Positions 1 through 64,000 of a stretch of 64,000 nucleotides of DNA are shown here, piece after piece (the stretch's first letter is position 1; each line of letters begins with the position of its first letter). Origin of the DNA: Closterium sp. NIES-65 (lineage: Eukaryota; Streptophyta; Zygnematophyceae; Desmidiales; Closteriaceae); NCBI GenBank assembly GCA_948144175.1, contig CANXME010002094.1, positions 427,137 to 491,136 of the forward strand, written 5' to 3'. Made by a program: the position numbers and the translations under genes. Below the pieces are notes generated by a model, which ran no database searches, was not told the origin of the DNA, and saw nothing but the letters and a program-made list of their open reading frames with translations.

Positions 1-204
1 TGATGCTGTTCGGGTTGACGAACGCGCCGTCGACCTTCCAGCTCACCATGAATGGGGTGTTTCGGGATATGTTGGACAAAAAAGTCATTGTTTACATGGA
101 CGACATCCTGGTGTACAACAAAACTCGGGAGCAGCATTTACAGGACTTAAAGGAGGTGTTCCGGCGCTTGCAGCAGAACAGACTGATCACTAAGGGCTCT
201 AAGT
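1..204 (+). pseudogene. Ty3/Gypsy reverse transcriptase fragment
   Basis: The frame from position 3 reads a Ty3/Gypsy reverse transcriptase core: FGLTNAPSTFQ, then the catalytic box YMDDILVYN, then the helix EHLQDLKEVFRRLQQNRL. This is the palm/thumb part of the polymerase only. The reading stops matching near 200, where a Copia LTR begins at 205. The left end is cut by the window. The integrase tail and 3' LTR of what is probably the same element family continue at 7500-7851 and 13151-13443. The RT thumb, RNase H and most of the integrase are missing between the halves, so it is a remnant. Confidence 0.85.
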
Positions 205-328
205 TGTCGAACATTATATATGTTGTAGTTGTTTAGGCTACAGTGGGTTAGCCTTTAGGGGGTACAAAATTCTAGGTTTAGGTACTTGTCCTCACTTCTC
301 TTTCAATTCAATCATTCATTCTCTAACA
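205..328 (+). repeat. 5' LTR of Copia copy 1
   Basis: The 124 bp repeat starts TGTCGAACATTATATATG and ends TCTCTAACA. It matches 7376-7499 with seven substitutions. It is very short for an element of 7.3 kb. Confidence 0.92.
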
Positions 329-341
329 TGGTATACAGAGC
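329..341 (+). other. Primer binding site of Copia copy 1
   Basis: TGGTATACAGAGC directly follows the LTR and resembles the initiator-Met tRNA primer site TGGTATCAGAGC common in plant Copia elements, with one change in the middle. Confidence 0.75.
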
Positions 342-429
342 AGGTCCTTCGCTAGGATCGATTTCTTAGGGCCCACCAGTGCTTACTGTCTACTAGCGCC
401 CTCGTGCGCCTCACTGTCGGAGCGCCCTC

Positions 430-1060
430 GAGCGCCTCCCCTATCACGCCCCACCTAACGGCCCCGTCGGCCCCACTTAGAGGCCCCGTCGGCCCGCGTG
501 CCCCACCTAGAGGCCCCGTCGGCCCCACCTAGAGGCCCCGTCCGCCCCACCTAATGGCCCCGTCGGCCCCACATAGAGGCCCCGTCGGCCCGCGCGCCCT
601 AATTAGAGGCCCCGTCGGCCCCACCTAACGGCCTTGTTGGCCCGCGCGCCCCACCTAGAGGCCCCGTCGGCCCGCGCGCCCCACTTACAGGCCCCGTCTG
701 CCCCACCTACAGGCCCCGTCGGCCCGCGCGCCCCACCTAGAAGCCCCGTCGGCCCCACCTAGAGGCCCCGTCGGCCCGCGCGCCCCACCTAGAGGCCCCG
801 TCGGCCCCACCTAGAGGCCCCGTCGGCCCGCGTGCCCCACCTACAGGCCCCGCGCGCCCCACCTAAAGGCCCCGTCGGCCCGTGCGCCCCGCTAGAGGCC
901 TCGTCGGCCCCACCTAGAGGCCCCGTCGGCACGTCGACCCCGCGCACGCCCCTCCTAGAGGCCCCGTCGGCCCCACCTAAAGGCCCCGCTATCGCTGTCG
1001 ACCCCACATGCGCCCGCCTAGAGGCCCCGCTGGCCCCGTCGACCCCACGCGCCACCCCTT
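430..1060 (+). repeat. GC-rich leader repeats of Copia copy 1
   Basis: The untranslated leader is an irregular array built on ccccacctagaggccccgt with interspersed cggcccgcgcg, in units of about 24-36 bp. No conserved ORF is present. Copia copy 2 has an analogous but differently worded GC-rich array at the same place (52976-53580), so a repetitive leader is a trait of the family. Confidence 0.75.
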
Positions 1061-1263
1061 AGCGCCCCGCCAAAACCAGGCCGCCCGAACCGAACCGCCC
1101 AAACTGAGCCGCCTAGCCCGAGCCGCCCGGACCGAGCCGCCCGAACCGAGCCGCGCGACCCGAACCGTACCGAGCCGCCCTACCTAAGTCGCGCTGCCTA
1201 CTGATTTTAGGGTGCACCTACTGCTACTGATCATTCTACTATACTGCTGCTCCTACTGCTACT

Positions 1264-3118
1264 ATGGCTAGCCCTCCTGTACTAGCTTTCTATACTGAGG
1301 GCCGCCCAGTGAAGTTTGATACCTAGCTAGATGACCTGCACCTCTTCCTACAGCTCACTGCCAAGGAGGACATCTCACTGTATGATCACGCCCTAGGCCA
1401 TGCCACTGCTCCTGCTGCTACTGCTGACAGCACTGCCCGCTCACAGTGGCAGACTCGTGACGCCCACGCTCGCTTTGCTATTCGCAACTCCCTGCCGATA
1501 GATGAGCGCGAGCACTTTGGCCAGCACAAGACTGCCCAGGCACTGTACACTGCTGTCGTTGCCCACTACTCCTCACCTACCTGTGCTGCGCTAGGCCGTC
1601 TCTCACTCCCCTACCTGTTCCCCAACCTCGCCTCCTTCCACACAGTCGCTGACCTCATCACGCACCTCCGTACTAGTGAGGCCCGCTTCCGTGCCGCTAT
1701 GCCAGATGAGTTTCTTGTCACGAACCCCCCCCTGCTCTGGCTCACACTCTACCACCTAGTCACCCGCCTCCCTAACTCTCTGCGTGCAGTCAGGGACCAC
1801 TTCCTAGCTCGCTGCCCCACTGAGCTCACCATTGCCCTCCTCGAGAAGGAACTACTTGTAGCTAAGGCTAGCATAGTCGCTGTAGGTGCCTCTCATGGTG
1901 ACCCCCGCACCCCTTTCTTCGAGGGGTGTTCCCCTTCCCCCCTTCTTCCATCTGTAGCCTCTGCTTTTGCTGTCGACCTCCTTGGTGCTGAGAAGGTCGG
2001 GACTGCGTCTGCTTCGAGATGGCGCCGCAGCGGCAAGGGCAAAGGGGGCAAGGGAGGCGGAGGTGACGGCGGGGGAGGCGGTGATGGGGGTGGTGGCGGC
2101 GGTGGGAGTGGTGGTGGGGCTGGAGGGGCTAGTGGCAGCGGTTGGGGTGGTGGCAGCAGCGGCGGGGGAGGTGGCAGGGGAGGGGGTGGTGGTGGGGGCG
2201 GCGGTGGTCGCGGCAGCGGCAGGGGAGGGGGTGGTCGAGGAGTTGGCGACGGCAGTGGTGGTCGTGGAGGCGCTGGCAGTGGCCAGAGCCAGCAGCACAC
2301 TCCGTCGCCCCAGGAGCTTCGTGAGTGGTACTCTCAGCACGTGGGGGGGGGGGGGGGGTGGCCTTAGCTGTACGTACGTTATCCGCATTGGTGACCGCAC
2401 TGGTCAGACGTGTGGGAGGGCTCACCCCACGCAGCGCTGCTTCTCTCGCCTCGACGACGCTTGGCGCACTCAGTTTCCTGAGGCCACTGAGCTGCCTCGC
2501 TGGGCTGATCTGATGAAGAAAAACATTGATATCTTTGCACTAGACTTTAATGCTATTCTCACCGCCATGTATGTGATGTCTGTTAGTGGAGAGGGTGCTC
2601 AGTACGTGCATGTTCTGCCCGATCCAGGCATTCGGACCAGTGAGGCTGCCGCTCTAGGTGCTAGAGTGTCTACTACCCCAGGTGCTGGTGAGGCTACCGC
2701 TCTAGCTGCTAGTGAGTCTGCGCCCCCTGGTACTGAGCCGACTGAGGCACTGCACACCTTCACACTGGACTCAGGTGCTTCCCGCTGTTTCTTTCGTGAC
2801 AACACGGCCCTTGAGCAGCTTGCTCGGCCAGTTGCAGTCTCCCTCGCTGACCCCTCTAGGGGTCTGGTCCTTGCGACCTCCTCCACTATCCTCCCCTGTC
2901 CTGCGATCCCATCCAGCACACTGTCAGGTCTCTACCTCCCCTCATTCTCCACAAACTTGGTGGCGGGTAGTGCGCTCCAGGATGGGGGTGTCCACCAGTT
3001 CACCTCTGCCTACGAGCGCATGACACATTGCACGTGTGCTCGGACGGGCCGTCACTTGGCTACCTTCACACGGCAGCCAGGGTCGGACCTGTACACACTG
3101 ACCAATGAGTCCCCTTAG
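1264..3118 (+). pseudogene. Copia gag and protease region, broken
   Basis: The ATG at 1264 opens a gag protein close to that of copy 2 (53921). An in-frame TAG at 1324-1326 replaces the Trp of the motif WLDD. Gag continues to a glycine-rich segment (about 2040-2280), and the frame is lost in a G run at 2343-2358. The next frame carries a cysteine/histidine motif (C-x13-C-x3-H-x4-C, near 2370-2440) and an intact aspartic protease signature LDSGAS (near 2770), and ends with TAG at 3116. It is therefore a gag-protease pseudogene with at least two lesions. Confidence 0.85.
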
Positions 3119-3178
3119 GTAGCTGCGTGTGCGTCTGCGTCAGGTCACCTATCGGCCCCCTGCTCGTGTCGCTCTCTG

Positions 3179-3835
3179 GTGCACGAGACCGTCCTCTGGC
3201 ACCACCGACTTGGTCACCCATCCGTGCAGCGCCTTCGGGCCATACACAAATGGTACCTTGTCTCTGGTCTTCCCAGGGTTCTCCCTCCCCTCCCACCCTC
3301 GCCTGCTCCTCCCTGTCTTCCTTGTGTCGAGGGGCGGCAGCGCGCCCCTCCTCACTCCTCCTCGTTTCCCCCAACGACCGCTCCCTTGCAGACGCTCCAC
3401 ATGGACGTGTGGGGCCCAGCCCGTGCCTGTGGTCAGGGCCAGGAGAGGTACTTCTTGATAGTTGTTGACGACTACTCCCGCTACACCATGGTCTTCTCAT
3501 TGTGCACCAAGGGTGAGGTCCCTGATGTTTTGATCCCTTGGATCCGCGATTCGCGTTTCCAGCTCAGCGAGCGTTTCCACTCGGACTTTCCTGTCCTGCG
3601 CTTGCACTCTGACAGAGGTGGTGAGTTCTCCTCCAACCTCTTGGCAGCCTACTGCGCGGAGCACGGCATCCGCCAGTCGTTCAGGCTTCCGGCCTCTCCA
3701 CAGCATAATGGGGTTGCTAAGCGCCGCATTGGCTTGGTCATGGAGGTCGCTCGTACCTCCTTGATCCATGCGGCTGCCCCCCACTTTCTGTGGCCGTTTG
3801 CGGTCCGATACACTGCGCATCAGCTCAACCTCTGA
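3179..3835 (+). pseudogene. Copia integrase region, catalytic Glu mutated
   Basis: The GAG-pre-integrase motif (LWHHRLGHPS) is followed by an rve integrase core: MDVWGP, VVDDYSRYT and HSDRGGEF supply the two catalytic aspartates. The third residue, the Glu of NGxAERR, is Lys here (NGVAKRR, near 3706-3726), whereas copy 2 has Glu. The frame stops at 3833. The region to about 4160 contains further integrase C-terminal sequence in other frames. Confidence 0.85.
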
Positions 3836-4201
3836 CTCCGTGTCTCCTTGCCAGTGACTTCCCCGACACTGTGTTGGACGGGAGAGGTTGGCAATGCGTC
3901 GCGTTTCCAGGTCTGAGGATCTTGAGCTTTTGTTTGCGATACGTCCGCGGACAAGCTCTCCTCGCGCGCTGTTCCTTGTGTCTTCCTTGGTTTTGTCCCG
4001 GACGCGTCTGGTTGGCAATTTTACCACGCCACCTCGCGCCGTGTCCTGCCCTCTCAGGACATCACTTCAGATGAGTCTGTGCCCTACTACCGCCTCTTCC
4101 CCTACCGCACTGCCCCGCTCCCCCCCCCCCCCCCTCTCTTCCTCCCGCTAGGTGCTGCTGTAGTAGACCCCCTCCCCCCTTAGGGTGCCACTCCCTCAGG
4201 T

Positions 4202-4951
4202 GTGACCCACGTAGACCCGGTTGAGCCTGTCGAGGTAATTGTCCACTCTCATCCTGCTAGGGGTGCTGAGTCTGAGCGTGCGGAGCCTGGGGTTGCGGAG
4301 TCTGGGGGTGTTGAGCCTGGGGGTGTGAAGACTGCGGGTGCTGAGTCTGGAGGTGCTGAGCTTGGGAGTGATACACCTGGAGGAGCTCTCTCCTCACAGC
4401 AGCTACATGAGTGGTACATCCAGTACTACAGCCTCAGGAGAGGTGCTTGTGGAGCTAGGAGTGCTGGTGAAGCTGGGGCTGGTGCTTCCCCTCCTAGGCG
4501 GGAGCTGCCCTCTCCCCAGCAGCTCCGGGAGTGGTACGCTTGGCGCTGTAGTCTCAGGATTGGCGCTCCTTGTGCTGCGAACCCGGACGTTGGAGTTGCT
4601 GCTGGTCCTGCTGACCCTGAAGTTGGAGCTGCTACTGGTGCTGCTAACCCGGGCGTTGGAGCTGCTACTGGTACTGAGGACCCGGGCGTTGGAGCTGCTG
4701 CTAGTCCTGCTGACCCTGGAGTTGGAGCTGCTACTGGTGCAGAGGACCCGGGCGTTGGTGCAACTACTGGTCCTGCTGACCCTGGAGTTGGAGCTGCTAC
4801 TGGTGCTGTGGACCCGGGTGATAGAGCTGCTGCTGGTGTCGCGGACCCGGGTGTTGGTGCTGCTGTTGGTGCTGTGGACCCTGGCGCTGGTGTCTCTTTT
4901 GGCTCTGGCGACACTACACGGCCGCGGCCGTACTTCGTTCCGCTCCTTTAG
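4202..4951 (+). pseudogene. Copia low-complexity linker between integrase and RT
   Basis: The open frame reads repeated blocks such as GVAESGGVEPGG and then PADPGVGAATGAEDPG (15-aa units). It contains two tracts of the form SxQQLxEWY that recur in gag and in copy 2. The segment lies between the integrase and RT domains of the same polyprotein. I know no function for it; it is probably a flexible spacer. Confidence 0.6.
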
Positions 4952-4998
4952 CAGATTCTTGGCCAGCCTCCTCCTCGTCGTCCTCCTCCCTCCTTAGA

Positions 4999-7141
4999 GT
5001 GTCCTCCGTCTGTCCAGTCGCAGTCATAGCTGCCACCTGCCTCGCCCCTTCCTGGTCTTCCTCCCTACACTGGTCCGACAGGTGGTCTTACAGAGCGTCA
5101 CCTGTTTGTGCTGCTTGCACTGCTAGCCGTGTTTCGCGTGCGTGCCCTCCTGCTGTGCTCGGCACACACTATGTGACTCTGCGTCCTTCCACTGCTCCCC
5201 AGCGTATCCCTCTCCAGTCTCCTCCTGCGTCCTCTCTTCTTGCTCTTGCTGACCTGGAGTCTGAATCCCTTCGCGCTACCAGTCCTACTGTCACGCGTCT
5301 CCTGGCTACTGTTGTCACTGACCCTTCCTTTGAGTCTGCTGCAGCGTCTGCCTTAGTGGCTGAGCTTGTCGACTTTGCTGCCACCTGTCGTCTAGACTAT
5401 GCCGCTAGCCTAGTTGTTGATTCTGAGTCTGTCTGTCCTCCGTCCGTCGGGGGTGAGTGTGCTCTTGGCACAGACGTTCTTGAGGATAGGCAGGAGGAGT
5501 TTGAGTGCTTCGCCGCTGCTTTACCTCATCTCGTGTCCATGCTAGTTGCCCCTGAGGGAGATCCGGATGCACCAGACATCTTGACTCCTCGATCGTACGC
5601 TGAGGCGATCAAGAGTCCCTACTCCTCTCAGTGTAAGTCAGCCATGGATGCAGAGATGGCTTCCTTGAAGTCCACAGGTACCTACGTTCACGAGGTTCCC
5701 CCACCTGGGGCGAACATCGTCACTGGTATGTGGATTTTCAGGGTGAAGCAGCCGCCGGGTTCTCCGCCTGTCTTCAAGGTGCGTTACGTTGCACGAGGCT
5801 TGAGTCAGCGAGAGGGAGTGGACTTCTTCCAGACCTTCTCCTCGACCCTTAAGATGACTACTCTTCGGGTTCTGCTGCACATCGCCGCTCAGCGTGACTA
5901 CGAGCTCCACTCTCTTGACTTCAACACTGCTTTCCTACACTGCAGCCTGCACGAAGACATTTGGCTGCGCCGCCCACCTGGCTTCACTGGGTCGTTCCCT
6001 CGTGGTACCCAGTGGAGCCTCCAGCAGCCAGTCAATGGTGTGAGTGGCACCGCGTGAGTGGCACAACACGCTGAGGACTACATTTGCGGCTCTTGGGTTC
6101 GCTCCCTCTACGGTTGACCCGTCGCTGTTTCTACGCAACGACACTTCTTTGCCATCGTTCTACATCCTCGTGTATGTCAACGACTTGGTCTTTGCCAGTG
6201 CTGACACTGCGGCACTCGCCCACGTGAAGTCGGAGCTGCAGAAGAGACACACGTGCACAGACCTGGGTGAACTGACAAGCTATCTTGGCTTGCGGATCAC
6301 CCGGGACAGAGCACGGCGCACCATCACCTTGACTCAATCACTCATGGTGCAGCAGGTCCTTCAGTGCTTCGGCTTCACGTACTCCTCGCCTCAGTCCACT
6401 GCTCTGCCTACAGGTCACTCGCTCTCAACTCTGCCTTCGGATGAGTGCGTGGAGCCGAGTGGCCCGTATCTAGAGCTTGTGGGCTGCCTCATGTACCTGA
6501 TGACCTGCACTCGACCTGACCTTGCATACTCTCTTAGCATCCTTGCACGCTATGTAGCTCCTGGCCGTCACCGGAAGGAGCACATGGATGCTGCTAAGAG
6601 GGTGTTGCGCTACCTATGCAGTACGTCGGGCATGGGGCTAGTGCTTGGAGGACGAGACCGAGTTGTACTCACTGGGCACTCAGACGCTTCTTGGGCTGAC
6701 GACCAGGCTACTCAGCGGTCGTCACAGGGTCACACCCTCAGCCTTGGCATTGGTTCAGTTTCTTGGTGTTCTACTCGTTATCTTCTGTTCTCAACTCCAG
6801 TTGTGAAGCTGAGATCTACGCCACAGCCATGGCTGCACAGGAGTTACGCTGGCTCACCTACTTGCTGACCGGCCTAGTTCTCCTCTAGTGCTGTACGTCG
6901 ACAACAAGGCTACCATTGCCTTGAGTGAGGAGCACAGATTGGAGCCCAGAACGAAGCATATTGCTGTGCGGTACTTTCTTGCTCGAGAGGTGCAGCAGCG
7001 TGATCAGCTTCGTCTGCGTTACGTGGCCACTCCGGCCAACACTGCTGATGTGTTCACCAAGGCGCTTCAGTCTTGTGACCATCAGCATTTCTGTATTGTT
7101 CTAGGCCTTGTGCCTACTTTCCCTCACTTTTTCACTTATTG
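4999..7141 (+). pseudogene. Copia reverse transcriptase and RNase H, broken
   Basis: Three pieces cover the RVT_2 domain and RNase H. 4999-6057 carries the RT N-terminus (SYAEAI, GTYVHEVPPPGANIV, LDFNTAFLH). 6044-6868 carries the palm, where the YVDD box is YVND (6173-6184), removing a metal-binding Asp. 6888-7141 carries the RNase H end (LYVDNKATIAL, TKHIAVRYFLARE, ANTADVFTKAL). Frameshifts separate the pieces near 6050 and 6800-6890. The enzyme cannot be functional as written. Confidence 0.88.
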
Positions 7142-7375
7142 ATTCTGCTTGTACTGTGATCTTTATATATATACATGCATGCTTAGACTTGTTAGGTTGT
7201 GATCACTGTATCTCTTGATGTATTATCAAATTGTATGTGAACTGGTCTTGTGACCGCTTACTTTTGCTCGGAATTTGTGTGGTATCCTTGAGATCCACCC
7301 TGAGCTTGTTTTGCCTCGCTTTGCTTTGACTTGTCTTGTGACCCCTTGCTCTCCCCCACTTCGCCTATGGGGGTG

Positions 7376-7499
7376 TGTCAAACATTATATATGTTGTAGT
7401 TGTTTAGGCCACAGTGGGTTAGCCTTTAGGGGGTTCACAATTCTAGGTTTAGGTACTTGTACTCACTTCTCTCTCAATTTAATCATTCATTCTCTAACA
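7376..7499 (+). repeat. 3' LTR of Copia copy 1
   Basis: This 124 bp copy of 205-328 starts TGTCAAACATTATATATG and ends TCTCTAACA. Confidence 0.92.
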
Positions 7500-7851
7500 C
7501 TAGCAAAACTTCTACTACCAGAGACTGGAAGATCCACGACGCTTTCCACGTTAGTTTGCTCCGCCACTACGTGGCACCACAGTCGTTAGACGTCGCTCGA
7601 CCCAACCCAGCGCCAAGTGTCCGCACGGTGGCAGATCCGACACTTCAGCCTTGGAAGATATTGAATCATCGCATTCGTGCGACCCCCGCTGGACGACACA
7701 TCGATTTTCTGCTACGCTGGGTGGATCGCACAAGTGAAGATGACACGTGGGTCCCGGCTGACTCACTACAAGGCCACTCAATACTTCGGGATTATCTTTC
7801 CCGTCAACACGTGAATGATATTGACTACCTTTCTTAAGGGGGGGTTGGGGG
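7500..7851 (+). pseudogene. Gypsy chromovirus integrase tail with chromodomain
   Basis: Reading from about 7520, the sequence DWKIHDAFHVSLLRHY is the end of a Gypsy integrase. ILNHRI, then FLLRWVDRTSEDDTWVPADSL is a chromodomain, and the stop is at 7835-7837. A G-rich polypurine tract (ttaaggggggg) follows immediately and is interrupted at 7852 by the hAT element. Just upstream a one-base shift separates LLLPET from WKIH. This is the 3' coding end of the remnant that begins the window. Confidence 0.85.
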
Positions 7852-8540
7852 CAGGCCCCATGAAGTCAGAGAAAATTCTCTGATTTGCCTATAAAAGTCT
7901 GATATTTCAGACTTTTTTTTTAGTGTTGTCTGTTAAATTCAGACTTTTTTTTAAGTGTTGTCTGTTAAATTCAGACTTTTTTTAAGCCAACTCTGCAATT
8001 TCATAGATTTTTTTTAGTGTACTCCGATCATTCAAAGTCAAATGTGTACCGACTCTGAAACTGATTCAATGCACCTTGGCACCAACACCGACGATTTGCG
8101 CTAGTACGTGTACATGGGTCGTCAATCACGCGTAATCTGGGACCACACATCAACAGTCAAGTTTTGTGGGTGTGGCCGCCCTGCGACGCGGTTTTTCCCA
8201 CGTAAACACCAGCGCACACCCTGCTAGAGCACCAATTGGTCCTTATGGTAGCTTCTGTGTGCCATCACGAACCGGCCTTGCACCCACGATGCTGCACTAG
8301 CCACCCACGACACAACGCTGACAGCATTGCACTTCTGATGCGCCTCGTCGTTGTCGTGCATGCTAGGCAACCACCCATCCACCTCAACGGGTCCTCCTTG
8401 TCTTGTCTATTGCCATCACCTTTCAGCTAGGGTTTCATCCACACCCCCTAGCTGGTGTTGACTGGCCTCAGCCAGTCCCTAGTTCTGCCTCGCGAACACA
8501 TTTCTTGTTCCTGCTCGGCAGGCTCTTTCTGAACCCCGCC

Positions 8541-11500
8541 ATGGCGGTGCTGGACAATCCCGGCTCCAGCGATCCCGACCCTAATTCCCACCCTGCCTTA
8601 ACAGGCTTAAACTTTCTTCTCAGTACGTTAGAACTCGACAAGGCAGCACGCGCCACGCCCAATACGATCCCCACACAGAAAGAACCCACGGCACCGGTTA
8701 TCTCACTGTCTGCCGAACTTGTGGCAGAGACACCTGCGGAACCAACTGTGGGTGCGGCCTCGCAGCATTCGCCTCTGACCACAACGCGCACGATCCGGCT
8801 CAAGCAGGCGACATTGAGCTTCTGCAAGGCATCGTCGTCGTCCGCCGACGTCAACGCCCCCGAACATCTAAGCGACCGCGTCCACGCCTTAACATCAACC
8901 TGGACGAGCTCATCGAAGAAGTCTACGATGAGGCGATAGACAAGTTCAAGAGTCTCTGGTCTGCTCGTTTTCCGTGGCTGGATCACTAAAGTCGCCTCTG
9001 GTTTGCCTGCGTTCAAGTGTACTTTGTGTGTGTCAATTGCTGGCGATGCAGGCAAGTGCGGGAGGAGTGGGAAAGGTGCTACCGATTTGCAGACATAGTC
9101 GTTTCGCAAACATGCTGGCACGGCTAAGCACAAGCTGGCAATGGCAAGGTTGACATCTGCGCAGGAGTGCCGGGCGCAGCCGCTTATCGACCAGCATCAC
9201 GCAACGGTTGATACTGAGAAGTTGCGCGTCATCGCCCTTCTCGACCCGTTGCTGTTCGTCAGCAGGTCCGACGAGCCCAAGGAGATGTGGGTGAAACTGG
9301 TGCGGTATCTGGCGGAGAAGGGCGTGCAGGGCTTCCCAAAGAAGGGGTACGGCACGTACTATACGACGTGAGTGATGAACACTTTATGTGAGCTGCTATA
9401 ACAATATGTGTTTCCAGTAAGTACGTCAATGATTTGATACACACTGTTGTTTCTTGTTGTAGATACGGCTTCGGTGAGCTGACGGAAGCGACGACGACAT
9501 GGCTCCAGACAACCCAGCTAGATCACATGCTGTTGTCGCCCTTCGTCGGCATCTCGATCGACGAGAGCACTAATAGGTGCATCGGGAAGCACTTTATCAT
9601 CTTCATCACCTTCATTCGCGAGTTCAAGCTTGTTACGGAGTTCATGGCCCTACTCACCGTGGACAAGGCCGACGCAGGCTCTCTTCTGGCTAGCTTGGTG
9701 TCACACCTGTAGGCGGTGGGGATCGACCTTCAGCGCATTGCAGGCATCAGCACCGACGGTGCGGCAGTCATGATGGGCAAACAGGCTGGCCTCACGACAC
9801 GCCTCCGCCTGCGCATCCCACATTTGGTCTCATCCCACTCCATCGCGCATAGGTACTGTCTGAAATGTTTGTGCCTAGTCGTGCAGTGCAATGTTTACGT
9901 ATTCTATTTGACAGTCTCACTAATGTCCTTCACTCGTGCTGTACAGGGAGGCACTGGCGGCTAAAACTGCCGCCGAGCAAACCCCCACCTTCAACGTCAT
10001 TGACAAGGTGATTCGGATAGTGGCATAGCATCTCGGCCGCTCTGGGCCATGGCACCAACGCTTCATGGGCTTGCAGGAAGTTTTCACATCAACTTCATTG
10101 GAGCTGCAAGGCATTCATACCGTCCGCTGGCTATCGAGGGGTGACGCGGTGCAAAGGCTTCTGAAAGTGTTGCCGGCTCTCATCGTGATGCTGAAGGAGT
10201 GGGACGTAGAGCTGTATGTGCTCGTGATAAGCTACAGGTTTCACTTTCTCTTGTTTTTCATAGCAGACGTGCTTGAGCAGCTCAACATCTTGAACACGGC
10301 CTTCCAGCACAAAGAGGTGAGCTCAATGTTATAGTGTCCTATCATTGTTGTTACATGCTTGGTCAATATCCTCTTCTGCTAAGTTCTAGTGCTGCATCTT
10401 TCTAGCATGCTTACTGTGCGCATGAGCTAAATACCTTGTGCCTTGTTTCTGTCCAGCTTGACTATGTGGGCGTGCATGTGCGGATCAAGCACACAACGTC
10501 CCACATCGAGAGCCGCTACGTTGATTGCGGCAACGACTCCGGTGGCGGCGTCACCGAGCTGCTGTCCCCCTTCATCACGCGTCACGTATCGAAAATAGTT
10601 GAACCAGAATGAACTAAGTTTGACTAGGGCCTAGGCTTAGGAGCCTAGGCCCGAGGTAGGATGTCGAGTGGTTCTTGCCTAGGGTGAGAGAGTCGAGAAG
10701 TTGGAAAGGAAAGTGATAAATGTTCACTTAGCACAAGGGTACATATAGCGAACAAATGAAGAGGTGCACCACCTACAAATTTAATAATTACACTACAGCT
10801 AGAACTACATGCAGTTATAAAAACATAATTCTGACATCCCCCCGTAACTGCATGCAGGAATAGCTAAGTGCAGAGCACAACCTGCAGAGGTACACCACAG
10901 AATAATAAACAAGCAACAGCAGGTACTGCAGGCGGGCTAACTTTGAATGGTTACCCCCTCCATCTCCTCACCCTCCTCCTTCCCCTCCCCCACACTGCTG
11001 CAGGAGCAGCAGAGAGGGGGGGAAGAGAGGAGAGTTGGAGGGACGGCTGCTGGTTGCCTCACACCCGCCACCCCGGTGCCACTCCCCCTGCTCCCCCACA
11101 CCCTCACACCCTCCCCCCCAGCGGCAGCTGCAGCAGTGGGAACGAAAGGAGGAGGAGGGGAAGGGAAGTGAACGAACCAACACTCCAACACCCGCCACCC
11201 CCATACCCTCCCCCCCACGGCTGCAGGGAGACAAAGGAGGAGGGGGTGGGCGGGAAGAAAGCCGCAGAGCGGCTACAATGTGTCGGCGCAGGTAGCTCAG
11301 GGGCGGCTGAATGGAGAGCGGGTGCGGAGAGGCCCGTCGCGTGCCACGGGGCGCACGACTGGTAAGAGTAAGTGTAGAGCCCGATCGTGTGCCTCGGGGC
11401 ACACGACGAGCAGGGCACCGTCGCGTGCCACGGGGCGCACGACGGGCAGGTCTAGGGCACCGTCGCGTGCCACGGGGCGCACGACGGGCAGATAAGGAGT

Positions 11501-12829
11501 CACACGCCAACCGGGGGCGGGACAAGGGAAAATCGCCACGCGCCCTAGGCGCGCGACCGGAAAAAAGAAGTAGCAGCGGAAGCATGAGGCAGGCCCACAG
11601 GCCAAGTCGTAACGCGCTTTGATACCATATCGAAAATAGTTGAACGAGAATGAACTAAGTTTGACTAGGGCCTAGGCTTAGGAGCCTAGGCCCGAGGTAG
11701 GATGTCGAGTGGTTCTTGCCTCGGGTGAGAGAGTCGAGAAGTTGGAAAGGAAAGTGATAAATGTTCACTTAGCACAAGGGTACATATAGCAAACAAATGA
11801 AGAGGTGCACCACCTACAAATTTAATAACTACACTACAGCTAGAACTACATGCAGTTATAAAAACATAATTCTGACACCACAGCCCAGGAGGAAACAAGG
11901 AAGTTACTTTTGAGGGTGTCGACTCGGACGGCCACCCTGCACGCTTCACCTTGAGGCTGCATGAGGACGAGCAAGAGGAATTTGATGGGCCTGGGACCCA
12001 CGATGCTTGCATTGAGGTCTGCACCCAGTTTGACGAGGTGGTCGTGCACCAACTTCTTCATCGGCTTGGCGATCTGGAAGGGATGTCTGGGGCAAGGCTA
12101 TTCACCCTTGACAAGTACCCGCTGGATCGAGGAGAGAGGAACCGCAGGTGCATGGAGTGGCTGGAGTTGCTAGTGACCCTTTTCAAGGCCGACCAGACCG
12201 AGAAGATCCTGCACGGTAAGCCCATGTTTGTGTAGTTCTCATGTAAGTGTTATAATTGGCATTGCATATGTTGTGTTTCACTGTATATTCACTAAGCATC
12301 GTCTACTGTTACTCTTCCTCCCCCACCAGGAATCAACAAGCGTCGTGCGGAAAAGGAGCTGCGCATGTTCTCCTCGGTGCTTGCAGGAGCCACAAAGAAC
12401 GAACGCAGCTTCCACGCTTGGCTCACTGCCATGCTCAAGACACCCGACTGGCGGGACAACTACCCCAACCTTCTGCTTCTGTGGGTGGCAGTAGCCGTAC
12501 TGCCGCTAAGCACAGTGGAGTACGAGCGGGGATTCTCTCGCCAGAACATCATCAAGTCGTGGCAGAGAGGCGCGCTGAAAGATGCACGCCTAGGAGACCT
12601 CATGTGCATGAGTCTCATGGACTACGAGCCCAAGTGGGATGAAATTGTGACCATCTGGAGGAGCTACAAGAAGCGCAAGCCCCAAAGCAACGCTCCACTC
12701 CCGCCTGCAGGAAGGCAACAGAGCAAGAAGAGTAGGGAGGTTGATCACGAGATGGAAGTGGTAGACTTAGACGCTGAGAAAGATGCAGTTGACAATGATG
12801 ATGACGATGGATTTCCTGACTGGATGTAG
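8541..12829 (+). pseudogene. hAT transposase, multi-exon and decayed
   Basis: Parts in order are: an N-terminal segment from the ATG at 8541; a BED-type zinc finger (KCTLC at about 9035, then HAGTAKH at about 9108) with an in-frame TAG between its halves near 9096; the catalytic region SIDEST with KHFIIFITFI (9550-9610), then STDGAAVMMG (9755) and SIAHR (9845, where Cys is usual in place of Ser); VRWLSRGDAVQRLL (10110-10165); and the C-terminal dimerisation domain NYPNLLLLWVAVAVLPLSTV to DLMCMSL (12460-12615). The end is very acidic, with the stop at 12827. Further stops lie at about 9710 and 10026. Introns are likely near 9369-9462, 9855-9946, 10235-10265 and 12216-12330. The stops and the LTR insertion make it inactive. 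Confidence 0.85.
10587..11877 (-). mobile_element. TRIM-like LTR retroelement without coding capacity
   Basis: Two 250 bp direct repeats (10587-10836 and 11628-11877) differ at about four positions. On the minus strand the LTR starts TGTCAGAATTATG and ends TTTTCGATA. It is followed directly by TGGTATCAAAGCGCG (11613-11627), a Met-tRNA primer site, and a polypurine tract ACGGGGGGA precedes the other LTR. The 791 bp interior has no conserved domain and contains a repeat of cgtgccacggggcgcacgac. The size and lack of genes fit a terminal-repeat retrotransposon in miniature. Flanking 5-mers (TCACG and CCACA) are not a clear duplication. The terminal TG...TA is atypical. Confidence 0.85.
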
Positions 12830-13162
12830 GTAGGGTAGTTAGTTAGTTAGTTCTATTCTAACTGTGATCTTGTGAGGGCTAAGCAGCAGCAATAGTAGTA
12901 TTAGTAGTTGTAGTAATATGAATGTAGGCAAAGTTGTATGAGAAGTGGAGTAGGCTTGCTTCAATATGACTTCTAGGGCTACAACAAGCACAATCAGACT
13001 TTTACTTGAGTGTACTCTGAAAGTTTCATACTTTTTTTAAAACACACTCTGACCTTTCAGACTTTTTTTTAGACAACTTTGAGGATTTCAGACTAATACT
13101 AAGAGAGAGTCTGACGAATCAAACAGGCCAAAAACGAATCTGAGGGCCTGGTGGGGGGGTAG

Positions 13163-13443
13163 TGTAAGGAATTTTGCTAATTCCTTACTAAGGCATCTCT
13201 TACGCGTACAAATTCCAACTTTTCGGAATTCAGGCTCGGTCCGTCGACCTCGCCTTCCGAACGTCCTCCGCATCGCCTCCGGGTTTTCCAAACCCAAACC
13301 TGCACCCAACCTTTGTGCGACTCCGCGACCTCGGCCTAGCTAGCTTTGCTATATATTGCCTAGGCCTCGTTGTTTGCTCAGTAGTTGTAATCACTTCCGC
13401 ATTATTGAATACTGCGCACTCTTCGTTCGTATAACTCATAACA
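13163..13443 (+). repeat. 3' LTR of the Gypsy remnant
   Basis: The segment starts TGTAAGGAATTTTGC just after the polypurine stretch ggtgggggggtag and ends CTCATAACA. An internal TATA-like gctatatattgcc lies near 13351. The G-rich tract is the continuation of the one broken at 7851 by the hAT element, so this should be the right LTR of the Gypsy element whose chromodomain ends at 7837. The left LTR is outside the window. Length is 281 bp. Confidence 0.7.
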
Positions 13444-13996
13444 CCATTTCTACTAGGGATGGTCACCAGCCGCCGAGTTACAAATTGTCAATGGCAAATT
13501 AATAAATGCATCAACTTACGGTACATCAGAAGTCGGTAATTTGTGCTCCTCAATATTTTACCTCACCAATTGCCTTTAATATACTTCTAATAAATTATTT
13601 AATATTGACCCTTGACATTTTTTTACTTTCTCCATGATGCAAATTTCATTACACATTAATCAAATTCTGCTGATATAAGGTGTTTCTTGTCTATCTTATT
13701 TGTAGAAAACAACTTGTGTAAGCCCGTTTGTGGCATAGTCTGGAAAGTGCTTCTTTATACCTCAACGCATGATATAAAGTACATTATTAGCGTTTCACGA
13801 AAGTGAGCCGGCTTTCATCGAAGCAGCACTCTCCAGGCATCTGAACTCCACAACTCGCGGATAACGCATTCCTGCGTCGAACCGAAGCATAGTCGTCAGT
13901 TCGGCTCGTAGGTTCGATTGTTGATTGTCCTTCTGTGCATCCGCGTTACTTTGCCGTCGTTCTTAGATCAATCAAGCACAGTTTTGGCGAGAGGAG
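13444..13996. promoter_or_regulatory. Intergenic region and SEM1 upstream sequence
   Basis: No gene is visible. The first 350 bases are AT-rich, unlike most of the window. The last 200 bases before the SEM1 start become GC-richer and should hold its promoter and 5' UTR. No clear TATA box is seen close to the start. Confidence 0.4.
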
Positions 13997-15161
13997 ATGG
14001 CGGGACAGACGGAGCCGAAGCAGACGCCGGAGGACGTCAAGATGGACGTCTTCGAGGACGACGACGAGTTCGAGGAGTTCGAAAATGAAGGTGCGTCTTA
14101 CGGGCGAACGAGTTTATAGATCACGTCTCGCGATTCGGTTCTGCGGTAAAGATCCTTCCTATCCAGATAGTTCTGGCCGCGTACTATGACGCTGATTGGT
14201 GTGAGTTAGGACCAACCATATTCACGAAAAGCGGTGAGACGTCTTGATTTCACGCGAGAGTGTTTCAGTCAACCGTTGCCTGTAGATATGATTTTCAGTT
14301 TTCTCTTCACAATTGGAAACGCTGCGTTCGTAGAATAATATTGTTCCTCCCAGGACACTATAGTCCGGTTGCGACGTCTGTGTTCCGTGTGCCTCCGGAC
14401 ACCCTTATCGTTGATGACTCCGAATGTCCCGCGTGACCTCCCCATATGTCCTTCTGATGCGTGCCAGCTGGGACCTGGTGCTTCCTCGCATATGCATCCC
14501 GCGTGATATCCGTGTTCGGACGGGTGACGTGATCCCCGCTTGACCTTCTCGTGGCGCGCGGAGTCTGCTCCCCACATCCATGCTGTTCCCCACATCCATG
14601 CTGCTCCCTACATCCATGCTGTTCCCCACATCCATGCTGCTCCCCACATCCATGCTGCTCCCCACATCCATGCTGCTCCCCACATCCATGCTGCTCCCCA
14701 CATCCATGCTGCTCCCCACATCCATGCTGCGGATTGGGACGAGCGCACACGGGTCGTGGGGGTGGTGGTGCACCACCAACAATAGGACAGCTGGGATGAC
14801 GTTGCGCACTTTTACCCCTCCCGTTCCACCACCCCCTTCCCCGTTCCCCCCTTCCTCTCCCCTGCCCTCTCTCGCCCCCCACTCCTCTATGTTTCAGATT
14901 GGGATGAGGCCGCACAGGACGTGGAGGGGGTGCACCAGTGGGAGGACGAATGGGGATGACTCTGCATTCCTCCTCTCCTCCCTTTCCTGCATCACCCTCA
15001 CCTCTCCTTCTCCTCATTTCCCCCGCCTCCATCTCACAGACTGGGACGAGAGTGCGCAGGACGTGGAGGTGGTGCACCAGTGGGAGGACGACTGGGACGA
15101 TGATGACGTCAACGACGACTTCTCTCAGCAGCTCAGAGCCGAGCTTGAGAAGTCCACATAG
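13997..15161 (+). CDS. SEM1: SEM1/DSS1 proteasome lid subunit
   Basis: SEM1 (DSS1, Rpn15) is a small acidic, largely disordered subunit of the 19S proteasome lid; in other eukaryotes it also binds BRCA2 and the TREX-2 complex. Exon 1 is 13997-14090 (MAGQTEPKQTPEDVKMDVFE then a DDDEFEEFENE tract, donor GAAG|GTGCG). The final exon is 15040-15161, with acceptor CTCACAG and the motif DWDE...VHQWEDDWDDDDVNDDFS, then LRAELEKS and the stop TAG. The join is in phase and gives 71 residues, the usual size. Two damaged copies of the last exon precede it (about 14732 and 14898). The 18 bp repeat 14567-14731 also lies in the intron. The gene faces UBP6 tail to tail. Confidence 0.92.
14567..14731 (+). repeat. 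18 bp minisatellite in the SEM1 intron
   Basis: About nine tandem units of ctgctccccacatccatg (variants with tt and cta). It ends exactly where the first decayed copy of SEM1 exon 2 begins. Confidence 0.9.
14732..14790 (+). pseudogene. Decayed copy 1 of SEM1 exon 2
   Basis: The sequence gattgggacgagcgcac onwards, with gtggtgcacca, matches the start of the true exon (15040) with small indels. It lacks an AG acceptor (CTGCGG precedes it) and runs into a stop, so it is not usable. Confidence 0.75.
14898..14957 (+). pseudogene. Partial copy 2 of SEM1 exon 2 with intact acceptor
   Basis: The copy reads DWDEAAQDVEGVHQWEDEWG and then a TGA. A good acceptor (tatgtttcag) precedes it. It matches the true exon over about 60 bp. 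If spliced to exon 1 it would give a truncated protein of about 51 residues that lacks the C-terminal helix. Confidence 0.8.
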
Positions 15162-15825
15162 TGTCGGATGACATAGCTACGTGCCCTTGAGTCTTACACA
15201 TGACAGGTCAACATCTGTGCTCAGCTCACTCAGTTGGGGTACTTCAGTAATCCAGCTTCTTCCCAGCAGATAGAGCGGAGGAGCTTGTTGATGAGTCCTC
15301 ATACCCTGGCTGGGTGGCATATGGTACTCTCAACATCACAGGTTTCGTGCGCGCGCTTTGGTACTGCGCTTCCTGGAACAATCCTGTATATTGAGTTGAG
15401 TAATTTAGTTACGGTAATTTCACGTGCAGCTTGAGATGAGCAGCTGTTCTAGCTGTTTGGCAGCAGGTGCAAATTTCTAAAACAAGGCAGCTGCTTTCCA
15501 CTCGGAAGATGACTGAAACTCAAATCAATATGAATTTTCAAATCATTTCAAATGAGACGTAAATACACAACCATTATTGACTAACATCCATGATGACTTG
15601 CCGACAGACAAGGTACGGTAGTTGAAATGAAACCAAACTTGCAACCATACAGCAACCATAACATGCCATCACCATCAAATCACAATCCATGCCAATGTGA
15701 CCCAGTACAGTACTACACAGCATGGCTTGTGCTGCCTGCAACCCTCTGCCACCTGTGCTCCAGCCAGCCAGAGAGGGGGAGTAATGGCCGTGAAGATTCA
15801 GCGAGAGAAGAGAGGAGAAGCAGGG
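15162..15825. other. 3' intergenic region between SEM1 and UBP6
   Basis: The two genes converge here. I see no ORF with family features, no RNA gene and no transposon end. The region should hold both 3' UTRs. Confidence 0.5.
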
Positions 15826-18800
15826 CTATCCAAGGCGGGCCTTGTAGAGCAGAATATATGCCATGTGCCAGTCACCTGTAGCAAGGGGGAGAGGCATGAG
15901 ATGAAGAGTGTAGATGTGGAAAAGGCTTAGCATGTAAATAGCTGCATCTGGCCACATGGTGTGTGATGCCACATGGTGTGTGATGCCACATGGTGTGTGA
16001 TGCCACATGGTGTGTGATGCCACATGGTGTGTGATGCCACATGGTGTGTGATGCCACATGGCAGAAACTAGCAGCGCAGCTACTGAGTGTGATAAGAACG
16101 ATGATTTGTGACTGTATACGTGATTATGAGGCATATGACTACAAGGCACGTGACTATAACAAGGCATGCAACAACCCCACTGCTCACCTCCGCCTGCGAG
16201 GTTGACGATCTCCTCCTCATTGCACATGATTGATTGTGACTATACCGTGCGTGACACAACCGGACACGTGACCACAAGGCACGTGGCAGGCACACTGCTC
16301 ACCTCCCCCTGCGAGGTTGATGATCTCCTCCTCGTTGCGCATGATGGGCTGCTCGTCATCAAACTCGATCCACTTGCCTGCAGGGGAGAGAAGGACGAGG
16401 AGGGTTAGGAAAGGGAAGAAAGGGGTTTGACCTTGAGGGTACAGGGCATGATTGGCTGCTTGTCATCGAACTCGATTCACTTGCCTGAAAGCAAGCAGAA
16501 GGGAGCGAAGGAGGGGGATAAGGAGAGAGGGTGGGAGAGAGTTGAAGGGTGGGAGAGAGTTGAAGGGTAGGGGACACAAGTGCCTGCCGTGCACACGGAG
16601 GGCGACGGAGGTTGGCATGCAGTGTGGTGGGGAATGACACAAGGTACAAGGTACAAGCAACGTATATGTGAGAATTTCAAGGGAGTTACTGACAGCATGA
16701 GTGAGTGCTTGGGATGAAAGGGACTGGGCAGGAAATTCTTAGCGTTGAAACATGTCCCAACAGGACAATGCATGGATATGATCGGGCAGCGTAAATCATT
16801 GGTGTATGATGCGGTGAGCCATGGAAGAATAAAATATGGGATGGGGTGGGATGGGATGAGACCGGACAGAGTGACGAAACATGCGGCAACTTTGGACAGG
16901 TTGGAAACACACTGTTCATGCCACATACCACTCTCCTTCTTCAGCCATTCATGCCACATATCGCACTGTACCACACTGTTCATGCCACATACCACTCTCC
17001 TGCTTAACCCATGCCACATAATGCCCTGAGTCCGCGCTCCTGCCCTTGTGTGTCAGCACTGCCGTCAGGTCAAACAGCCCTGTGGCTGGACGGGTGGGGT
17101 GGGAGGGGGTCGTTATTGGGAAGGAGGAGGGGGAGGGGAAGGAGAGCGGTGAGTGGGACGGGAGGGTCACGTAGGCCCCGCAGTGCGCATTGCTGGCCTT
17201 GTGTGACCGCACAGCTGAACAGCCCTTTGGATGGGTGGACCGGTAAGGAGCGGGGGAGGTAGGAAGCAGCACAGATGAATGGAATTGAGAGGATCACACA
17301 CTTGCCCAAAACCAAAGCCGCACTCCTGCCGTTGTGGCTCAGCACTGCCGCCAGGTTGAACAGCCCCGTGGGTGCGTTGAGGGATGGGCGGGATGGCGGG
17401 GGGGAGGGGGAGGAGGAGGAGGAGGGGGAGGAGGAGGAGGAGGAGGAGGAGGAGGAGGAGGAGGAGGAGGAGGAGGAGGAGGAGGAGGAGGAGGAGGAGG
17501 AGGAGGAGGAGGAGGAGGAATCTGAGAGAAGATAAGGGAATGTATGGCGGCTGCATAGGTTTCAAAGGATCTGCGAGTAAAGGGCAACAAAAACGCCTTG
17601 AGATCACAAAAACGCCTTGAGATCACACAAACGCCTTGAGATCACACAAACGCCTTGAGATCACACAAACGCCTTGAGATCACACAAACGCCTTGAGATC
17701 ACACAAACGCCTTGAGATCACAAAAACGCCTTGAGATCACAGCACTAGCAAGAACGGAACAGATGGATGCGCCACATTCAGATAGAAGGGAATTTATTTT
17801 AAAAAAATCAAGAATATTATTTTAATCATATAGCACGTATGGGAAAAAGGACCCCTTTCTCCCATGGCCCCACAGGAAGCAGTGGGCTGCACAGCAGGAG
17901 ACCGGGCAAGGTGGCAGCTAATTGTTACCTAATGGAGACAGATGCCCATGGTCATGGCCCCTACCTTCTCCGCTCTCCTTGCTGTCTGCGGCTGTGGCGG
18001 CAGTCGCATCAGAAGCCTGCATGGTGAAGGTGGGTCCGAGGAGAGAGCGCAGTGCAGAGGGAGGTGGGATGATTCAGGGAAGGAATGAATGTAGGGTGGG
18101 ATGATTCAGGGAAGGAATGAATGTAGGGTGGGATGAGTCAGAAAAGAAAAGAGACAAGCTTTCTCTCACACAAACCGCCTTGCTGGTTCCTTCAGTGGCC
18201 ACCCCTTCAGTCATCCTTTGCACCTCTGCTTGTCCCCTATCTCTTGCAGCTCTTCTTCATAGCCCTCCCGTCCTTCCTATCCCACAATCCCCTCTGTAAC
18301 ACTACCCCAATCCCACAAGTCACACTCCATTGTCCCTCACCTTTCCAAGTACAGCCTTCATCCCTCCATCCCTCCTCACATGCCCAGATGGACACTTCAT
18401 CCCTCCCTCCTCCTCACCTGTGCGGTCGCAGTCCCATCCACATCCATTGCTGCTCCTCCCCCTCCCTCCTCCTTCCCCTCTCCTGCCTCCCCCGCTCCGC
18501 CCTTCGCCTCTGCTCCCTGTGCCGCCCCCCCTGTCTTCCCCTCCGCACTCCCACTCCCCTCCGCTGCCCCTCCCAGCCCCTTAGCCGCACTGCCCCCTTC
18601 CACCTCCATCTTCTCCCCCTCCTTCCCCCCCGCGTCCGCCTCCCCCTCCTTGCCCTTCCCCTTGCCCTCAACCAATCCCGCCTTGATGTCATCCGCCAGG
18701 CGCAGGCGCTGGGGGGGGAGGGGGGACGGGGGGCGGGAGAGGGAGGAGGGTGAGGGGGAAAGGGAAGGAGGAGTGTGATTAGAACCACCAAGCAGACGTC

Positions 18801-21800
18801 GCAAGCACCCCAGCATGGGGGAGCGGGGTATCACAACAAGCGCCTCCCCCTCCACCAGCCCTGCCTTTATGTCATCCGCCAGGCGCAGGCGCTGGGGAGA
18901 GGGGGGAAGGGGGAAGAGTGCGGGGAGGGGGGGAGAGGGGGAAAAAGAGGGGGGAAGAGAGGGAAGGATGGGATGAGGGTGGCGGAGCGGAGGGGATTGA
19001 GTGGATGATGCAAGGAAGATACAACGTGTCCCTGGTAGGCACTGAAATGGAGAGTGGATGGCCCGATTCAGGTTTTGAGTCGAGTGGATGGCCCGATTCA
19101 GGTTTTGAGTCGAGTGGATGGCCCGATTCAGGTTTTGAGTCGAGTGGATGGCCCGATTCAGGTTTTGAGTCGAGTGGATGGCCCGATTCAGGTTTTGAGT
19201 CGAGTGGATGGCCCGATTCAGGTTTTGAGTCGAGTGGATGGCCCGATTCAGGTTAAAATATCTTGTGGTGAGCTCTTTGGATAGAAAAAAACCCATGGGA
19301 AGAGAGACACCAGGCAGCTCGGAGCAAAGCTAGCCATGTGTAATTCAACAGCGAGACATGACCCTTTGTGCAAGAAACATGTTGTGTTGTTGTTGCACTG
19401 GCAACAACACATCATCGGCAGCAACAAACAAAGTGACGCTTGTTGAGTCGATTCGAAGACTGCCTCAACAATGTGACATGCAGATTCGAAGACCGCCTCA
19501 ACAATGTGACATGCAGATTCGAAGACCGCCTCAACAATGTGACATGCAGATTCGAAGACCGCCTCAACAATGTGACATGCAGATTCGAAGACCGCCTCAA
19601 CAATGTGACATGCAGATTCGAAGACCGCCTCAACAATGTGACATGCAGATTCGAAGACCGCCTCAACAATGTGACGTGCAGATTCGAAGACCGCCTCAAC
19701 AATGTGACATGCAGATTCGAAGACCGCCTCAACAATGTGACGTGCAGATTCGAAGACCGCCTCAACAATGTGACATGCAGATTCGAAGACCGCCTCAACA
19801 ATGTGACATGCAGATTCGAAGACCGCCTCAACAATGTGACATGCAGATTCGAAGACCGCCTCACATGCAGATTCGAAGACCGCCTCAACAATGTGACGTG
19901 CAGATTCGAAGACCGCCTCAACAATGTGACATGCAGATTCGAAGACCGCCTCAACAATGTGACGTGCAGATTCGAAGACCACCTCAACAATGTGACATGC
20001 AGATTCGAAGACCGCCTCAACAATGTGACATGCAGATTCGAAGACCGCCTCAACAATGTGACATGCAGATTCGAAGACCGCCTCAACAATGTGACATGCA
20101 GATTCGAAGACCGCCTCAACAATGTGACGTGCAGATTCGAAGACCGCCTCAACAATGTGACATGCAGATTCGAAGACCGCCTCAACAATGTGACGTGCAG
20201 ATTCGAAGACCGCCTCAACAATGTGACATGCAGATTCGAAGACCGCCTCAACAATGTGACATGCAGATTCGAAGACCGCCTCAACAATGTGACATGCAGA
20301 TTCGAAGACCGCCTCAACAATGTGACATGCAGATTCGAAGACCGCCTCAACAATGTGACATGCAGATTCGAAGACCGCCTCAACAATGTGACATGCAGAT
20401 TCGAAGACCGCCTCAACAATGTGACATGCAGATTCGAAGACCGCCTCAACAATGTGACATGCAGATTCGAAGACCGCCTCAACAATGTGACATGCAGATT
20501 CGAAGACCGCCTCAACAATGTGACATGCAGATTTCGTTTGAATTCTAGAAAGATATCGGCGCGGCTTGTAGCACTCACTTTCCTGGGCCCATCCAGCTTC
20601 GCTCTGAGCTCTGGCGTGCAGAAGTCATAGACGTCCAACACGAGGGGGTACGTCACCCTCTGTAACAACAGAGAGGAGGGGAGGGGGAAGAGGAAAAGGA
20701 AAGGAGGGGCAGAGAGGGCGGAAGAGGCAGGGAGGAGGAGCAGAGAGGGCGGAAGAGGCAGGGAGGAGGAGCAGAGAGGGCGGAAGAGGCAGGGAGGAGG
20801 AGCAGAGAGGGCGGAAGAGGCAGGGAGGAGGAGCAGAGAGGGCGGAAGAGGCAGGGAGGAGGAGCAGAGAGGGGGCCGCGTGCAGCTTGGCTCTGATCTC
20901 GGGTGTGCAGGATTCACAGACGTCTGGTTTTGAGGCCGGGCATGCATGTCACACACGAACAACACATGGGGCAAGGCATACATGGGGGTTAAGGCACAGT
21001 AAGGTCTGGTATGGTGGGGCATGGTAAGGTACGGTAAGGTACGGTAAGGAACGGTAAGGTACGGTAAGGAACGGTAAGGAACGGTAAGGTACGGTAAGGA
21101 ACGGTAAGGCATGGCAAGGTACTGACCCGGAGGATCTTGGCCTTCTGCTGCGACTCGCGCTTCCAGAAGAAACGCACAAACTGCACCGTGAGGTAGCTGG
21201 GGGGAGGGGCGGGAGGGGGGAGCAGTGGGAGAGGCCAAGAAAGGCTTGTTTGAATGCGTGGCATGCGCAGACACTCTCGCTTCCAGGAGAAACGCACGGA
21301 CTGCACTGTGTGGTAACTGGTGGGGGCAGTGCCACGGTGAGGAAAGGGGGGAGTAGGGAGCGAGGAATCACTCTTGAGAATTCCAAAAAAAATAATTCCC
21401 GAAATTGATTTCAACTTTGAGAGGGGGGGAGGAGTGAGGGATGCGGGAGAGGGAAAGAAGAGAGTTAGGCAAACAGAGAGTTGGGCAAACAGAGAGGGCT
21501 GGGAAGGCAAAGCAGCATTGGCACGCCGTGGACGCACAAGACGACAGGCTTCAAGCACACACAGTACAGCGAGCACAGAATGACTGATGTTGGAAGAAGA
21601 GGCAGGTGAGGGTTTACAGCAGTTGGGGACGGGACGAAGGCATGAGCATGGAATCCAAACACGCAGACAGACACCCACTGAGGGATGCGGGCACCAAGGG
21701 ACTCTCCTTGAGACGCCTCACAAATCACTAACTGCGGAAGACGGGCGATGAGAGACTCACTGGGGAAGACGGGCGATGAGAGACTCCTTTGCAAAGACAG

Positions 21801-24800
21801 CGGAGCGGCCGAGCGATGCCGATACCTTCTCGAGCTCCGTCCTTAGGCCCTGGCGGGAGGGGAGGGGTGGGGTGCGGAGTGCATGGAGGTGGGTGAACTG
21901 ACATACACGCTTGACGCTGCTGCGTAATGTGGCACTTGGGCACAAACACCATCTCTTAAGCACAAACACCATCTCTTGGGCACAAACACCATCTCTTGGG
22001 CACAAACACCATCTCTTGGGCACAAACACCATCTCTTGGGCACAAACACCATCTCTTGGGCACAAACACCATCTCTTGGGCACAAACACCATCTCTTGGG
22101 CATAAACACCATCTCTTGGGCATTAACACCATCTCTTGGGCACAAACACCATCTCTTGGGCACAAACACCATCTCTTGGGCACAAACACCATCTCTTGGG
22201 CACAAACACCATCTCTTGGGCACAAACACCATCTCTTGGGCACAAACACCATCTCTTGGGCACAAACACCATCTCTTGGGCACAAACACCATCTCTTGGG
22301 CACAAACACCATCTCTTGGGCACAAACACCATCTCTTGGGCATAAACACCATCTCTTGGGCACAAACACCATCTCTTGGGCATAAACACCATCTCTTGGG
22401 CACAAACACCATCTCTTGGGCACAAACACCATCTCTTGGGCACAAACACCATCACTTGGGCACAAACACCATCTCTTGGGCACAAACACCATCTCTTGGG
22501 CACAAACACCATCTCTTGGGCACAAACACCATCTCTTGGGCATAAACACCATCTCTTGGGCACAAACACCATCTCTTGGGCACAAACACCATCTCTTGGG
22601 CACAAACACCATCTCTTGGGCACAAACACCATCTCTTGGGCACAAACACCATCTCTTGGGCACAAACACCATCTCTTGGGCACGAACACCATCTCTTGGG
22701 CACAAACACCATCTCTCCGCTCCTTGCTCTTTGTGAGAGAAAGGTGAAGTGAAGGGGAAAGGCACTCACACTCTTGATGCCTTCATTCATGCAGCAAGAT
22801 GAGCGAAGAAGGAGGAATGCGAGGGTGACCCTCCCTCTTTATGCCTTGACTCACGCTCTTGATGCCTTGACTCCCGCTCTTGATGCCTTCATGCAACAAG
22901 CTGACGTCGCAGCTGATATGGTGCAGAGGAGGTGGGGTGAAGAGGGGGAGTGCGAGGGTAACTCACCCTCTTGATGCCTTCATGCAACAGGTTAACGTCG
23001 CTGCTGATGTGGCATTTCAGCATGAACGCTGTCTCCTTCTCCTCGCTCTCCTCCCCGTTGCCCTCCGCGCCCTCCCCTCCCTCCGCACACCGCACCCTGT
23101 GTGCCACACAGGAAGAGGCCGTGAGCAGGGGGAAGCATGGAGCAGAGGAAGTGGGGGTGAGCACGTGGCATGCCATGCAGGGAGTGGTGAAGACGTGGAG
23201 AGGGGGGGACATGGATGAGCACGTGAGAGCATGATGTGACCCTCACCAGCAGCACATGGAGGGGTGAGCACGAGGCAGCACAGGGAGGGGTGAGCACGAG
23301 GCAGCATCCACAGACAGAGACACAAGGACGGTTGCCACATGAGGAGCACGCATGCGTATGCAGTGATCCCTCAGCAACAGCCGAACAGCACTCACCACAG
23401 CTTTGGCAGGAGGTAAGGCATGGGATGATGCATGAGATGGAAGGCATGGGATGATGCATGAGATGGAAGGCATGGGATGATGCATGAGATGGAAGGCATG
23501 GGATGATGCATGAGATGGAAGGCATGGGATGATGCATGAGATGGAAGGCATGGGATGATGCATGAGATGGAAGGTATGGGATGATGCATGAGATGGAAGG
23601 AGGCACGTGAACTCACTTGCTGACTAGTTCAATCCCGAATATGTTGTCCACCTCAGCTTGCGAGCTGACGTGGCAGGGGGATGACAAGGCAGAGACAAAG
23701 CACAGTCAGGCAGGGTCAGTAACGAAAGGAAAAGGAAGGGATATGGCAGCGGGGGCAAGGAGGAAAGGGGTTTCTTCAGGAACAATAAGAATGATAAAAT
23801 AACCGCAGGAGCAGCAAGCAAGCAAACTGCAGAAGAGGTCATCATGAAGAGCTGGGTGGAAAGGGGCAGAGAGCGGTGCAAGGGAGCAGAGGCCAGTGGA
23901 AGGGAGCAGAGTGCGGTCGAAGGGAGCAGAGATCGGTAGAAGGCAGCAGGGGGAGGGGAAGCAAGAAAAGGGAGGCGGAGGACAGAAGAGGGAGGCGGGA
24001 GGGAGGGGCAGCACGCACGGCTGCCTGACGCTGCGGAGGCGTTGGGCGAGCGAGAAGAGCAGCTGCGTCCAACACTCCTCCGCATCCTGTAGGTGATGAG
24101 GAAGGGAAGGGGAGTAACAGAGGAAGAAGGGAAGGGGAGTAACAGAGGAGAAAGGGATACGATTTCTGAGTCGGATCAGAAAGAGGCGCTGAGAGGAGGT
24201 GGGGTGACGCAGAAGAAAGGGTTTTAGGGAGTCACGGAGGCGAAAGGTGGCGCTTAAGTCGACTCAGAAGTCGTGGTGGTGGAAGAGCGAGCAATGCAGA
24301 TGCCTCCTGCATGTGATGAGGAGCAGGAGGTAACGGGGAGTTACGGGGAGTTACGGGGAGTGATGTGTTGGTGACGCAGAGTTACGGGTGTGAGTGATGT
24401 GATGGTGATGGAGGACAAAGGAGATGAAGGTGAACAGCGCACGCATGAGTTGAGTTAAGGTCAAGCCACAAGGAGAAGAGGTGGAGCGGAAAAGGGCAGG
24501 AGGAATGGCATGTGCAATGAAAAGGTGAAGGAAGACGCTGAGGCTTTCAGCCACTGGTTGTGCATATCATGCCGGTACATGAATGTGCCATGCTCTCAAG
24601 TCACCTCATCTGATGCATGTACGCGCCATGCTCCCATGTGACCTCACCTGCTGCATGTATGCACCATGCTCTCCCTGCTGGGCGAACTGCGGGAATCTCT
24701 GCCTTAGCAGCTGCGTGCCACAGGGGGGGGGAGACAGGGTGAGGCGACAAAGGACGGGGATAGGGTGAGCAAAGAGATGGCTCTAGATTATGGGGAAGAA

Positions 24801-27800
24801 GGTGATATAATCATATAAGAAGAGGCGTCTTCTAAGGTAGGGGTGGCACGCGAAGGTTGTATCTACATCACGAACCTGAACATCTTCAAACGCGATTCAA
24901 CTGGCACGCGATTCAACTGGCACGGCTGGCATGAGCAAGTGAGGCCGCGGCGGACGAGGGCACGTGAGGGGGAGGGTGAGGGATGAAAAGGAGGAGGGCG
25001 GAGAGTGGAAGGGAGGGAATGGGGTGATGGAAAGGGATGGGAAGGGGAAGGGAAGAGAAGCATTCACCATTAGGAAGCGCAGGGGAGTGACGGGGCGGCG
25101 GGACTTGTCTAGCTCCCCAAAGAGGTCCCTCGCTGCCAGCGCCAGGCGGTGCGAGCTGTCCGCCTCTATGCCACTCGATGGGGCGTACCTGCGGTGGAGT
25201 GCGGTGGGGTGGGATGGGATGGGATGGGATGGGATGGGATGGGATGGACGCACAGGCGGAATAAGGTGAAGGGCAATCAGTTCGGGGAGAAGCGAGGATG
25301 AGATGAGGGGCGGAGAGGGCAGGGGCACTTACTGGGAGAGGGCGGAGCGCAGGGGCGGCACAGAGTGGAGGCACTGCAGCGTGGCGTTCATGTAGCACGT
25401 GTTGCCCAGATTCTCCAACCCCGCTGACCACTCCTTCTGTTGCGGGAAGAAAGAGAGGGAGGGAGAGAGGGAGGGAGGGAGGGAGGGAGGGAGAGAGGGA
25501 GGGAGGGAGGGAGGGAGGGAGGGAGGGAGGGAGGGAGGGAGGGAGGGAGGGAGGGAGGGAGGGAGGGAGGGAGGGAGGGAGGGAAGGAGGGAGGGACGGA
25601 GGGAGGGAGGGAGGCGCACATGAGGCAGGCAGGGGAGCCGATCAAGCTCATAGCATCCAAGGGCTGCGATCACGTAAGAGGGGAACCCTCTAATCACACA
25701 CGGCATTCAGAGCCGCTGCTATCTCGTAGCAATGCAACAAGGTGCGATGCCTCCCAAGCTCCGCTACTCTCACCAGCCCAGCAGCCTCCTGGTCCTCCTT
25801 TGTAGGTCCTCCTGGAACATCATCGCATGGGTGGGCGCTCCTCATCCCTTCTGCGGCCCCCACACCACACTACCTCCCACCTGCTTGGCATTCTTCCATG
25901 CTCACCTGAGCAGCGGCCTCCTGCTCCTCCTCGGGCAGGTCCTCCACGAACACCACCGCCTGGGCTGCACGTGTGCTCCTTCCGCCACTGCAAATCATCC
26001 AAGCCTTTGTGCGCAGCGCACAACTCCTCCTCCTACAAATCCCCTCTCTACTCTCACCTGTGCAGCGGCCTCCTGCTCCTCCTCGGGCAGGTCCTCCACG
26101 AACACGACTGCCTGGGCGGGCGCCACTGGAGCTGCGTCTGCCGTGCCCATCATCATCAGGCGCTGCCCCTGCATGGTGATACAGGGTGGGGCAGGGTATG
26201 CGGGGCGGGTGGTATGTGGGAACGGGTATGTGGGAAGGGGTATGTGGGTGTGAGGGACATATGGGGCGGGCGCCACTGGAGCTGCGTCCGCTGTGCCCAT
26301 CATCATCAGCCGCTGGCCCTGACGGTGGCACGTGGGGTGTTATGAGTGGGGTAGGTGCGTGTGGGGTAGGTGTGGGGAATAGGTGACGTGCTGGGTGGGC
26401 GCCACTGGAGCTGCGCCTGCCGTGACTTTTGAGTCTACTCAAAAGTCACCTCGTTTTGAGTCGACTCAAAAGTCACCTCGTTTTGAGTCGACTCAAAAGT
26501 CACCTAGTTTTGAGTCGACTCAAAAGTCACCTCGTTTTGAGTCGACTCAAAAGTCACCTCGTTTTGAGTCGACTCAAAAGTCACCTCGTTTTGAGTTGAC
26601 TCAAAAGTCACCTCGTTTTGAGTCGACTCAAAAGTCACCTCGTTTTGAGTCGACTCAAAAGTCACCTCGTTTTGAGTCGACTCAAAAGTCACCTCGTTTT
26701 GAGGCGACTCAAAAGTCACCTCGTTTTGAGTTGACTCAAAAGTCACCTCGTTTTGAGTCGACTCAAAAGTCACCTCGTTTTGAGTCAACTCAAAAGTCAC
26801 CTCGTTTTGAGTCGACTCAAAAGTCACCTCGTTTTGAGGCGACTCAAAAGTCACCTCGTTTTGAGTTGACTCAAAAGTCACCTCGTTTTGAGTCGACTCA
26901 AAAGTCACCTCGTTTTGAGTCGACTCAAAAGTCACCTCGTTTTGAGTCGACTCAAAAGTCACCTCGTTTTGAGTCAACTCAAAAGTCACCTCGTTTTGAG
27001 GCGACTCAAAAGTCACCTCGTTTTGAGTCAACTCAAAAGTCACCTCGTTTTGAGTCGACTCAAAAGTCACCTCGTTTTGAGTCGACTCAAAAGTCACCTC
27101 GTTTTGAGTCGACTCAAAAGTCACCTCGTTTTGAGTCGACTCAAAAGTCACCTCGTTTTGAGTCGACTCAAAAGTCACCTCGTTTTGAGTCAACTCAAAA
27201 GTAGGTGTGGGGAATAGGTGACGTGCTGGGTGGGCGCCACTGGAGCTGCGCCTGCCGTGCCCATCATCATAATCATCAGACGCTGGCCCACCGCATCATT
27301 GCATGTGGGAGAGGAGTAGGTGACATGTGTGGGTGAACAATAAAAAACATGCGGGTGGAACCTGGGACGGACGGGTGACATAAGGATCAAACTGCAAACA
27401 GTGTGGCCAGCTGTGAATCCCAAACCTCCTGATCCACTCTCCCTGTCCACTTTTCCGATGGAATCACAAATTACACTCTCTCTCTCAAATCAGCAGGCTC
27501 ATATCTTAAACCCTCCCTTTCGAGAAAATCACATCTCAGCTCTAGCAGTCCCAAGAGCATGACAGAGACACTCACCTCCTTGATGCCCAGCTTCGACCAA
27601 TCAGCATCGTCCTGCAACGACACGCAGCAGCAGACGCAGAGCCAGCACAGTCCAGACAGCCAGCACAGTCCAGACAGCCAGCACAGTCCAGACAGCCAGC
27701 ACAGTCCAGACAGCCAGCACAGTCCAGACAGCCAGCACAGTCCAGACAGCCAGCACAGTCCAGACAGCCAGCACAGTCCAGACAGCCAGCACAGTCCAGA

Positions 27801-28268
27801 CAGCCAGCACAGTCCAGACAGCCAGCACAGTCCAGACAGCCAACGCAGGGGGGGAAACACAACACAGGGTCAGTCACATTTGAGGATTCTCAAAGGTACC
27901 AAAGAATGAGAAGACGGTGCATCAGGTGAAGGGATTTTCCAGGTCTCAGATGCAAACACCCGCCCATCCGTAGAAAGCACCTACAGCCGCCCGTCTTTAA
28001 CCACCAACTTGTGCTTGTCAGGAGGCACCCCTGAGAGCGCGTTCAGATGCCCCTTGAAGACCAGCATGAGTCGCCTTCACCAGATAACACCTGCACCAGA
28101 TAGTACCTGCACCATATCGCACCTGCAGCAGGCCGCCCTTGACCATGATCTTCTGCCTGTCGGGCGGCACGCCAGTGAGCGCGTAGAGCTGCCCCTTGAA
28201 CACTAGGGGCGGCTGCTGTGTGTCGATCTCCACCCCTGCAAACACCTCCTTCTGCCACTTCACGCTCA
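15826..28268 (-). CDS. UBP6: UBP6/USP14-type ubiquitin C-terminal hydrolase
   Basis: This is a proteasome-associated cysteine deubiquitinase that trims ubiquitin from substrates at the 19S base. Exons (minus strand, all in phase): 28268-28123, 27611-27576, 26168-26058, 25436-25333, 25188-25068, 24710-24648, 24086-24019, 23664-23617, 23096-22967, 21849-21761, 21196-21127, 20659-20579, 18708-18418, 18016-17965, 17079-16993, 16377-16303, 15875-15826. The first holds the ubiquitin-like domain (SVKWQKEVF, TGVPPDRQKIMVKGGLL). NLGNTCYMN carries the catalytic Cys (about residue 112), GHYVAWVKQE the His and WIEFDDEQP the acidic residue. It ends DWHMAYILLYKARLG. The total is about 540 residues against about 480 in Arabidopsis; the excess is an acidic Gly/Ala/Glu insert in exon 13. 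The start exon is not found: the first listed exon opens at an acceptor CAG|TG, one base into a codon. Confidence 0.93.
15952..16062 (-). repeat. 17 bp minisatellite in the last UBP6 intron
   Basis: About 6.5 units of cacatggtgtgtgatgc lie between UBP6 exons 16 and 17. Confidence 0.9.
16180..16240 (-). pseudogene. Donor-side partial copy of UBP6 exon 16
   Basis: On the minus strand it reads SIMCNEEEIVNLAGGG followed by the donor GGAG|GTGAGCAG, nearly identical to the true exon end at 16303. It lies downstream of the intact exon, as a donor-side tandem duplicate should. Confidence 0.82.
16440..16490 (-). pseudogene. Acceptor-side partial copy of UBP6 exon 16
   Basis: It reads GK-stop-IEFDDKQPIM after an acceptor-like TTTCAG. 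The Trp codon is TGA. It lies upstream of the intact exon. Confidence 0.8.
16905..16950 (-). pseudogene. Donor-side copy of UBP6 exon 15 end
   Basis: The minus strand reads KKESG with the donor GAGAGTG|GTATGTGGC and flank catgaacagtgt, a near-perfect repeat of the exon 15 end at 16975-17015. Confidence 0.8.
17165..17370 (-). pseudogene. Two acceptor-side copies of UBP6 exon 15
   Basis: Copy at 17290-17370 reads GLFNLAAVLSHNGRSAALV. The copy at 17165-17230 reads GLFSC and then frame-shifted remnants of the same stretch. Both resemble GLFDLTAVLTHKGRSADSG of the functional exon (16993-17079). Neither extends to the catalytic His. Confidence 0.8.
17404..17519 (+). repeat. (GGA)n microsatellite
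   Basis: An almost pure ggaggagga run. On the UBP6 strand it is a 116-base pyrimidine tract upstream of the first exon 15 copy. Confidence 0.95.
17584..17745 (+). repeat. 19 bp minisatellite
   Basis: About eight to nine units of cacaaacgccttgagatca in a UBP6 intron. Confidence 0.92.
18830..18893 (-). pseudogene. Acceptor-side copy of UBP6 exon 13
   Basis: The minus strand reads RLRLADDIKAGLVEGEALVV after a CCCCAG acceptor, and the first 15 residues match exon 13 (18708) exactly at the protein level. It lies upstream of the intact exon. Confidence 0.85.
19053..19254 (+). repeat. 30 bp minisatellite
   Basis: Seven near-identical units of gagtggatggcccgattcag plus gttttgagtc, in the UBP6 intron between exons 12 and 13. 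Confidence 0.95.
19446..20531 (+). repeat. 33 bp minisatellite, about 33 units
   Basis: The unit cagattcgaagaccgcctca plus acaatgtgacatg repeats with occasional g/a changes and one shortened unit near 19860. Because 33 is a multiple of three and the unit lacks stops in several frames, it produces long spurious ORFs on both strands. It lies in a UBP6 intron. Confidence 0.97.
20715..20870 (+). repeat. 31 bp minisatellite
   Basis: About five units of gggcggaagaggcagggagg plus aggagcagaga. Confidence 0.92.
20880..20935 (-). pseudogene. Decayed upstream copy of UBP6 exon 12
   Basis: On the minus strand gacgtctgtgaatcctgcac, with the following ccgagatcagagccaagctg, matches exon 12 gacgtctatgacttctgcac and its following bases. 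It is too diverged to be coding. Confidence 0.75.
20999..21120 (+). repeat. Short GGTAAGG repeat
   Basis: Imperfect 10-11 bp units of ggtaaggtac and ggtaaggaac. The array lies just downstream of UBP6 exon 11 and in antisense orientation to it. Confidence 0.85.
21255..21325 (-). pseudogene. Decayed upstream copy of UBP6 exon 11
   Basis: It reads YHTVQSVRFSWKRE against YLTVQFVRFFWKRES in exon 11 (21127-21196), preceded by an acceptor-like CACCAG. Confidence 0.85.
21660..21750 (-). pseudogene. Two donor-side copies of UBP6 exon 10 end
   Basis: After the true donor (CCCCA|GTGAGTC at 21761) the block gagtctctcatcgcccgtct recurs once almost unchanged and once more diverged (gagagtcccttggtgcccgc), each followed by a CAGT. 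The spacing is about 30-45 bp. Confidence 0.82.
21934..22712 (+). repeat. 20 bp minisatellite, about 39 units
   Basis: The unit caaacaccatctcttgggca is highly homogeneous, with rare single changes (cataaac, cattaac, atcactt). It lies in the UBP6 intron between exons 9 and 10. Confidence 0.97.
22760..22930 (-). pseudogene. Donor-side copies of UBP6 exon 9 end
   Basis: At least two copies of the exon 9 end (ttgttgcatgaaggcatcaa followed by gag and a GTGAGT-like donor) lie downstream of the true donor at 22967. The longest (about 22862-22930) also matches the SSDVNLLHEGIK part. Confidence 0.8.
23411..23602 (+). repeat. 26 bp minisatellite
   Basis: About seven units of gatggaaggcatgggatgat plus gcatga, between UBP6 exons 8 and 9. 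Confidence 0.92.
24553..24640 (-). pseudogene. Donor-side copies of UBP6 exon 6 end
   Basis: Two further copies of catggtgcatacatgcagca and its following donor flank lie downstream of exon 6 (24648-24710), the nearer reading HGAYMHQMR. Confidence 0.75.
25450..25614 (+). repeat. (GGGA)n microsatellite acting as pyrimidine tract
   Basis: Nearly pure gggagggagg. On the UBP6 strand it is a (TCCC)n run that ends about 15 bases before the acceptor CGCAACAG of exon 4, the exon with the catalytic Cys, so it forms an extended polypyrimidine tract. Confidence 0.93.
25770..25970 (-). pseudogene. Two donor-side copies of UBP6 exon 3 end
   Basis: The copy at about 25908-25965 reads AVVFVEDLPEEEQEAAAQ, identical to the functional exon end (26058), with a GTGAGC donor. 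The copy at about 25770-25825 is decayed, with indels. Confidence 0.85.
26260..27290 (-). pseudogene. Acceptor-side copies of UBP6 exon 3, split by a minisatellite
   Basis: GQRLMMMGTADAAPVAPA recurs at about 26260-26320, as a truncated copy at 26390-26425 and as GQRLMIMMMGTAGAAPVAPT at about 27222-27290. All are upstream of the intact exon (26058-26168). The 27 bp minisatellite 26429-27202 sits between two of these copies, flanked by a duplicated segment. Confidence 0.82.
26429..27202 (+). repeat. 27 bp palindromic minisatellite, about 28 units
   Basis: Each unit ttttgagtcgactcaaaa plus gtcacctcg contains an 18-base perfect inverted repeat. Variants change the centre to gttgac, gtcaac or ggcgac. 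It lies between duplicated copies of UBP6 exon 3 sequence. Confidence 0.97.
27651..27842 (+). repeat. 18 bp minisatellite upstream of UBP6 exon 2
   Basis: About 10.5 identical units of cagcacagtccagacagc, beginning about 40 bases from the exon 2 acceptor. Confidence 0.95.
28000..28066 (-). pseudogene. Decayed donor-side copy of first UBP6 exon
   Basis: The stretch around cttgtcaggaggcacccctg with gagagcgcgttcag and gccccttgaa parallels the exon sequence at 28140-28200. On the minus strand its end reads CTGTAG|GTGC against CTGCAG|GTGC in the true exon. Confidence 0.75.
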
Positions 28269-28271
28269 CTG

Positions 28272-30166
28272 CTAGGGTTTGAGGAGGAGTTGAGAAATGA
28301 GGTTTTTGAGAGGTTCAAACGGGCGCCAGTCAGGACGGGCGGCTCCGGTGAGGGTCTGAGACGGGAAGGGAAGGGCTGACGGCTGAAAAGGCACGTGGGA
28401 GTCAAGAAGGGGAATAATGAACAAGGGGCACACAAGGTTGGGGAGGGGGAGGGAAAGGGGGGGCTGGGGGGGGCGAGGGACGACCAGAGGAGTCCACTGG
28501 CGTCAATCCTGAAAGGCGAAGCGCCCCTTGCGCTATCGCTGAGGGATGTCCGTGTGCGGTGGACGGGGAAGGAAGGGGATGAAGGGGGAGAGGGGGAGGT
28601 GGGGATGGGTGCGCCGGGGGGGGGGAGGGAGGAAGGGGAGAGGGTATGGGGAGAGTTAGAAAGGATCGGGTATCGCGTTGTATCCTCGGCGAACTTTCAC
28701 GAAGGCCACCCAGCGGCTCCGGTTACATCCGTTTCGCGCAGTGGTTCCAGTGTTTCGGGAGAGGATCCTTTTCGCGACGCGCGGACAAGGAGGTGGGGGG
28801 GGAAACGTGGGCGCCGAAAGCATCCTACTTCATTGATCTGCCTCGTTATGCCATTGGAGGGCGTGTACTTCGAGGAGAAGACGCGGAGAGTAAGCAGCGA
28901 GTGAGAAATCGTCTCTTCCGGGAAGAGGAAGGGTGTAGAAGAGGAAGGGTGTGGAAGAGGACAGGCTGACGAAAAGCGACGGATCTGCGACTTTGTGTGC
29001 CACGTGGCGGCCATCAGAGAGGCATCAAAGTTCCGCCTAACAGCTCTCCATGTGATTATAGCGAGTCATTCGCGGGTCTCGACCTGCTCGCAACAACGCG
29101 GGCTGAATGCGATTTTTTCGAATTCGAGCTAATCCAGAACCCGACGGGACTGGAAGCTTGACGATTCTAAATTATTTTGCAGTCTTTTGATGGTATCTTG
29201 CAAAGTCGCTGCAAATCCCATCCAGCGGATCTGATTTGAGCGCGACGGACAGAAGACTGTGGGTGCAAAGAAGACTTTGCCAGCACGGCTGATCGATGCG
29301 GCTCCACCCACCCTTGAGAGTCATGGCTGCTTCCTTCGAACGCCGCAGCGGCACGATGCAGAAATGAGTACTTTGCTCACGCGAGGCCCGATCTAGGCTG
29401 TCGCTTGCAAGATGCGATTGAAAAAGGAAGCGTGGCGCGAAGGGCGGCGGGCGACGCGACAGCGAACCGCCAACGAATTCGGTGGTTATGCGACGGGAAG
29501 CTGACGGGATCTGTAAGTATGGTGGGATTTGGAATTGCACGGCGATCTTGAGAACGCACAAAGTTTGCTCGTAAAGAGTGTCTCGCTTCTCGTGATGTAA
29601 AATGTTATGGGTTTTATCCATGAACTGTTGTATACAGCTTATTCATTTCACAAGAACACTCCCATTTTCGAAGATTGATCGTAGACACTAGAATGATTTG
29701 CCATAATGTATCCAAAACCAGAAACTGGTATTTTCTGAGGACTTTTAAAGAAAAAACTTCAGAGAAACATTATACGACACTCATTCATGGACCTTGTCAC
29801 TTTGACTTACACCATCGACGGGCGGGCAACACTAAATGACAGGTACGGCAATACGGAACACTTACCCATCTTTTCTTTCTATAACCCAAACAGAACCCAC
29901 ACGCCAGAAAAAAAAATTAGCACTTCACCCATACAGTACAATAAGGACCGCCTTGGAAGACAGAAGGTACCGCCCTGTTACCCGGTTCACTCCAGACTAA
30001 ACCATAGTACAGCAGACAACAAAGACTATCCAGCCCTATTCTGCTGCTCTTCATGTGGTATGTATGCCTCCCAGCTTGCCAACAAATCGTTACTGCTGGC
30101 TGACCCGACCTTCTCTTTCTGCTTGCCGGCCTTCCCTATTCATCAAACCTCCGTGCTTACCTTACC
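28272..30166. other. UBP6 upstream region, no identified gene
   Basis: The missing UBP6 start exon and its promoter should lie here, within the first kilobase or so. I could not find an ATG exon that ends in the required phase. Several ORFs of 60-170 codons exist but show no family motif. From about 29640 to 30166 the sequence is AT-richer and unassigned. Confidence 0.4.
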
Positions 30167-30169
30167 TAA

Positions 30170-31155
30170 GGGTGCGTCAGATCCATTGGTCGGAAAAATC
30201 CGGCCGGCCGGATCTAGCGAAGGTTACACATTCACGACATTCGTAAGGTATATCGTTAATTTCGCACAATCCGGCCACTTGCTAAAATTTTGATGGCCGG
30301 TTTAGCATTCGACAACTTTCCGACGTGCAAACGAATCGAGAGTCGACCACTTTGTCAACTCGTCAGCACTACAATACCTATGCGACTTGGCCAATATACC
30401 CAAGCAACTCAACGTGTCACAAGGACGACTCGCACGGCAGCGCCGTTGAACATGACCAGTTTTCGGGGTCACACTTGTGTAGTGCGACACGAGGTGACCG
30501 AATACGTCACGATCAACTCGCAGTGTTTCGTATAGGTGGTCTGGGGACATGTGCAAGAAGCGGTCCATCCAACGCGCTCGTTTCATACTTCGGTCATTTC
30601 GCCAGAACACCTGGTAATCGCTCTCGTCAACAAAGTCAAGGAGCAAGGGCACCATGACACCGACTGCAGCGACCAAGGGGATGAGCACAACGTGCGTGAG
30701 TCCGATTGCTAAACGTCGTGCCCATCTGGGTGTGAAAGGATCCGCCATGTTGGATAATGGCTAGAGTGTAGGGACGTTCCGGTTTTTGTATGCTCTCGTC
30801 ACACTCAGTTCGGGTAGTCGACACGATCTCGCCGAGCCGGGTCGTAAATGGAGCCGCAGCTCACATCTTGACTCCCTGATCGTAGTGTGCACAATAGCGG
30901 TTGTGTCACTTCAGTAACAATACGTGCGACTCCGTCGCACAATCCGGCCAACTGTGCGACCTGCAAATCTGAAACTTTTGCAAACCGGCCTGTAAATCGG
31001 CCACCAAATCTGTCAGATTTCAACACCTTGTAAATGTGGCTGGATGGTGGTCGGTTTAGCATTCGACCATTCGGTCGACTTTGGCGAAAAAAGGAGTCGA
31101 CCAAAAGGGCGACAAATTTACAGCCAAATCACATTGTAGCGGATCTGACGCACCC
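30170..31155 (-). mobile_element. PIF/Harbinger-type element, internally deleted
   Basis: Perfect 15 bp terminal inverted repeats GGGTGCGTCAGATCC (30170-30184) and its complement (31141-31155) are flanked by TAA on both sides (30167-30169, 31156-31158), the 3 bp target duplication typical of PIF/Harbinger. The 986 bp interior holds part of a transposase-like ORF on the minus strand. It ends 39 bp beyond the stop codon of the Root_cap gene. Confidence 0.88.
30302..30748 (-). pseudogene. Harbinger-like transposase N-terminal remnant
   Basis: The 148-residue frame has a pattern seen before the nuclease domain of PIF/Harbinger transposases: FWRNDRSMKRARWMDRFLHM, DHLYETL, then LGILAKSHRYCSADEL. 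The DDE nuclease part is absent. Assignment rests mainly on the element ends and target duplication. Confidence 0.55.
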
Positions 31156-31194
31156 TAACCCCTCTCCTTGCCAAACCTCATTTCTTACCGAGCC

Positions 31195-34100
31195 TCACTT
31201 CTTGCCGAACCGCGTGAATTTACAATTGGGCGCCCCAATGTGGGTCGACTCATAATCCCCCACCTCCCCATCCAAAAACCCCTTCCCAGCCTCCTCATCA
31301 GTCATCACGGGAAGCCCCGTCTTCCTCGCTCTCTCCACCACCCCTGCCACCCGTGCCGCCCTCTCAGGTGCCTGCTGGTAGGTCTGCCCCAGCACCCCAT
31401 GCATGCCTGGAGTGGAATCCACTAGAAGAAATTCCACACTGAAGTGCGCCTGTGAGTCTGTCGGGGTTTGCAGCATTGGATGCGCCACGCGTGCGCGTAT
31501 GATCATCCGTGCCACGTCAGCAACCGCCAGCTCGTACCGCTCGACGGCAAACTGGCCGAATTTCTCCACCTCCTCCAACCGCAGAGTAAACCCACTGCAC
31601 CCATCCCTCTCCCCACTGCCGCCGCAGCTGCCAATCCCTCTCCCATCCTCCACCCGACCCCCCACCTCAGCCATCCACCCACTGCTACTGCTCACCCCCG
31701 CACTATACCCACTCCCGTTTGTCGCCAGCACACTCCCTCCCCCGCCCTCCACCACCTCCCCCATCACAAACGGCACAGCCAGCTGCTTGTTGTTATACGC
31801 CACGCGCAGCAGAAACGGCTCAGCGGTGACGTTCACAGCGGCGTCGCTGCCCTTCTTGCCCTTGCTGGCAGCAGGCGGGGCGGACTGGCGGCGCTTGGGG
31901 TGCAGCTTGCCACTGCGCGCCACGAGGTGCAGGCGGTGCATGGTGGGGCGGCGGGGGTCCTTGGGATTGCGGACAGCCCACATTATGCCCAGCTCCCTGT
32001 GGGTGCACGTGCACACGGCAAAAGGAAAGGAAGGGGGGGAAGGGGGGGGGGGGGTGTTGTGGTGTGGATGGCGAAGAAAAGGGAAAAGGAAGTGGGGAGA
32101 GAAGGGAACTGATTATTTGTCTCTAGAAAGGGAGGGCGAGGGCGGGGCGGACTGCTGGCGCTTGGGGTGCAGCCCCCCCTGCGTGTCAGCAGGCGGTGCC
32201 GTGTGGGTGGGTGGGGCGACGGGGGTCCTTGCGGTTGGGCACGGCCCACAGCACGCCCAGCTCTCTGTGGGATAACTCAGGGACAGAGAGGGAACTGGGA
32301 AGGCGCATGGTGATTCACCTCGTCAGGTGCCCATCGAGGAGGCGTCATGTGGGGATACCTGGCAGGCAGGTCCTGGCGGGGCGGCGGATACCTCTGCGGT
32401 TTCATGCGGATTTCAGGATCCCACATTGCAGCTTGCACTGGTACCCACATTGCAGCTTGCACTGGTACCCACATTGCAGCTTGCACTGGTACCCAAATTG
32501 CAGCTTGCACTGGTACCCACGCCCGAATCAGCTGGCCCTTTCCATCCCTTCCTCATCCCGCATTCCCAAACCCATCTTCCCGCATCCCCAACCCCATCTT
32601 CCTGCACCAGCACTCACCTCATGCCTCCCTCCCAGCAACCCTCCAACCCTACATAACCACCTCTAACCCTTGCCCTCCATTGGCCCGCGTCCAGACCATC
32701 CCGTCTCCACCGCTATCCACCACTCTCCGCCACTCTCCAACCCCTCTCCACCTGATCCACGTTCTGCCCATGAGGTATGCCCATCCTCACAACCTCTCCA
32801 GCCCACGCCACCATCCTCCCCCAGCCCAGTTTGCGGTACCTAAACAGCAAACCCCTCTGCACTCCTCTCCACACTTCTCCACCCACGCCACCGCATCTCT
32901 CCCTCGCCCGATCCACGTTCTGCTCATGCCAATGCCACCATCCGCCACCAGCCCATTTTCAGACACCCTTCTCCAAACCTCTTCACTCCTCTCCATCGTT
33001 ACTCTCACCTCCCTCACTTTATCCATGCTCTCTTCATGCCCTTGCAGCCAACGGGCAACAGCACATTTGAAGGGGCGTCAACAACATACTCCTCTCCACC
33101 ACTATCCACCCCTCTCCACCACATTTTTCCCACTCACTTGATCCACGTTCTGCTCATGCCCATGCCGCCATCTGGCCCCAGACCAGCCAGAGGCGGCCGC
33201 ATCGACTCGTATCCACGCAGCCGCGCGCTCACGTGCAGCCGTCCCAAGCACGTCTGAATGGGCCCTCAACAACACACCCCTTTCCACCTCTCTCCACCGC
33301 AACACACTTCCACCTCACCTGATCCACGTTCGGCTCATGCCCATGCCGTCATCCTACCTCCAGCACATTACACCCCTCTCCACCGCACCACACCTCTCCA
33401 GCTTACTTGATCCACGTTCGGCTCATGCCCATGCCACCATCCGGCCCCAAACCAGCCAGCGGCGGCCGCATCGCCTCGTACCCGCGCAGCCGCGCGTTCA
33501 CGTGCAGGCGGGCGGCAGACAGCACGCAGAACGATTTGTCCCGCCACCCGGCGAAGGAGAAGCGCGTGCCGCACGCGCCGGTGAAGAGGTGGTTACCACC
33601 TGCGAGTGTTATGGGCTGGCGGGATAGGCTGGGATGACAGGGAGAAGGGGGGAAAGGGGTGAAGTAGAGGTGGTTACCACCCGCCAGTGTTATGGGCTGG
33701 CGGGATGAACTGGGATGACAGGGAGGAGGGGGGAAAGGGGTGAAGTAGAGGTGGTTACCACCCGCCAGTGTTATGGGCTGGCGGGATGAACTGGGATGAC
33801 AGGGAGGAGGGGGGAAAGGGGTGAAGTAGAGGTGGTTACCACCCGCCAGTGTTATGGGCTGGCGGGATGAACTGGGATGACAGGGAGGAGGGGGGAAAGG
33901 GGTGAAGTAGAGGTGGTTACCACCCGCCAGTGTTATGGGCTGGCGGGGCGGGCTGGGGGAGGGGAGAGGTGAGAGTAGAGATGAAGGGGAAGGTGTGGGG
34001 AGACCTGGGGGAAAAGGTGGGGGGAAGGTGAGGAATGGGGTGAGAGATGCAAGGGATGTGGGATGAGATTCTTTCCCCCATCCCCGTCCTCCCTCTCGTC

Positions 34101-34279
34101 CCTCCTGCCCACCACGCCGTTCCCTCCAGCACCCCGCCGCTCCCTCCAGCACCCCGCCGCCCTCACCTGTCGCTCGTTGCGTCGGCGACGGCCCGCGCGA
34201 GCGACGTCGCAAGGAGCGCGACGGCGGCGACCAGGAGGAGCGGCGGCATCGGCGAGCGACATATTGCGACGGCTTTCAT
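31195..34279 (-). CDS. Secreted Root_cap-domain protein
   Basis: The family (PF06830) is known in plants as secreted late-embryogenesis or root-cap-like proteins of unknown biochemistry. Exon 1 (34279-34167) encodes MKAVAICRSPMPPLLLVAAV and continues as a clear signal peptide. The last exon (31996-31195) contains the Root_cap signature: VEFLLVDSTPGMHGVLGQTY, then GDYESTHIGAPNCKFTRF. The middle exon ends at 33407 and holds GGNHLFTGACGTRFSFAG, FCVLSAARLHVNARL and SRTWIK. Its obvious acceptor (CGCAG at 33600) is out of phase with exon 1. An acceptor at 33953 is in phase and would make four to five 81 bp repeats coding, giving about 486 residues. Several partial exon copies surround it. Confidence 0.85.
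32139..32270 (-). pseudogene. Acceptor-side copy of the last Root_cap gene exon
   Basis: It reads ELGVLWAVPNRKDPRRPT and later LHPKRQQSAPP against ELGIMWAVRNPKDPRRPT and LHPKRRQSAPP in the true exon. An intact CCACAG acceptor precedes it. It lies 271 bp upstream. Confidence 0.88.
32428..32520 (+). repeat. 24 bp minisatellite
   Basis: Four units of ccacattgcagcttgcactg plus gtac, in the Root_cap gene intron. Confidence 0.93.
32750..33360 (-). pseudogene. Five donor-side copies of Root_cap gene exon 2 end
   Basis: The block gatccacgttcggctcatgc (exon end, minus strand MSRTWIK plus donor) recurs at about 33320, 33140, 33020, 32910 and 32760. The copy at 33137-33240 is longest and still reads ARLRGYESMRPPLAGLGPDG with an intact donor. 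The others are shorter and more decayed. Confidence 0.85.
33600..33950 (-). repeat. 81 bp repeat carrying the start of Root_cap gene exon 2
   Basis: About four and a half units, each including minus-strand QPITLAGGNHLYFTPFPP. The GGNHL part equals the start of exon 2. The unit length is a multiple of three and the frame is open throughout. Only the last unit has the CGCAG acceptor; the others read GGCGG at that point. Confidence 0.9.
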
Positions 34280-34937
34280 ATTTTGATAAGGACAACGGCG
34301 ACGAGTGAAATACGTCGCTGCAACAGACTTCGAGGAGAACGAGCCCGCCGCGCACGAGAATGGCCCGCCGCGCACGAGAATGGCGTGCGTCAGTTAGCGG
34401 GTGACATACGGCGGAATCTTAAAGCGTCGGCTCGGCTGCCTGTAATCAATGAGTTCAAACGTTTGTGCGGTGTAGGCGGGGAATAGCGCGTGTCACGCAA
34501 GCTGGATAACTGGAATTCGGCGAATGCAGCTAACTTGTGACGAATAATAATGTTTGGTAGCATGAAACGCGGTATTCTTCTCGTGTCACATCATTGTAAA
34601 GAACCAACTTCGAGGGCGCGCTTGTGGCAGGGCATCTCTCGTAATGCCTGTCACAAATAGTGAATCCACAGGAAACTGCGCAACCAGTTGCGGCGAAAGC
34701 TACCGTGCCAGGGCTAACGTGGTGAAGACAGTTTCCTGGGACAGCCGAATTGAGCGAAAACGTGAAGATTGTTCGTCAATGAGGGCCTAAGCACACACCA
34801 CCTCGACAGTTCCTTGAATATTTACTGTACAATCTTCAGAGCTTAAACCTTTTGTCAGGAGCCATTCAAAGTACTGGTAAAACTGGAGCAAACCATGTTA
34901 ACAAAAAAAAGGAAAACAATGGGTTTGAAATACGTAT
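34280..34937. promoter_or_regulatory. Region between hydrolase stop and Root_cap gene start
   Basis: This should contain the Root_cap gene promoter and the hydrolase 3' UTR. A 20 bp direct repeat (gcccgccgcgcacgagaatg) occurs twice at about 34347-34385. No gene is seen. Confidence 0.4.
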
Positions 34938-37900
34938 TTATGCATTTGATTGTGAGTCGACATTTCTCCCATCGAGAAGGAACCGCATGACAGCATCGTT
35001 GAAGGGCTTTGGTCGATGGATGTTGAGAGCATGTGATGCTCCCTCCAGCACCTCTAATGATGCGACGGGGCCAAAGTGACTGCCAAGGAACAGTTACGGC
35101 AGTCATGGGGGGACATGATGGGGGGAGTGGGGGGTGTGTGTGTAGGTAGTGCAAAAGCGGAAGCAGTTGGATGATTCTGAAAAGTGGCAGGGTGCTGCAC
35201 TGGGGTGGCTGCACTGGGACAAAGAAATATTCATGGTTGAAAATATCTGCTGCTCAGATCAACAAAGCAACTCATGCGATCCTTAACACCGTTTCAAGAC
35301 AGCTTCACCACGATCCCCCCTCCCATGGTCACCCCCACGACCTTCCAAGGCAACCGCCCATCCCATGACCAGCATTACTTGAGCATGGCATCACATTAGC
35401 ATGGCATCACACTAGCATGGCATCACAAAAACATGGCATCACATGCGCATGGCATTACGTGTGCACGGCATTACATGTGCACAGCATTACAAGTGTAGGA
35501 CATTATGTGTGCATGGCATTACATGTGCATGGCATTACATGTGCATGGCATTACATGAGCATGCCATTACATGAGCATGGCATCACATGCTCCAACCTGT
35601 GCATGCTTGCACCCCTCACTACCCCACCTGTGCATGCTTGCACCCCTCACTACCCCACCTGTGCATGCTCGCACCCCTCACGCCCTAACTCGAGCATTTA
35701 CAGACACCCACTACCCCACCTGTGCATGCGGTGCGCCCCGGAGAGAGGAAAGATGGAATCCCGGCTGCCCCACACCAGAAGAGTCTCCTGCAAGCCACAG
35801 AATGGCACGGTGTGGTGTGGTGTGGTGTGGTCGTGAGGCAAGGCATGGCGTGGTGTGGTGTGGGGTTGGGGTGGGGTGGGATGGGGAGAAAAAGAGAGGT
35901 GGGGAGTGGTACAAACAAAGCGAGACGTGTGGAATCTTATGCGAGGAGAACACATCAAACGCGAGGCAAGTCATTTTGGAAATTTCTCAAAATGTGGAAA
36001 CCCATGCGGGAAACACATCAAAAGCGAGGCAAGTGCATGTGGGGCACAGCAGCTACCTGCCAGGTCATGTGTGTGTGTCATGCCCTTCCACGAACAAACA
36101 TGTGGTGCACTCGCAATTCCGGGTACAACAACACAACACACCCACCACTGGAGGCACCGGGATGTCAAGCGCGTCGAGGCCTGGCAACGCACGTGCGCCA
36201 CTCTCCCTCCTGCTCTCCCCTTCGCCCCTTCCCTCACGCCCATTCACACCCGTTTCACCCACGCCCTCATCCCTCATGGCCGTCCCACTATTAGTCGTCG
36301 TTCCATTCGGCCTCGCTTGATCAAGGCCCGATTCATCGAGGCCCGTTCCATCGAGGCCCGGTTGGGAGAGGTACATGAGCACTGCGTCCAGCATGGCGAG
36401 CTTCTCCTCTTTGTTGTCAAACAGGGCCTGCCATAACGAAAATGCACGCGCACATGGCGCATGGATAGGAGAGGAACCAACGAGGAGGGAGCGAGTGGGA
36501 AGGACAGAAGGAATGCTACGGGTGATGAGAACAAGGGAGATCGCCTACATGAGTAGAGCGCAACACCCAGGCAGGAAGAGCGGGTGCATCATGGGCATCG
36601 GCGAGGAGCATCATGGGCATAGGCGAGGTGCACCAACCGTTGAACGCCCTGGGGCTCATCGGGCAGCAGCAGCCCATCTGTCACTCGCCCACCCCCCCCC
36701 CCCCCCCTACTCTCTTCCCCAACACCACCCACCTCGTGAGTTGAGCGCAGCACCCAGGCAGGAAGAGCAGGCGCCTCGTGGGCATAGGCGAGGTGCATGA
36801 GGCGCTGCACGCCCTGGGGGTCATCGGGCAGCAGCAGCTCCGCTATGTGCGCCACCTGCCACTCGCCCAGCACCGCTGCGTGCTCCTCTGCTGACGTCAT
36901 CAGCCCTGACCCCGCCAGCACCAGCCGCTGCACCCTGCCCGGCTCCAGGCAGGCCATTCTGAGAGAAAGAAAGAGAGGAAAACGCGGGGTGAAAGGGGGG
37001 AGAGGGGAGGGGGAACAACAGGAACAGGGGATTAGCCGATGAGTTTTTTTGTCCAGATGAGATTCCAACAGGCAGTCGCTGCACCCTGCCCGACTCCAGG
37101 CATGCCATTCTGGGAGGCGATGAAGGGGGCGGGGAGAGGAAGAGGGGGGGGGGGGGGGGGAGTGGGGAGTAAGGAAAGAGAGGAGGATGGGTGGGGGGGT
37201 TCGAGGGGATGGTGCTCCCTCCACCCTGTGCGGCTCCAGGCACGCCAGTCTGAGAGGCGAGAACAGGGAGGAGGGGGGAAAAGAGGGGAATGATTGGGAC
37301 AGGAGGGTTGGCGGGCAGGCTGTTTTTCTCGTGAGGAAAATCAGTAGGCAGGTGCTGCGCGGCAGCGTGCCCGGCTCCAGGCACGCCATCCTGGGGAGGG
37401 AGGGGAAAGGAAGGCGAGGCGGGTAAACAACAGGACCGGGGGTTAGACGGAAGGTTGTTCCTCCAGGTAGCCTCTGCAGCGATGAAGGGAGGGGAGAGAT
37501 GAGGATGGGAGGGGGGATTGAAAGGAAAGGTGTTTTTTTTCTGACACCCTTTTCGGCTCCAGGCACGCAAATCTGGGAGGAGAAGAAGGGGGGGAAGGGG
37601 GAGGGGGAGGAAAGGGCTCGGAGAGAAGGGTGATTTAAGAAAGAAACGTTCTTGGAGGGGATTCAACAGGCAGCTGCTGCACTCTGCACTCTGTACGCTG
37701 CACTGCTCCAGAGAGGACATAGCGGAGAGAAGGCAAAGGGGGGTGGGCTGGGGAAAGAGGAAAGGGAAGACAGGAGGGGGAGATAAGAGGGGGAGAGGGG
37801 AGGGGAGGGGGGGCGCGGTGGGGAGGGAAGGGGACGCTTGTTGGTGGGAGAAGCGAAGAGGCTGCTAGTGTCATTCTGGGGAAGAGGAAGAGGGAGGCGT

Positions 37901-38699
37901 GTCGATGGGTTCGAGGTGGTAGGGGTGGGTGGGCTCCAGATTTCGGAGATAGTTATTTGGTTACGAGCGTTTCGACAGGACTGAAAATAGGCGTTTTGAC
38001 TTGCCTTGCTTGTTCCAGGCGCGCAGTTTCAAGGAGCGGTGATGTTGTGGGGGGCGGGAGAGGGTGAGTGAGGGAAGTGGTCAAGGAGGGTGGGGGAATG
38101 CCTGCAGAAAGATGGGAGGAAAAGGGGAGTGAAAAAACGACTATTTGGCGACAACTCCCGGCGACGTCGCCCATCTTTATGCGATGAGGGCCACCTGCAT
38201 GCGACGTCGCCCACCTGTATGCGACGAAGCCGCCGTAGCTGAGCCCGACGAGCGCGCACTCGGCAATCTCGAGGCGGTCTAGCAGGCGCAACATGACGCC
38301 AGCCTGAAACATTTCCGACCGTTGATCGCTGCGGCTGCGCGATCCGCCGAAGAAGACGAGATCTGGCAGAACCACGTCGAAGTCGCGCGAAAATGCCGCG
38401 ACCTGATTGGTCCACTGCCAGATCGCCGACGCGCCGAAGCCGTGAAGCATTAGGAGAGGCGGCTTGCGACGGCTCCCTGTGGCATTGCGCTGCAGCGACT
38501 GCGACTGCGACAGCGATTGCGAAAGCGACTGCGATCGCGAAAGGGATTCGGCGTAGTGTCGCGGGGCCCAACATGCGACACTGGTTTCGTCGTCCACCTG
38601 CACGTCGAGCAGTCGCAGGCCGTGTCGCATGTACCACAGGCGAAGCAGTCGCTCCTGAATGTGCACGACGTTCGGCAGGCGAAGAAACGTCGCAGCCAT
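34938..38699 (-). CDS. Alpha/beta hydrolase, plant MAG-lipase-like type
   Basis: Five in-phase exons (38699-38215, 36958-36733, 36427-36146, 35787-35720, 35079-34938) give 400 residues. The oxyanion region LLMLHGFGASAIWQW lies near residues 82-96, VVLPDLVFFGGS near 109-120, and the nucleophile elbow GLSYGG places Ser at about 154. The acid is in LLVWGSRDSIFPL and the His in LEGASHALNIHRP. This is the complete triad of an esterase/lipase-like hydrolase, most like plant proteins with the motif DLVFFGGS. The substrate cannot be told from sequence. An SQ-rich stretch (residues 52-69) looks like a repeat expansion. The signature partial exon copies lie in every intron except one. Confidence 0.92.
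35385..35590 (+). repeat. 16 bp minisatellite
   Basis: About 12-13 imperfect units of gcatggcattacatgt in the last hydrolase intron. Confidence 0.85.
35590..35719 (-). pseudogene. Three donor-side copies of hydrolase exon 4 end
   Basis: The exon end gcatgcacag|gtggggtagtg recurs three more times downstream, each keeping CACAG|GT, in units of about 33-50 bp. Confidence 0.85.
36545..36665 (-). pseudogene. Donor-side copies of hydrolase exon 2 end
   Basis: One copy reads LLLPDEPQGVQRLVHLAYAH, and an overlapping one AHDAPALPAWVLRSTH followed by a GTAGGC donor. Both closely match exon 2 (36733-36958). Confidence 0.88.
37030..37720 (-). pseudogene. Five acceptor-side copies of hydrolase exon 2 start
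   Basis: Variants of CAG|aatggcctgcctggagccgg lie at about 37110, 37250, 37390, 37570 and 37710 (for example RMACLESGRVQRL, RLACLEPHRVE, RMACLEPGTL). Spacing is about 140-180 bp. Only the copy at 36958 continues into a full exon in the right phase. Confidence 0.87.
38155..38214 (-). pseudogene. Two donor-side copies of hydrolase exon 1 end
   Basis: A 20 bp block cgcatacag|gtgggcgacgt follows the true donor twice more as cgcatgcag|gtggccctcat and cgcataaag|atgggcgacgt. Confidence 0.85.
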
Positions 38700-39217
38700 C
38701 GCGAGCGACGGAAATTCAACCAGGAAGAAATCCAGGCAGAAGGATATTATGGCCCAAGGGAAGGGCGGCTTGGCAAGGCTTGGAAAAGGGGCGGTATCGC
38801 GACACCTAGTCGAACAGAAAACGGCTCGCTAGGACCGTCTATCAAACAACCTTTCAAGATGCCGGGTCCGAGCAGCAGCCATGGCTGCGAATTTGTTGCT
38901 CATATTTCGGGGCACCGCGTTGACTGATCATTGCCCGTCCACGCAACCTCCTGCTCCGTGGAGGCAAAATCGTCAGATTTTCCTCGTTACAGTTAGACTC
39001 ACGTTAGGCAAACCAAAAAATACTCCGAGTTGCTTAGCTAATTCTCAGATAGTTTGACTTTGACGCTTGCCTTGTGCAAAAACATTACCAATTGATAAGC
39101 TCAAGGGCGTGTGCAATTGAAGCACAATAGTTTTGCCAGCCTAGCCCATAATAATAATAATAATAATAATGGACTCATATTTACCCTAGCAAATACTTAT
39201 CGTACAAACAACCAATG
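38700..39217. promoter_or_regulatory. Hydrolase upstream region and CDT2 3' flank
   Basis: No gene is seen. There is an (aat)n run near 39148-39170. The hydrolase promoter should lie in the first part. Confidence 0.4.
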
Positions 39218-42200
39218 TCATCCACTGCACTCCATCGGCGCCAACGGACGGGCTTGACACGAAGTTACCAATGACTTGCTGGACTCTCCAGGCGCTGAGC
39301 ACGGAGCCAGGCCCCACTTGCATCCCAACACCGATTTGCTCATCAGCCCACCTTCTGAACACTGCTTCTCTTCATGCGATGCATCTGAGGCATCCACATG
39401 CATACCTGTACTGCAGAGATCGCCCTGCATTGCCGTCTTATCTTTTCCTCGCTTGTCTTCATGTGATGCGCATTGGGCGTCCACATGCATACCCGAACTG
39501 CACAAATCATCCTGTGCTTCCATCTTGCCTTCCCCTTGCTTCTCTCCATGGGACTGACATGCAGTGTCCGCATGCATGCCCCCCCCATTGCAACATCTGC
39601 CCTCCTCTCCCATCTCATCTTCGCCCTCCTCCATATCAGTACAGCCTGTGATGAATGCTGCTTCACGTGGTGCTTCCGGTGCGTCTGACAATGTGGCGGC
39701 TGTTTCAGGTGGTGTTGGCACTGCTATGAGTAGCGCCTGTGCTGCTTCAGGTTGTGATGCCTCGGGTTTCTCTGCTGCTGCTTCACGTGGTACCTCCTGT
39801 GCTTCTGACGTTGTGGCGGCTGTTTGGGGCAGTGTTGCTGTGGCTTGTGCTGCTTCGGGTGCCGCTGATACTTCTAGTTGCATCTCTCTGGTTTCAGGTA
39901 GTATAGTTGCGTCATCAGGCATCTCTGCTGCTTCAGGTAGTGCCTCTGCTGCTTCAGGTAGTGCCTCTGCTGCTTCAGGTAGTGCCTGTGCTGCTTCAGG
40001 TACCTCTGGTGCTTTAGGTACTTCTCTTCGTGGCACTGCACTGGTGGTTGAATCAACAACACATGCACTGCAGCCGGCAGCAGCAGTAGCTGCAGAATCA
40101 GTAGCTGCATCACATACAGACTCCTCTTCCCTGCGCCTCTTACGACACCCCTTAGCCATGGCTGCTGCTGCTGCTGCTACTGCTGCTGAGGTTGCTGCAG
40201 GGGTTGCTTGGAGCCGTACTGTTACTGTTGGTGATGCTGCTGTTGCCGCTGCCTCTGTTTCTCTCCTGTGATCGCCTGCAACCACAGAGGCCTGGGGATG
40301 CCACTCCCCACTCACTCTCCCGCGGAGGTGGTGGCGGGGGGGAGGAGAGGGGGGAGGCAGCGAATGGAGGGTGTGTAGGGCGATCTGTGGGGGGGACGGA
40401 GAGGAGGGGTGGCAAGGACAAGGTGAGGAGGGGCGGAAAGGCACGATGGGTTGTGAAGATGAGTGTGAATTGGTGGTGGGAGGAGGCTACATGGTGGAGA
40501 CATGCCAATGTGAGCTGCATGAGAGAACGGCACGAATGCAAGCAGTGCATGGCTTACAGAGGAGTCATCAGCAGCGGAGAGCAGGGATGCTCCATCCACA
40601 GGTGACCTGGGTGGTGCGAGGATGGTGGGTTGAGAGGATGGGAAGATGGGAGTATTTAAGGATGTGGAGGGCAGGTAAGGTATGGGCACGGAGTGGTTGG
40701 ATTGAAAAGGCAAACAACTGGCTTGTATTGACATGCATTGCAGCTCGTGCAAAAAAACCTGAGCCGCACACACCATGAAATGCACCACGTGCACCATGAC
40801 ATGCATCACGTGCACCATGACATGCATCACGTGCACCATGACATGCATGACATGCACCACATACACCATGCTCTATAACAATACATATCCATGTACCTCA
40901 GGCTCTGCATCATCCCCATCACCCCCATCACCCCCATCACCCCCATCACCCCATCACCCCCATCACCCCATCTCCTCATTCCTCCCCCATCATCCCCACC
41001 ACCCATCGCCCCCATCACCCATCATCCCCATCACCCATCATCCTCATCACCCCATCACCCCCATCACCCCATCACCCCTCCATCAGGCACCCAGTGGCCA
41101 CCCACCAGCGGAGGGCGGTGACCTCCCCCTGGTGCGCCTGAAAGGTGACAGATGGCATTGTGTCATTGGTCGACAGCTGGATGGTGAGGGGAGGGATGGT
41201 GGCATGCCAAGTATGAAGAGAGGGTGAGGGATAAGGGCGAGACAAAGGCAGAGGGAGGACAGAGGAAGCACAAGTGTTGTGAAAGAGGTGAAAAGGGCTG
41301 TCATGGTAAGGAAGCCCTGAGGAGTAGGAAAGCAGGGCTAAACAACAATAACAATGATAATAACAATAGCAATAACAATGAAAAGCTGACAGTGCGGAAT
41401 ATTTGAGACGTCCAAAGGTTCATAAGTAGCCTGGCATCACCTGCCACACATGCAGCACCTGCCACACATGCAGCACCTGCCACACATGCATAACCTGACA
41501 CACATGCATCACCTGCCACACATGCATCACCTGCCACACATGCATCACCTGTCACACATGCATCACCTGCCACACATGCATCACCTGCCACACATGCATC
41601 ACCTGCCACACATGCATAACCTGACACACATGCATCACCTGCCACACATGCATCACCTGCAACACATGCATCACCTGCCACACATGCATCACCTGCCACA
41701 CATGCATCACCTGCCACACATGCATCACCTGCCACACATGCAGCACCTGCCACACATGCATCACCTGCCACACATGCATCACCTGCCACACATGCATCAC
41801 CTGCCACACATGCATCACCTGCCACACATGCATAACCTGACACACATGCATCACCTGCCACACATGCATCACCTGCCACACATGCATCACCTGCCACACA
41901 TGCATCACCTGCCACACATGCATCACCTGCCACACATGCATCACCTGCCACACATGCATCACCTGCCACACATGCATCACCTGCCACACATGCATCACCT
42001 GCCGCACATGCATCACCTGCCACACATGCATCACCTGCCACACGTTGACGCTGCCATCACTGCCACCGCATGCCACCCGGCTGCCGTCACTACTGATGCT
42101 CGCCTGGTGGGGCCAAGGGAGGAGAGCGGAACATGTGCATGCTGCTCGGCAAGCGTGCACAATATGTGTGCATTCATCACTTCGTGCTTGGTGTTCATGT

Positions 42201-45200
42201 GTGCGCATGTGAGATGTGTGCACTTGCATGTGTCTGTCAATCTGTTTATTGAATGCACAAGTACGAATGTGTATGCGTGTGTGCATGATTACCCTAGGTA
42301 AGCTTGGCTGCGATATGCATTTATGTGCATGCAAACATGTGCAGGTGTCATCAATCACACCTGCAGACAACCACACCTCCTTGCATGCACGCAATCAAGC
42401 CTTGACTGTGAGGTTGGTACTCGGCGGGGCGGGGTTCCCTCACCTCCACAAAGAATGAGTCGATCTGAGCGCCCTGCAGGGCGTGAGAGACACGTGGCAG
42501 CGGTGCAGTCATGTCCACCATATACACTCTGAGGGATGGGAAGGGGGGGAGGGGCGGTGGTGTAACATGGGAGAGATGGGAGGACTTAAGAGGTGCCTCA
42601 AAGGGCAGCGGTGCAGTCATGTCCACCACATACACTCTGAGGGATGGGCGGGATGGTGAAATGATTCTTGAGCGATGGGAGGGATGAGAGGACTTTCGTG
42701 GCGCCTTAAAGGGCAGCGCTGCTGTCATGTCCACCACGTACACTCTGACAGAGGGGAGCGATGGGGAGGATGATGAGAAATGATAGATAAGAGTCATGTC
42801 TGCAGAAAGCGGTGATGGGGGTTGTAGAAAGGGGTTGTGAGCGGTGGAAGGAGCTTGGCGCTAAGACGAGTGGTGGTGGGAGCAGGAGGGAGAGAGGCAT
42901 GGGCTGACTGTATAGACACTCCCTCCACTGCAACCACCAACACCACCATAATCACCACCAACACCACCATCCGCACTTGCTGTTGGTGCAGCAGGCAGTG
43001 AGGCGCGAGCTGACTTTGCATACACTCCCTTAACTGGAAGGAACACCACAACCACCATAACCAGCAAGATGGCTGCCACAACGACCGGCACCAGTACCAG
43101 CATGCACACCTGGCGTTGGTGCACGAGGCAGTGAGGCGCGCGCCATAGGCGTCCTGAGAGAGGCTCGTGATGCCCCTCACCCGCCATGGGGTGCCCGTGT
43201 GTGGCGGCTGGAGGGGTGAGGAAGGGGTTGGGAGGGGTGGGATGGGGTGGAATGGGAGTGGGATGGGGGTGAAGCGAGGGGGACTAATGGGGAGGGGAAT
43301 TAAAGCCATCTTGAGAGAGGCTGGTGATGCCTCGCACGCGCCATGGGTGCCTGTATGAGGGGGATGGAGGGATGGGGAGGGGCCGAGATGGGGGTGGGAT
43401 GGGGGTGAAGAGAGAGGGAGTGATGGGGAGGGGATTAAAGGCATGTTGAGAGAGGCTGGTGATGCCTCGCATGCGCCATGGGGTGCCCGTGTGTGATGGT
43501 TGGAAGGGACGGGGAGGAGGCGAGATGGTGGGTTGGAAAGAGAGGGGACGATGGCATTGGGGGAGTGGAAGGGGGTGGGGGTTTGGAGGGGTGAAAGGAG
43601 GGGGAGGAGAGTGAGGGTGCGGGGTGGTGGGGGTTGGGGGGGTGCTGACTAGTACCGGATTCCCAACCCCCCCAGTAGCACGCGGTGCAGGTGGACAATC
43701 CAGTGACGAGGAAGTATCAGGGCTGTCAGTGGGGCACATGGGCTGTCAGTGGAGCACATGGGCTGTCAGTGGGGCACATGGGCGTGAGGAGGCGACTTCA
43801 AGGCAGGTAGAGCCAGTGGGCAAGGGACGAGGGACGAGGGACGAGGGAGGAGGGGCAACAAGCAACGGGCGAAACGGGCAACAGGCGAGTGATGAGGGTG
43901 CAATGATGAGGGAGTAGTGATGAGGGTGTAGTGACTCCACGGTGCAAGCGCGGCGTGGGCAATGAACACGAAGCTACGGGTCCGACTCCACTGTGTCACT
44001 CGCTTGTTGCTTACCTGGGCAGGGGCTGGCGTGGCTGTGGGCGAGTGAGGGGCGGTGCTGGGGCACAAGGTGGTGAGCGGCTCTTTCAAAGCCCGCGTGT
44101 CCCAAAACTTGACGGCTCTGCTCCCATGCACAGCACACACAGCACACATGGAGACAGCACACAGTGACAAGAGCTCATTTCTTTGTCGCCTCAAGAATAT
44201 CCATGGCCCCACGAACAGCACAACACACACAGAGCGACAGCACGCAAGGACAAGGAAGGAAGCAGCACCGAGAAGCATGGATCCAATTTTTTACTCCCAG
44301 TAGACACCAACAATCTCGGGTGCATCCAACAGCTGCATGCTGAGCAACAGAGCTGCATGCTGAGCAACAGAGCTGCATGCTGAGCAACAGAGCTGCACCA
44401 TAGCGCAAGTGACTTTGGATGGATTCTCTCATCCGTGGCTAGCTGCTCATATTGCGGCTCGTGCCCTCTTCTGCTCCTACCAATCCTTGCTGCCCTGCTC
44501 ACTGACCATTGCAAACATTCCTCCTCTCTCTATCCTCCCTCCCTTGCTGCTCAAGACCTCAAGTCCTGCTCTTGTCATCATTCTCTCACCCAACCCATAA
44601 AACTCATCCATCCATCCCATTCCATCACATCCCACCCATCCATCCTATCCACCCATCAGAGATGCCAGTAGTGAAGAGCATGCGGGCGTCGTTGAGAGAG
44701 AAAAGCACATTCAGGCGGCACAAAGACACAGCCAGGCGGCACACTGGCACAGCACAGCTCGGCCAACCCATCTCGACCCACTCATCGGAGGTGCCAGTAG
44801 TGAAGAGCATGCGGGCGTCGAGGGAGAAGAGCACAGCGAGGCGGCAAAAAGACACAGCGAAGCACCACACAGCACCCCTACCCACCCATCCCATCCACCC
44901 ACCCGTCAGAGGCGCCAGCAGTGAAGGGCATGCAGGCGTTGAGGGAGAAGAGCACAGCGAGGCAGCACACTGGCACAGCACCGCACCACACAGAGCACCA
45001 CCCATCGAAACCATCCCACTCATCCCATCCCAACCAATGGCACCCACCCATCAGAGGCGCCAGCAGTGAAGAGCATGCGGGCATCAAGGGAGAAGAGCAC
45101 AGCGGTGACGGAGCACCCCACCACGGGGCGGATTCGCACCCGCTGCTGCTGAGGCCTGCCCTTGCGCTGCTGCGGCTGAGCATGCAGGGAGAGGGTGGGC

Positions 45201-47709
45201 GGAGAGCAGGGAGGGAAGCAGGATGAAAGGACAAAAAGAGGGGAAAGGCAAACAGAACAGGGGAGGGGAAAATAGTGGGAGATAGAGGGAATTTGGTGGA
45301 GGGATAGGAGGGAACTTATGGGGATAGATTAAGGGAACGGGGGGAAGAGCGGAAGATGAGGAGGGCGGTGAGATAGGGGGAAAGAGTGAAGAGAGATGGG
45401 AGAAGGTAGGAGGAGGGGGATAGAAGAGGTGGAGGGGGCGGCGGGGAGAGTAGGGACGTACAGGGGGCAGCAGCAGCGGGTGGCGCCATGAGGGGCGGGT
45501 GGTTTCGGGGAGATGTGCCCGCGGTATGGCTCTGAGGGGTGGTAGGCGGGGCAGAGGGATGATGAGCGATAAGGGGGGGTTGACACGGAAAAGAAAACAA
45601 GAACAAAGCATGTGTCACGAGCTGCGATTCCTTTGCAAGGGCCACAGGGCACGTGGCACGAGGCTCGAGGCACAACGGAAGGCAGAATAGCAGTGTGTGA
45701 GTTAGCGAGGAGGCGAGGAGCGAGCAATCACCCGGTAGGCTGGGAGGAGGTGCGAAGGTCCCACAGTAGAACAGCACCGTCTCGTGCCGCTGTTGCCAGA
45801 CAGTCTGGTGAGGGAAGCGAAGGGAAAGCGAGGTGGGGCGAGGGGAGGGGAAGTAGTGTACTCGACATGATGGCGCATGGACTGGTAATGTGTTGCTTGC
45901 AAGATGCAATGCGGGGAGCTCAACGATGGTTGTACGATGGAAGGTGAAGTGGCCGACACTTGAAAGACCATGAGAAAATTCTCATGGTCAAAACTCGAAT
46001 AACGTTTTGAGAAAGCGATCTGAATACAATGGAAATTCTAAGCATCTGTGCTTCTGGAGATTGTACGTATCAAAAATATATAAATGTATACATTTTTTTG
46101 CTTTGAGATTGCACTCCATCTAAACGTATCAACCCCGACTTTTTTAATCCATAACGGGTAACGGGCGTGTGCCCAAGTCTCGCGCAGTGGTGGAAAACTG
46201 GAAGAGATAAAACGGTTGGATTCGGTCGTTTTTGGGCGAGAGAAGTGTCCCCCACACGCCATTATCACACATACTTCCTAGAGGCCTATCCCAGATGACA
46301 CATGCCTGGGTTGGCGGGATGCGCAGCAGCGCATTTGACGGTGGCGCCATGGCCTCGCAGCACGGCCAGTCGCGTCGAACCGCTCGGCGCCACCTGCCAG
46401 CACGACGCCGTGCGATCGCCGGAACACGCGACGAGGCGACGACCGTCCTGACGAAGGAAAATGGAGATGGGTTAAGACGCAAAAGGCGAATACGATGGGC
46501 AAAGGTGACGACAGGTTGGGCGCGAATTGCCGCAATAGCTCGGTGCCACCTGCGACGAGGACGCCGTGCGGTCGACGGCCATTTTGATGAAATAAACGAG
46601 GCAACGATGCGAGCGGAAACGGGTAACGATGCAACAGACAAAGAACAAAAGGAAAGGAAACGACGTGATTGCACGAGAGAAGCGCGATCCGCTCGGCGCC
46701 ACCTGCCAGCGCGATCGCAGAAGTCGTGAGGAGGTGACGGCCGCCCTAGCGTGAAGGCCGGGAAACGAACAAGAAGACGACGCCGAGCGGAAGGCGCGAC
46801 GAGGGACGAAGGTTCAGCAGCGACAGTCGGGAAGGAGAGGCGAGGTGGAGAGTGACAAGCGCGAGTGCGCGCGGCACGAGAGGGGTAAGGGCGACGACGG
46901 ATGCGCGGCGCAGGAAGGCAGAGGCTATGCGGCGAAGGAAGACAGAGTTCTCATTTTCGGAACTCTTAACAGAGGCTGGGAGCGGAAGACAAAAGATTCT
47001 CGCCGAACGCTGACACAAAATACTCTTGAACCATCCACAACCTTCTGCTGATCCACGCTCTTTCCGGTGCCATACCTTGAGCCAGCACACGTCGAACACG
47101 GAGTTGCTGTGTGCATGCCACGTGGTCGATGGTCGCGTCGTGTACGCGTTACAGTCGGACCCGCTATCAATTTGCGCGCACATGGAAAGCGACGGCAGCG
47201 TGTTGACGACATTCACGAAACCGAGCTCGTCGCCCACCGCCGCTAAATGAGCCTCGTCCGAGCGCTGTCGGTGGGGGGAGAAACGAAGTTAATACCGAAA
47301 AATGGACCGACTGTTACACGGTAACCAGTTCTCTCTGGGACCGACAAAGGCACGAGCTTCGAGTGCGTCATCGCATGGCCAGATGCGTCATCGCATGTGT
47401 GGGACCAATTGACGCCCGGAGTCAATCATTCATGGCTCACCATCGCAGAGTGTGAATCGTCGCATTCTCACCACTGACGACTGTCAGCATACCGGCTCAC
47501 CTGACCGAAAGCCGCAAATTACGGGCTCACCTGGCCGAGAGCCGTCAATCACGGGCTCACCTGGCCGAAAGCCGTCAATCACGGGCTCACCTCGGAGAAC
47601 GCTACCGCCAGCGGGATGGCCGCCGTGTGGCACTGCCACGCGCGCTGCGACGCGAGGGGCGCCACCAGCGCCCGGCGCGTGAGGTGCTGCTGTACTGCGC
47701 GGGCCGTGC
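39218..47709 (-). CDS. DTL: CDT2/DTL-type WD40 substrate receptor of CUL4-DDB1 (5' end incomplete)
   Basis: CDT2 recruits CDT1 and other PCNA-bound proteins to the CUL4-DDB1 ubiquitin ligase during S phase. Exons: 47709-47591, 47264-47076, 46447-46394, [one not found], 45804-45732, 45531-45462, 45175-45048, 44117-44015, 43207-43110, 42528-42444, 42103-42035, 41137-41106, 40606-40558, 40291-39218. Key stretches are AVGDELGFVNVVNT and WHAHSNSVFDVCWLK, ACSGDRTASCWQ, then ATAARDGAVLLWDLR and GASDGAVKFWDTR (two WDxR boxes that bind DDB1), GITSLSQDAYGARLTASC, and SAADDSS. Phases agree at every listed join from 45804 onward and between the first three exons. A phase jump between 46394 and 45804 shows a small blade exon is missing. 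The C-terminal exon codes about 357 disordered residues with repeats. I see no PIP box. The first exon is not identified. Confidence 0.88.
39360..39640 (-). repeat. In-frame ~90 bp repeat in the CDT2 tail
   Basis: Three tandem coding units read CCNGGGMHADTACQSHGEK, then DLCSSGMHVDAQCASHEDK, then DLCSTGMHVDASDASHEEK. Each keeps Cys, GMH, Asp and SH at the same spacing. Confidence 0.85.
40790..40870 (+). repeat. 20 bp minisatellite
   Basis: About four units of caccatgacatgcatcacgt. Confidence 0.88.
40905..41085 (+). repeat. CATCACCCC repeat
   Basis: Short irregular units of catcaccccc and catcatcccc in a CDT2 intron. Confidence 0.88.
41446..42052 (-). repeat. 18 bp minisatellite made of a CDT2 exon end and splice donor
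   Basis: About 34 units of catgtgtggcaggtgatg on the CDT2 strand. The exon 42103-42035 ends aacgtgtggcag|gtgatg, and every unit repeats gtgtggcag|gtgatg. The frame is kept (VMHVWQ per unit) and stays open for about 26 units, until a TGTGACAG variant near 41552. Confidence 0.95.
42580..42750 (-). pseudogene. Two acceptor-side copies of a CDT2 exon
   Basis: RVYVVDMTAALPFKAP (about 42690-42745) and RVYVVDMTAPLPFEAP (about 42580-42640) precede the intact exon RVYMVDMTAPLPRVSHALQG (42444-42528). Both carry TCAG acceptors. The three copies are about 110 bp apart. Confidence 0.88.
42840..43030 (-). pseudogene. Two donor-side copies of a CDT2 exon end
   Basis: The copy at 42970-43020 reads SRLTACCTNSK with a GT donor, matching ARLTASCTNAR of the exon at 43110. 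A more decayed copy lies at 42845-42910. Confidence 0.78.
43300..43505 (-). pseudogene. Two acceptor-side copies of the CDT2 exon at 43110
   Basis: RGITSLSQDGFN (43300-43370) and HGHPMAHARHHQPLSTC in a shifted frame (43437-43505; RGITSLSQHAFN in frame) match the exon start PWRVRGITSLSQDAYG. Confidence 0.87.
44336..44397 (+). repeat. 20 bp minisatellite
   Basis: Three units of agctgcatgctgagcaacag. Confidence 0.93.
44660..44965 (-). pseudogene. Three donor-side copies of a CDT2 WD-blade exon
   Basis: AVLFSLNACMPFTAGASDG, AVLFSLDARMLFTTGTSDE and NVLFSLNDARMLFTTGISDG follow the intact exon 45175-45048 (TAVLFSLDARMLFTAGASDG), spaced about 80-130 bp. The first and third keep a GG|GTGG donor. Confidence 0.9.
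46541..46725 (-). pseudogene. Two upstream partial copies of the CDT2 exon at 46394
   Basis: VDRTASSSQ|VAPS (about 46541-46590) and a shorter block with GCTGGCAG|GTGGCGCC (about 46685-46725) resemble the exon end GDRTASCWQ|VAPS. Unlike the other cases, donor-bearing copies lie upstream here. Confidence 0.65.
47495..47590 (-). pseudogene. Three donor-side copies after a CDT2 exon
   Basis: After the true donor (TCCGAG|GTGAGCCCG at 47591) a 30 bp block cggctttcggccag|gtgagc recurs three times. Each has a consensus-like CAG|GTGAGC donor that is stronger than the true one. Confidence 0.88.
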
Positions 47710-48829
47710 CTGGGGTGGAGGCGGAGGGTGATGCGCACACACGCAAAGACGAAGATACCCGATTGGGGTGGGGCATGCGTACCGTCGCGAGCGGATAGAG
47801 TGATGAGCATGCAGAAAGAGGCTACGACGCAATGCCTGCTCGTAGAATTGTTCGCCGCAGCATGCCAGAAAGGTTCTCTTAGCTAGAATGGCTAAGTATC
47901 TCAGCAAAGTTAGCAGGCAGGCCGAGCTACGGTCTGTTTCCGTACCTCGTGACGTACCCAGTTCTCTCCGCCGAAGCAGATAGTGAACATCGGAAGCATT
48001 CATCGGCGCTGAGTCTGTTCGCGCACGCGGAAGAGCAGAAACAACTAGAATAGTACAGATAACTTTTGAAGTCGCAGCGGACTGGGCCAAAGTTTTGAGT
48101 GCAATGCGATAGGAAAAGGGAGATTGACGAGGCACCGACTATGGGGGAGGCAGTAACCAGGGAATATGAAAGCACAAGAAAATGAACTGCACTGCCAGAG
48201 AAGAAATGCAAAGGGGGGGGGGGGCCATCTGACCCTCCGAGCAGGTGTGGGTGGGAGAGCTCGCAAACAAGCGGGAGAGCGAGCAGTCGGTGTTCTCGAG
48301 GTTCGTGAGGGCGGGTCCTTATCGTTCGTTTGAATGAGGCTCAGTGAGATGTCTCGCGTTCTACAACAGTTAAACTAGTTACCAAATCGGTCGGGATGGG
48401 TATTGACCAGAAATGAAATGAAAATGACGCGCCCTGAGGAAGTCTTGAAATTTCGAATTCAAAATTTGCGGATCGCTGAAGCATTAGCGAGAGATTGCGG
48501 AGAGAATTATCCATCGTGTAACAAGTATTGATTGTGTACATCCATGTTATGAGTTGAAATTTTGTTGACCGAACATTCCTGGGTTGCAATGCAATCAAAC
48601 CCGCAAGTCTGTTTGGTAAAAAGTTGCCTCTCTAGAGCCAAGATACAGGTGAGAGGGGAGCATTCGATTATACCGGGTGAGACTGATTGAAACCCGTTCA
48701 GCAATAGTGGTTGCCTCTCTGGTGCCAAGATACAGTTCTAGCGATTCAGCGTGGCTGGCAGACACAGCGCTAATCACCACTTATTGACCATCCTAATACA
48801 GAGTTCGCTCCCGGTCCAAAGCCCCAGTG
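47710..48829. promoter_or_regulatory. CDT2 upstream region
   Basis: The region should contain the CDT2 start exon and promoter and the 3' UTR of the pyrophosphatase-like gene. Several ORFs of 60-177 codons exist but none shows family motifs. A short direct repeat (agccaagatac / tgccaagatac with ctctctgg) occurs at about 48620-48735. Confidence 0.4.
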
Positions 48830-51800
48830 CTATCGGGGCGTGGCGGCGGTGTCACTTCTCCCGCGTTGGGCCTTGTGCGACAAGCTCTTTGCAAATACCC
48901 GTTTCCTAAGATCCGGCGATCCATCTCTCACAAGCACTGTCCGCTGACCGGCTGGGTCCTCGTACGACACACTGCGGCCAATTCTGGAGGGGCTGGAAGA
49001 GTGGGAAGCATGGGAAGTGCATGGGTGCATGGCATGGTCATGCTGCTGCCCTGGCGGCTCACCCGCCACATGCTGCTGTGCGCCCAAGCCACCCCACCCA
49101 TGTGCATGGTGAACGCTCTCACCATGCTTAGAGTGGCGGTTGCTGGCGTTACCGCGATGTGGCGAGGAGGAAAACACATCCCGGCCGCTGTGGCCCCAGA
49201 GGTGCTTGAAGGAGATGCGCGAGGCGATGCTCCATCGGCGAGTGAGCCCAGGCGCATGCTCGGAAGGAGAGTCTGGGCTGGCAGCACCATGAGCACCGCC
49301 ACCCGGGGACACACCCCGTCGGTCGGGACCAAACCCCCGCCTGCTCGATTCTTGATGATGACCACTTCTGCTTAAGTCCAGGCCAAACCTTTCTTGCTCT
49401 GCTTCCAAGCTTCTAGGATCGGTCCTTGACCGAACCATAGGCAGTGTGAAGAGCAACCTGCTGCCATGCCCAGCCTCGGACCGTCTTTTCACATCCTCCT
49501 CCCATCCCTCCCCTTGCACTGCCAGCCTGTCTGATATATGGCCTCTCAGCCCACCATAGCACCTAACCGCACTGCCAGCAGCAGCAGCGCCCATGTCAAG
49601 AGAGGGAGGAGAACCCCTACACCCATGACTATCGCCTCCAGCAGCGCGGCCATGCGAGCCATGGGTGCGGGTTCTCATCATGTGGTGCTCGTCGTCTCCG
49701 TCCCGCACCGACCTGCTGCGCATGAAGGGCCCGCTGTGGAAGATGGCATCCAGGCCGGCCCAGGGGAGCTTCATGCCCTTGCTGGGGGTGGGAGTGGTGG
49801 AGGTGGATGCGGTGGAGGTGGGTGTGGCGGAAGTGGGCGTGGTGGAGGAGTTGCCTTTCCTGCTGAAGGACGAACTGAATTCGAACCAACCGTTGTTCCA
49901 CATGTGATGGTGCTCTGAATTGCTCCTCACTACACCGCTCAAATCGTCGCAGTCACCCAATTCGCTGATTTCGCCAGTGTAACTTGATTTCGTGTCAGCC
50001 AGTTCGCCAGCCAGATTGCCTCTCCTGTTATAGCCTGCATCATTCGAAGCACCAAAACCGGACGCAACATTTCGCCTTGGACCGACGCTCTCAGTAACGC
50101 GGACGTCACTGCGTTCCATGGACCGCGAGCGTCGATCGCCAGTAGGCAGAGAGAGCGGGTTGCCAGCGGAATCAATTTCAGTTTGACCTAATCCGTTACT
50201 GTCCTTGACGCTGTTAGACTTCGCGAAGATTCGACTGCTTTCCACACCCGCCCAATAATTCCTCCCACCACTGCCAACGCCGCTAATGGAGTGGCTACCG
50301 TTGCTCCATGTGGCACCGCGCCCAATTATACGCGAAGTTCCGCCGGTTACCGGCAACGCTTTTGGCGGATTGTGCGACAGCACGGCCCTGTGCCTCCCCA
50401 GGCTGCCACTATCGCTGCTGCCGTCACTCCCTGCTCGCTCAAACTGCCTCGCCGTCTTGCACTCCCTTCCGTCCTCCTCGCCGTTTCCCATGAGCCTTTC
50501 TCGGACGCAATAGTCGTCCTTGGCTGCAGCGTCGCCTTCCGTAGAGTCGCCACCATCGTTTAGAATGTCCGCTGCAGCATCGCGTTGCTCTGCATCGTCT
50601 ACTCCTCCGCGTGCCGCCTTTGCCTCCTTGCGTCGCGAGACCCCACGAGGCGCCACGACGGACGTTGTTGCCGCCTTGGCGGCGGCGGACATAGCGCCTC
50701 TCAGACTTGTCGCCTTCCCCCCCGACGACTGTTCGGTCCCGCAACACCCGCCGCCTCGCCAGCAGCTCTCGAAATTAGCGTCTCCGCCGAAACCCCTGCT
50801 GCTGGCGCCGGGTCGCGCGACGAGCTGAAGAAGGCTGCTGTCGCTCAGCCCGTGGCCTTCCTCCCATCCCTCCACGGCGTGCTCGCAGACGCGCTGCCGC
50901 CGCTGCAGCGAGGGGCGGCGCAGCGTCGCGACGAGCAACCGCCACGCGCTGTGCGCCTCGCGCACCACGTGCTCCGCCTTCTGAGCAGATTTTTCCCAGT
51001 TGTCCGCGACGTCGCGCTGCGGGGACTCGAGAATCCGCCATGGGTTCGGCCCGACTGTAGTGAACCCTCCCGCGTCGGCCCACGCCTTCACTTGCGGCAG
51101 CGCCGTCGCCGCGACGGCCGCCGTCTCCCCCGCCTCAACTAGCGGATCGTCCGCCGCCACCACGACCAGCTTCCATGAAACTTCCGACCCCAGGCCCGGG
51201 CGCAGGCGCACGGGCAGCGCGAGGAGCGGCAGCACGGGGAACACGTCGCCGGGGTCGCGCTCCCTCGCGCCCACCTCCACCGCCTCCAACGGCGCGTTGT
51301 CCAAAATTACGGGAAACGCGGCGCCGGGCTCGGCGAAGGGGTCGTCGGAGGTGTCGCTGAAGGTGTCGCCCAGAGGATCGTCGAAGGGGACTGAGGGCAC
51401 GGAAAGCGAGCGGAAAAAATCGCGCCGAATTGTAGCAACGGGTTTGTTGGGAGAGAGTGCGGTTTGGGTCGGTTCGGAGGGAGCGGGCGCGAGGACGCAG
51501 GTCTGCGGAATTATACCGACGTTCCACGGGCGCTGCTCCGCGTCGTCGACGCGCACGCTGCCGTCGAGCGACAGGCGACGACGACGACCCGAGAGCGACG
51601 CGGCGAACGACGAGGACTTGCCGGACGTGCAGATGAAGTTGAGCGGCGCGGGAAGCTTGTCGCGGGACGAACGGGGACTAGCGGGAGTGGAAGTAGGGGA
51701 GAAGAGGATGACATCATGCCAGATGGAGACGACGTGGCCTGCTCCAATGAGAGCGAGAAGGTTACCTTGAGGCCGCTCTGACATAATTCGAGGCATAAGG

Positions 51801-51916
51801 GATATTAGTGGTGGGACAGAACCTGGCAGGTTGATGGTAGGGAGAAAATGGGTTAAATCTCTCATGTGTTCAGGCATGGAAAGCTGTAAGTAAAATTCAT
51901 TTTCCTTACTTCGCAT
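48830..51916 (-). CDS. Pyrophosphatase-fold protein without catalytic residues, long disordered tail
   Basis: A 1028-residue open frame. Residues 61-330 follow the family I soluble inorganic pyrophosphatase fold in order: SIWHDVILF (64-72), LNFIC (92-96), PWNVGIIPQT (130-139), DNAPLEAVEVGAR (206-218), GDVFPVLPLLALP (223-235), SWKLVVVAADDPL (247-259), AHSAWRLL (321-328). The metal-binding signature, normally DNDPxD, is DNAPLE. The conserved Tyr of NYG is Val, the Glu-Ile-Pro-Lys box is replaced, and the Asp before Trp-Lys is Ser. Catalysis is therefore unlikely. Residues about 340-1028 are low-complexity, rich in Gly, Ser, Arg and His, with no domain I know. The ATG at 51916 is simply the first in frame; an upstream exon is possible. 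Tail-to-head with CDT2 on the same strand. Confidence 0.8.
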   Translation of the reverse strand: MRSKENEFYLQLSMPEHMRDLTHFLPTINLPGSVPPLISLMPRIMSERPQGNLLALIGAGHVVSIWHDVILFSPTSTPASPRSSRDKLPAPLNFICTSGKSSSFAASLSGRRRRLSLDGSVRVDDAEQRPWNVGIIPQTCVLAPAPSEPTQTALSPNKPVATIRRDFFRSLSVPSVPFDDPLGDTFSDTSDDPFAEPGAAFPVILDNAPLEAVEVGARERDPGDVFPVLPLLALPVRLRPGLGSEVSWKLVVVAADDPLVEAGETAAVAATALPQVKAWADAGGFTTVGPNPWRILESPQRDVADNWEKSAQKAEHVVREAHSAWRLLVATLRRPSLQRRQRVCEHAVEGWEEGHGLSDSSLLQLVARPGASSRGFGGDANFESCWRGGGCCGTEQSSGGKATSLRGAMSAAAKAATTSVVAPRGVSRRKEAKAARGGVDDAEQRDAAADILNDGGDSTEGDAAAKDDYCVRERLMGNGEEDGRECKTARQFERAGSDGSSDSGSLGRHRAVLSHNPPKALPVTGGTSRIIGRGATWSNGSHSISGVGSGGRNYWAGVESSRIFAKSNSVKDSNGLGQTEIDSAGNPLSLPTGDRRSRSMERSDVRVTESVGPRRNVASGFGASNDAGYNRRGNLAGELADTKSSYTGEISELGDCDDLSGVVRSNSEHHHMWNNGWFEFSSSFSRKGNSSTTPTSATPTSTASTSTTPTPSKGMKLPWAGLDAIFHSGPFMRSRSVRDGDDEHHMMRTRTHGSHGRAAGGDSHGCRGSPPSLDMGAAAAGSAVRCYGGLRGHISDRLAVQGEGWEEDVKRRSEAGHGSRLLFTLPMVRSRTDPRSLEAEQERFGLDLSRSGHHQESSRRGFGPDRRGVSPGGGAHGAASPDSPSEHAPGLTRRWSIASRISFKHLWGHSGRDVFSSSPHRGNASNRHSKHGESVHHAHGWGGLGAQQHVAGEPPGQQHDHAMHPCTSHASHSSSPSRIGRSVSYEDPAGQRTVLVRDGSPDLRKRVFAKSLSHKAQRGRSDTAATPR

Positions 51917-51938
51917 CCCTGCTCAACGCGTACATCAC

Positions 51939-52218
51939 TGTAGCACCACAGTCAGCACCGTTACCACTCGCATCTACAATCCGCCCGCCACCTTCGCACA
52001 TCACACCCCGACCTCACGGCTCGGCGGGTAACCCGCGCTCCGGGCCTCCGCTTCGACACTTTTTCCCAACCTCAGTCCCAGGCCCGTCGCGCGACAACTA
52101 CAGTCCATTACCGTTACCACTGTAGTTTCGCTATATATTCTTCGCTCATGCCTTCGCTCATTGTACTCTTGCTTCGATAGTGCAATTCTCGTTCGTTCAC
52201 TCAATTGCACTCGTAACA
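51939..52218 (+). repeat. Probable solo Gypsy LTR
   Basis: The segment starts TGTAGCACCACAG and ends CTCGTAACA. It is 280 bp and has gctatatattcttcg at the same relative place as the TATA-like box in the LTR at 13163-13443, and a similar ...cgttcg...taaca end. The interior sequence differs, so it is a related family. No 5 bp target duplication is evident. It begins 23 bases upstream of the ORF start at 51916. Confidence 0.5.
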
Positions 52219-52668
52219 AAAGCGTATAAATGCTGAAGCTCTATGGTTCTTTGGAACATATTACATTTTCGCCAGTTTGCGAACTGTCCTGTGGCGAGTT
52301 CGCCTTTGCCTTGTTACACTGTCCTTACAAAGGTGGAAGGACAAGTGTGCATCAAACCAAACTTACGTGGGTTAGTTAGGGGACGTTCTTGGCTGGTGTG
52401 TGTACTGTCGAGATGTGCTGTCACGGATTTGCTTGGGTAATGAACATTTCGACAAAGGATGAGTGGAGTGTAGGGAGGCCTTCTGCACAGAGAAGTTGAC
52501 ACCTACACCCTCTTTCGCGCTACACTGTCATCGGCTATATGGGCCCTGTGGCTCAACGCGCCAGAGGACGCATTATAGTGGACTTTTGCAACAGTACGGT
52601 ATGATGTGGTTAGTTACTTTCGAAGACGGTCGTTTGAACGTTTGATATGGCTCGGTAGGGTACCCAGG
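52219..52668. other. Intergenic spacer
   Basis: No gene, repeat array or transposon end is visible apart from the 8 bp TACCCAGG target duplication at 52661-52668. Confidence 0.45.
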
Positions 52669-52749
52669 CAGGGCTTTTTTTTGGATTTTCACCACTCGGA
52701 TTTCCAGAGCTGTTTTCTAGAGAACTCTGAAATTCAAGGTTCATTACCG

Positions 52750-52879
52750 TGTCAGAGTATTATAGCTGATGCATGTTTGTAGGCCATAGTGGGGTAGCAC
52801 ATATGGGGTACAGCTTTCTAGGGTTGTATTTGTACCCAACTCTGACTTAGTCATTTCATTCCTGTTCACTTGTTTCACA
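52750..52879 (+). repeat. 5' LTR of Copia copy 2
   Basis: 130 bp, TGTCAGAGTATTATAGC to TTGTTTCACA, identical by eye to 60235-60364. The primer site TGGTATAGAGC follows at 52880. Confidence 0.95.
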
Positions 52880-52975
52880 TGGTATAGAGCGGGTCCTTCC
52901 TTAGGACCGTTTTTTTTAGGGCCCACCGAAGCGCGCCCCGAGGCACGCCCTTTTTTTTTAGCGACCCCTCGGGTC

Positions 52976-53580
52976 GCCATTTCCCTCGCGGCCCCGCTGT
53001 CCCTCAGACGCGGCCCCGCCACCCCTCCTGATCGCGGCCTTGCTGCCTGCTTGACGCGGCCCCGCCGCCTCCACTGACGCGGCCCCGCCGCCGGCTCTGA
53101 CGCGGCCCTGCCGCCCGCTTCGTCGCGGCCCCGCCGCCTGCTTGACGCGGCCCCGCCGCCTCCATTGACGCGGCCCCGCCGCCGGCTCTGACGCGGCCGT
53201 GCCGCCCGCTTCGTCGCGGCCCCGCCGCCTGCTTGACGCGGCCCCGCCGCCTCCACTGACGCGGCCCCGCCGCCGGCTCTGACGCGGCCCTGCCGGCCCG
53301 CCGCTGCACCCTACGGCCCGCCACTGCACCCTACGGCCCGCCGCCTCACCTGACGGCCCCGCCGCTGCACCTGCCGGCCCGCCGCTGCACCTGCCGGCCC
53401 GCCGCTGCACCCAGCGGCCCGCCGCTTCACCTGACAGCCCCGCCGCTGCACCTGCCGGCCCGCCGCTGCACCCTACGGCCCGCCGCCTTACCTGGTCGGC
53501 CCGCCGCTGCACCCTACGGCCCCGCCGCTGCACCTGCCGGCCCGCCGCTGCACCGGTCGACCCGCCGCTGCACCTGACGG
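52976..53580 (+). repeat. GC-rich leader repeats of Copia copy 2
   Basis: The first part has 120 bp units built from cgcggccccgccgcc, ctgcttga and gccggctctga. The second is an array of cggcccgccgctgcacct. The region is untranslated leader and matches the position of 430-1060 in copy 1. Confidence 0.8.
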
Positions 53581-53920
53581 CCCCGCCCCTGCATCTCCCG
53601 GCCGAGCCGCCCCAGCAGCAGAGCCGCCCCAGCAGCCGGACCGCCCGGGAGCCGAGCCGCCCTGCCGCCGAGCCGCCCGGGAGCCGAGCCGCCCTGCACC
53701 CGAGCCGCCCTGCCGCCGAGCCGCCCGGGAGCCGAGCCGCCCTGCGCCCGAGCCGCCCAGCCGCCGAGCCGCCCGGGAGCCGAGCCGCTGTGCACCCGAG
53801 CCGCCCGGTCGCTGAGCCGCCTTTCTGCAGAGCTGCACGACCTACCCTGCCTGGTGAGCACAGCCCCACTGACACTGCGAGCTCTTTCCCTACTGCTTTC
53901 ACTGCGTCGCTGTCGTCGCC

Positions 53921-55681
53921 ATGGCTACCCCTAGTGTCCTAGCTTTTGACGCTGAGGGTCGCGCCATTGATTTTGAGGTCTGGTTAGACGACCCGCAGCT
54001 GTTCTTACAGTGCGACAGGGCTGACGACCTTTCTCTCTTTGACCTCACCTCTGGCGCCTCTCCTGCTCCTGCTGCTGATGCTGATCCCACTGTGCGCTCT
54101 CAGTGGGCCACCCGCGATGCTGCTGCACGTCTTGCTGTGCGTCGCCACCTCCCTACCTCCGAGCGTGCGCACTTTAGTCAGTACAAGAGTGCTCAGACCT
54201 TGTACGAGGCTGTAGTTGCGCGCTACTCCTCCCCTGCCACTGCTGCACTGAGCCGTCTCATGCTTCCCTACCTCTTTCCTGACCTCTCTGCCTTTCCCAC
54301 TGTTGCTGACCTCATTACGCACCTCCGCACTAGTGACACTCGCTACCGCGCCGCCCTTCCTGCTGAGTTCTGCGCTAAGAACCCACCCCCCATGTACATC
54401 GCTCTCTACTACGTAGTCGCGCGCCTCCCTGACTCCCTTCGCGTCGTCAGGGACCACTTTCTCGCAGTCTGTCCCACCACCCTCACCGTCGACCTCCTCG
54501 AGAAGGCCCTCCTCGCAGCGGAGAAGAGCATAGTCGCTGTAGGAGCTTCTCGTGGTGACCCTCGCACCCCCATCTTTGAGGGGTGCTCTCCTTCCCCCTT
54601 GCTGCCCTCTATTGCCTCTGCTGCTGCTGCCGACCTGCTTGGTCTTGAGTCGGTCGGCGCGGCGTCTACCCCTAGTGGGAGACGTCGCTCCAGCAAGGGC
54701 AAGGGGGGCAAGGGCGCGGGTGGAGCTGGAGGGGGCGGTGGCGGTGGCGGCGGTGGCGGCGGAGGGAGTGGGGGTGGCGGCGGGACTAGTGGCGGGGGTG
54801 GTGGTGGTGGTGGCAGCAGCGGCGGAGACGGTGGTGGTGGTGCCAGCGGTGGTGGTGGAGGCAGCGGCGGAGGTGGAGGCGGCGGAGGTGGAGGCGGTGG
54901 AGGCGGCAGCGGAGGAGGCGGTGGTGGTGGAGGAGGTGGAGCTGGTCGGGGTGGTACCCAGCTGCGTAGAGGCGGTGGTGGTGGCCAGCGCTCGCAGCGG
55001 CAGCAGCAGCAGCGCTCGCGGGACATCCCTCCGCCTCAGCAGCTTCGTGAGTGGTACGCTGGGCGTCAGAGGGGTGGGGGTACTGGTCCCTGCACCTACG
55101 TTCTTCGTTCCGGCGACCGCGCGGGTGAGCAGTGTCGGGGTGCCCACGCCACCCAGCGCTGCTTTGGCCGCCTGACGGACGCTTGGCGTCAGCAGTTCCC
55201 TGGGGCTAGTGAGATCCCTCGCTGGGATGAGCTTCTACGGGCTGGTGTAGCGATCTTTGATCTTGATTTTGATGCTATCCTTGCTGCTATGTATGCTGTG
55301 GATTATAGTGAGGAGAATGAGGGTTACCGGTGTTTCCAGCCCGACCCGGGCATTGGTACTGCTGCGCTAGGTGCTTGTGAGGCTGCTGCTCTAGGTGCCA
55401 GTGCGTCTGTGCTCTCAGGTACTGGTGAGACTGCGCTCTCAGGTACTGCGTCGTCCTCGTCCTCCCTCACTTTCACACTTGACTCCAGGGCTTCTCGCTC
55501 CTTCTTTCGAGACCGCACTACCCTTACGCCGCTCGGCCGGCCGGTTGCGGTCTCCCTTGCTGACCCCTCTGGGGGTCCTGTCCTGTCTCACTTCTCCACT
55601 GTCCTCCCGTGTCCGGCTGCCCCTTCGGGCACCCTGTCTGGTCTGTACCTTCCCTCGTTCTCTACGAACTTTCACACTTGA
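53921..55681 (+). CDS. Copia gag and start of protease
   Basis: The ATG at 53921 opens gag (MATPSVLAFDAEGRAIDFEV, WLDDPQLFLQ, PYLFPDLSAFPTVADLI, RVVRDHFLAVCP). A glycine tract of about 80 residues follows (54715-54955), then the motif REWYAGRQ and a Cys/His motif spaced C-x13-C-x3-H-x4-C (55091-55160), then the protease start LDSRASRSFF. The frame ends at TGA 55679 because of the 199 bp duplication. The spacing of the Cys/His motif differs from the usual C-x2-C-x4-H-x4-C zinc knuckle. Confidence 0.88.
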   Translation: MATPSVLAFDAEGRAIDFEVWLDDPQLFLQCDRADDLSLFDLTSGASPAPAADADPTVRSQWATRDAAARLAVRRHLPTSERAHFSQYKSAQTLYEAVVARYSSPATAALSRLMLPYLFPDLSAFPTVADLITHLRTSDTRYRAALPAEFCAKNPPPMYIALYYVVARLPDSLRVVRDHFLAVCPTTLTVDLLEKALLAAEKSIVAVGASRGDPRTPIFEGCSPSPLLPSIASAAAADLLGLESVGAASTPSGRRRSSKGKGGKGAGGAGGGGGGGGGGGGGSGGGGGTSGGGGGGGGSSGGDGGGGASGGGGGSGGGGGGGGGGGGGGSGGGGGGGGGGAGRGGTQLRRGGGGGQRSQRQQQQRSRDIPPPQQLREWYAGRQRGGGTGPCTYVLRSGDRAGEQCRGAHATQRCFGRLTDAWRQQFPGASEIPRWDELLRAGVAIFDLDFDAILAAMYAVDYSEENEGYRCFQPDPGIGTAALGACEAAALGASASVLSGTGETALSGTASSSSSLTFTLDSRASRSFFRDRTTLTPLGRPVAVSLADPSGGPVLSHFSTVLPCPAAPSGTLSGLYLPSFSTNFHT

Positions 55682-55869
55682 CTCCAGGGCTTCTCGCTCC
55701 TTCTTTCGAGACCGCACTACCCTTACGCCGCTCGGCCGGCCGGTTGCGGTCTCCCTTGCTGACCCCTCTGGGGGTCCTGTCCTGTCTCACTTCTCCACTG
55801 TCCTCCCGTGTCCGGCTGCCCCTTCGGGCACCCTGTCTGGTCTGTACCTTCCCTCGTTCTCTACGAACT
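55472..55869 (+). repeat. 199 bp exact tandem duplication in the protease region
   Basis: 55472-55670 and 55671-55869 appear identical. The length is not a multiple of three, so the polyprotein frame shifts by one. Confidence 0.95.
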
Positions 55870-58800
55870 TGGTGAGTGGAGCGGACCTGCAGGATGTGGG
55901 GGTTCACCAGTTCACTCCTGCGAGTCAGCGGGTGACCCACTGCACGGAGGCACGCACAGGCCGACACCTGGCCACGTTCTCGCGTCGGCCGGGGTCGAGT
56001 CTCTACACCCTGACCGTTGAGTCTCCTCCTGTCCCTCCGTCTGGTCAGGTGGCTGCGTCGGGTCAGGTGCTTGCTGCTGCGTCCCGGTCAGGTTCTGAGT
56101 CTGCCCCCTGTTCTTGTCGCCTCCTGTCTCACGAGACTCTCCTGTGGCACCACCGTCTTGGCCACCCCTCCTTGCCCCGTCTTCGGAGCATGGCTTCCCG
56201 TGTCCTTGTCTCTGGTCTTCCCCAGTCTCTCCCTCCTCTCCCCTCCGGGCCAGGACCTTCCTGTGTCCCCTGTGTCGAGGGTCGCCTCCGGGCTACTCCT
56301 CACTCCTCCCACTTCCCCCCGACAGAGGCTCCCCTGCAAACGCTTCACATGGATGTGTGGGGCCCAGCCCCCGTCCGTGGGCAGGGTCACGAGCGCTACT
56401 TCCTGTTGGTGGTTGACGACTACTCGCGTTACACCACAGTCCTCCCCTTGCGCAGCAAGGGTGCGGTCACTGAGGTGCTGATCGACTGGATCCGCGAGGC
56501 TCGTCTCCAGCTCAGGAAGAGCTTCGGCTCGGACTTTCCTGTTCTGCGTCTGCACTCGGACAGAGGCGGAGAGTTCTCTTCTCGCCTTCTGCGGGACTAC
56601 TGTCGTGCACGGGGGATTCGCCAGACCTTCACGCTTCCGGACTCACCACAGCAAAATGGGATTGCTGAGCGCCGCATTGGCATGGTCATGGATGTCGCTC
56701 GTACGTCCATGATGCATGCGGCTGCCCCCCATTTTCTGTGGCCGTTTGCGGTGAGGTACGCGGCGCATCAGCTCAACCTTCACCCCCGGGTCTCTCGGCC
56801 TGCGATGTCCCCAGTCTTGCTGTGGACGGGGAAGGTTGGCGATGCGTCTGTGTTCCGTGTCTGGGGATCTCGGGCGTTTGTCCGCGACTTGTCTGCGGAC
56901 AAGCTGTCCCCTCGTGCTGCTCCCTGTGTCTTCCTTGGCTTCCCCACTGACGCCCCAGGGTGGCTGTTTTACCACCCCTCCTCTCGTCGTGTTCTGTCCT
57001 CCCAAGACGTCACGTTCGACGAGTCAGTCCCCTTCTACCGTCTCTTCCCCTACCGCACTCCTTCCCTCCCCCCTCCCCCGGACTTCCTTGTGCCGGTTCC
57101 CCCCCCGGTAGACCCCCTCCCCCCTCAGGTTCCTGCCCCCTCAGGTGTGTCCCAGGTAGACGCCGTTGACCCGGTCGAGGTTACTGGTGACTCTGGTGCT
57201 GCTGCGGGTGCTGAGCCTGGGGGTGCTGACTCTGGGGGTGCTGTGCGCGGGGGAGCTGAGCCTGGGGGTGCTGCTGCTAGGGGTGCTGGGCCTGAGGGTG
57301 CTACTGCGGAGGGTGCGGAGCCTGGGGGTGCTGAGCCGGGGGGTGCTGTGCCTGGAGGTGCTGGGTCTGGGGGTGCTGGGTCGGGAGCTGCTGAGCCTGG
57401 GGGTGCTGAGCTGGGAGCTGCTGAGCCTCGGGGTGCTGCGTCTGGAGCTGCTGAGCCCGGGGTTTCTCCTGCTGCTGCGTCTCGCCGGGAGCCCCTCTCT
57501 CCACAGGAGCTGCGCGAGTGGTTCGCTCGCCGCTGGAGGCGTGCTGCTGAGTCTGGAGGTGCTGCTGGAGCTGGAGCTGGAGCTTCTTCGACCGTCGAGG
57601 GTGCGGGTGCTGCCGGTCCCGGAGCTGCTGGACCTGCGGGTCCCCCTGGAGCTGGAGCTGCTGAGGGCGTTGGTGCTGAGCCTACTACTGTTGGTCCTGC
57701 CGCTGGAGGTGTGGGTGGCGCTGGTGCTGTCGCTGAGGGTGCTGGTGCTGTCCCTGCTGAGTCTGGAGCTGCCGCGCGGCCTCGGCCGTACTTCGTTCCG
57801 CTCCTGCAGCAGGTTCTTGGTCTTTCTCCTCTAGTAGAGGGTCCACCGCCTGTCCAGTCGCAGTCCCTGCTGGAGCCTTCCTCTCCACTGCCTGCTCCCT
57901 CTCCTTACACTGGTCCTACTGGAGGTCTTGCTGAGCGTCGTGAGCCTGCGTCTCGTCCCGCGTCGCCTGTTCGTGCTGCTCGCGCTAGTGGTCGCAGTTC
58001 GCGTCAGCGTCCTCCTCCTGTCCCTGGCACGCACCGGATGTCTTTGCGTCCGTCCACTGCTCCTCTGCGTGCCCCTTTGCCTTCTCCTCCTGAGTCCTCT
58101 CTTCCTGCGCTTGCCGACCCTGAGTCGGACTCTCTTCGTGCTGCCAGTCCTACTGTCACGCGTCTGCTTGCTACTGTCGTCACTGACCCCTCTTTTGAGT
58201 CCACTACTGCGTCTGCTCTAGTCGCTGAGCTCGTCGACTTTGCTGCTCGCTGTCGTCTCGACTACGCTGCTAGTCTTGTTGCTGAGTCTGCGTCTGTCTG
58301 TCCTCCGTCCGTCGGGGGTGAGTGTGCTCTTGGCACGGACGTCCTAGAGGACAGGCAGGAGGAGTTACAGTGTCTAGCGGCTGCTTCACCTCATCTCGCG
58401 TCTGTACTGCTTGCCCCTGAGGGAGACCCGGATGCACTAGACATCCCGACTCCGCGTTCTTACGCGGAGGCCGTAGAGGGTCCCTACTCCTCTCAGTGGC
58501 AGGCAGCTATGGATGCAGAGATGGCTTCCTGGAAGTCCACAGGCACCTACGTTGACGCGGTTCCCCCTCCTGGGGCGAACATCGTCAGTGGCATGTGGAT
58601 CTTCAGGGTGAAGCGGCCGCCGGGCTCTCCACCTGTCTTCAAGGCACGGTACGTTGCTCGTGGCTTCAGTCAGCGGCAGGGAGTTGACTACTTTCAGACC
58701 TTCTCTCCCACCCCGAAGATGACTACTCTTCGGGTGCTGCTGCACATAGCCGCTCAACGCGACTACGAGCTTCACTCTCTCGACTTCAGCACTGCGTTCT

Positions 58801-58889
58801 TGCAGGGTAGCCTGCACGAGGAGATCTGGCTTCGCCGTCCACCTGGCTTCACTGGGTCTTTCCCTCCTGGCACCCAGTGGAGCCTCTGA
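55671..58889 (+). CDS. Copia protease, integrase and RT N-terminus
   Basis: The frame resumes in the second repeat copy and runs open through LWHHRLGHPS, the integrase core (MDVWGP, HSDRGGEF, NGIAERR: all three catalytic residues present), the Copia integrase C-terminal region (GFPTDAPGWLFYHPSSRRVL), a Gly/Ala/Glu-Pro-rich spacer (57200-57800) and the RVT_2 start (GTYVDAVPPPGANIVSGMW, LDFSTAFLQGSLHEEIWL). It ends at a TGA (58887-58889) where the family has Arg. Confidence 0.9.
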   Translation, partial: FTLDSRASRSFFRDRTTLTPLGRPVAVSLADPSGGPVLSHFSTVLPCPAAPSGTLSGLYLPSFSTNLVSGADLQDVGVHQFTPASQRVTHCTEARTGRHLATFSRRPGSSLYTLTVESPPVPPSGQVAASGQVLAAASRSGSESAPCSCRLLSHETLLWHHRLGHPSLPRLRSMASRVLVSGLPQSLPPLPSGPGPSCVPCVEGRLRATPHSSHFPPTEAPLQTLHMDVWGPAPVRGQGHERYFLLVVDDYSRYTTVLPLRSKGAVTEVLIDWIREARLQLRKSFGSDFPVLRLHSDRGGEFSSRLLRDYCRARGIRQTFTLPDSPQQNGIAERRIGMVMDVARTSMMHAAAPHFLWPFAVRYAAHQLNLHPRVSRPAMSPVLLWTGKVGDASVFRVWGSRAFVRDLSADKLSPRAAPCVFLGFPTDAPGWLFYHPSSRRVLSSQDVTFDESVPFYRLFPYRTPSLPPPPDFLVPVPPPVDPLPPQVPAPSGVSQVDAVDPVEVTGDSGAAAGAEPGGADSGGAVRGGAEPGGAAARGAGPEGATAEGAEPGGAEPGGAVPGGAGSGGAGSGAAEPGGAELGAAEPRGAASGAAEPGVSPAAASRREPLSPQELREWFARRWRRAAESGGAAGAGAGASSTVEGAGAAGPGAAGPAGPPGAGAAEGVGAEPTTVGPAAGGVGGAGAVAEGAGAVPAESGAAARPRPYFVPLLQQVLGLSPLVEGPPPVQSQSLLEPSSPLPAPSPYTGPTGGLAERREPASRPASPVRAARASGRSSRQRPPPVPGTHRMSLRPSTAPLRAPLPSPPESSLPALADPESDSLRAASPTVTRLLATVVTDPSFESTTASALVAELVDFAARCRLDYAASLVAESASVCPPSVGGECALGTDVLEDRQEELQCLAAASPHLASVLLAPEGDPDALDIPTPRSYAEAVEGPYSSQWQAAMDAEMASWKSTGTYVDAVPPPGANIVSGMWIFRVKRPPGSPPVFKARYVARGFSQRQGVDYFQTFSPTPKMTTLRVLLHIAAQRDYELHSLDFSTAFLQGSLHEEIWLRRPPGFTGSFPPGTQWSL

Positions 58890-60024
58890 CGGCCAGTCTA
58901 CGGTCTCCGCCAGGCACCGCGTGAGTGGCACGACACACTGAGGACTACGCTTGCGGCTCTTGGGTTTGCTCCTTCTACTGCTGACCCGTCGCTGTTTCTT
59001 CGCACCGACACTTCCCTGCCGCCGTTCTACATCCTCGTGTACGTCGACGACTTGGTCTTTGCCACAGCGGACACTGCTGGACTCGCCTACGTGAAGTCCG
59101 AGCTGCTGAAGAGACACACGTGCACAGACCTGGGTGAACTGCGCAGCTACCTTGGCTTGCAGATCACCCGGGACAGAGCACGCCGCACCATTACCCTGAC
59201 TCAGTCACACATGGTGCAGCAGGTCCTTCAGCGCTTCGGCTTCACGTACTCCTCGCCTCAGGCCACTCCTCTGCCTACTCGCCACTCACTCTCAGCTCTG
59301 CCTTCGGATGAGTCCGTAGAGTCGAGTGGTCCGTATGCAGAGCTTGTTGGCTGCCTCATGTACCTGATGACCTGCACACGACCCGACCTTGCATACCCTC
59401 TTAGCATTCTTGCACGCTATGTTGCTCCTGGGAGACACCGACCAAAGCACATGGCTGCAGCGAAGAGGGTATTGCGCTACCTGTGCAGTACGTCGGGCAT
59501 GGGGCTAGTGCTTGGAGGGCGGAGTCCAGTGGTCCTTACCGGCCACGCGGACGCTTCTTGGGCTGACGACCAGGCTACGCAGCGGTCGTCACAGGGTTAC
59601 ACCTTCAGCCTTGGTTCCGGCTCTGTCTCGTGGCGGTCTACTCGCTCGTCTTCGGTTCTCGGCTCCAGTTGTGAGGCTGAGATCTACGCCGGGGCCATGG
59701 CTGCACAGGAGCTTCGCTGGCTCACCTACCTGCTGACTGACCTTGGAGAGCCGCCTCGTTCTCCTCCAGTGCTGTACGTAGACAACAAGGCCATGCTGGC
59801 CTTGTGTCCGAGAGCAGCGCTTGGAGCACAGAACGAAGCACATTGCTCTCCGCTACTTCCTTGCTCGTGAGCTGCAGCAGCGTGGTCAGTTGCGACTTGC
59901 GTACGTGGCCTCTAAGGCCAACACTGCTGATGTGTTCACCAAGGCACTCGCGCCGTGTGACCATCAGCGCTTTTGCACCCAGCTGGGTCTTGTACCTGTC
60001 TTGCCTCACTTGCTCTCCTCTTGA
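58890..60024 (+). CDS. Copia RT palm and RNase H
   Basis: In the same frame after the stop: RPVYGLRQAPREW, ILVYVDDLVFA (intact YVDD), LVGCLMYLMTCTRPD, VLYVDNKAMLAL. One extra C near 59807 moves the rest (RTKHIALRYFLARELQQRG, ANTADVFTKAL) into another frame, which ends at 60022-60024. Confidence 0.88.
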
Positions 60025-60234
60025 CTTCACTTGTACTGTGACATATATATATACCTGCTCTTGCTTGTCTAGTTTTGTATATATGTTTGTACTCCTGCGT
60101 GTGAACTGGCCTCTGGCCCTGCTCTTGTGCTCGGACTGTGTGGTGACTTTGTGATCCACCCTGAGCTTGCTTTGCTTGCTTTGCTTGACTGGTCTTGTGA
60201 CCCCTTGTTCTCCCCCACTTAGCCTATGGGGGTG

Positions 60235-60364
60235 TGTCAGAGTATTATAGCTGATGCATGTTTGTAGGCCATAGTGGGGTAGCACATATGGGGTACAGCT
60301 TTCTAGGGTTGTATTTGTACCCAACTCTGACTTAGTCATTTCATTCCTGTTCACTTGTTTCACA
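60235..60364 (+). repeat. 3' LTR of Copia copy 2
   Basis: Identical to the 5' LTR. Preceded by the polypurine stretch ctatgggggtg. Confidence 0.95.
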
Positions 60365-60823
60365 TACCGTATGAGCGTTACTCTGATTTGTCAGAGAAAC
60401 TTAACTTCTGAAAAATATACTATGGGCACCCAGTGTACCGATTTTTCCAACTCTGAGTGTCCTCTCAAGTATTGAACCCAGGCCTTCTGCACTCCTACCA
60501 AGAAAAAATAAGAAGTGCTACGCGCTCATAATTTTACTGAATTACGGATTTTTATATCTCTACTTAGTCTGCCCATCTTCCAACAGTTGGGGGGGGGCGG
60601 TGGGGGGGGGGGGGGTCGGTCGAAATGCCTATACCCTGTACAGAGAAAAGTACATCCGCCACAAATATACAGTGGTCTCTCAGAGAAGCTAAAATCAGAA
60701 CCCCTGACAAATCAGAGAAAACTTGTCCTCCAAAAAAATTACCCAGACACGTCAGAGTGACCCCCTAAAAACCACTCTGATTTTCAGAGAAACAGAGTAA
60801 TTTACTCTGATAAAAAACCCCTG

Positions 60824-61850
60824 TACCCAGGATAACGAAATTGCGAATCACTCACCCCTAGAGACAGTTATTGGAACAATTCCGAATACGTCCAAGGAAC
60901 AGTTTCACTTTAGCCAGTGAATCCCGTGGCCAGTGTAGCGCGAAAGAGGGTGTACCAAGAACGACTGGTCATTTTCGAATCAGATCAGGCGTATCATTTC
61001 CAACTACTACGTGTCCCCACGTGCGGCAAACTGTATGGAAAATACTGTACATCGTGCGGTATCTTGTAAGAAACCCCCTCCAGCTGTCGTCACCACACAA
61101 CATCCAAACAAATGCCTGAAAATCTGTTTGCGGGGCCTATTCGCGACGAGGGTTTGTTTTTGCAAATGAGTAGCTAATTTTCTTCAAAGAATCGATCCAC
61201 ATGCGTCACAAGGGGATCAGATATGGTTATAACATGAAAAAAAGTGGAAAAACAATGAAAAATGAAATTGAACAACGGATCGCACCTAGTGAAACGATAT
61301 GCCTTGTCCACGTATTCCCAGCTCAATCGCGCACTGGTGCAGTCTCAACTCACTGTAGTTAAAGACAATCTCTGGGCTGGTTTGGTAGGGGCAGAAATTT
61401 TGTGTCCTTTGGTTAGTTCGAGGGGTGCTTCGTTTCTTTTCCTTTCTCGCGTCAAAGTGAAGTGTCATCTGATCAAAAACAGTCGCGTTTTCAAACGTAG
61501 TGTGGTTGGATGACCGTAAGTGTGCGAATTGTCGCTAAGTGAAGGAAAAGGTTCTAGAGAAGCTCGTTGATGATCTGGATATGTTAGGGCAAAAACAGCT
61601 TGGTAGTGAGAGACGCGGGTATGAGTGAGCTTTGGGCTTGATTGGATTTTTGTAGCAAACTCATGAATAGCCTTTTCTGGGACTTCTCCACTACGTGTAC
61701 TCGCCTATGGGGTGCTGAGCCAGTTTCATGTTGCGAACGGGAGGAAGGGTAGCCCCAACGCAAGGAGAGAAACACGGTCTGGCACTAGGGGAGACGTTGG
61801 CAAGTACCGGTTCTGGGTCGGCCGCGTGCCTCGAGCCCTTCCAACCATTT
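60824..61850. other. Spacer between the MITE and Copia copy 3
   Basis: The region is AT-richer with ORFs under 85 codons and no recognised motif. I see nothing that supports a gene. Confidence 0.45.
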
Positions 61851-61978
61851 TGTTGAGAAAATGAACGAGAAATGAAATGACTAAGTGAAAGTTGGGTACA
61901 AGTACAACCCTAGAAATCTGTACCCCATATGTGCTACCCCAATATAGCCTACAGTATCTATGTCATATAAATCTGACA
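61851..61978 (-). repeat. 3' LTR of Copia copy 3
   Basis: About 128 bp, clearly related to the LTR of copy 2 (shared ggggtagcacatatggggta, cttagtcatttcatt on the minus strand) but diverged. Confidence 0.85.
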
Positions 61979-62169
61979 CACCCCCATAGGCAAAGTGGGG
62001 GAGAACAAGGGGTCACAAGACCAGTCAAGCAAAGCAAAGCAAAGCAAGCTCAGGGTGGATCACAAAGTCACCACACATTCTGAGCACAAGTTCAAGGCCA
62101 CAAGGCCAGTTCACATGCAGGATTACATATATATATATATATGTGTGTAACAGTACAAACAAGGTCAAG

Positions 62170-63900
62170 GGGTGAGCAAGTGAGGCAAGACAGGCACAAG
62201 ACCCGGCTGAGTATAGAAGCGCTGATGATCACAAGGCGCAAGTGCCTTGGTGAAGATATCAGCAGTGTTGGCCTGAGAGGCACGTACGCAAGGCGCAGCT
62301 GACCACGCTGCTGTAGCTCACGAGCAAGGAAGTAGCGGAGAGCAATGTGCTTCGTTCTGTGCTCAGTCTCTGCTCTCGACACAAGGCCAGCATGGCCTTC
62401 TTGTCTACGTACAGTACTGAAGGAGAACAAGGCGGCTCTCGAAGGTCAGTCAGCAGGTAGGTGAGCCAACGAAGCTCCTGTGCAGCCATGGCTCCTGCGT
62501 AGATCTCGGCCTCACAACTGGAGCCGAGAACAGAAGACGAGCGGGTAGCCCGTCACGAAACAGAGCCGATACCAAGGCTGAAGGTGTAACCCTGTGACGA
62601 CTCGCTTGCGTAGCCTGGTCGTCAGCCCAAGAAGCGTCCCGCGTGCCCAGTGAGGACCACTGGACTCCGCCCTCCAAGCACAAGCCCCCATGCCCGACGT
62701 ACTGCACAAGTAGCGCAACACCCTCTTCGCTGCAGCCTTGAGCTCTGGTCTGTGTCTCTCTGGAGCAACATAGCGTGCGAGAATGCTAAGAGGGTATGCA
62801 AGGTCAGGGTCGTGTGTGGGTCATCACGTACATAAGGCAGCCAACAAGCTCTGGGTACGGGCCACTCGACTCTACAGACTCATTCGAAGGCAAAGCTGAG
62901 AGCAAGTGGCGAATAGGCAGAGGAGTGGCCTGAGGTGAGGAGTACGTGAAGCCGAAGCGCTGAAGGGCCTGCCGCACCATGTGTGACTGAGTCAGGGTAA
63001 TGGTGCAGCCGTGCTCTGTCCCGGGTGATCTGCAAGCCAAGATAGCTACGCAGTTCACCCAGGTCTGTGCACGCGTATCTCTTTCTGCAGCTCGGACTTC
63101 ACGTGGGCGAGTCCAGCATTGTCAGCTGTGGCAAAGACCAAGTCGTCGACGTACACGAGGATGTAGAACGGCGGCAAAGAAGTGTCGGTTGCGCAGAAAC
63201 AGCGACACGGGTCGGCAGTGGAGGGAGCAAACCTAACAGCCGCAAGCGTAGTCTCAGTGTGTTGTGCGACTCACGTGGTGCCTTGCGGAGACCATAGACT
63301 GCCGCCGGAGGCTCCACTGGGTGCCAGGAGGAAAAGGCCCAGTGAAGGCCAGGTGGGGCGACGCAGCCAGATCTCCTCGTGCAGGCTGCCCTGCAGAAAG
63401 CAGTGCTGAAGTCAAGCGAGTGAAGCTCGTAGTCACGGTGAGCAGCTATGTGCAGCAGTAACCCGAAGAGTGGTCATCTTCGGGGTGGGAGAGAAGGTCT
63501 GAAAGTAGTCAACTCCCTGCCGCTGACTGAAGCCACGAGCCACGTAACGCGCCTTGAAGACAGGCGGAGAACCCGGCGGCCGCTTCACCCTGAAAATCCA
63601 CATGCCACTGACGATGTTCGCCCCAGGAGTAGGGACCCTGGATCGCCTCCGCGTAAGAGCGCAGAGTTGGGATGTCAAGTGCATCCGGGTCTCCCTCAGG
63701 GGTAAGCAATACGGACACGAGATGAGGTGAAGCAAGAGCCAAACGCTGGAACTCCTCCTGCCTGTCCTCAAGGACGTGCGTGCCAAGGGCACAATCACCC
63801 CCGACGGACGGAGGACAGAACACATTCAGACTCAGCGACAAGACTAGTAGCGTAGTCTAGACGACAGCGAGCAGCGAAGTCGACGAGCTTCAGCAACTAG
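62170..63900 (-). pseudogene. Copia RT and RNase H pseudogene
   Basis: Pieces of the RVT_2 and RNase H domains appear in successive frames (for example 63841-63509, 63058-62804, 62721-62450, 62430-62230). The YVDD box is intact but frameshifts and stops occur every few hundred bases. Confidence 0.85.
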
Positions 63901-64000
63901 GGCAGACGCAGCAGTGGACTCAAAGGAAGGGTCAGTGACGACAGTAGCAAGGAGACGTGTGAGAGTAGGACTGGCAGCACGAAGACATTCCGACTCCGGG

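What the first reader, a model, noticed from the sequence alone, without database searches (positions are those of the whole stretch)
13997..47709. Splice-site-spanning tandem duplications ('exon-fringe' copies) in all five spliced genes
In SEM1, UBP6, the Root_cap gene, the alpha/beta hydrolase and CDT2, pieces of exon plus the adjoining acceptor or donor occur in 2-6 tandem decaying copies. I count about 20 cases. With one exception (46394), acceptor-side pieces lie upstream and donor-side pieces downstream of the intact exon, exactly what direct tandem duplication across a splice site predicts and what retrocopies or exon shuffling would not. It implies a very active 20-300 bp tandem duplication process in this genome, and a splicing machinery that must choose the right one among repeated sites. 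The same process probably seeds the many minisatellites.
Basis: partly seen in the sequence, partly recalled or inferred. Interest (0 to 1): 0.9.

Follow-up and report, generated by a model that had tools for sequence, protein, structure and literature searches.

The report
Introns built from tandem exon-edge copies
In this green alga (a Closterium), the edges of exons with their splice sites have been copied again and again into the neighbouring introns by short tandem duplications, many about 145 letters long (roughly one nucleosome), so introns grow by local copying and splicing must ignore many near-copies of each true site.

Summary
In five gene models (35 introns, 70 junctions), the 45-letter exon end has a copy in the correct-side intron at 24 of 70 junctions; controls give 2 of 60 (wrong side) and 2 of 70 (reverse complement). 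In 15 exon loci of CCT chaperonin genes elsewhere, 18 of 30 flanks carry copies; all 9 upstream copies are exon heads and all 9 downstream copies exon tails. A second locus copy (66 substitutions in 34,661 aligned bases) carries the copies too, so assembly error is unlikely.

Splice junctions are not hot spots: random intron 45-mers have copies about as often (68 of 234), and tandem arrays are depleted at junctions. Exon edges are the conserved, hence recognisable, part of intron-wide tandem duplication. 54% of intron bases lie in local self-similarity; arrays cover 36% of introns and 2% of adjacent intergenic DNA.

New here: unit lengths peak near 145 bp (bootstrap 134-154) in 11 of 12 testable stretches; a stricter count gives 130. 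Nucleosome-length duplication is a suggested, unproven cause. Nearest precedent found: one potato gene (PMC4974935).

The parts
13997..15161 (+). SEM1/DSS1-like gene: exons 13997-14090, 15040-15161
   Evidence: model; family name recalled, not searched
14854..14959 (+). acceptor-side copy of SEM1 exon 2, AG kept, 142 bp upstream
   Evidence: 84/105 identical
14714..14804 (+). older acceptor-side copy of SEM1 exon 2, AG now GG
   Evidence: 60/85 identical
15826..28270 (-). UBP6 gene, 17 exons modelled (5' exon missing)
   Evidence: homologs (86% over 85% of the query to Closterium NIES-68 P0001)
27977..28064 (-). donor-side copy of UBP6 exon 1, GT kept
   Evidence: 67/88
26264..26384 (-). acceptor-side copy of UBP6 exon 3, AG kept
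   Evidence: 95/112
26391..27289 (-). further acceptor-side pieces of UBP6 exon 3 split by a 27-bp array (26427-27202)
25901..25999 (-). donor-side copy of UBP6 exon 3, GT kept
   Evidence: 85/98
25764..25838 (-). second donor-side copy of UBP6 exon 3, GT kept
   Evidence: 59/75
24587..24671 (-). 38-bp tandem copy spanning UBP6 exon 6 donor
22764..22921 (-). four donor-side copies of UBP6 exon 9 (GG, GT, GA, GT)
21727..21798 (-). 28-bp tandem copies spanning UBP6 exon 10 donor
21273..21324 (-). acceptor-side copy of UBP6 exon 11, AG kept
   Evidence: 44/52
20873..20924 (-). piece of UBP6 exon 12 upstream of it (no junction in the copy)
   Evidence: 42/51
19450..20533 (.). 33-bp array, 33 copies in the window, about one unit in the C222 copy
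18843..18951 (-). acceptor-side copy of UBP6 exon 13, AG kept
   Evidence: 87/107
18278..18278 (.). site where the C222 copy carries a 45-copy 31-bp array and the window about one unit
17318..17433 (-). acceptor-side copy of UBP6 exon 15, AG now AC
   Evidence: 89/108
17175..17234 (-). second acceptor-side copy of UBP6 exon 15, AG now AT
   Evidence: 47/59
16908..16967 (-). donor-side copy of UBP6 exon 15, GT kept, 60 bp
   Evidence: 50/56
16446..16531 (-). acceptor-side copy of UBP6 exon 16, AG kept
   Evidence: 69/82
16136..16230 (-). donor-side copy of UBP6 exon 16, GT kept
   Evidence: 79/91
31198..34249 (-). Root_cap-related gene: exons 34249-34167, 33628-33407, 31996-31198
   Evidence: 88% to NIES-53 P0153
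33658..33995 (-). 81-bp array of exon 2 acceptor copies, AG kept; an open frame runs through it
32697..33354 (-). six donor-side copies of Root_cap exon 2
32141..32271 (-). acceptor-side copy of Root_cap exon 3, AG kept
   Evidence: 104/129
34938..38699 (-). alpha/beta hydrolase gene, 5 exons
   Evidence: P0151 of Yama58-4
37073..37781 (-). five acceptor-side copies of hydrolase exon 2 (AG kept in four)
36550..36696 (-). donor-side copy of hydrolase exon 2 (exon part only)
   Evidence: 110/125
38161..38231 (-). 20-bp tandem copies spanning hydrolase exon 1 donor
35598..35668 (-). donor-side copy of hydrolase exon 4, GT kept (p = 0.01, not among the 24)
39218..47709 (-). CDT2/denticleless gene, 13 exons modelled (5' end open; frame of exons 5-6 unresolved)
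46538..46747 (-). two acceptor-side copies of CDT2 exon 3
44602..44959 (-). three donor-side copies of CDT2 exon 6, GT kept
43304..43554 (-). two acceptor-side copies of CDT2 exon 8, AG lost (AT, AA)
42956..43010 (-). donor-side copy of CDT2 exon 8, GT kept
42604..42769 (-). two acceptor-side copies of CDT2 exon 9, AG kept
41434..42043 (-). 18-bp array (34 copies) starting at CDT2 exon 10 donor; units repeat the donor; the exon's frame stays open, mostly as VMHVWQ, to 41554
47494..47592 (-). 30-bp array (3.3 copies) starting at CDT2 exon 1 donor

Best explanation
Introns of this Closterium grow by direct tandem duplication of local DNA. There are two size classes: minisatellite units of roughly 15-40 bp, and units of roughly 110-180 bp with a mode near 145 bp. 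When a unit straddles a splice site, one copy becomes intron. The gene survives only if splicing keeps to the outermost site, so acceptor-side pieces end up upstream and donor-side pieces downstream of the intact exon. The intact exon is held by selection, so its decayed copies stay recognisable longer than intron-intron copies (inferred). SHOWN here: the copies, their direction, their largely tandem arrangement, their presence in a second locus copy and in unrelated genes, the size mode, the excess in introns over adjacent intergenic DNA, and drift-like loss of the copied splice dinucleotides. INFERRED: the unit is set by a nucleosome-length interval between two breaks or nicks on opposite strands (or by Okazaki-fragment length), followed by fill-in and end joining. 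I give this about 0.35. That splicing relies on exon context rather than on the local site alone is also inferred.
For: Window: 24/70 junctions, 2/60 wrong side, 2/70 reverse complement. CCT genes: 18/30 flanks, 0/30 reverse complement, 9/9 heads upstream and 9/9 tails downstream, judged by the midpoint of the copied part. Uniform in introns: 68/234 interior 45-mers against 6/234 reverse complement; exon interior 2/61. Abutting copies: block/offset median 0.71 (n 205) against 0.11 for shuffled. Size mode: 437 events, 54 in 140-154 bp against 14 in 80-94 and 3 in 200-214. A second method, self-BLAST, gives 267 pairs, mode 145, bootstrap over stretches 134-154, 11 of 12 stretches. The mode is present in exon-touching and other events. 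Units are not shared between loci (6 hits of 22-31 nt, 3 pairs counted both ways, among 169 segments). Intron bias: arrays cover 35.7% of introns against 1.9% of intergenic DNA in the same 34 kb; 2 wholly intergenic events against 16.9 expected; 0.12-0.22 events/kb of the larger class in five TE-rich or random stretches. Not assembly: second copy; a NIES-54 protein model runs colinearly across window 46765-46289, which includes intron DNA with CDT2 exon-3 copies. Neutral decay of copied sites: AG/GT kept in 38 of 47 against 33.8 expected.
Against: No new ~145-bp unit separates the two locus copies; 17 of 21 indels of 5 bp or more lie in window arrays, and an 18th is the C222 array, so current activity of the larger class is unproven. 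If only the smallest offset per cluster is counted, the mode falls to 130 bp (bootstrap 5-95%: 122-143), and non-exon events have a median of 134, so 147 exactly is not established. The 20 most similar pairs (95% or more identical) have a block/offset median of only 0.33. Arrays as such cover 12-20% of TE-rich and random stretches, so they are not confined to introns. Gene stretches differ widely: the cullin gene in L049 has 4 events in 6 kb and L038 none. Inverted kinesin-exon pairs (three places, two of them a duplicated pair) show that not every local copy is direct. No nucleosome map, RNA-seq or breakpoint microhomology was available.
Confidence: 0.78

Rival explanations
1. Ordinary replication slippage and unequal exchange alone: the copies are old minisatellite-like repeats with no special unit length, and the ~145-bp mode is sampling noise or a detection artefact.
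For: Short-period arrays are abundant and change copy number fast; slippage plausibly explains that class. The mode shifts to 130 with a stricter count.
Against: Two algorithms give the same mode, in 11 of 12 stretches. Offsets of 60-110 and 180-215 bp lay within the searched range but were rarer. A second hump lies at about twice the unit.
Confidence: 0.25
2. The copies are functional: alternative or poison exons, or decoy splice sites that regulate these genes.
For: Many copies keep AG or GT (38 of 47). Arrays at CDT2 exon 10 and Root_cap exon 2 are in frame and open, the first as far as 41554.
Against: Site retention equals drift (38 against 33.8 expected). Most copies are truncated. In one search, use of a copied site would break the frame or add a stop in 27 of 38 cases; this is approximate, since CDT2 frames are partly uncertain and four CDT2 exon 10 units were scored as frame-breaking although 18-bp units keep the frame. 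The same density is seen in plain intron.
Confidence: 0.07
3. RNA-mediated copying or mobile introner-like elements put exon pieces into introns.
For: Introners favour nucleosome linkers (PMC9860276, passages), and the excess is in transcribed regions.
Against: Copies hold unspliced intron plus exon DNA, lie next to their source, and do not recur at the other loci compared. Dispersed insertion does not predict heads upstream and tails downstream.
Confidence: 0.03
4. Assembly artefact.
For: Tandem repeats are where long-read assemblies can err.
Against: Two contigs at 0.19% divergence share the copies (47 of 62 letter for letter, against 31 of 40 exons). CCT genes on paired contigs show the same partial copies. 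The NIES-54 model agrees. If the strain is NIES-65, its read N50 was 30 kb (PMC10407611).
Confidence: 0.01
5. Splice junctions are mutational hot spots, for example through co-transcriptional splicing.
For: 24 of 70 junctions carry copies.
Against: Interior intron 45-mers are hit about as often (68/234), and arrays are depleted at junctions (10 against 24.1).
Confidence: 0.03

Closest known systems
Tandem duplication crossing an intron-exon boundary in the potato RdRp gene (PMC4974935; abstract and introduction read)
   Same: A direct duplication spanning an acceptor, with splicing signals inherited from the parental junction.
   Different: One event that created a new intron; here many events per gene, on donor and acceptor sides, that lengthen an existing intron and leave the protein unchanged.
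Rogers-type intron gain by duplication of an AGGT-containing exon segment, with Drosophila cases (PMC2891723, passages read; model described in PMC4974935)
   Same: Tandem duplication inside genes coupled to splice-site choice.
   Different: That model needs a duplicated proto-splice site inside an exon and yields a new intron; here the source is an existing junction and no new intron is seen.
Small tandem duplications from fill-in of complementary 3' overhangs plus end joining (PMC8355091; abstract, introduction, discussion read)
   Same: Homology-independent direct duplication of short local segments; a plausible molecular route.
   Different: Its introduction speaks of insertions under 100 bp and its discussion of induced overhangs as small as 43 bp; here the mode is near 145 bp and the events pile up in introns.
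Tandem exon duplication / mutually exclusive exons (PMC6071210, search listing only)
   Same: Neighbouring copies of exon sequence.
   Different: Those are whole, usable exons (recalled); here the copies are truncated exon edges.
Introners (PMC9860276, passages read)
   Same: Intron growth or gain in algae with a nucleosome link.
   Different: Introners are dispersed mobile families; these units are local and locus-specific.
Genome-wide copy number variation in the Closterium psl. complex (PMC10407611, abstract and sections 7 and 19 read, term search)
   Same: Same group of strains; would explain the second locus copy on C222.
   Different: It treats whole-gene duplication; my term search found 0 occurrences of minisatellite, and no discussion of copies inside introns in the 12 of 15 passages shown.

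Membership tests
Tandem genomic duplication across a splice junction (potato RdRp type) | Copy contains contiguous intron and exon DNA running through the junction | tested here: met
   47 of 54 copies include the splice dinucleotide
Tandem genomic duplication across a splice junction (potato RdRp type) | Copies are direct and abut their source | tested here: met
   median block/offset 0.71 against 0.11 (but 0.33 in the 20 most similar pairs); direction 18/18
Tandem genomic duplication across a splice junction (potato RdRp type) | A new intron is created | tested here: not met
   The models keep the parental exon order, with proteins matching relatives; no extra exon needed. No cDNA of this strain was available
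Small tandem duplication by break fill-in and end joining | Sequence-independent breakpoints with little homology | not tested
   Copies too diverged to place breakpoints; no recent ~145-bp birth found
Small tandem duplication by break fill-in and end joining | Dependence on CST/Pol alpha or end joining | not testable with these tools
   Needs mutants
Nucleosome-length duplication (proposed here) | Unit length mode near nucleosomal DNA length (147 bp, recalled) | tested here: inconclusive
   mode 145, 134-154; 130 (122-143) with a stricter count
Nucleosome-length duplication (proposed here) | Breakpoints in linker DNA | not testable with these tools
   No nucleosome map
Introner elements | Dispersed family of similar insertions | tested here: not met
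   6 short cross-locus hits among 169 segments from the loci held, not the whole genome
Functional tandem exons | Whole exon with both usable sites | tested here: not met
   truncated copies
Minisatellite / VNTR | Variable copy number of a short tandem unit | tested here: met
   for the short-period class only

The most novel reading that the evidence does not exclude
Closterium genes have a mutational process that duplicates one nucleosome length of DNA (about 145 bp) in tandem inside transcribed gene bodies. It is the main source of intron growth and leaves multiple intact splice sites that the spliceosome ignores, so splice-site choice there must rest on exon context.
Probability: 0.3. Interest if true: 0.87.

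Novelty: new variant of a known kind. Interest (0 to 1): 0.68.

Why it matters
How introns lengthen without transposons is poorly known; here the growth step can be read directly because conserved exon edges act as fossils of each duplication. The genome offers many natural tests of splice-site choice, since similar donors or acceptors lie in series beside the true one. A unit near nucleosome length, if confirmed genome-wide, would link chromatin to a class of duplications. Practically, the copies may mislead gene prediction: the annotated Closterium protein P0122 contains translated intron DNA with such pieces, and P0151 fuses the hydrolase with CDT2.

Tried and rejected
Junction hot spot: disfavoured. 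Selection against copied splice sites: none detectable. Retrocopies, introners, whole-exon duplication: see rivals. Assembly error: disfavoured by the second locus copy. Frame preservation as a rule: one search scores 11 of 38 usable copied sites as keeping the frame without a stop; offsets come from gapped alignments, so four CDT2 exon 10 units are scored as frame-breaking although their true period of 18 keeps the frame. An automatic spliced alignment over-split exons and crashed at output; models were then set from splice motifs (crashed; completed). The CDT2 frame across exons 5 and 6 stayed unresolved (31 stops in the single frame printed). One search analysed the CCT loci without turning minus-strand loci; one search replaced it. 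A first offset scan had a faulty null because query and target overlapped; one search replaced it, and its histogram is not used. Searches for prior reports (I saw capped listings, and read parts of five papers) showed no description of junction-spanning tandem copies at this density or of nucleosome-length tandem duplication in introns; the library lacks most subscription journals.

Row selection. One search used 15 of 30 CCT loci (near-duplicates dropped). One search used the window genes plus 15 of the 56 loci then held and kept 437 of 477 events. One search compared 12 of 16 stretches (those with at least 4 hits). In one search, 23 of 85 rows have offset 0 (self-matches) and were ignored; of the other 62, 8 have fewer than 8 exon letters.

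Full report
WHERE. The window is contig C1796:427137-491136 of an assembly of 874,075,685 bases in 2,400 contigs. Proteins match Closterium best: the UBP6 draft is 96% identical over 75% of the query to Closterium sp. Yama58-4 and 86% over 85% to NIES-68. The assembly size fits NIES-65 of the C. peracerosum-strigosum-littorale complex (876 Mb, long reads assembled with Canu; PMC10407611). The strain is my inference.

GENE MODELS. Exons were placed with relatives (P0001, P0003, P0006, P0121, P0151, P0153 and others) and AG/GT sites. UBP6, Root_cap, hydrolase and SEM1 read without internal stops. CDT2 reads in WD40 blocks, but the frame across exons 5 and 6 is unresolved, and its 5' end and that of UBP6 are missing. 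The names SEM1 and Root_cap (for PF06830) are recalled. CDT2 exon 3 uses a GC donor.

THE COPIES. Of 70 junctions, 24 have a copy of the 45-nt exon end in the adjacent intron on the expected side at p = 1/201. The wrong side gives 2 of 60, both short UBP6 exons that also have an upstream copy on the expected side; the reverse complement gives 2 of 70. Of 54 listed copies with at least 8 exon letters, 47 include the splice dinucleotide; identity to the source ranges from 0.71 to 0.95 with median 0.85. Examples: hydrolase exon 2 has five acceptor copies upstream; CDT2 exon 6 has three donor copies downstream; Root_cap exon 2 sits between an 81-bp array of acceptor copies and six donor copies.

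NOT A JUNCTION EFFECT. Random 45-mers inside introns find copies in flanking intron at 68 of 234 (6 of 234 reverse complement). Exon interiors at least 70 nt from a junction find copies at 2 of 61. Tandem arrays contain 10 of 70 junctions against 24.1 expected for random intron positions. The exon fringes are therefore the exon-overlapping tail of an intron-wide process, apparently thinned at junctions, probably by selection. 54.4% of the 22,420 intron bases lie in arrays or other local self-similarity.

BEYOND THE WINDOW. A Pfam search with the CCT family shows partial copies directly: on C43 model positions 136-214 lie upstream of 135-247, on C1626 62-102 lie downstream of 13-102, and on C1052 271-322 lie upstream of 271-356. 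In 15 non-redundant CCT exon loci, 18 of 30 flanks carry a copy and 0 of 30 in reverse complement. By midpoint, all 9 upstream copies are exon heads and all 9 downstream copies are exon tails; 11 of 15 exons are affected, 7 on both sides. Cullin shows the same (305-352 upstream of 305-466), as does kinesin (273-305 upstream of 273-327 on C1673). Against a purely direct process, kinesin exon pairs lie inverted at C511, C1725 and C1052; C511 and C1725 look like a duplicated pair. The cullin gene in L049 has 4 events in 6 kb and CCT locus L038 none.

SECOND LOCUS COPY. Contig C222 carries a collinear copy with 66 substitutions in 34,661 aligned bases and 29 indels; of 21 indels of 5 bp or more, 17 lie in window arrays and one more is a C222 array. 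The 33-bp array has 33 units in the window and about one on C222; a 31-bp array has 45 units on C222 and about one in the window. Exon-fringe copies are shared (47 of 62 listed copies letter for letter; 31 of 40 exons letter for letter). Array amplification or collapse is thus fast, while the exon-fringe copies predate this duplication. A NIES-54 protein model runs colinearly at 69% identity through window 46765-46289, which includes CDT2 intron DNA with exon-3 copies, so some are older than the strains.

UNIT LENGTH. With short-period arrays masked, copy-to-copy offsets in the window genes and 15 CCT/cullin stretches give 437 events: 37, 54 and 29 in 125-139, 140-154 and 155-169 bp, against 14 in 80-94 and 3 in 200-214, with a second hump at 215-305. 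Self-BLAST, a second method on the same stretches, gives 267 pairs, mode 145, bootstrap over stretches 134-154; in 11 of 12 stretches with enough pairs 120-169 bp beats both neighbouring ranges. A stricter count of the smallest offset per cluster lowers the mode to 130. The mode is present in events that touch known exons (median 149 within 60-200 bp) and in those that do not (134; outside the window many exons are unknown), so it is probably not imposed by splicing. Units at the loci compared are unrelated. Copies tend to abut: median block/offset 0.71 against 0.11, though 0.33 among the 20 most similar pairs.

WHERE IN THE GENOME. Within the same 34 kb, arrays cover 35.7% of intron, 7.5% of exon and 1.9% of intergenic bases; two events are wholly intergenic against 16.9 expected at the intron rate, P = 7.5e-6. 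The intergenic total is only 5,483 bases and includes an element of about 1 kb with inverted ends (seen by eye). Five TE-rich or random stretches, two of them random 8-kb pieces, have 0.12-0.22 events/kb of the larger class but 12-20% array cover. Young transposon DNA has had less time to accumulate events.

SPLICING. Copied sites keep AG or GT in 38 of 47 cases against 33.8 expected if they drift like the rest of the copy. There is no sign that copies must be disarmed. By the use of an intact copied site would break the frame or add a stop in 27 of 38 cases; four CDT2 exon 10 units are among these although 18-bp units keep the frame, and other CDT2 frames are partly uncertain. The machinery therefore probably reads exon context rather than the site alone; this is inference. 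Two arrays are frame-neutral: 81-bp units at the Root_cap exon 2 acceptor (open throughout) and 18-bp units at the CDT2 exon 10 donor (open from the exon to 41554, about 27 of 34 units). Alternative use there would only add 27 or 6 residues per unit, and could be real.

MECHANISM. Small tandem duplications are known to form when complementary 3' overhangs between opposed breaks are filled in and joined (PMC8355091). If breaks fall preferentially in linkers on either side of one nucleosome, the unit would be about 145 bp. Okazaki-fragment-sized mis-processing would give a similar length (recalled). Neither was tested. I rate the nucleosome-length link at about 0.35 and the tandem-duplication account itself far higher.

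NOVELTY. A single junction-crossing tandem duplication is on record in potato (PMC4974935), and exon-segment duplication as a source of introns in Drosophila (PMC2891723, passages). The capped listings of ten searches of the held library showed no report of this density, of the intron bias or of the size mode. I therefore call it a new variant of a known kind.

Noticed in passing
G000:C222 about 626-676 kb against window 13695-63627: A collinear second copy of most of the region, 0.19% substitutions in the part aligned base by base (window 13695-50000), consistent with the published gene duplication in these strains.
   Followed up: yes
window 30168-31160: Inverted ends (GGTGCGTCAGATCC ... GGATCTGACGCACC) about 1 kb apart in the UBP6-Root_cap intergenic region: looks like a DNA transposon or MITE (read by eye).
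   Followed up: no
G000:C511:712945-713361, C1725:169179-169595, C1052:556971-557362: Kinesin-domain exons in closely spaced inverted pairs on opposite strands; C511 and C1725 look like a duplicated pair.
   Followed up: no
window 26366-26424 and 27201-27259: A 59-bp segment, 100% identical, flanks the 27-bp array inside UBP6 intron 2, as if the array arose within a duplicated fringe copy.
   Followed up: no
window 39923-40020: A 21-bp coding minisatellite (PEAAEAL-type repeats) inside the last CDT2 exon.
   Followed up: no
window 46306: CDT2 exon 3 ends at a GC donor (CAG|GCATGT).
   Followed up: partly
window 55469-55870: A perfect 199-bp tandem duplication (100% match) in the repeat-rich right flank; the flanks also match several other places on C222.
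   Followed up: no
P0122 (NIES-54), P0151 (Yama58-4): Annotated proteins that include translated intron DNA (P0122) or fuse the hydrolase with CDT2 (P0151); fringe copies may mislead gene predictors.
   Followed up: partly
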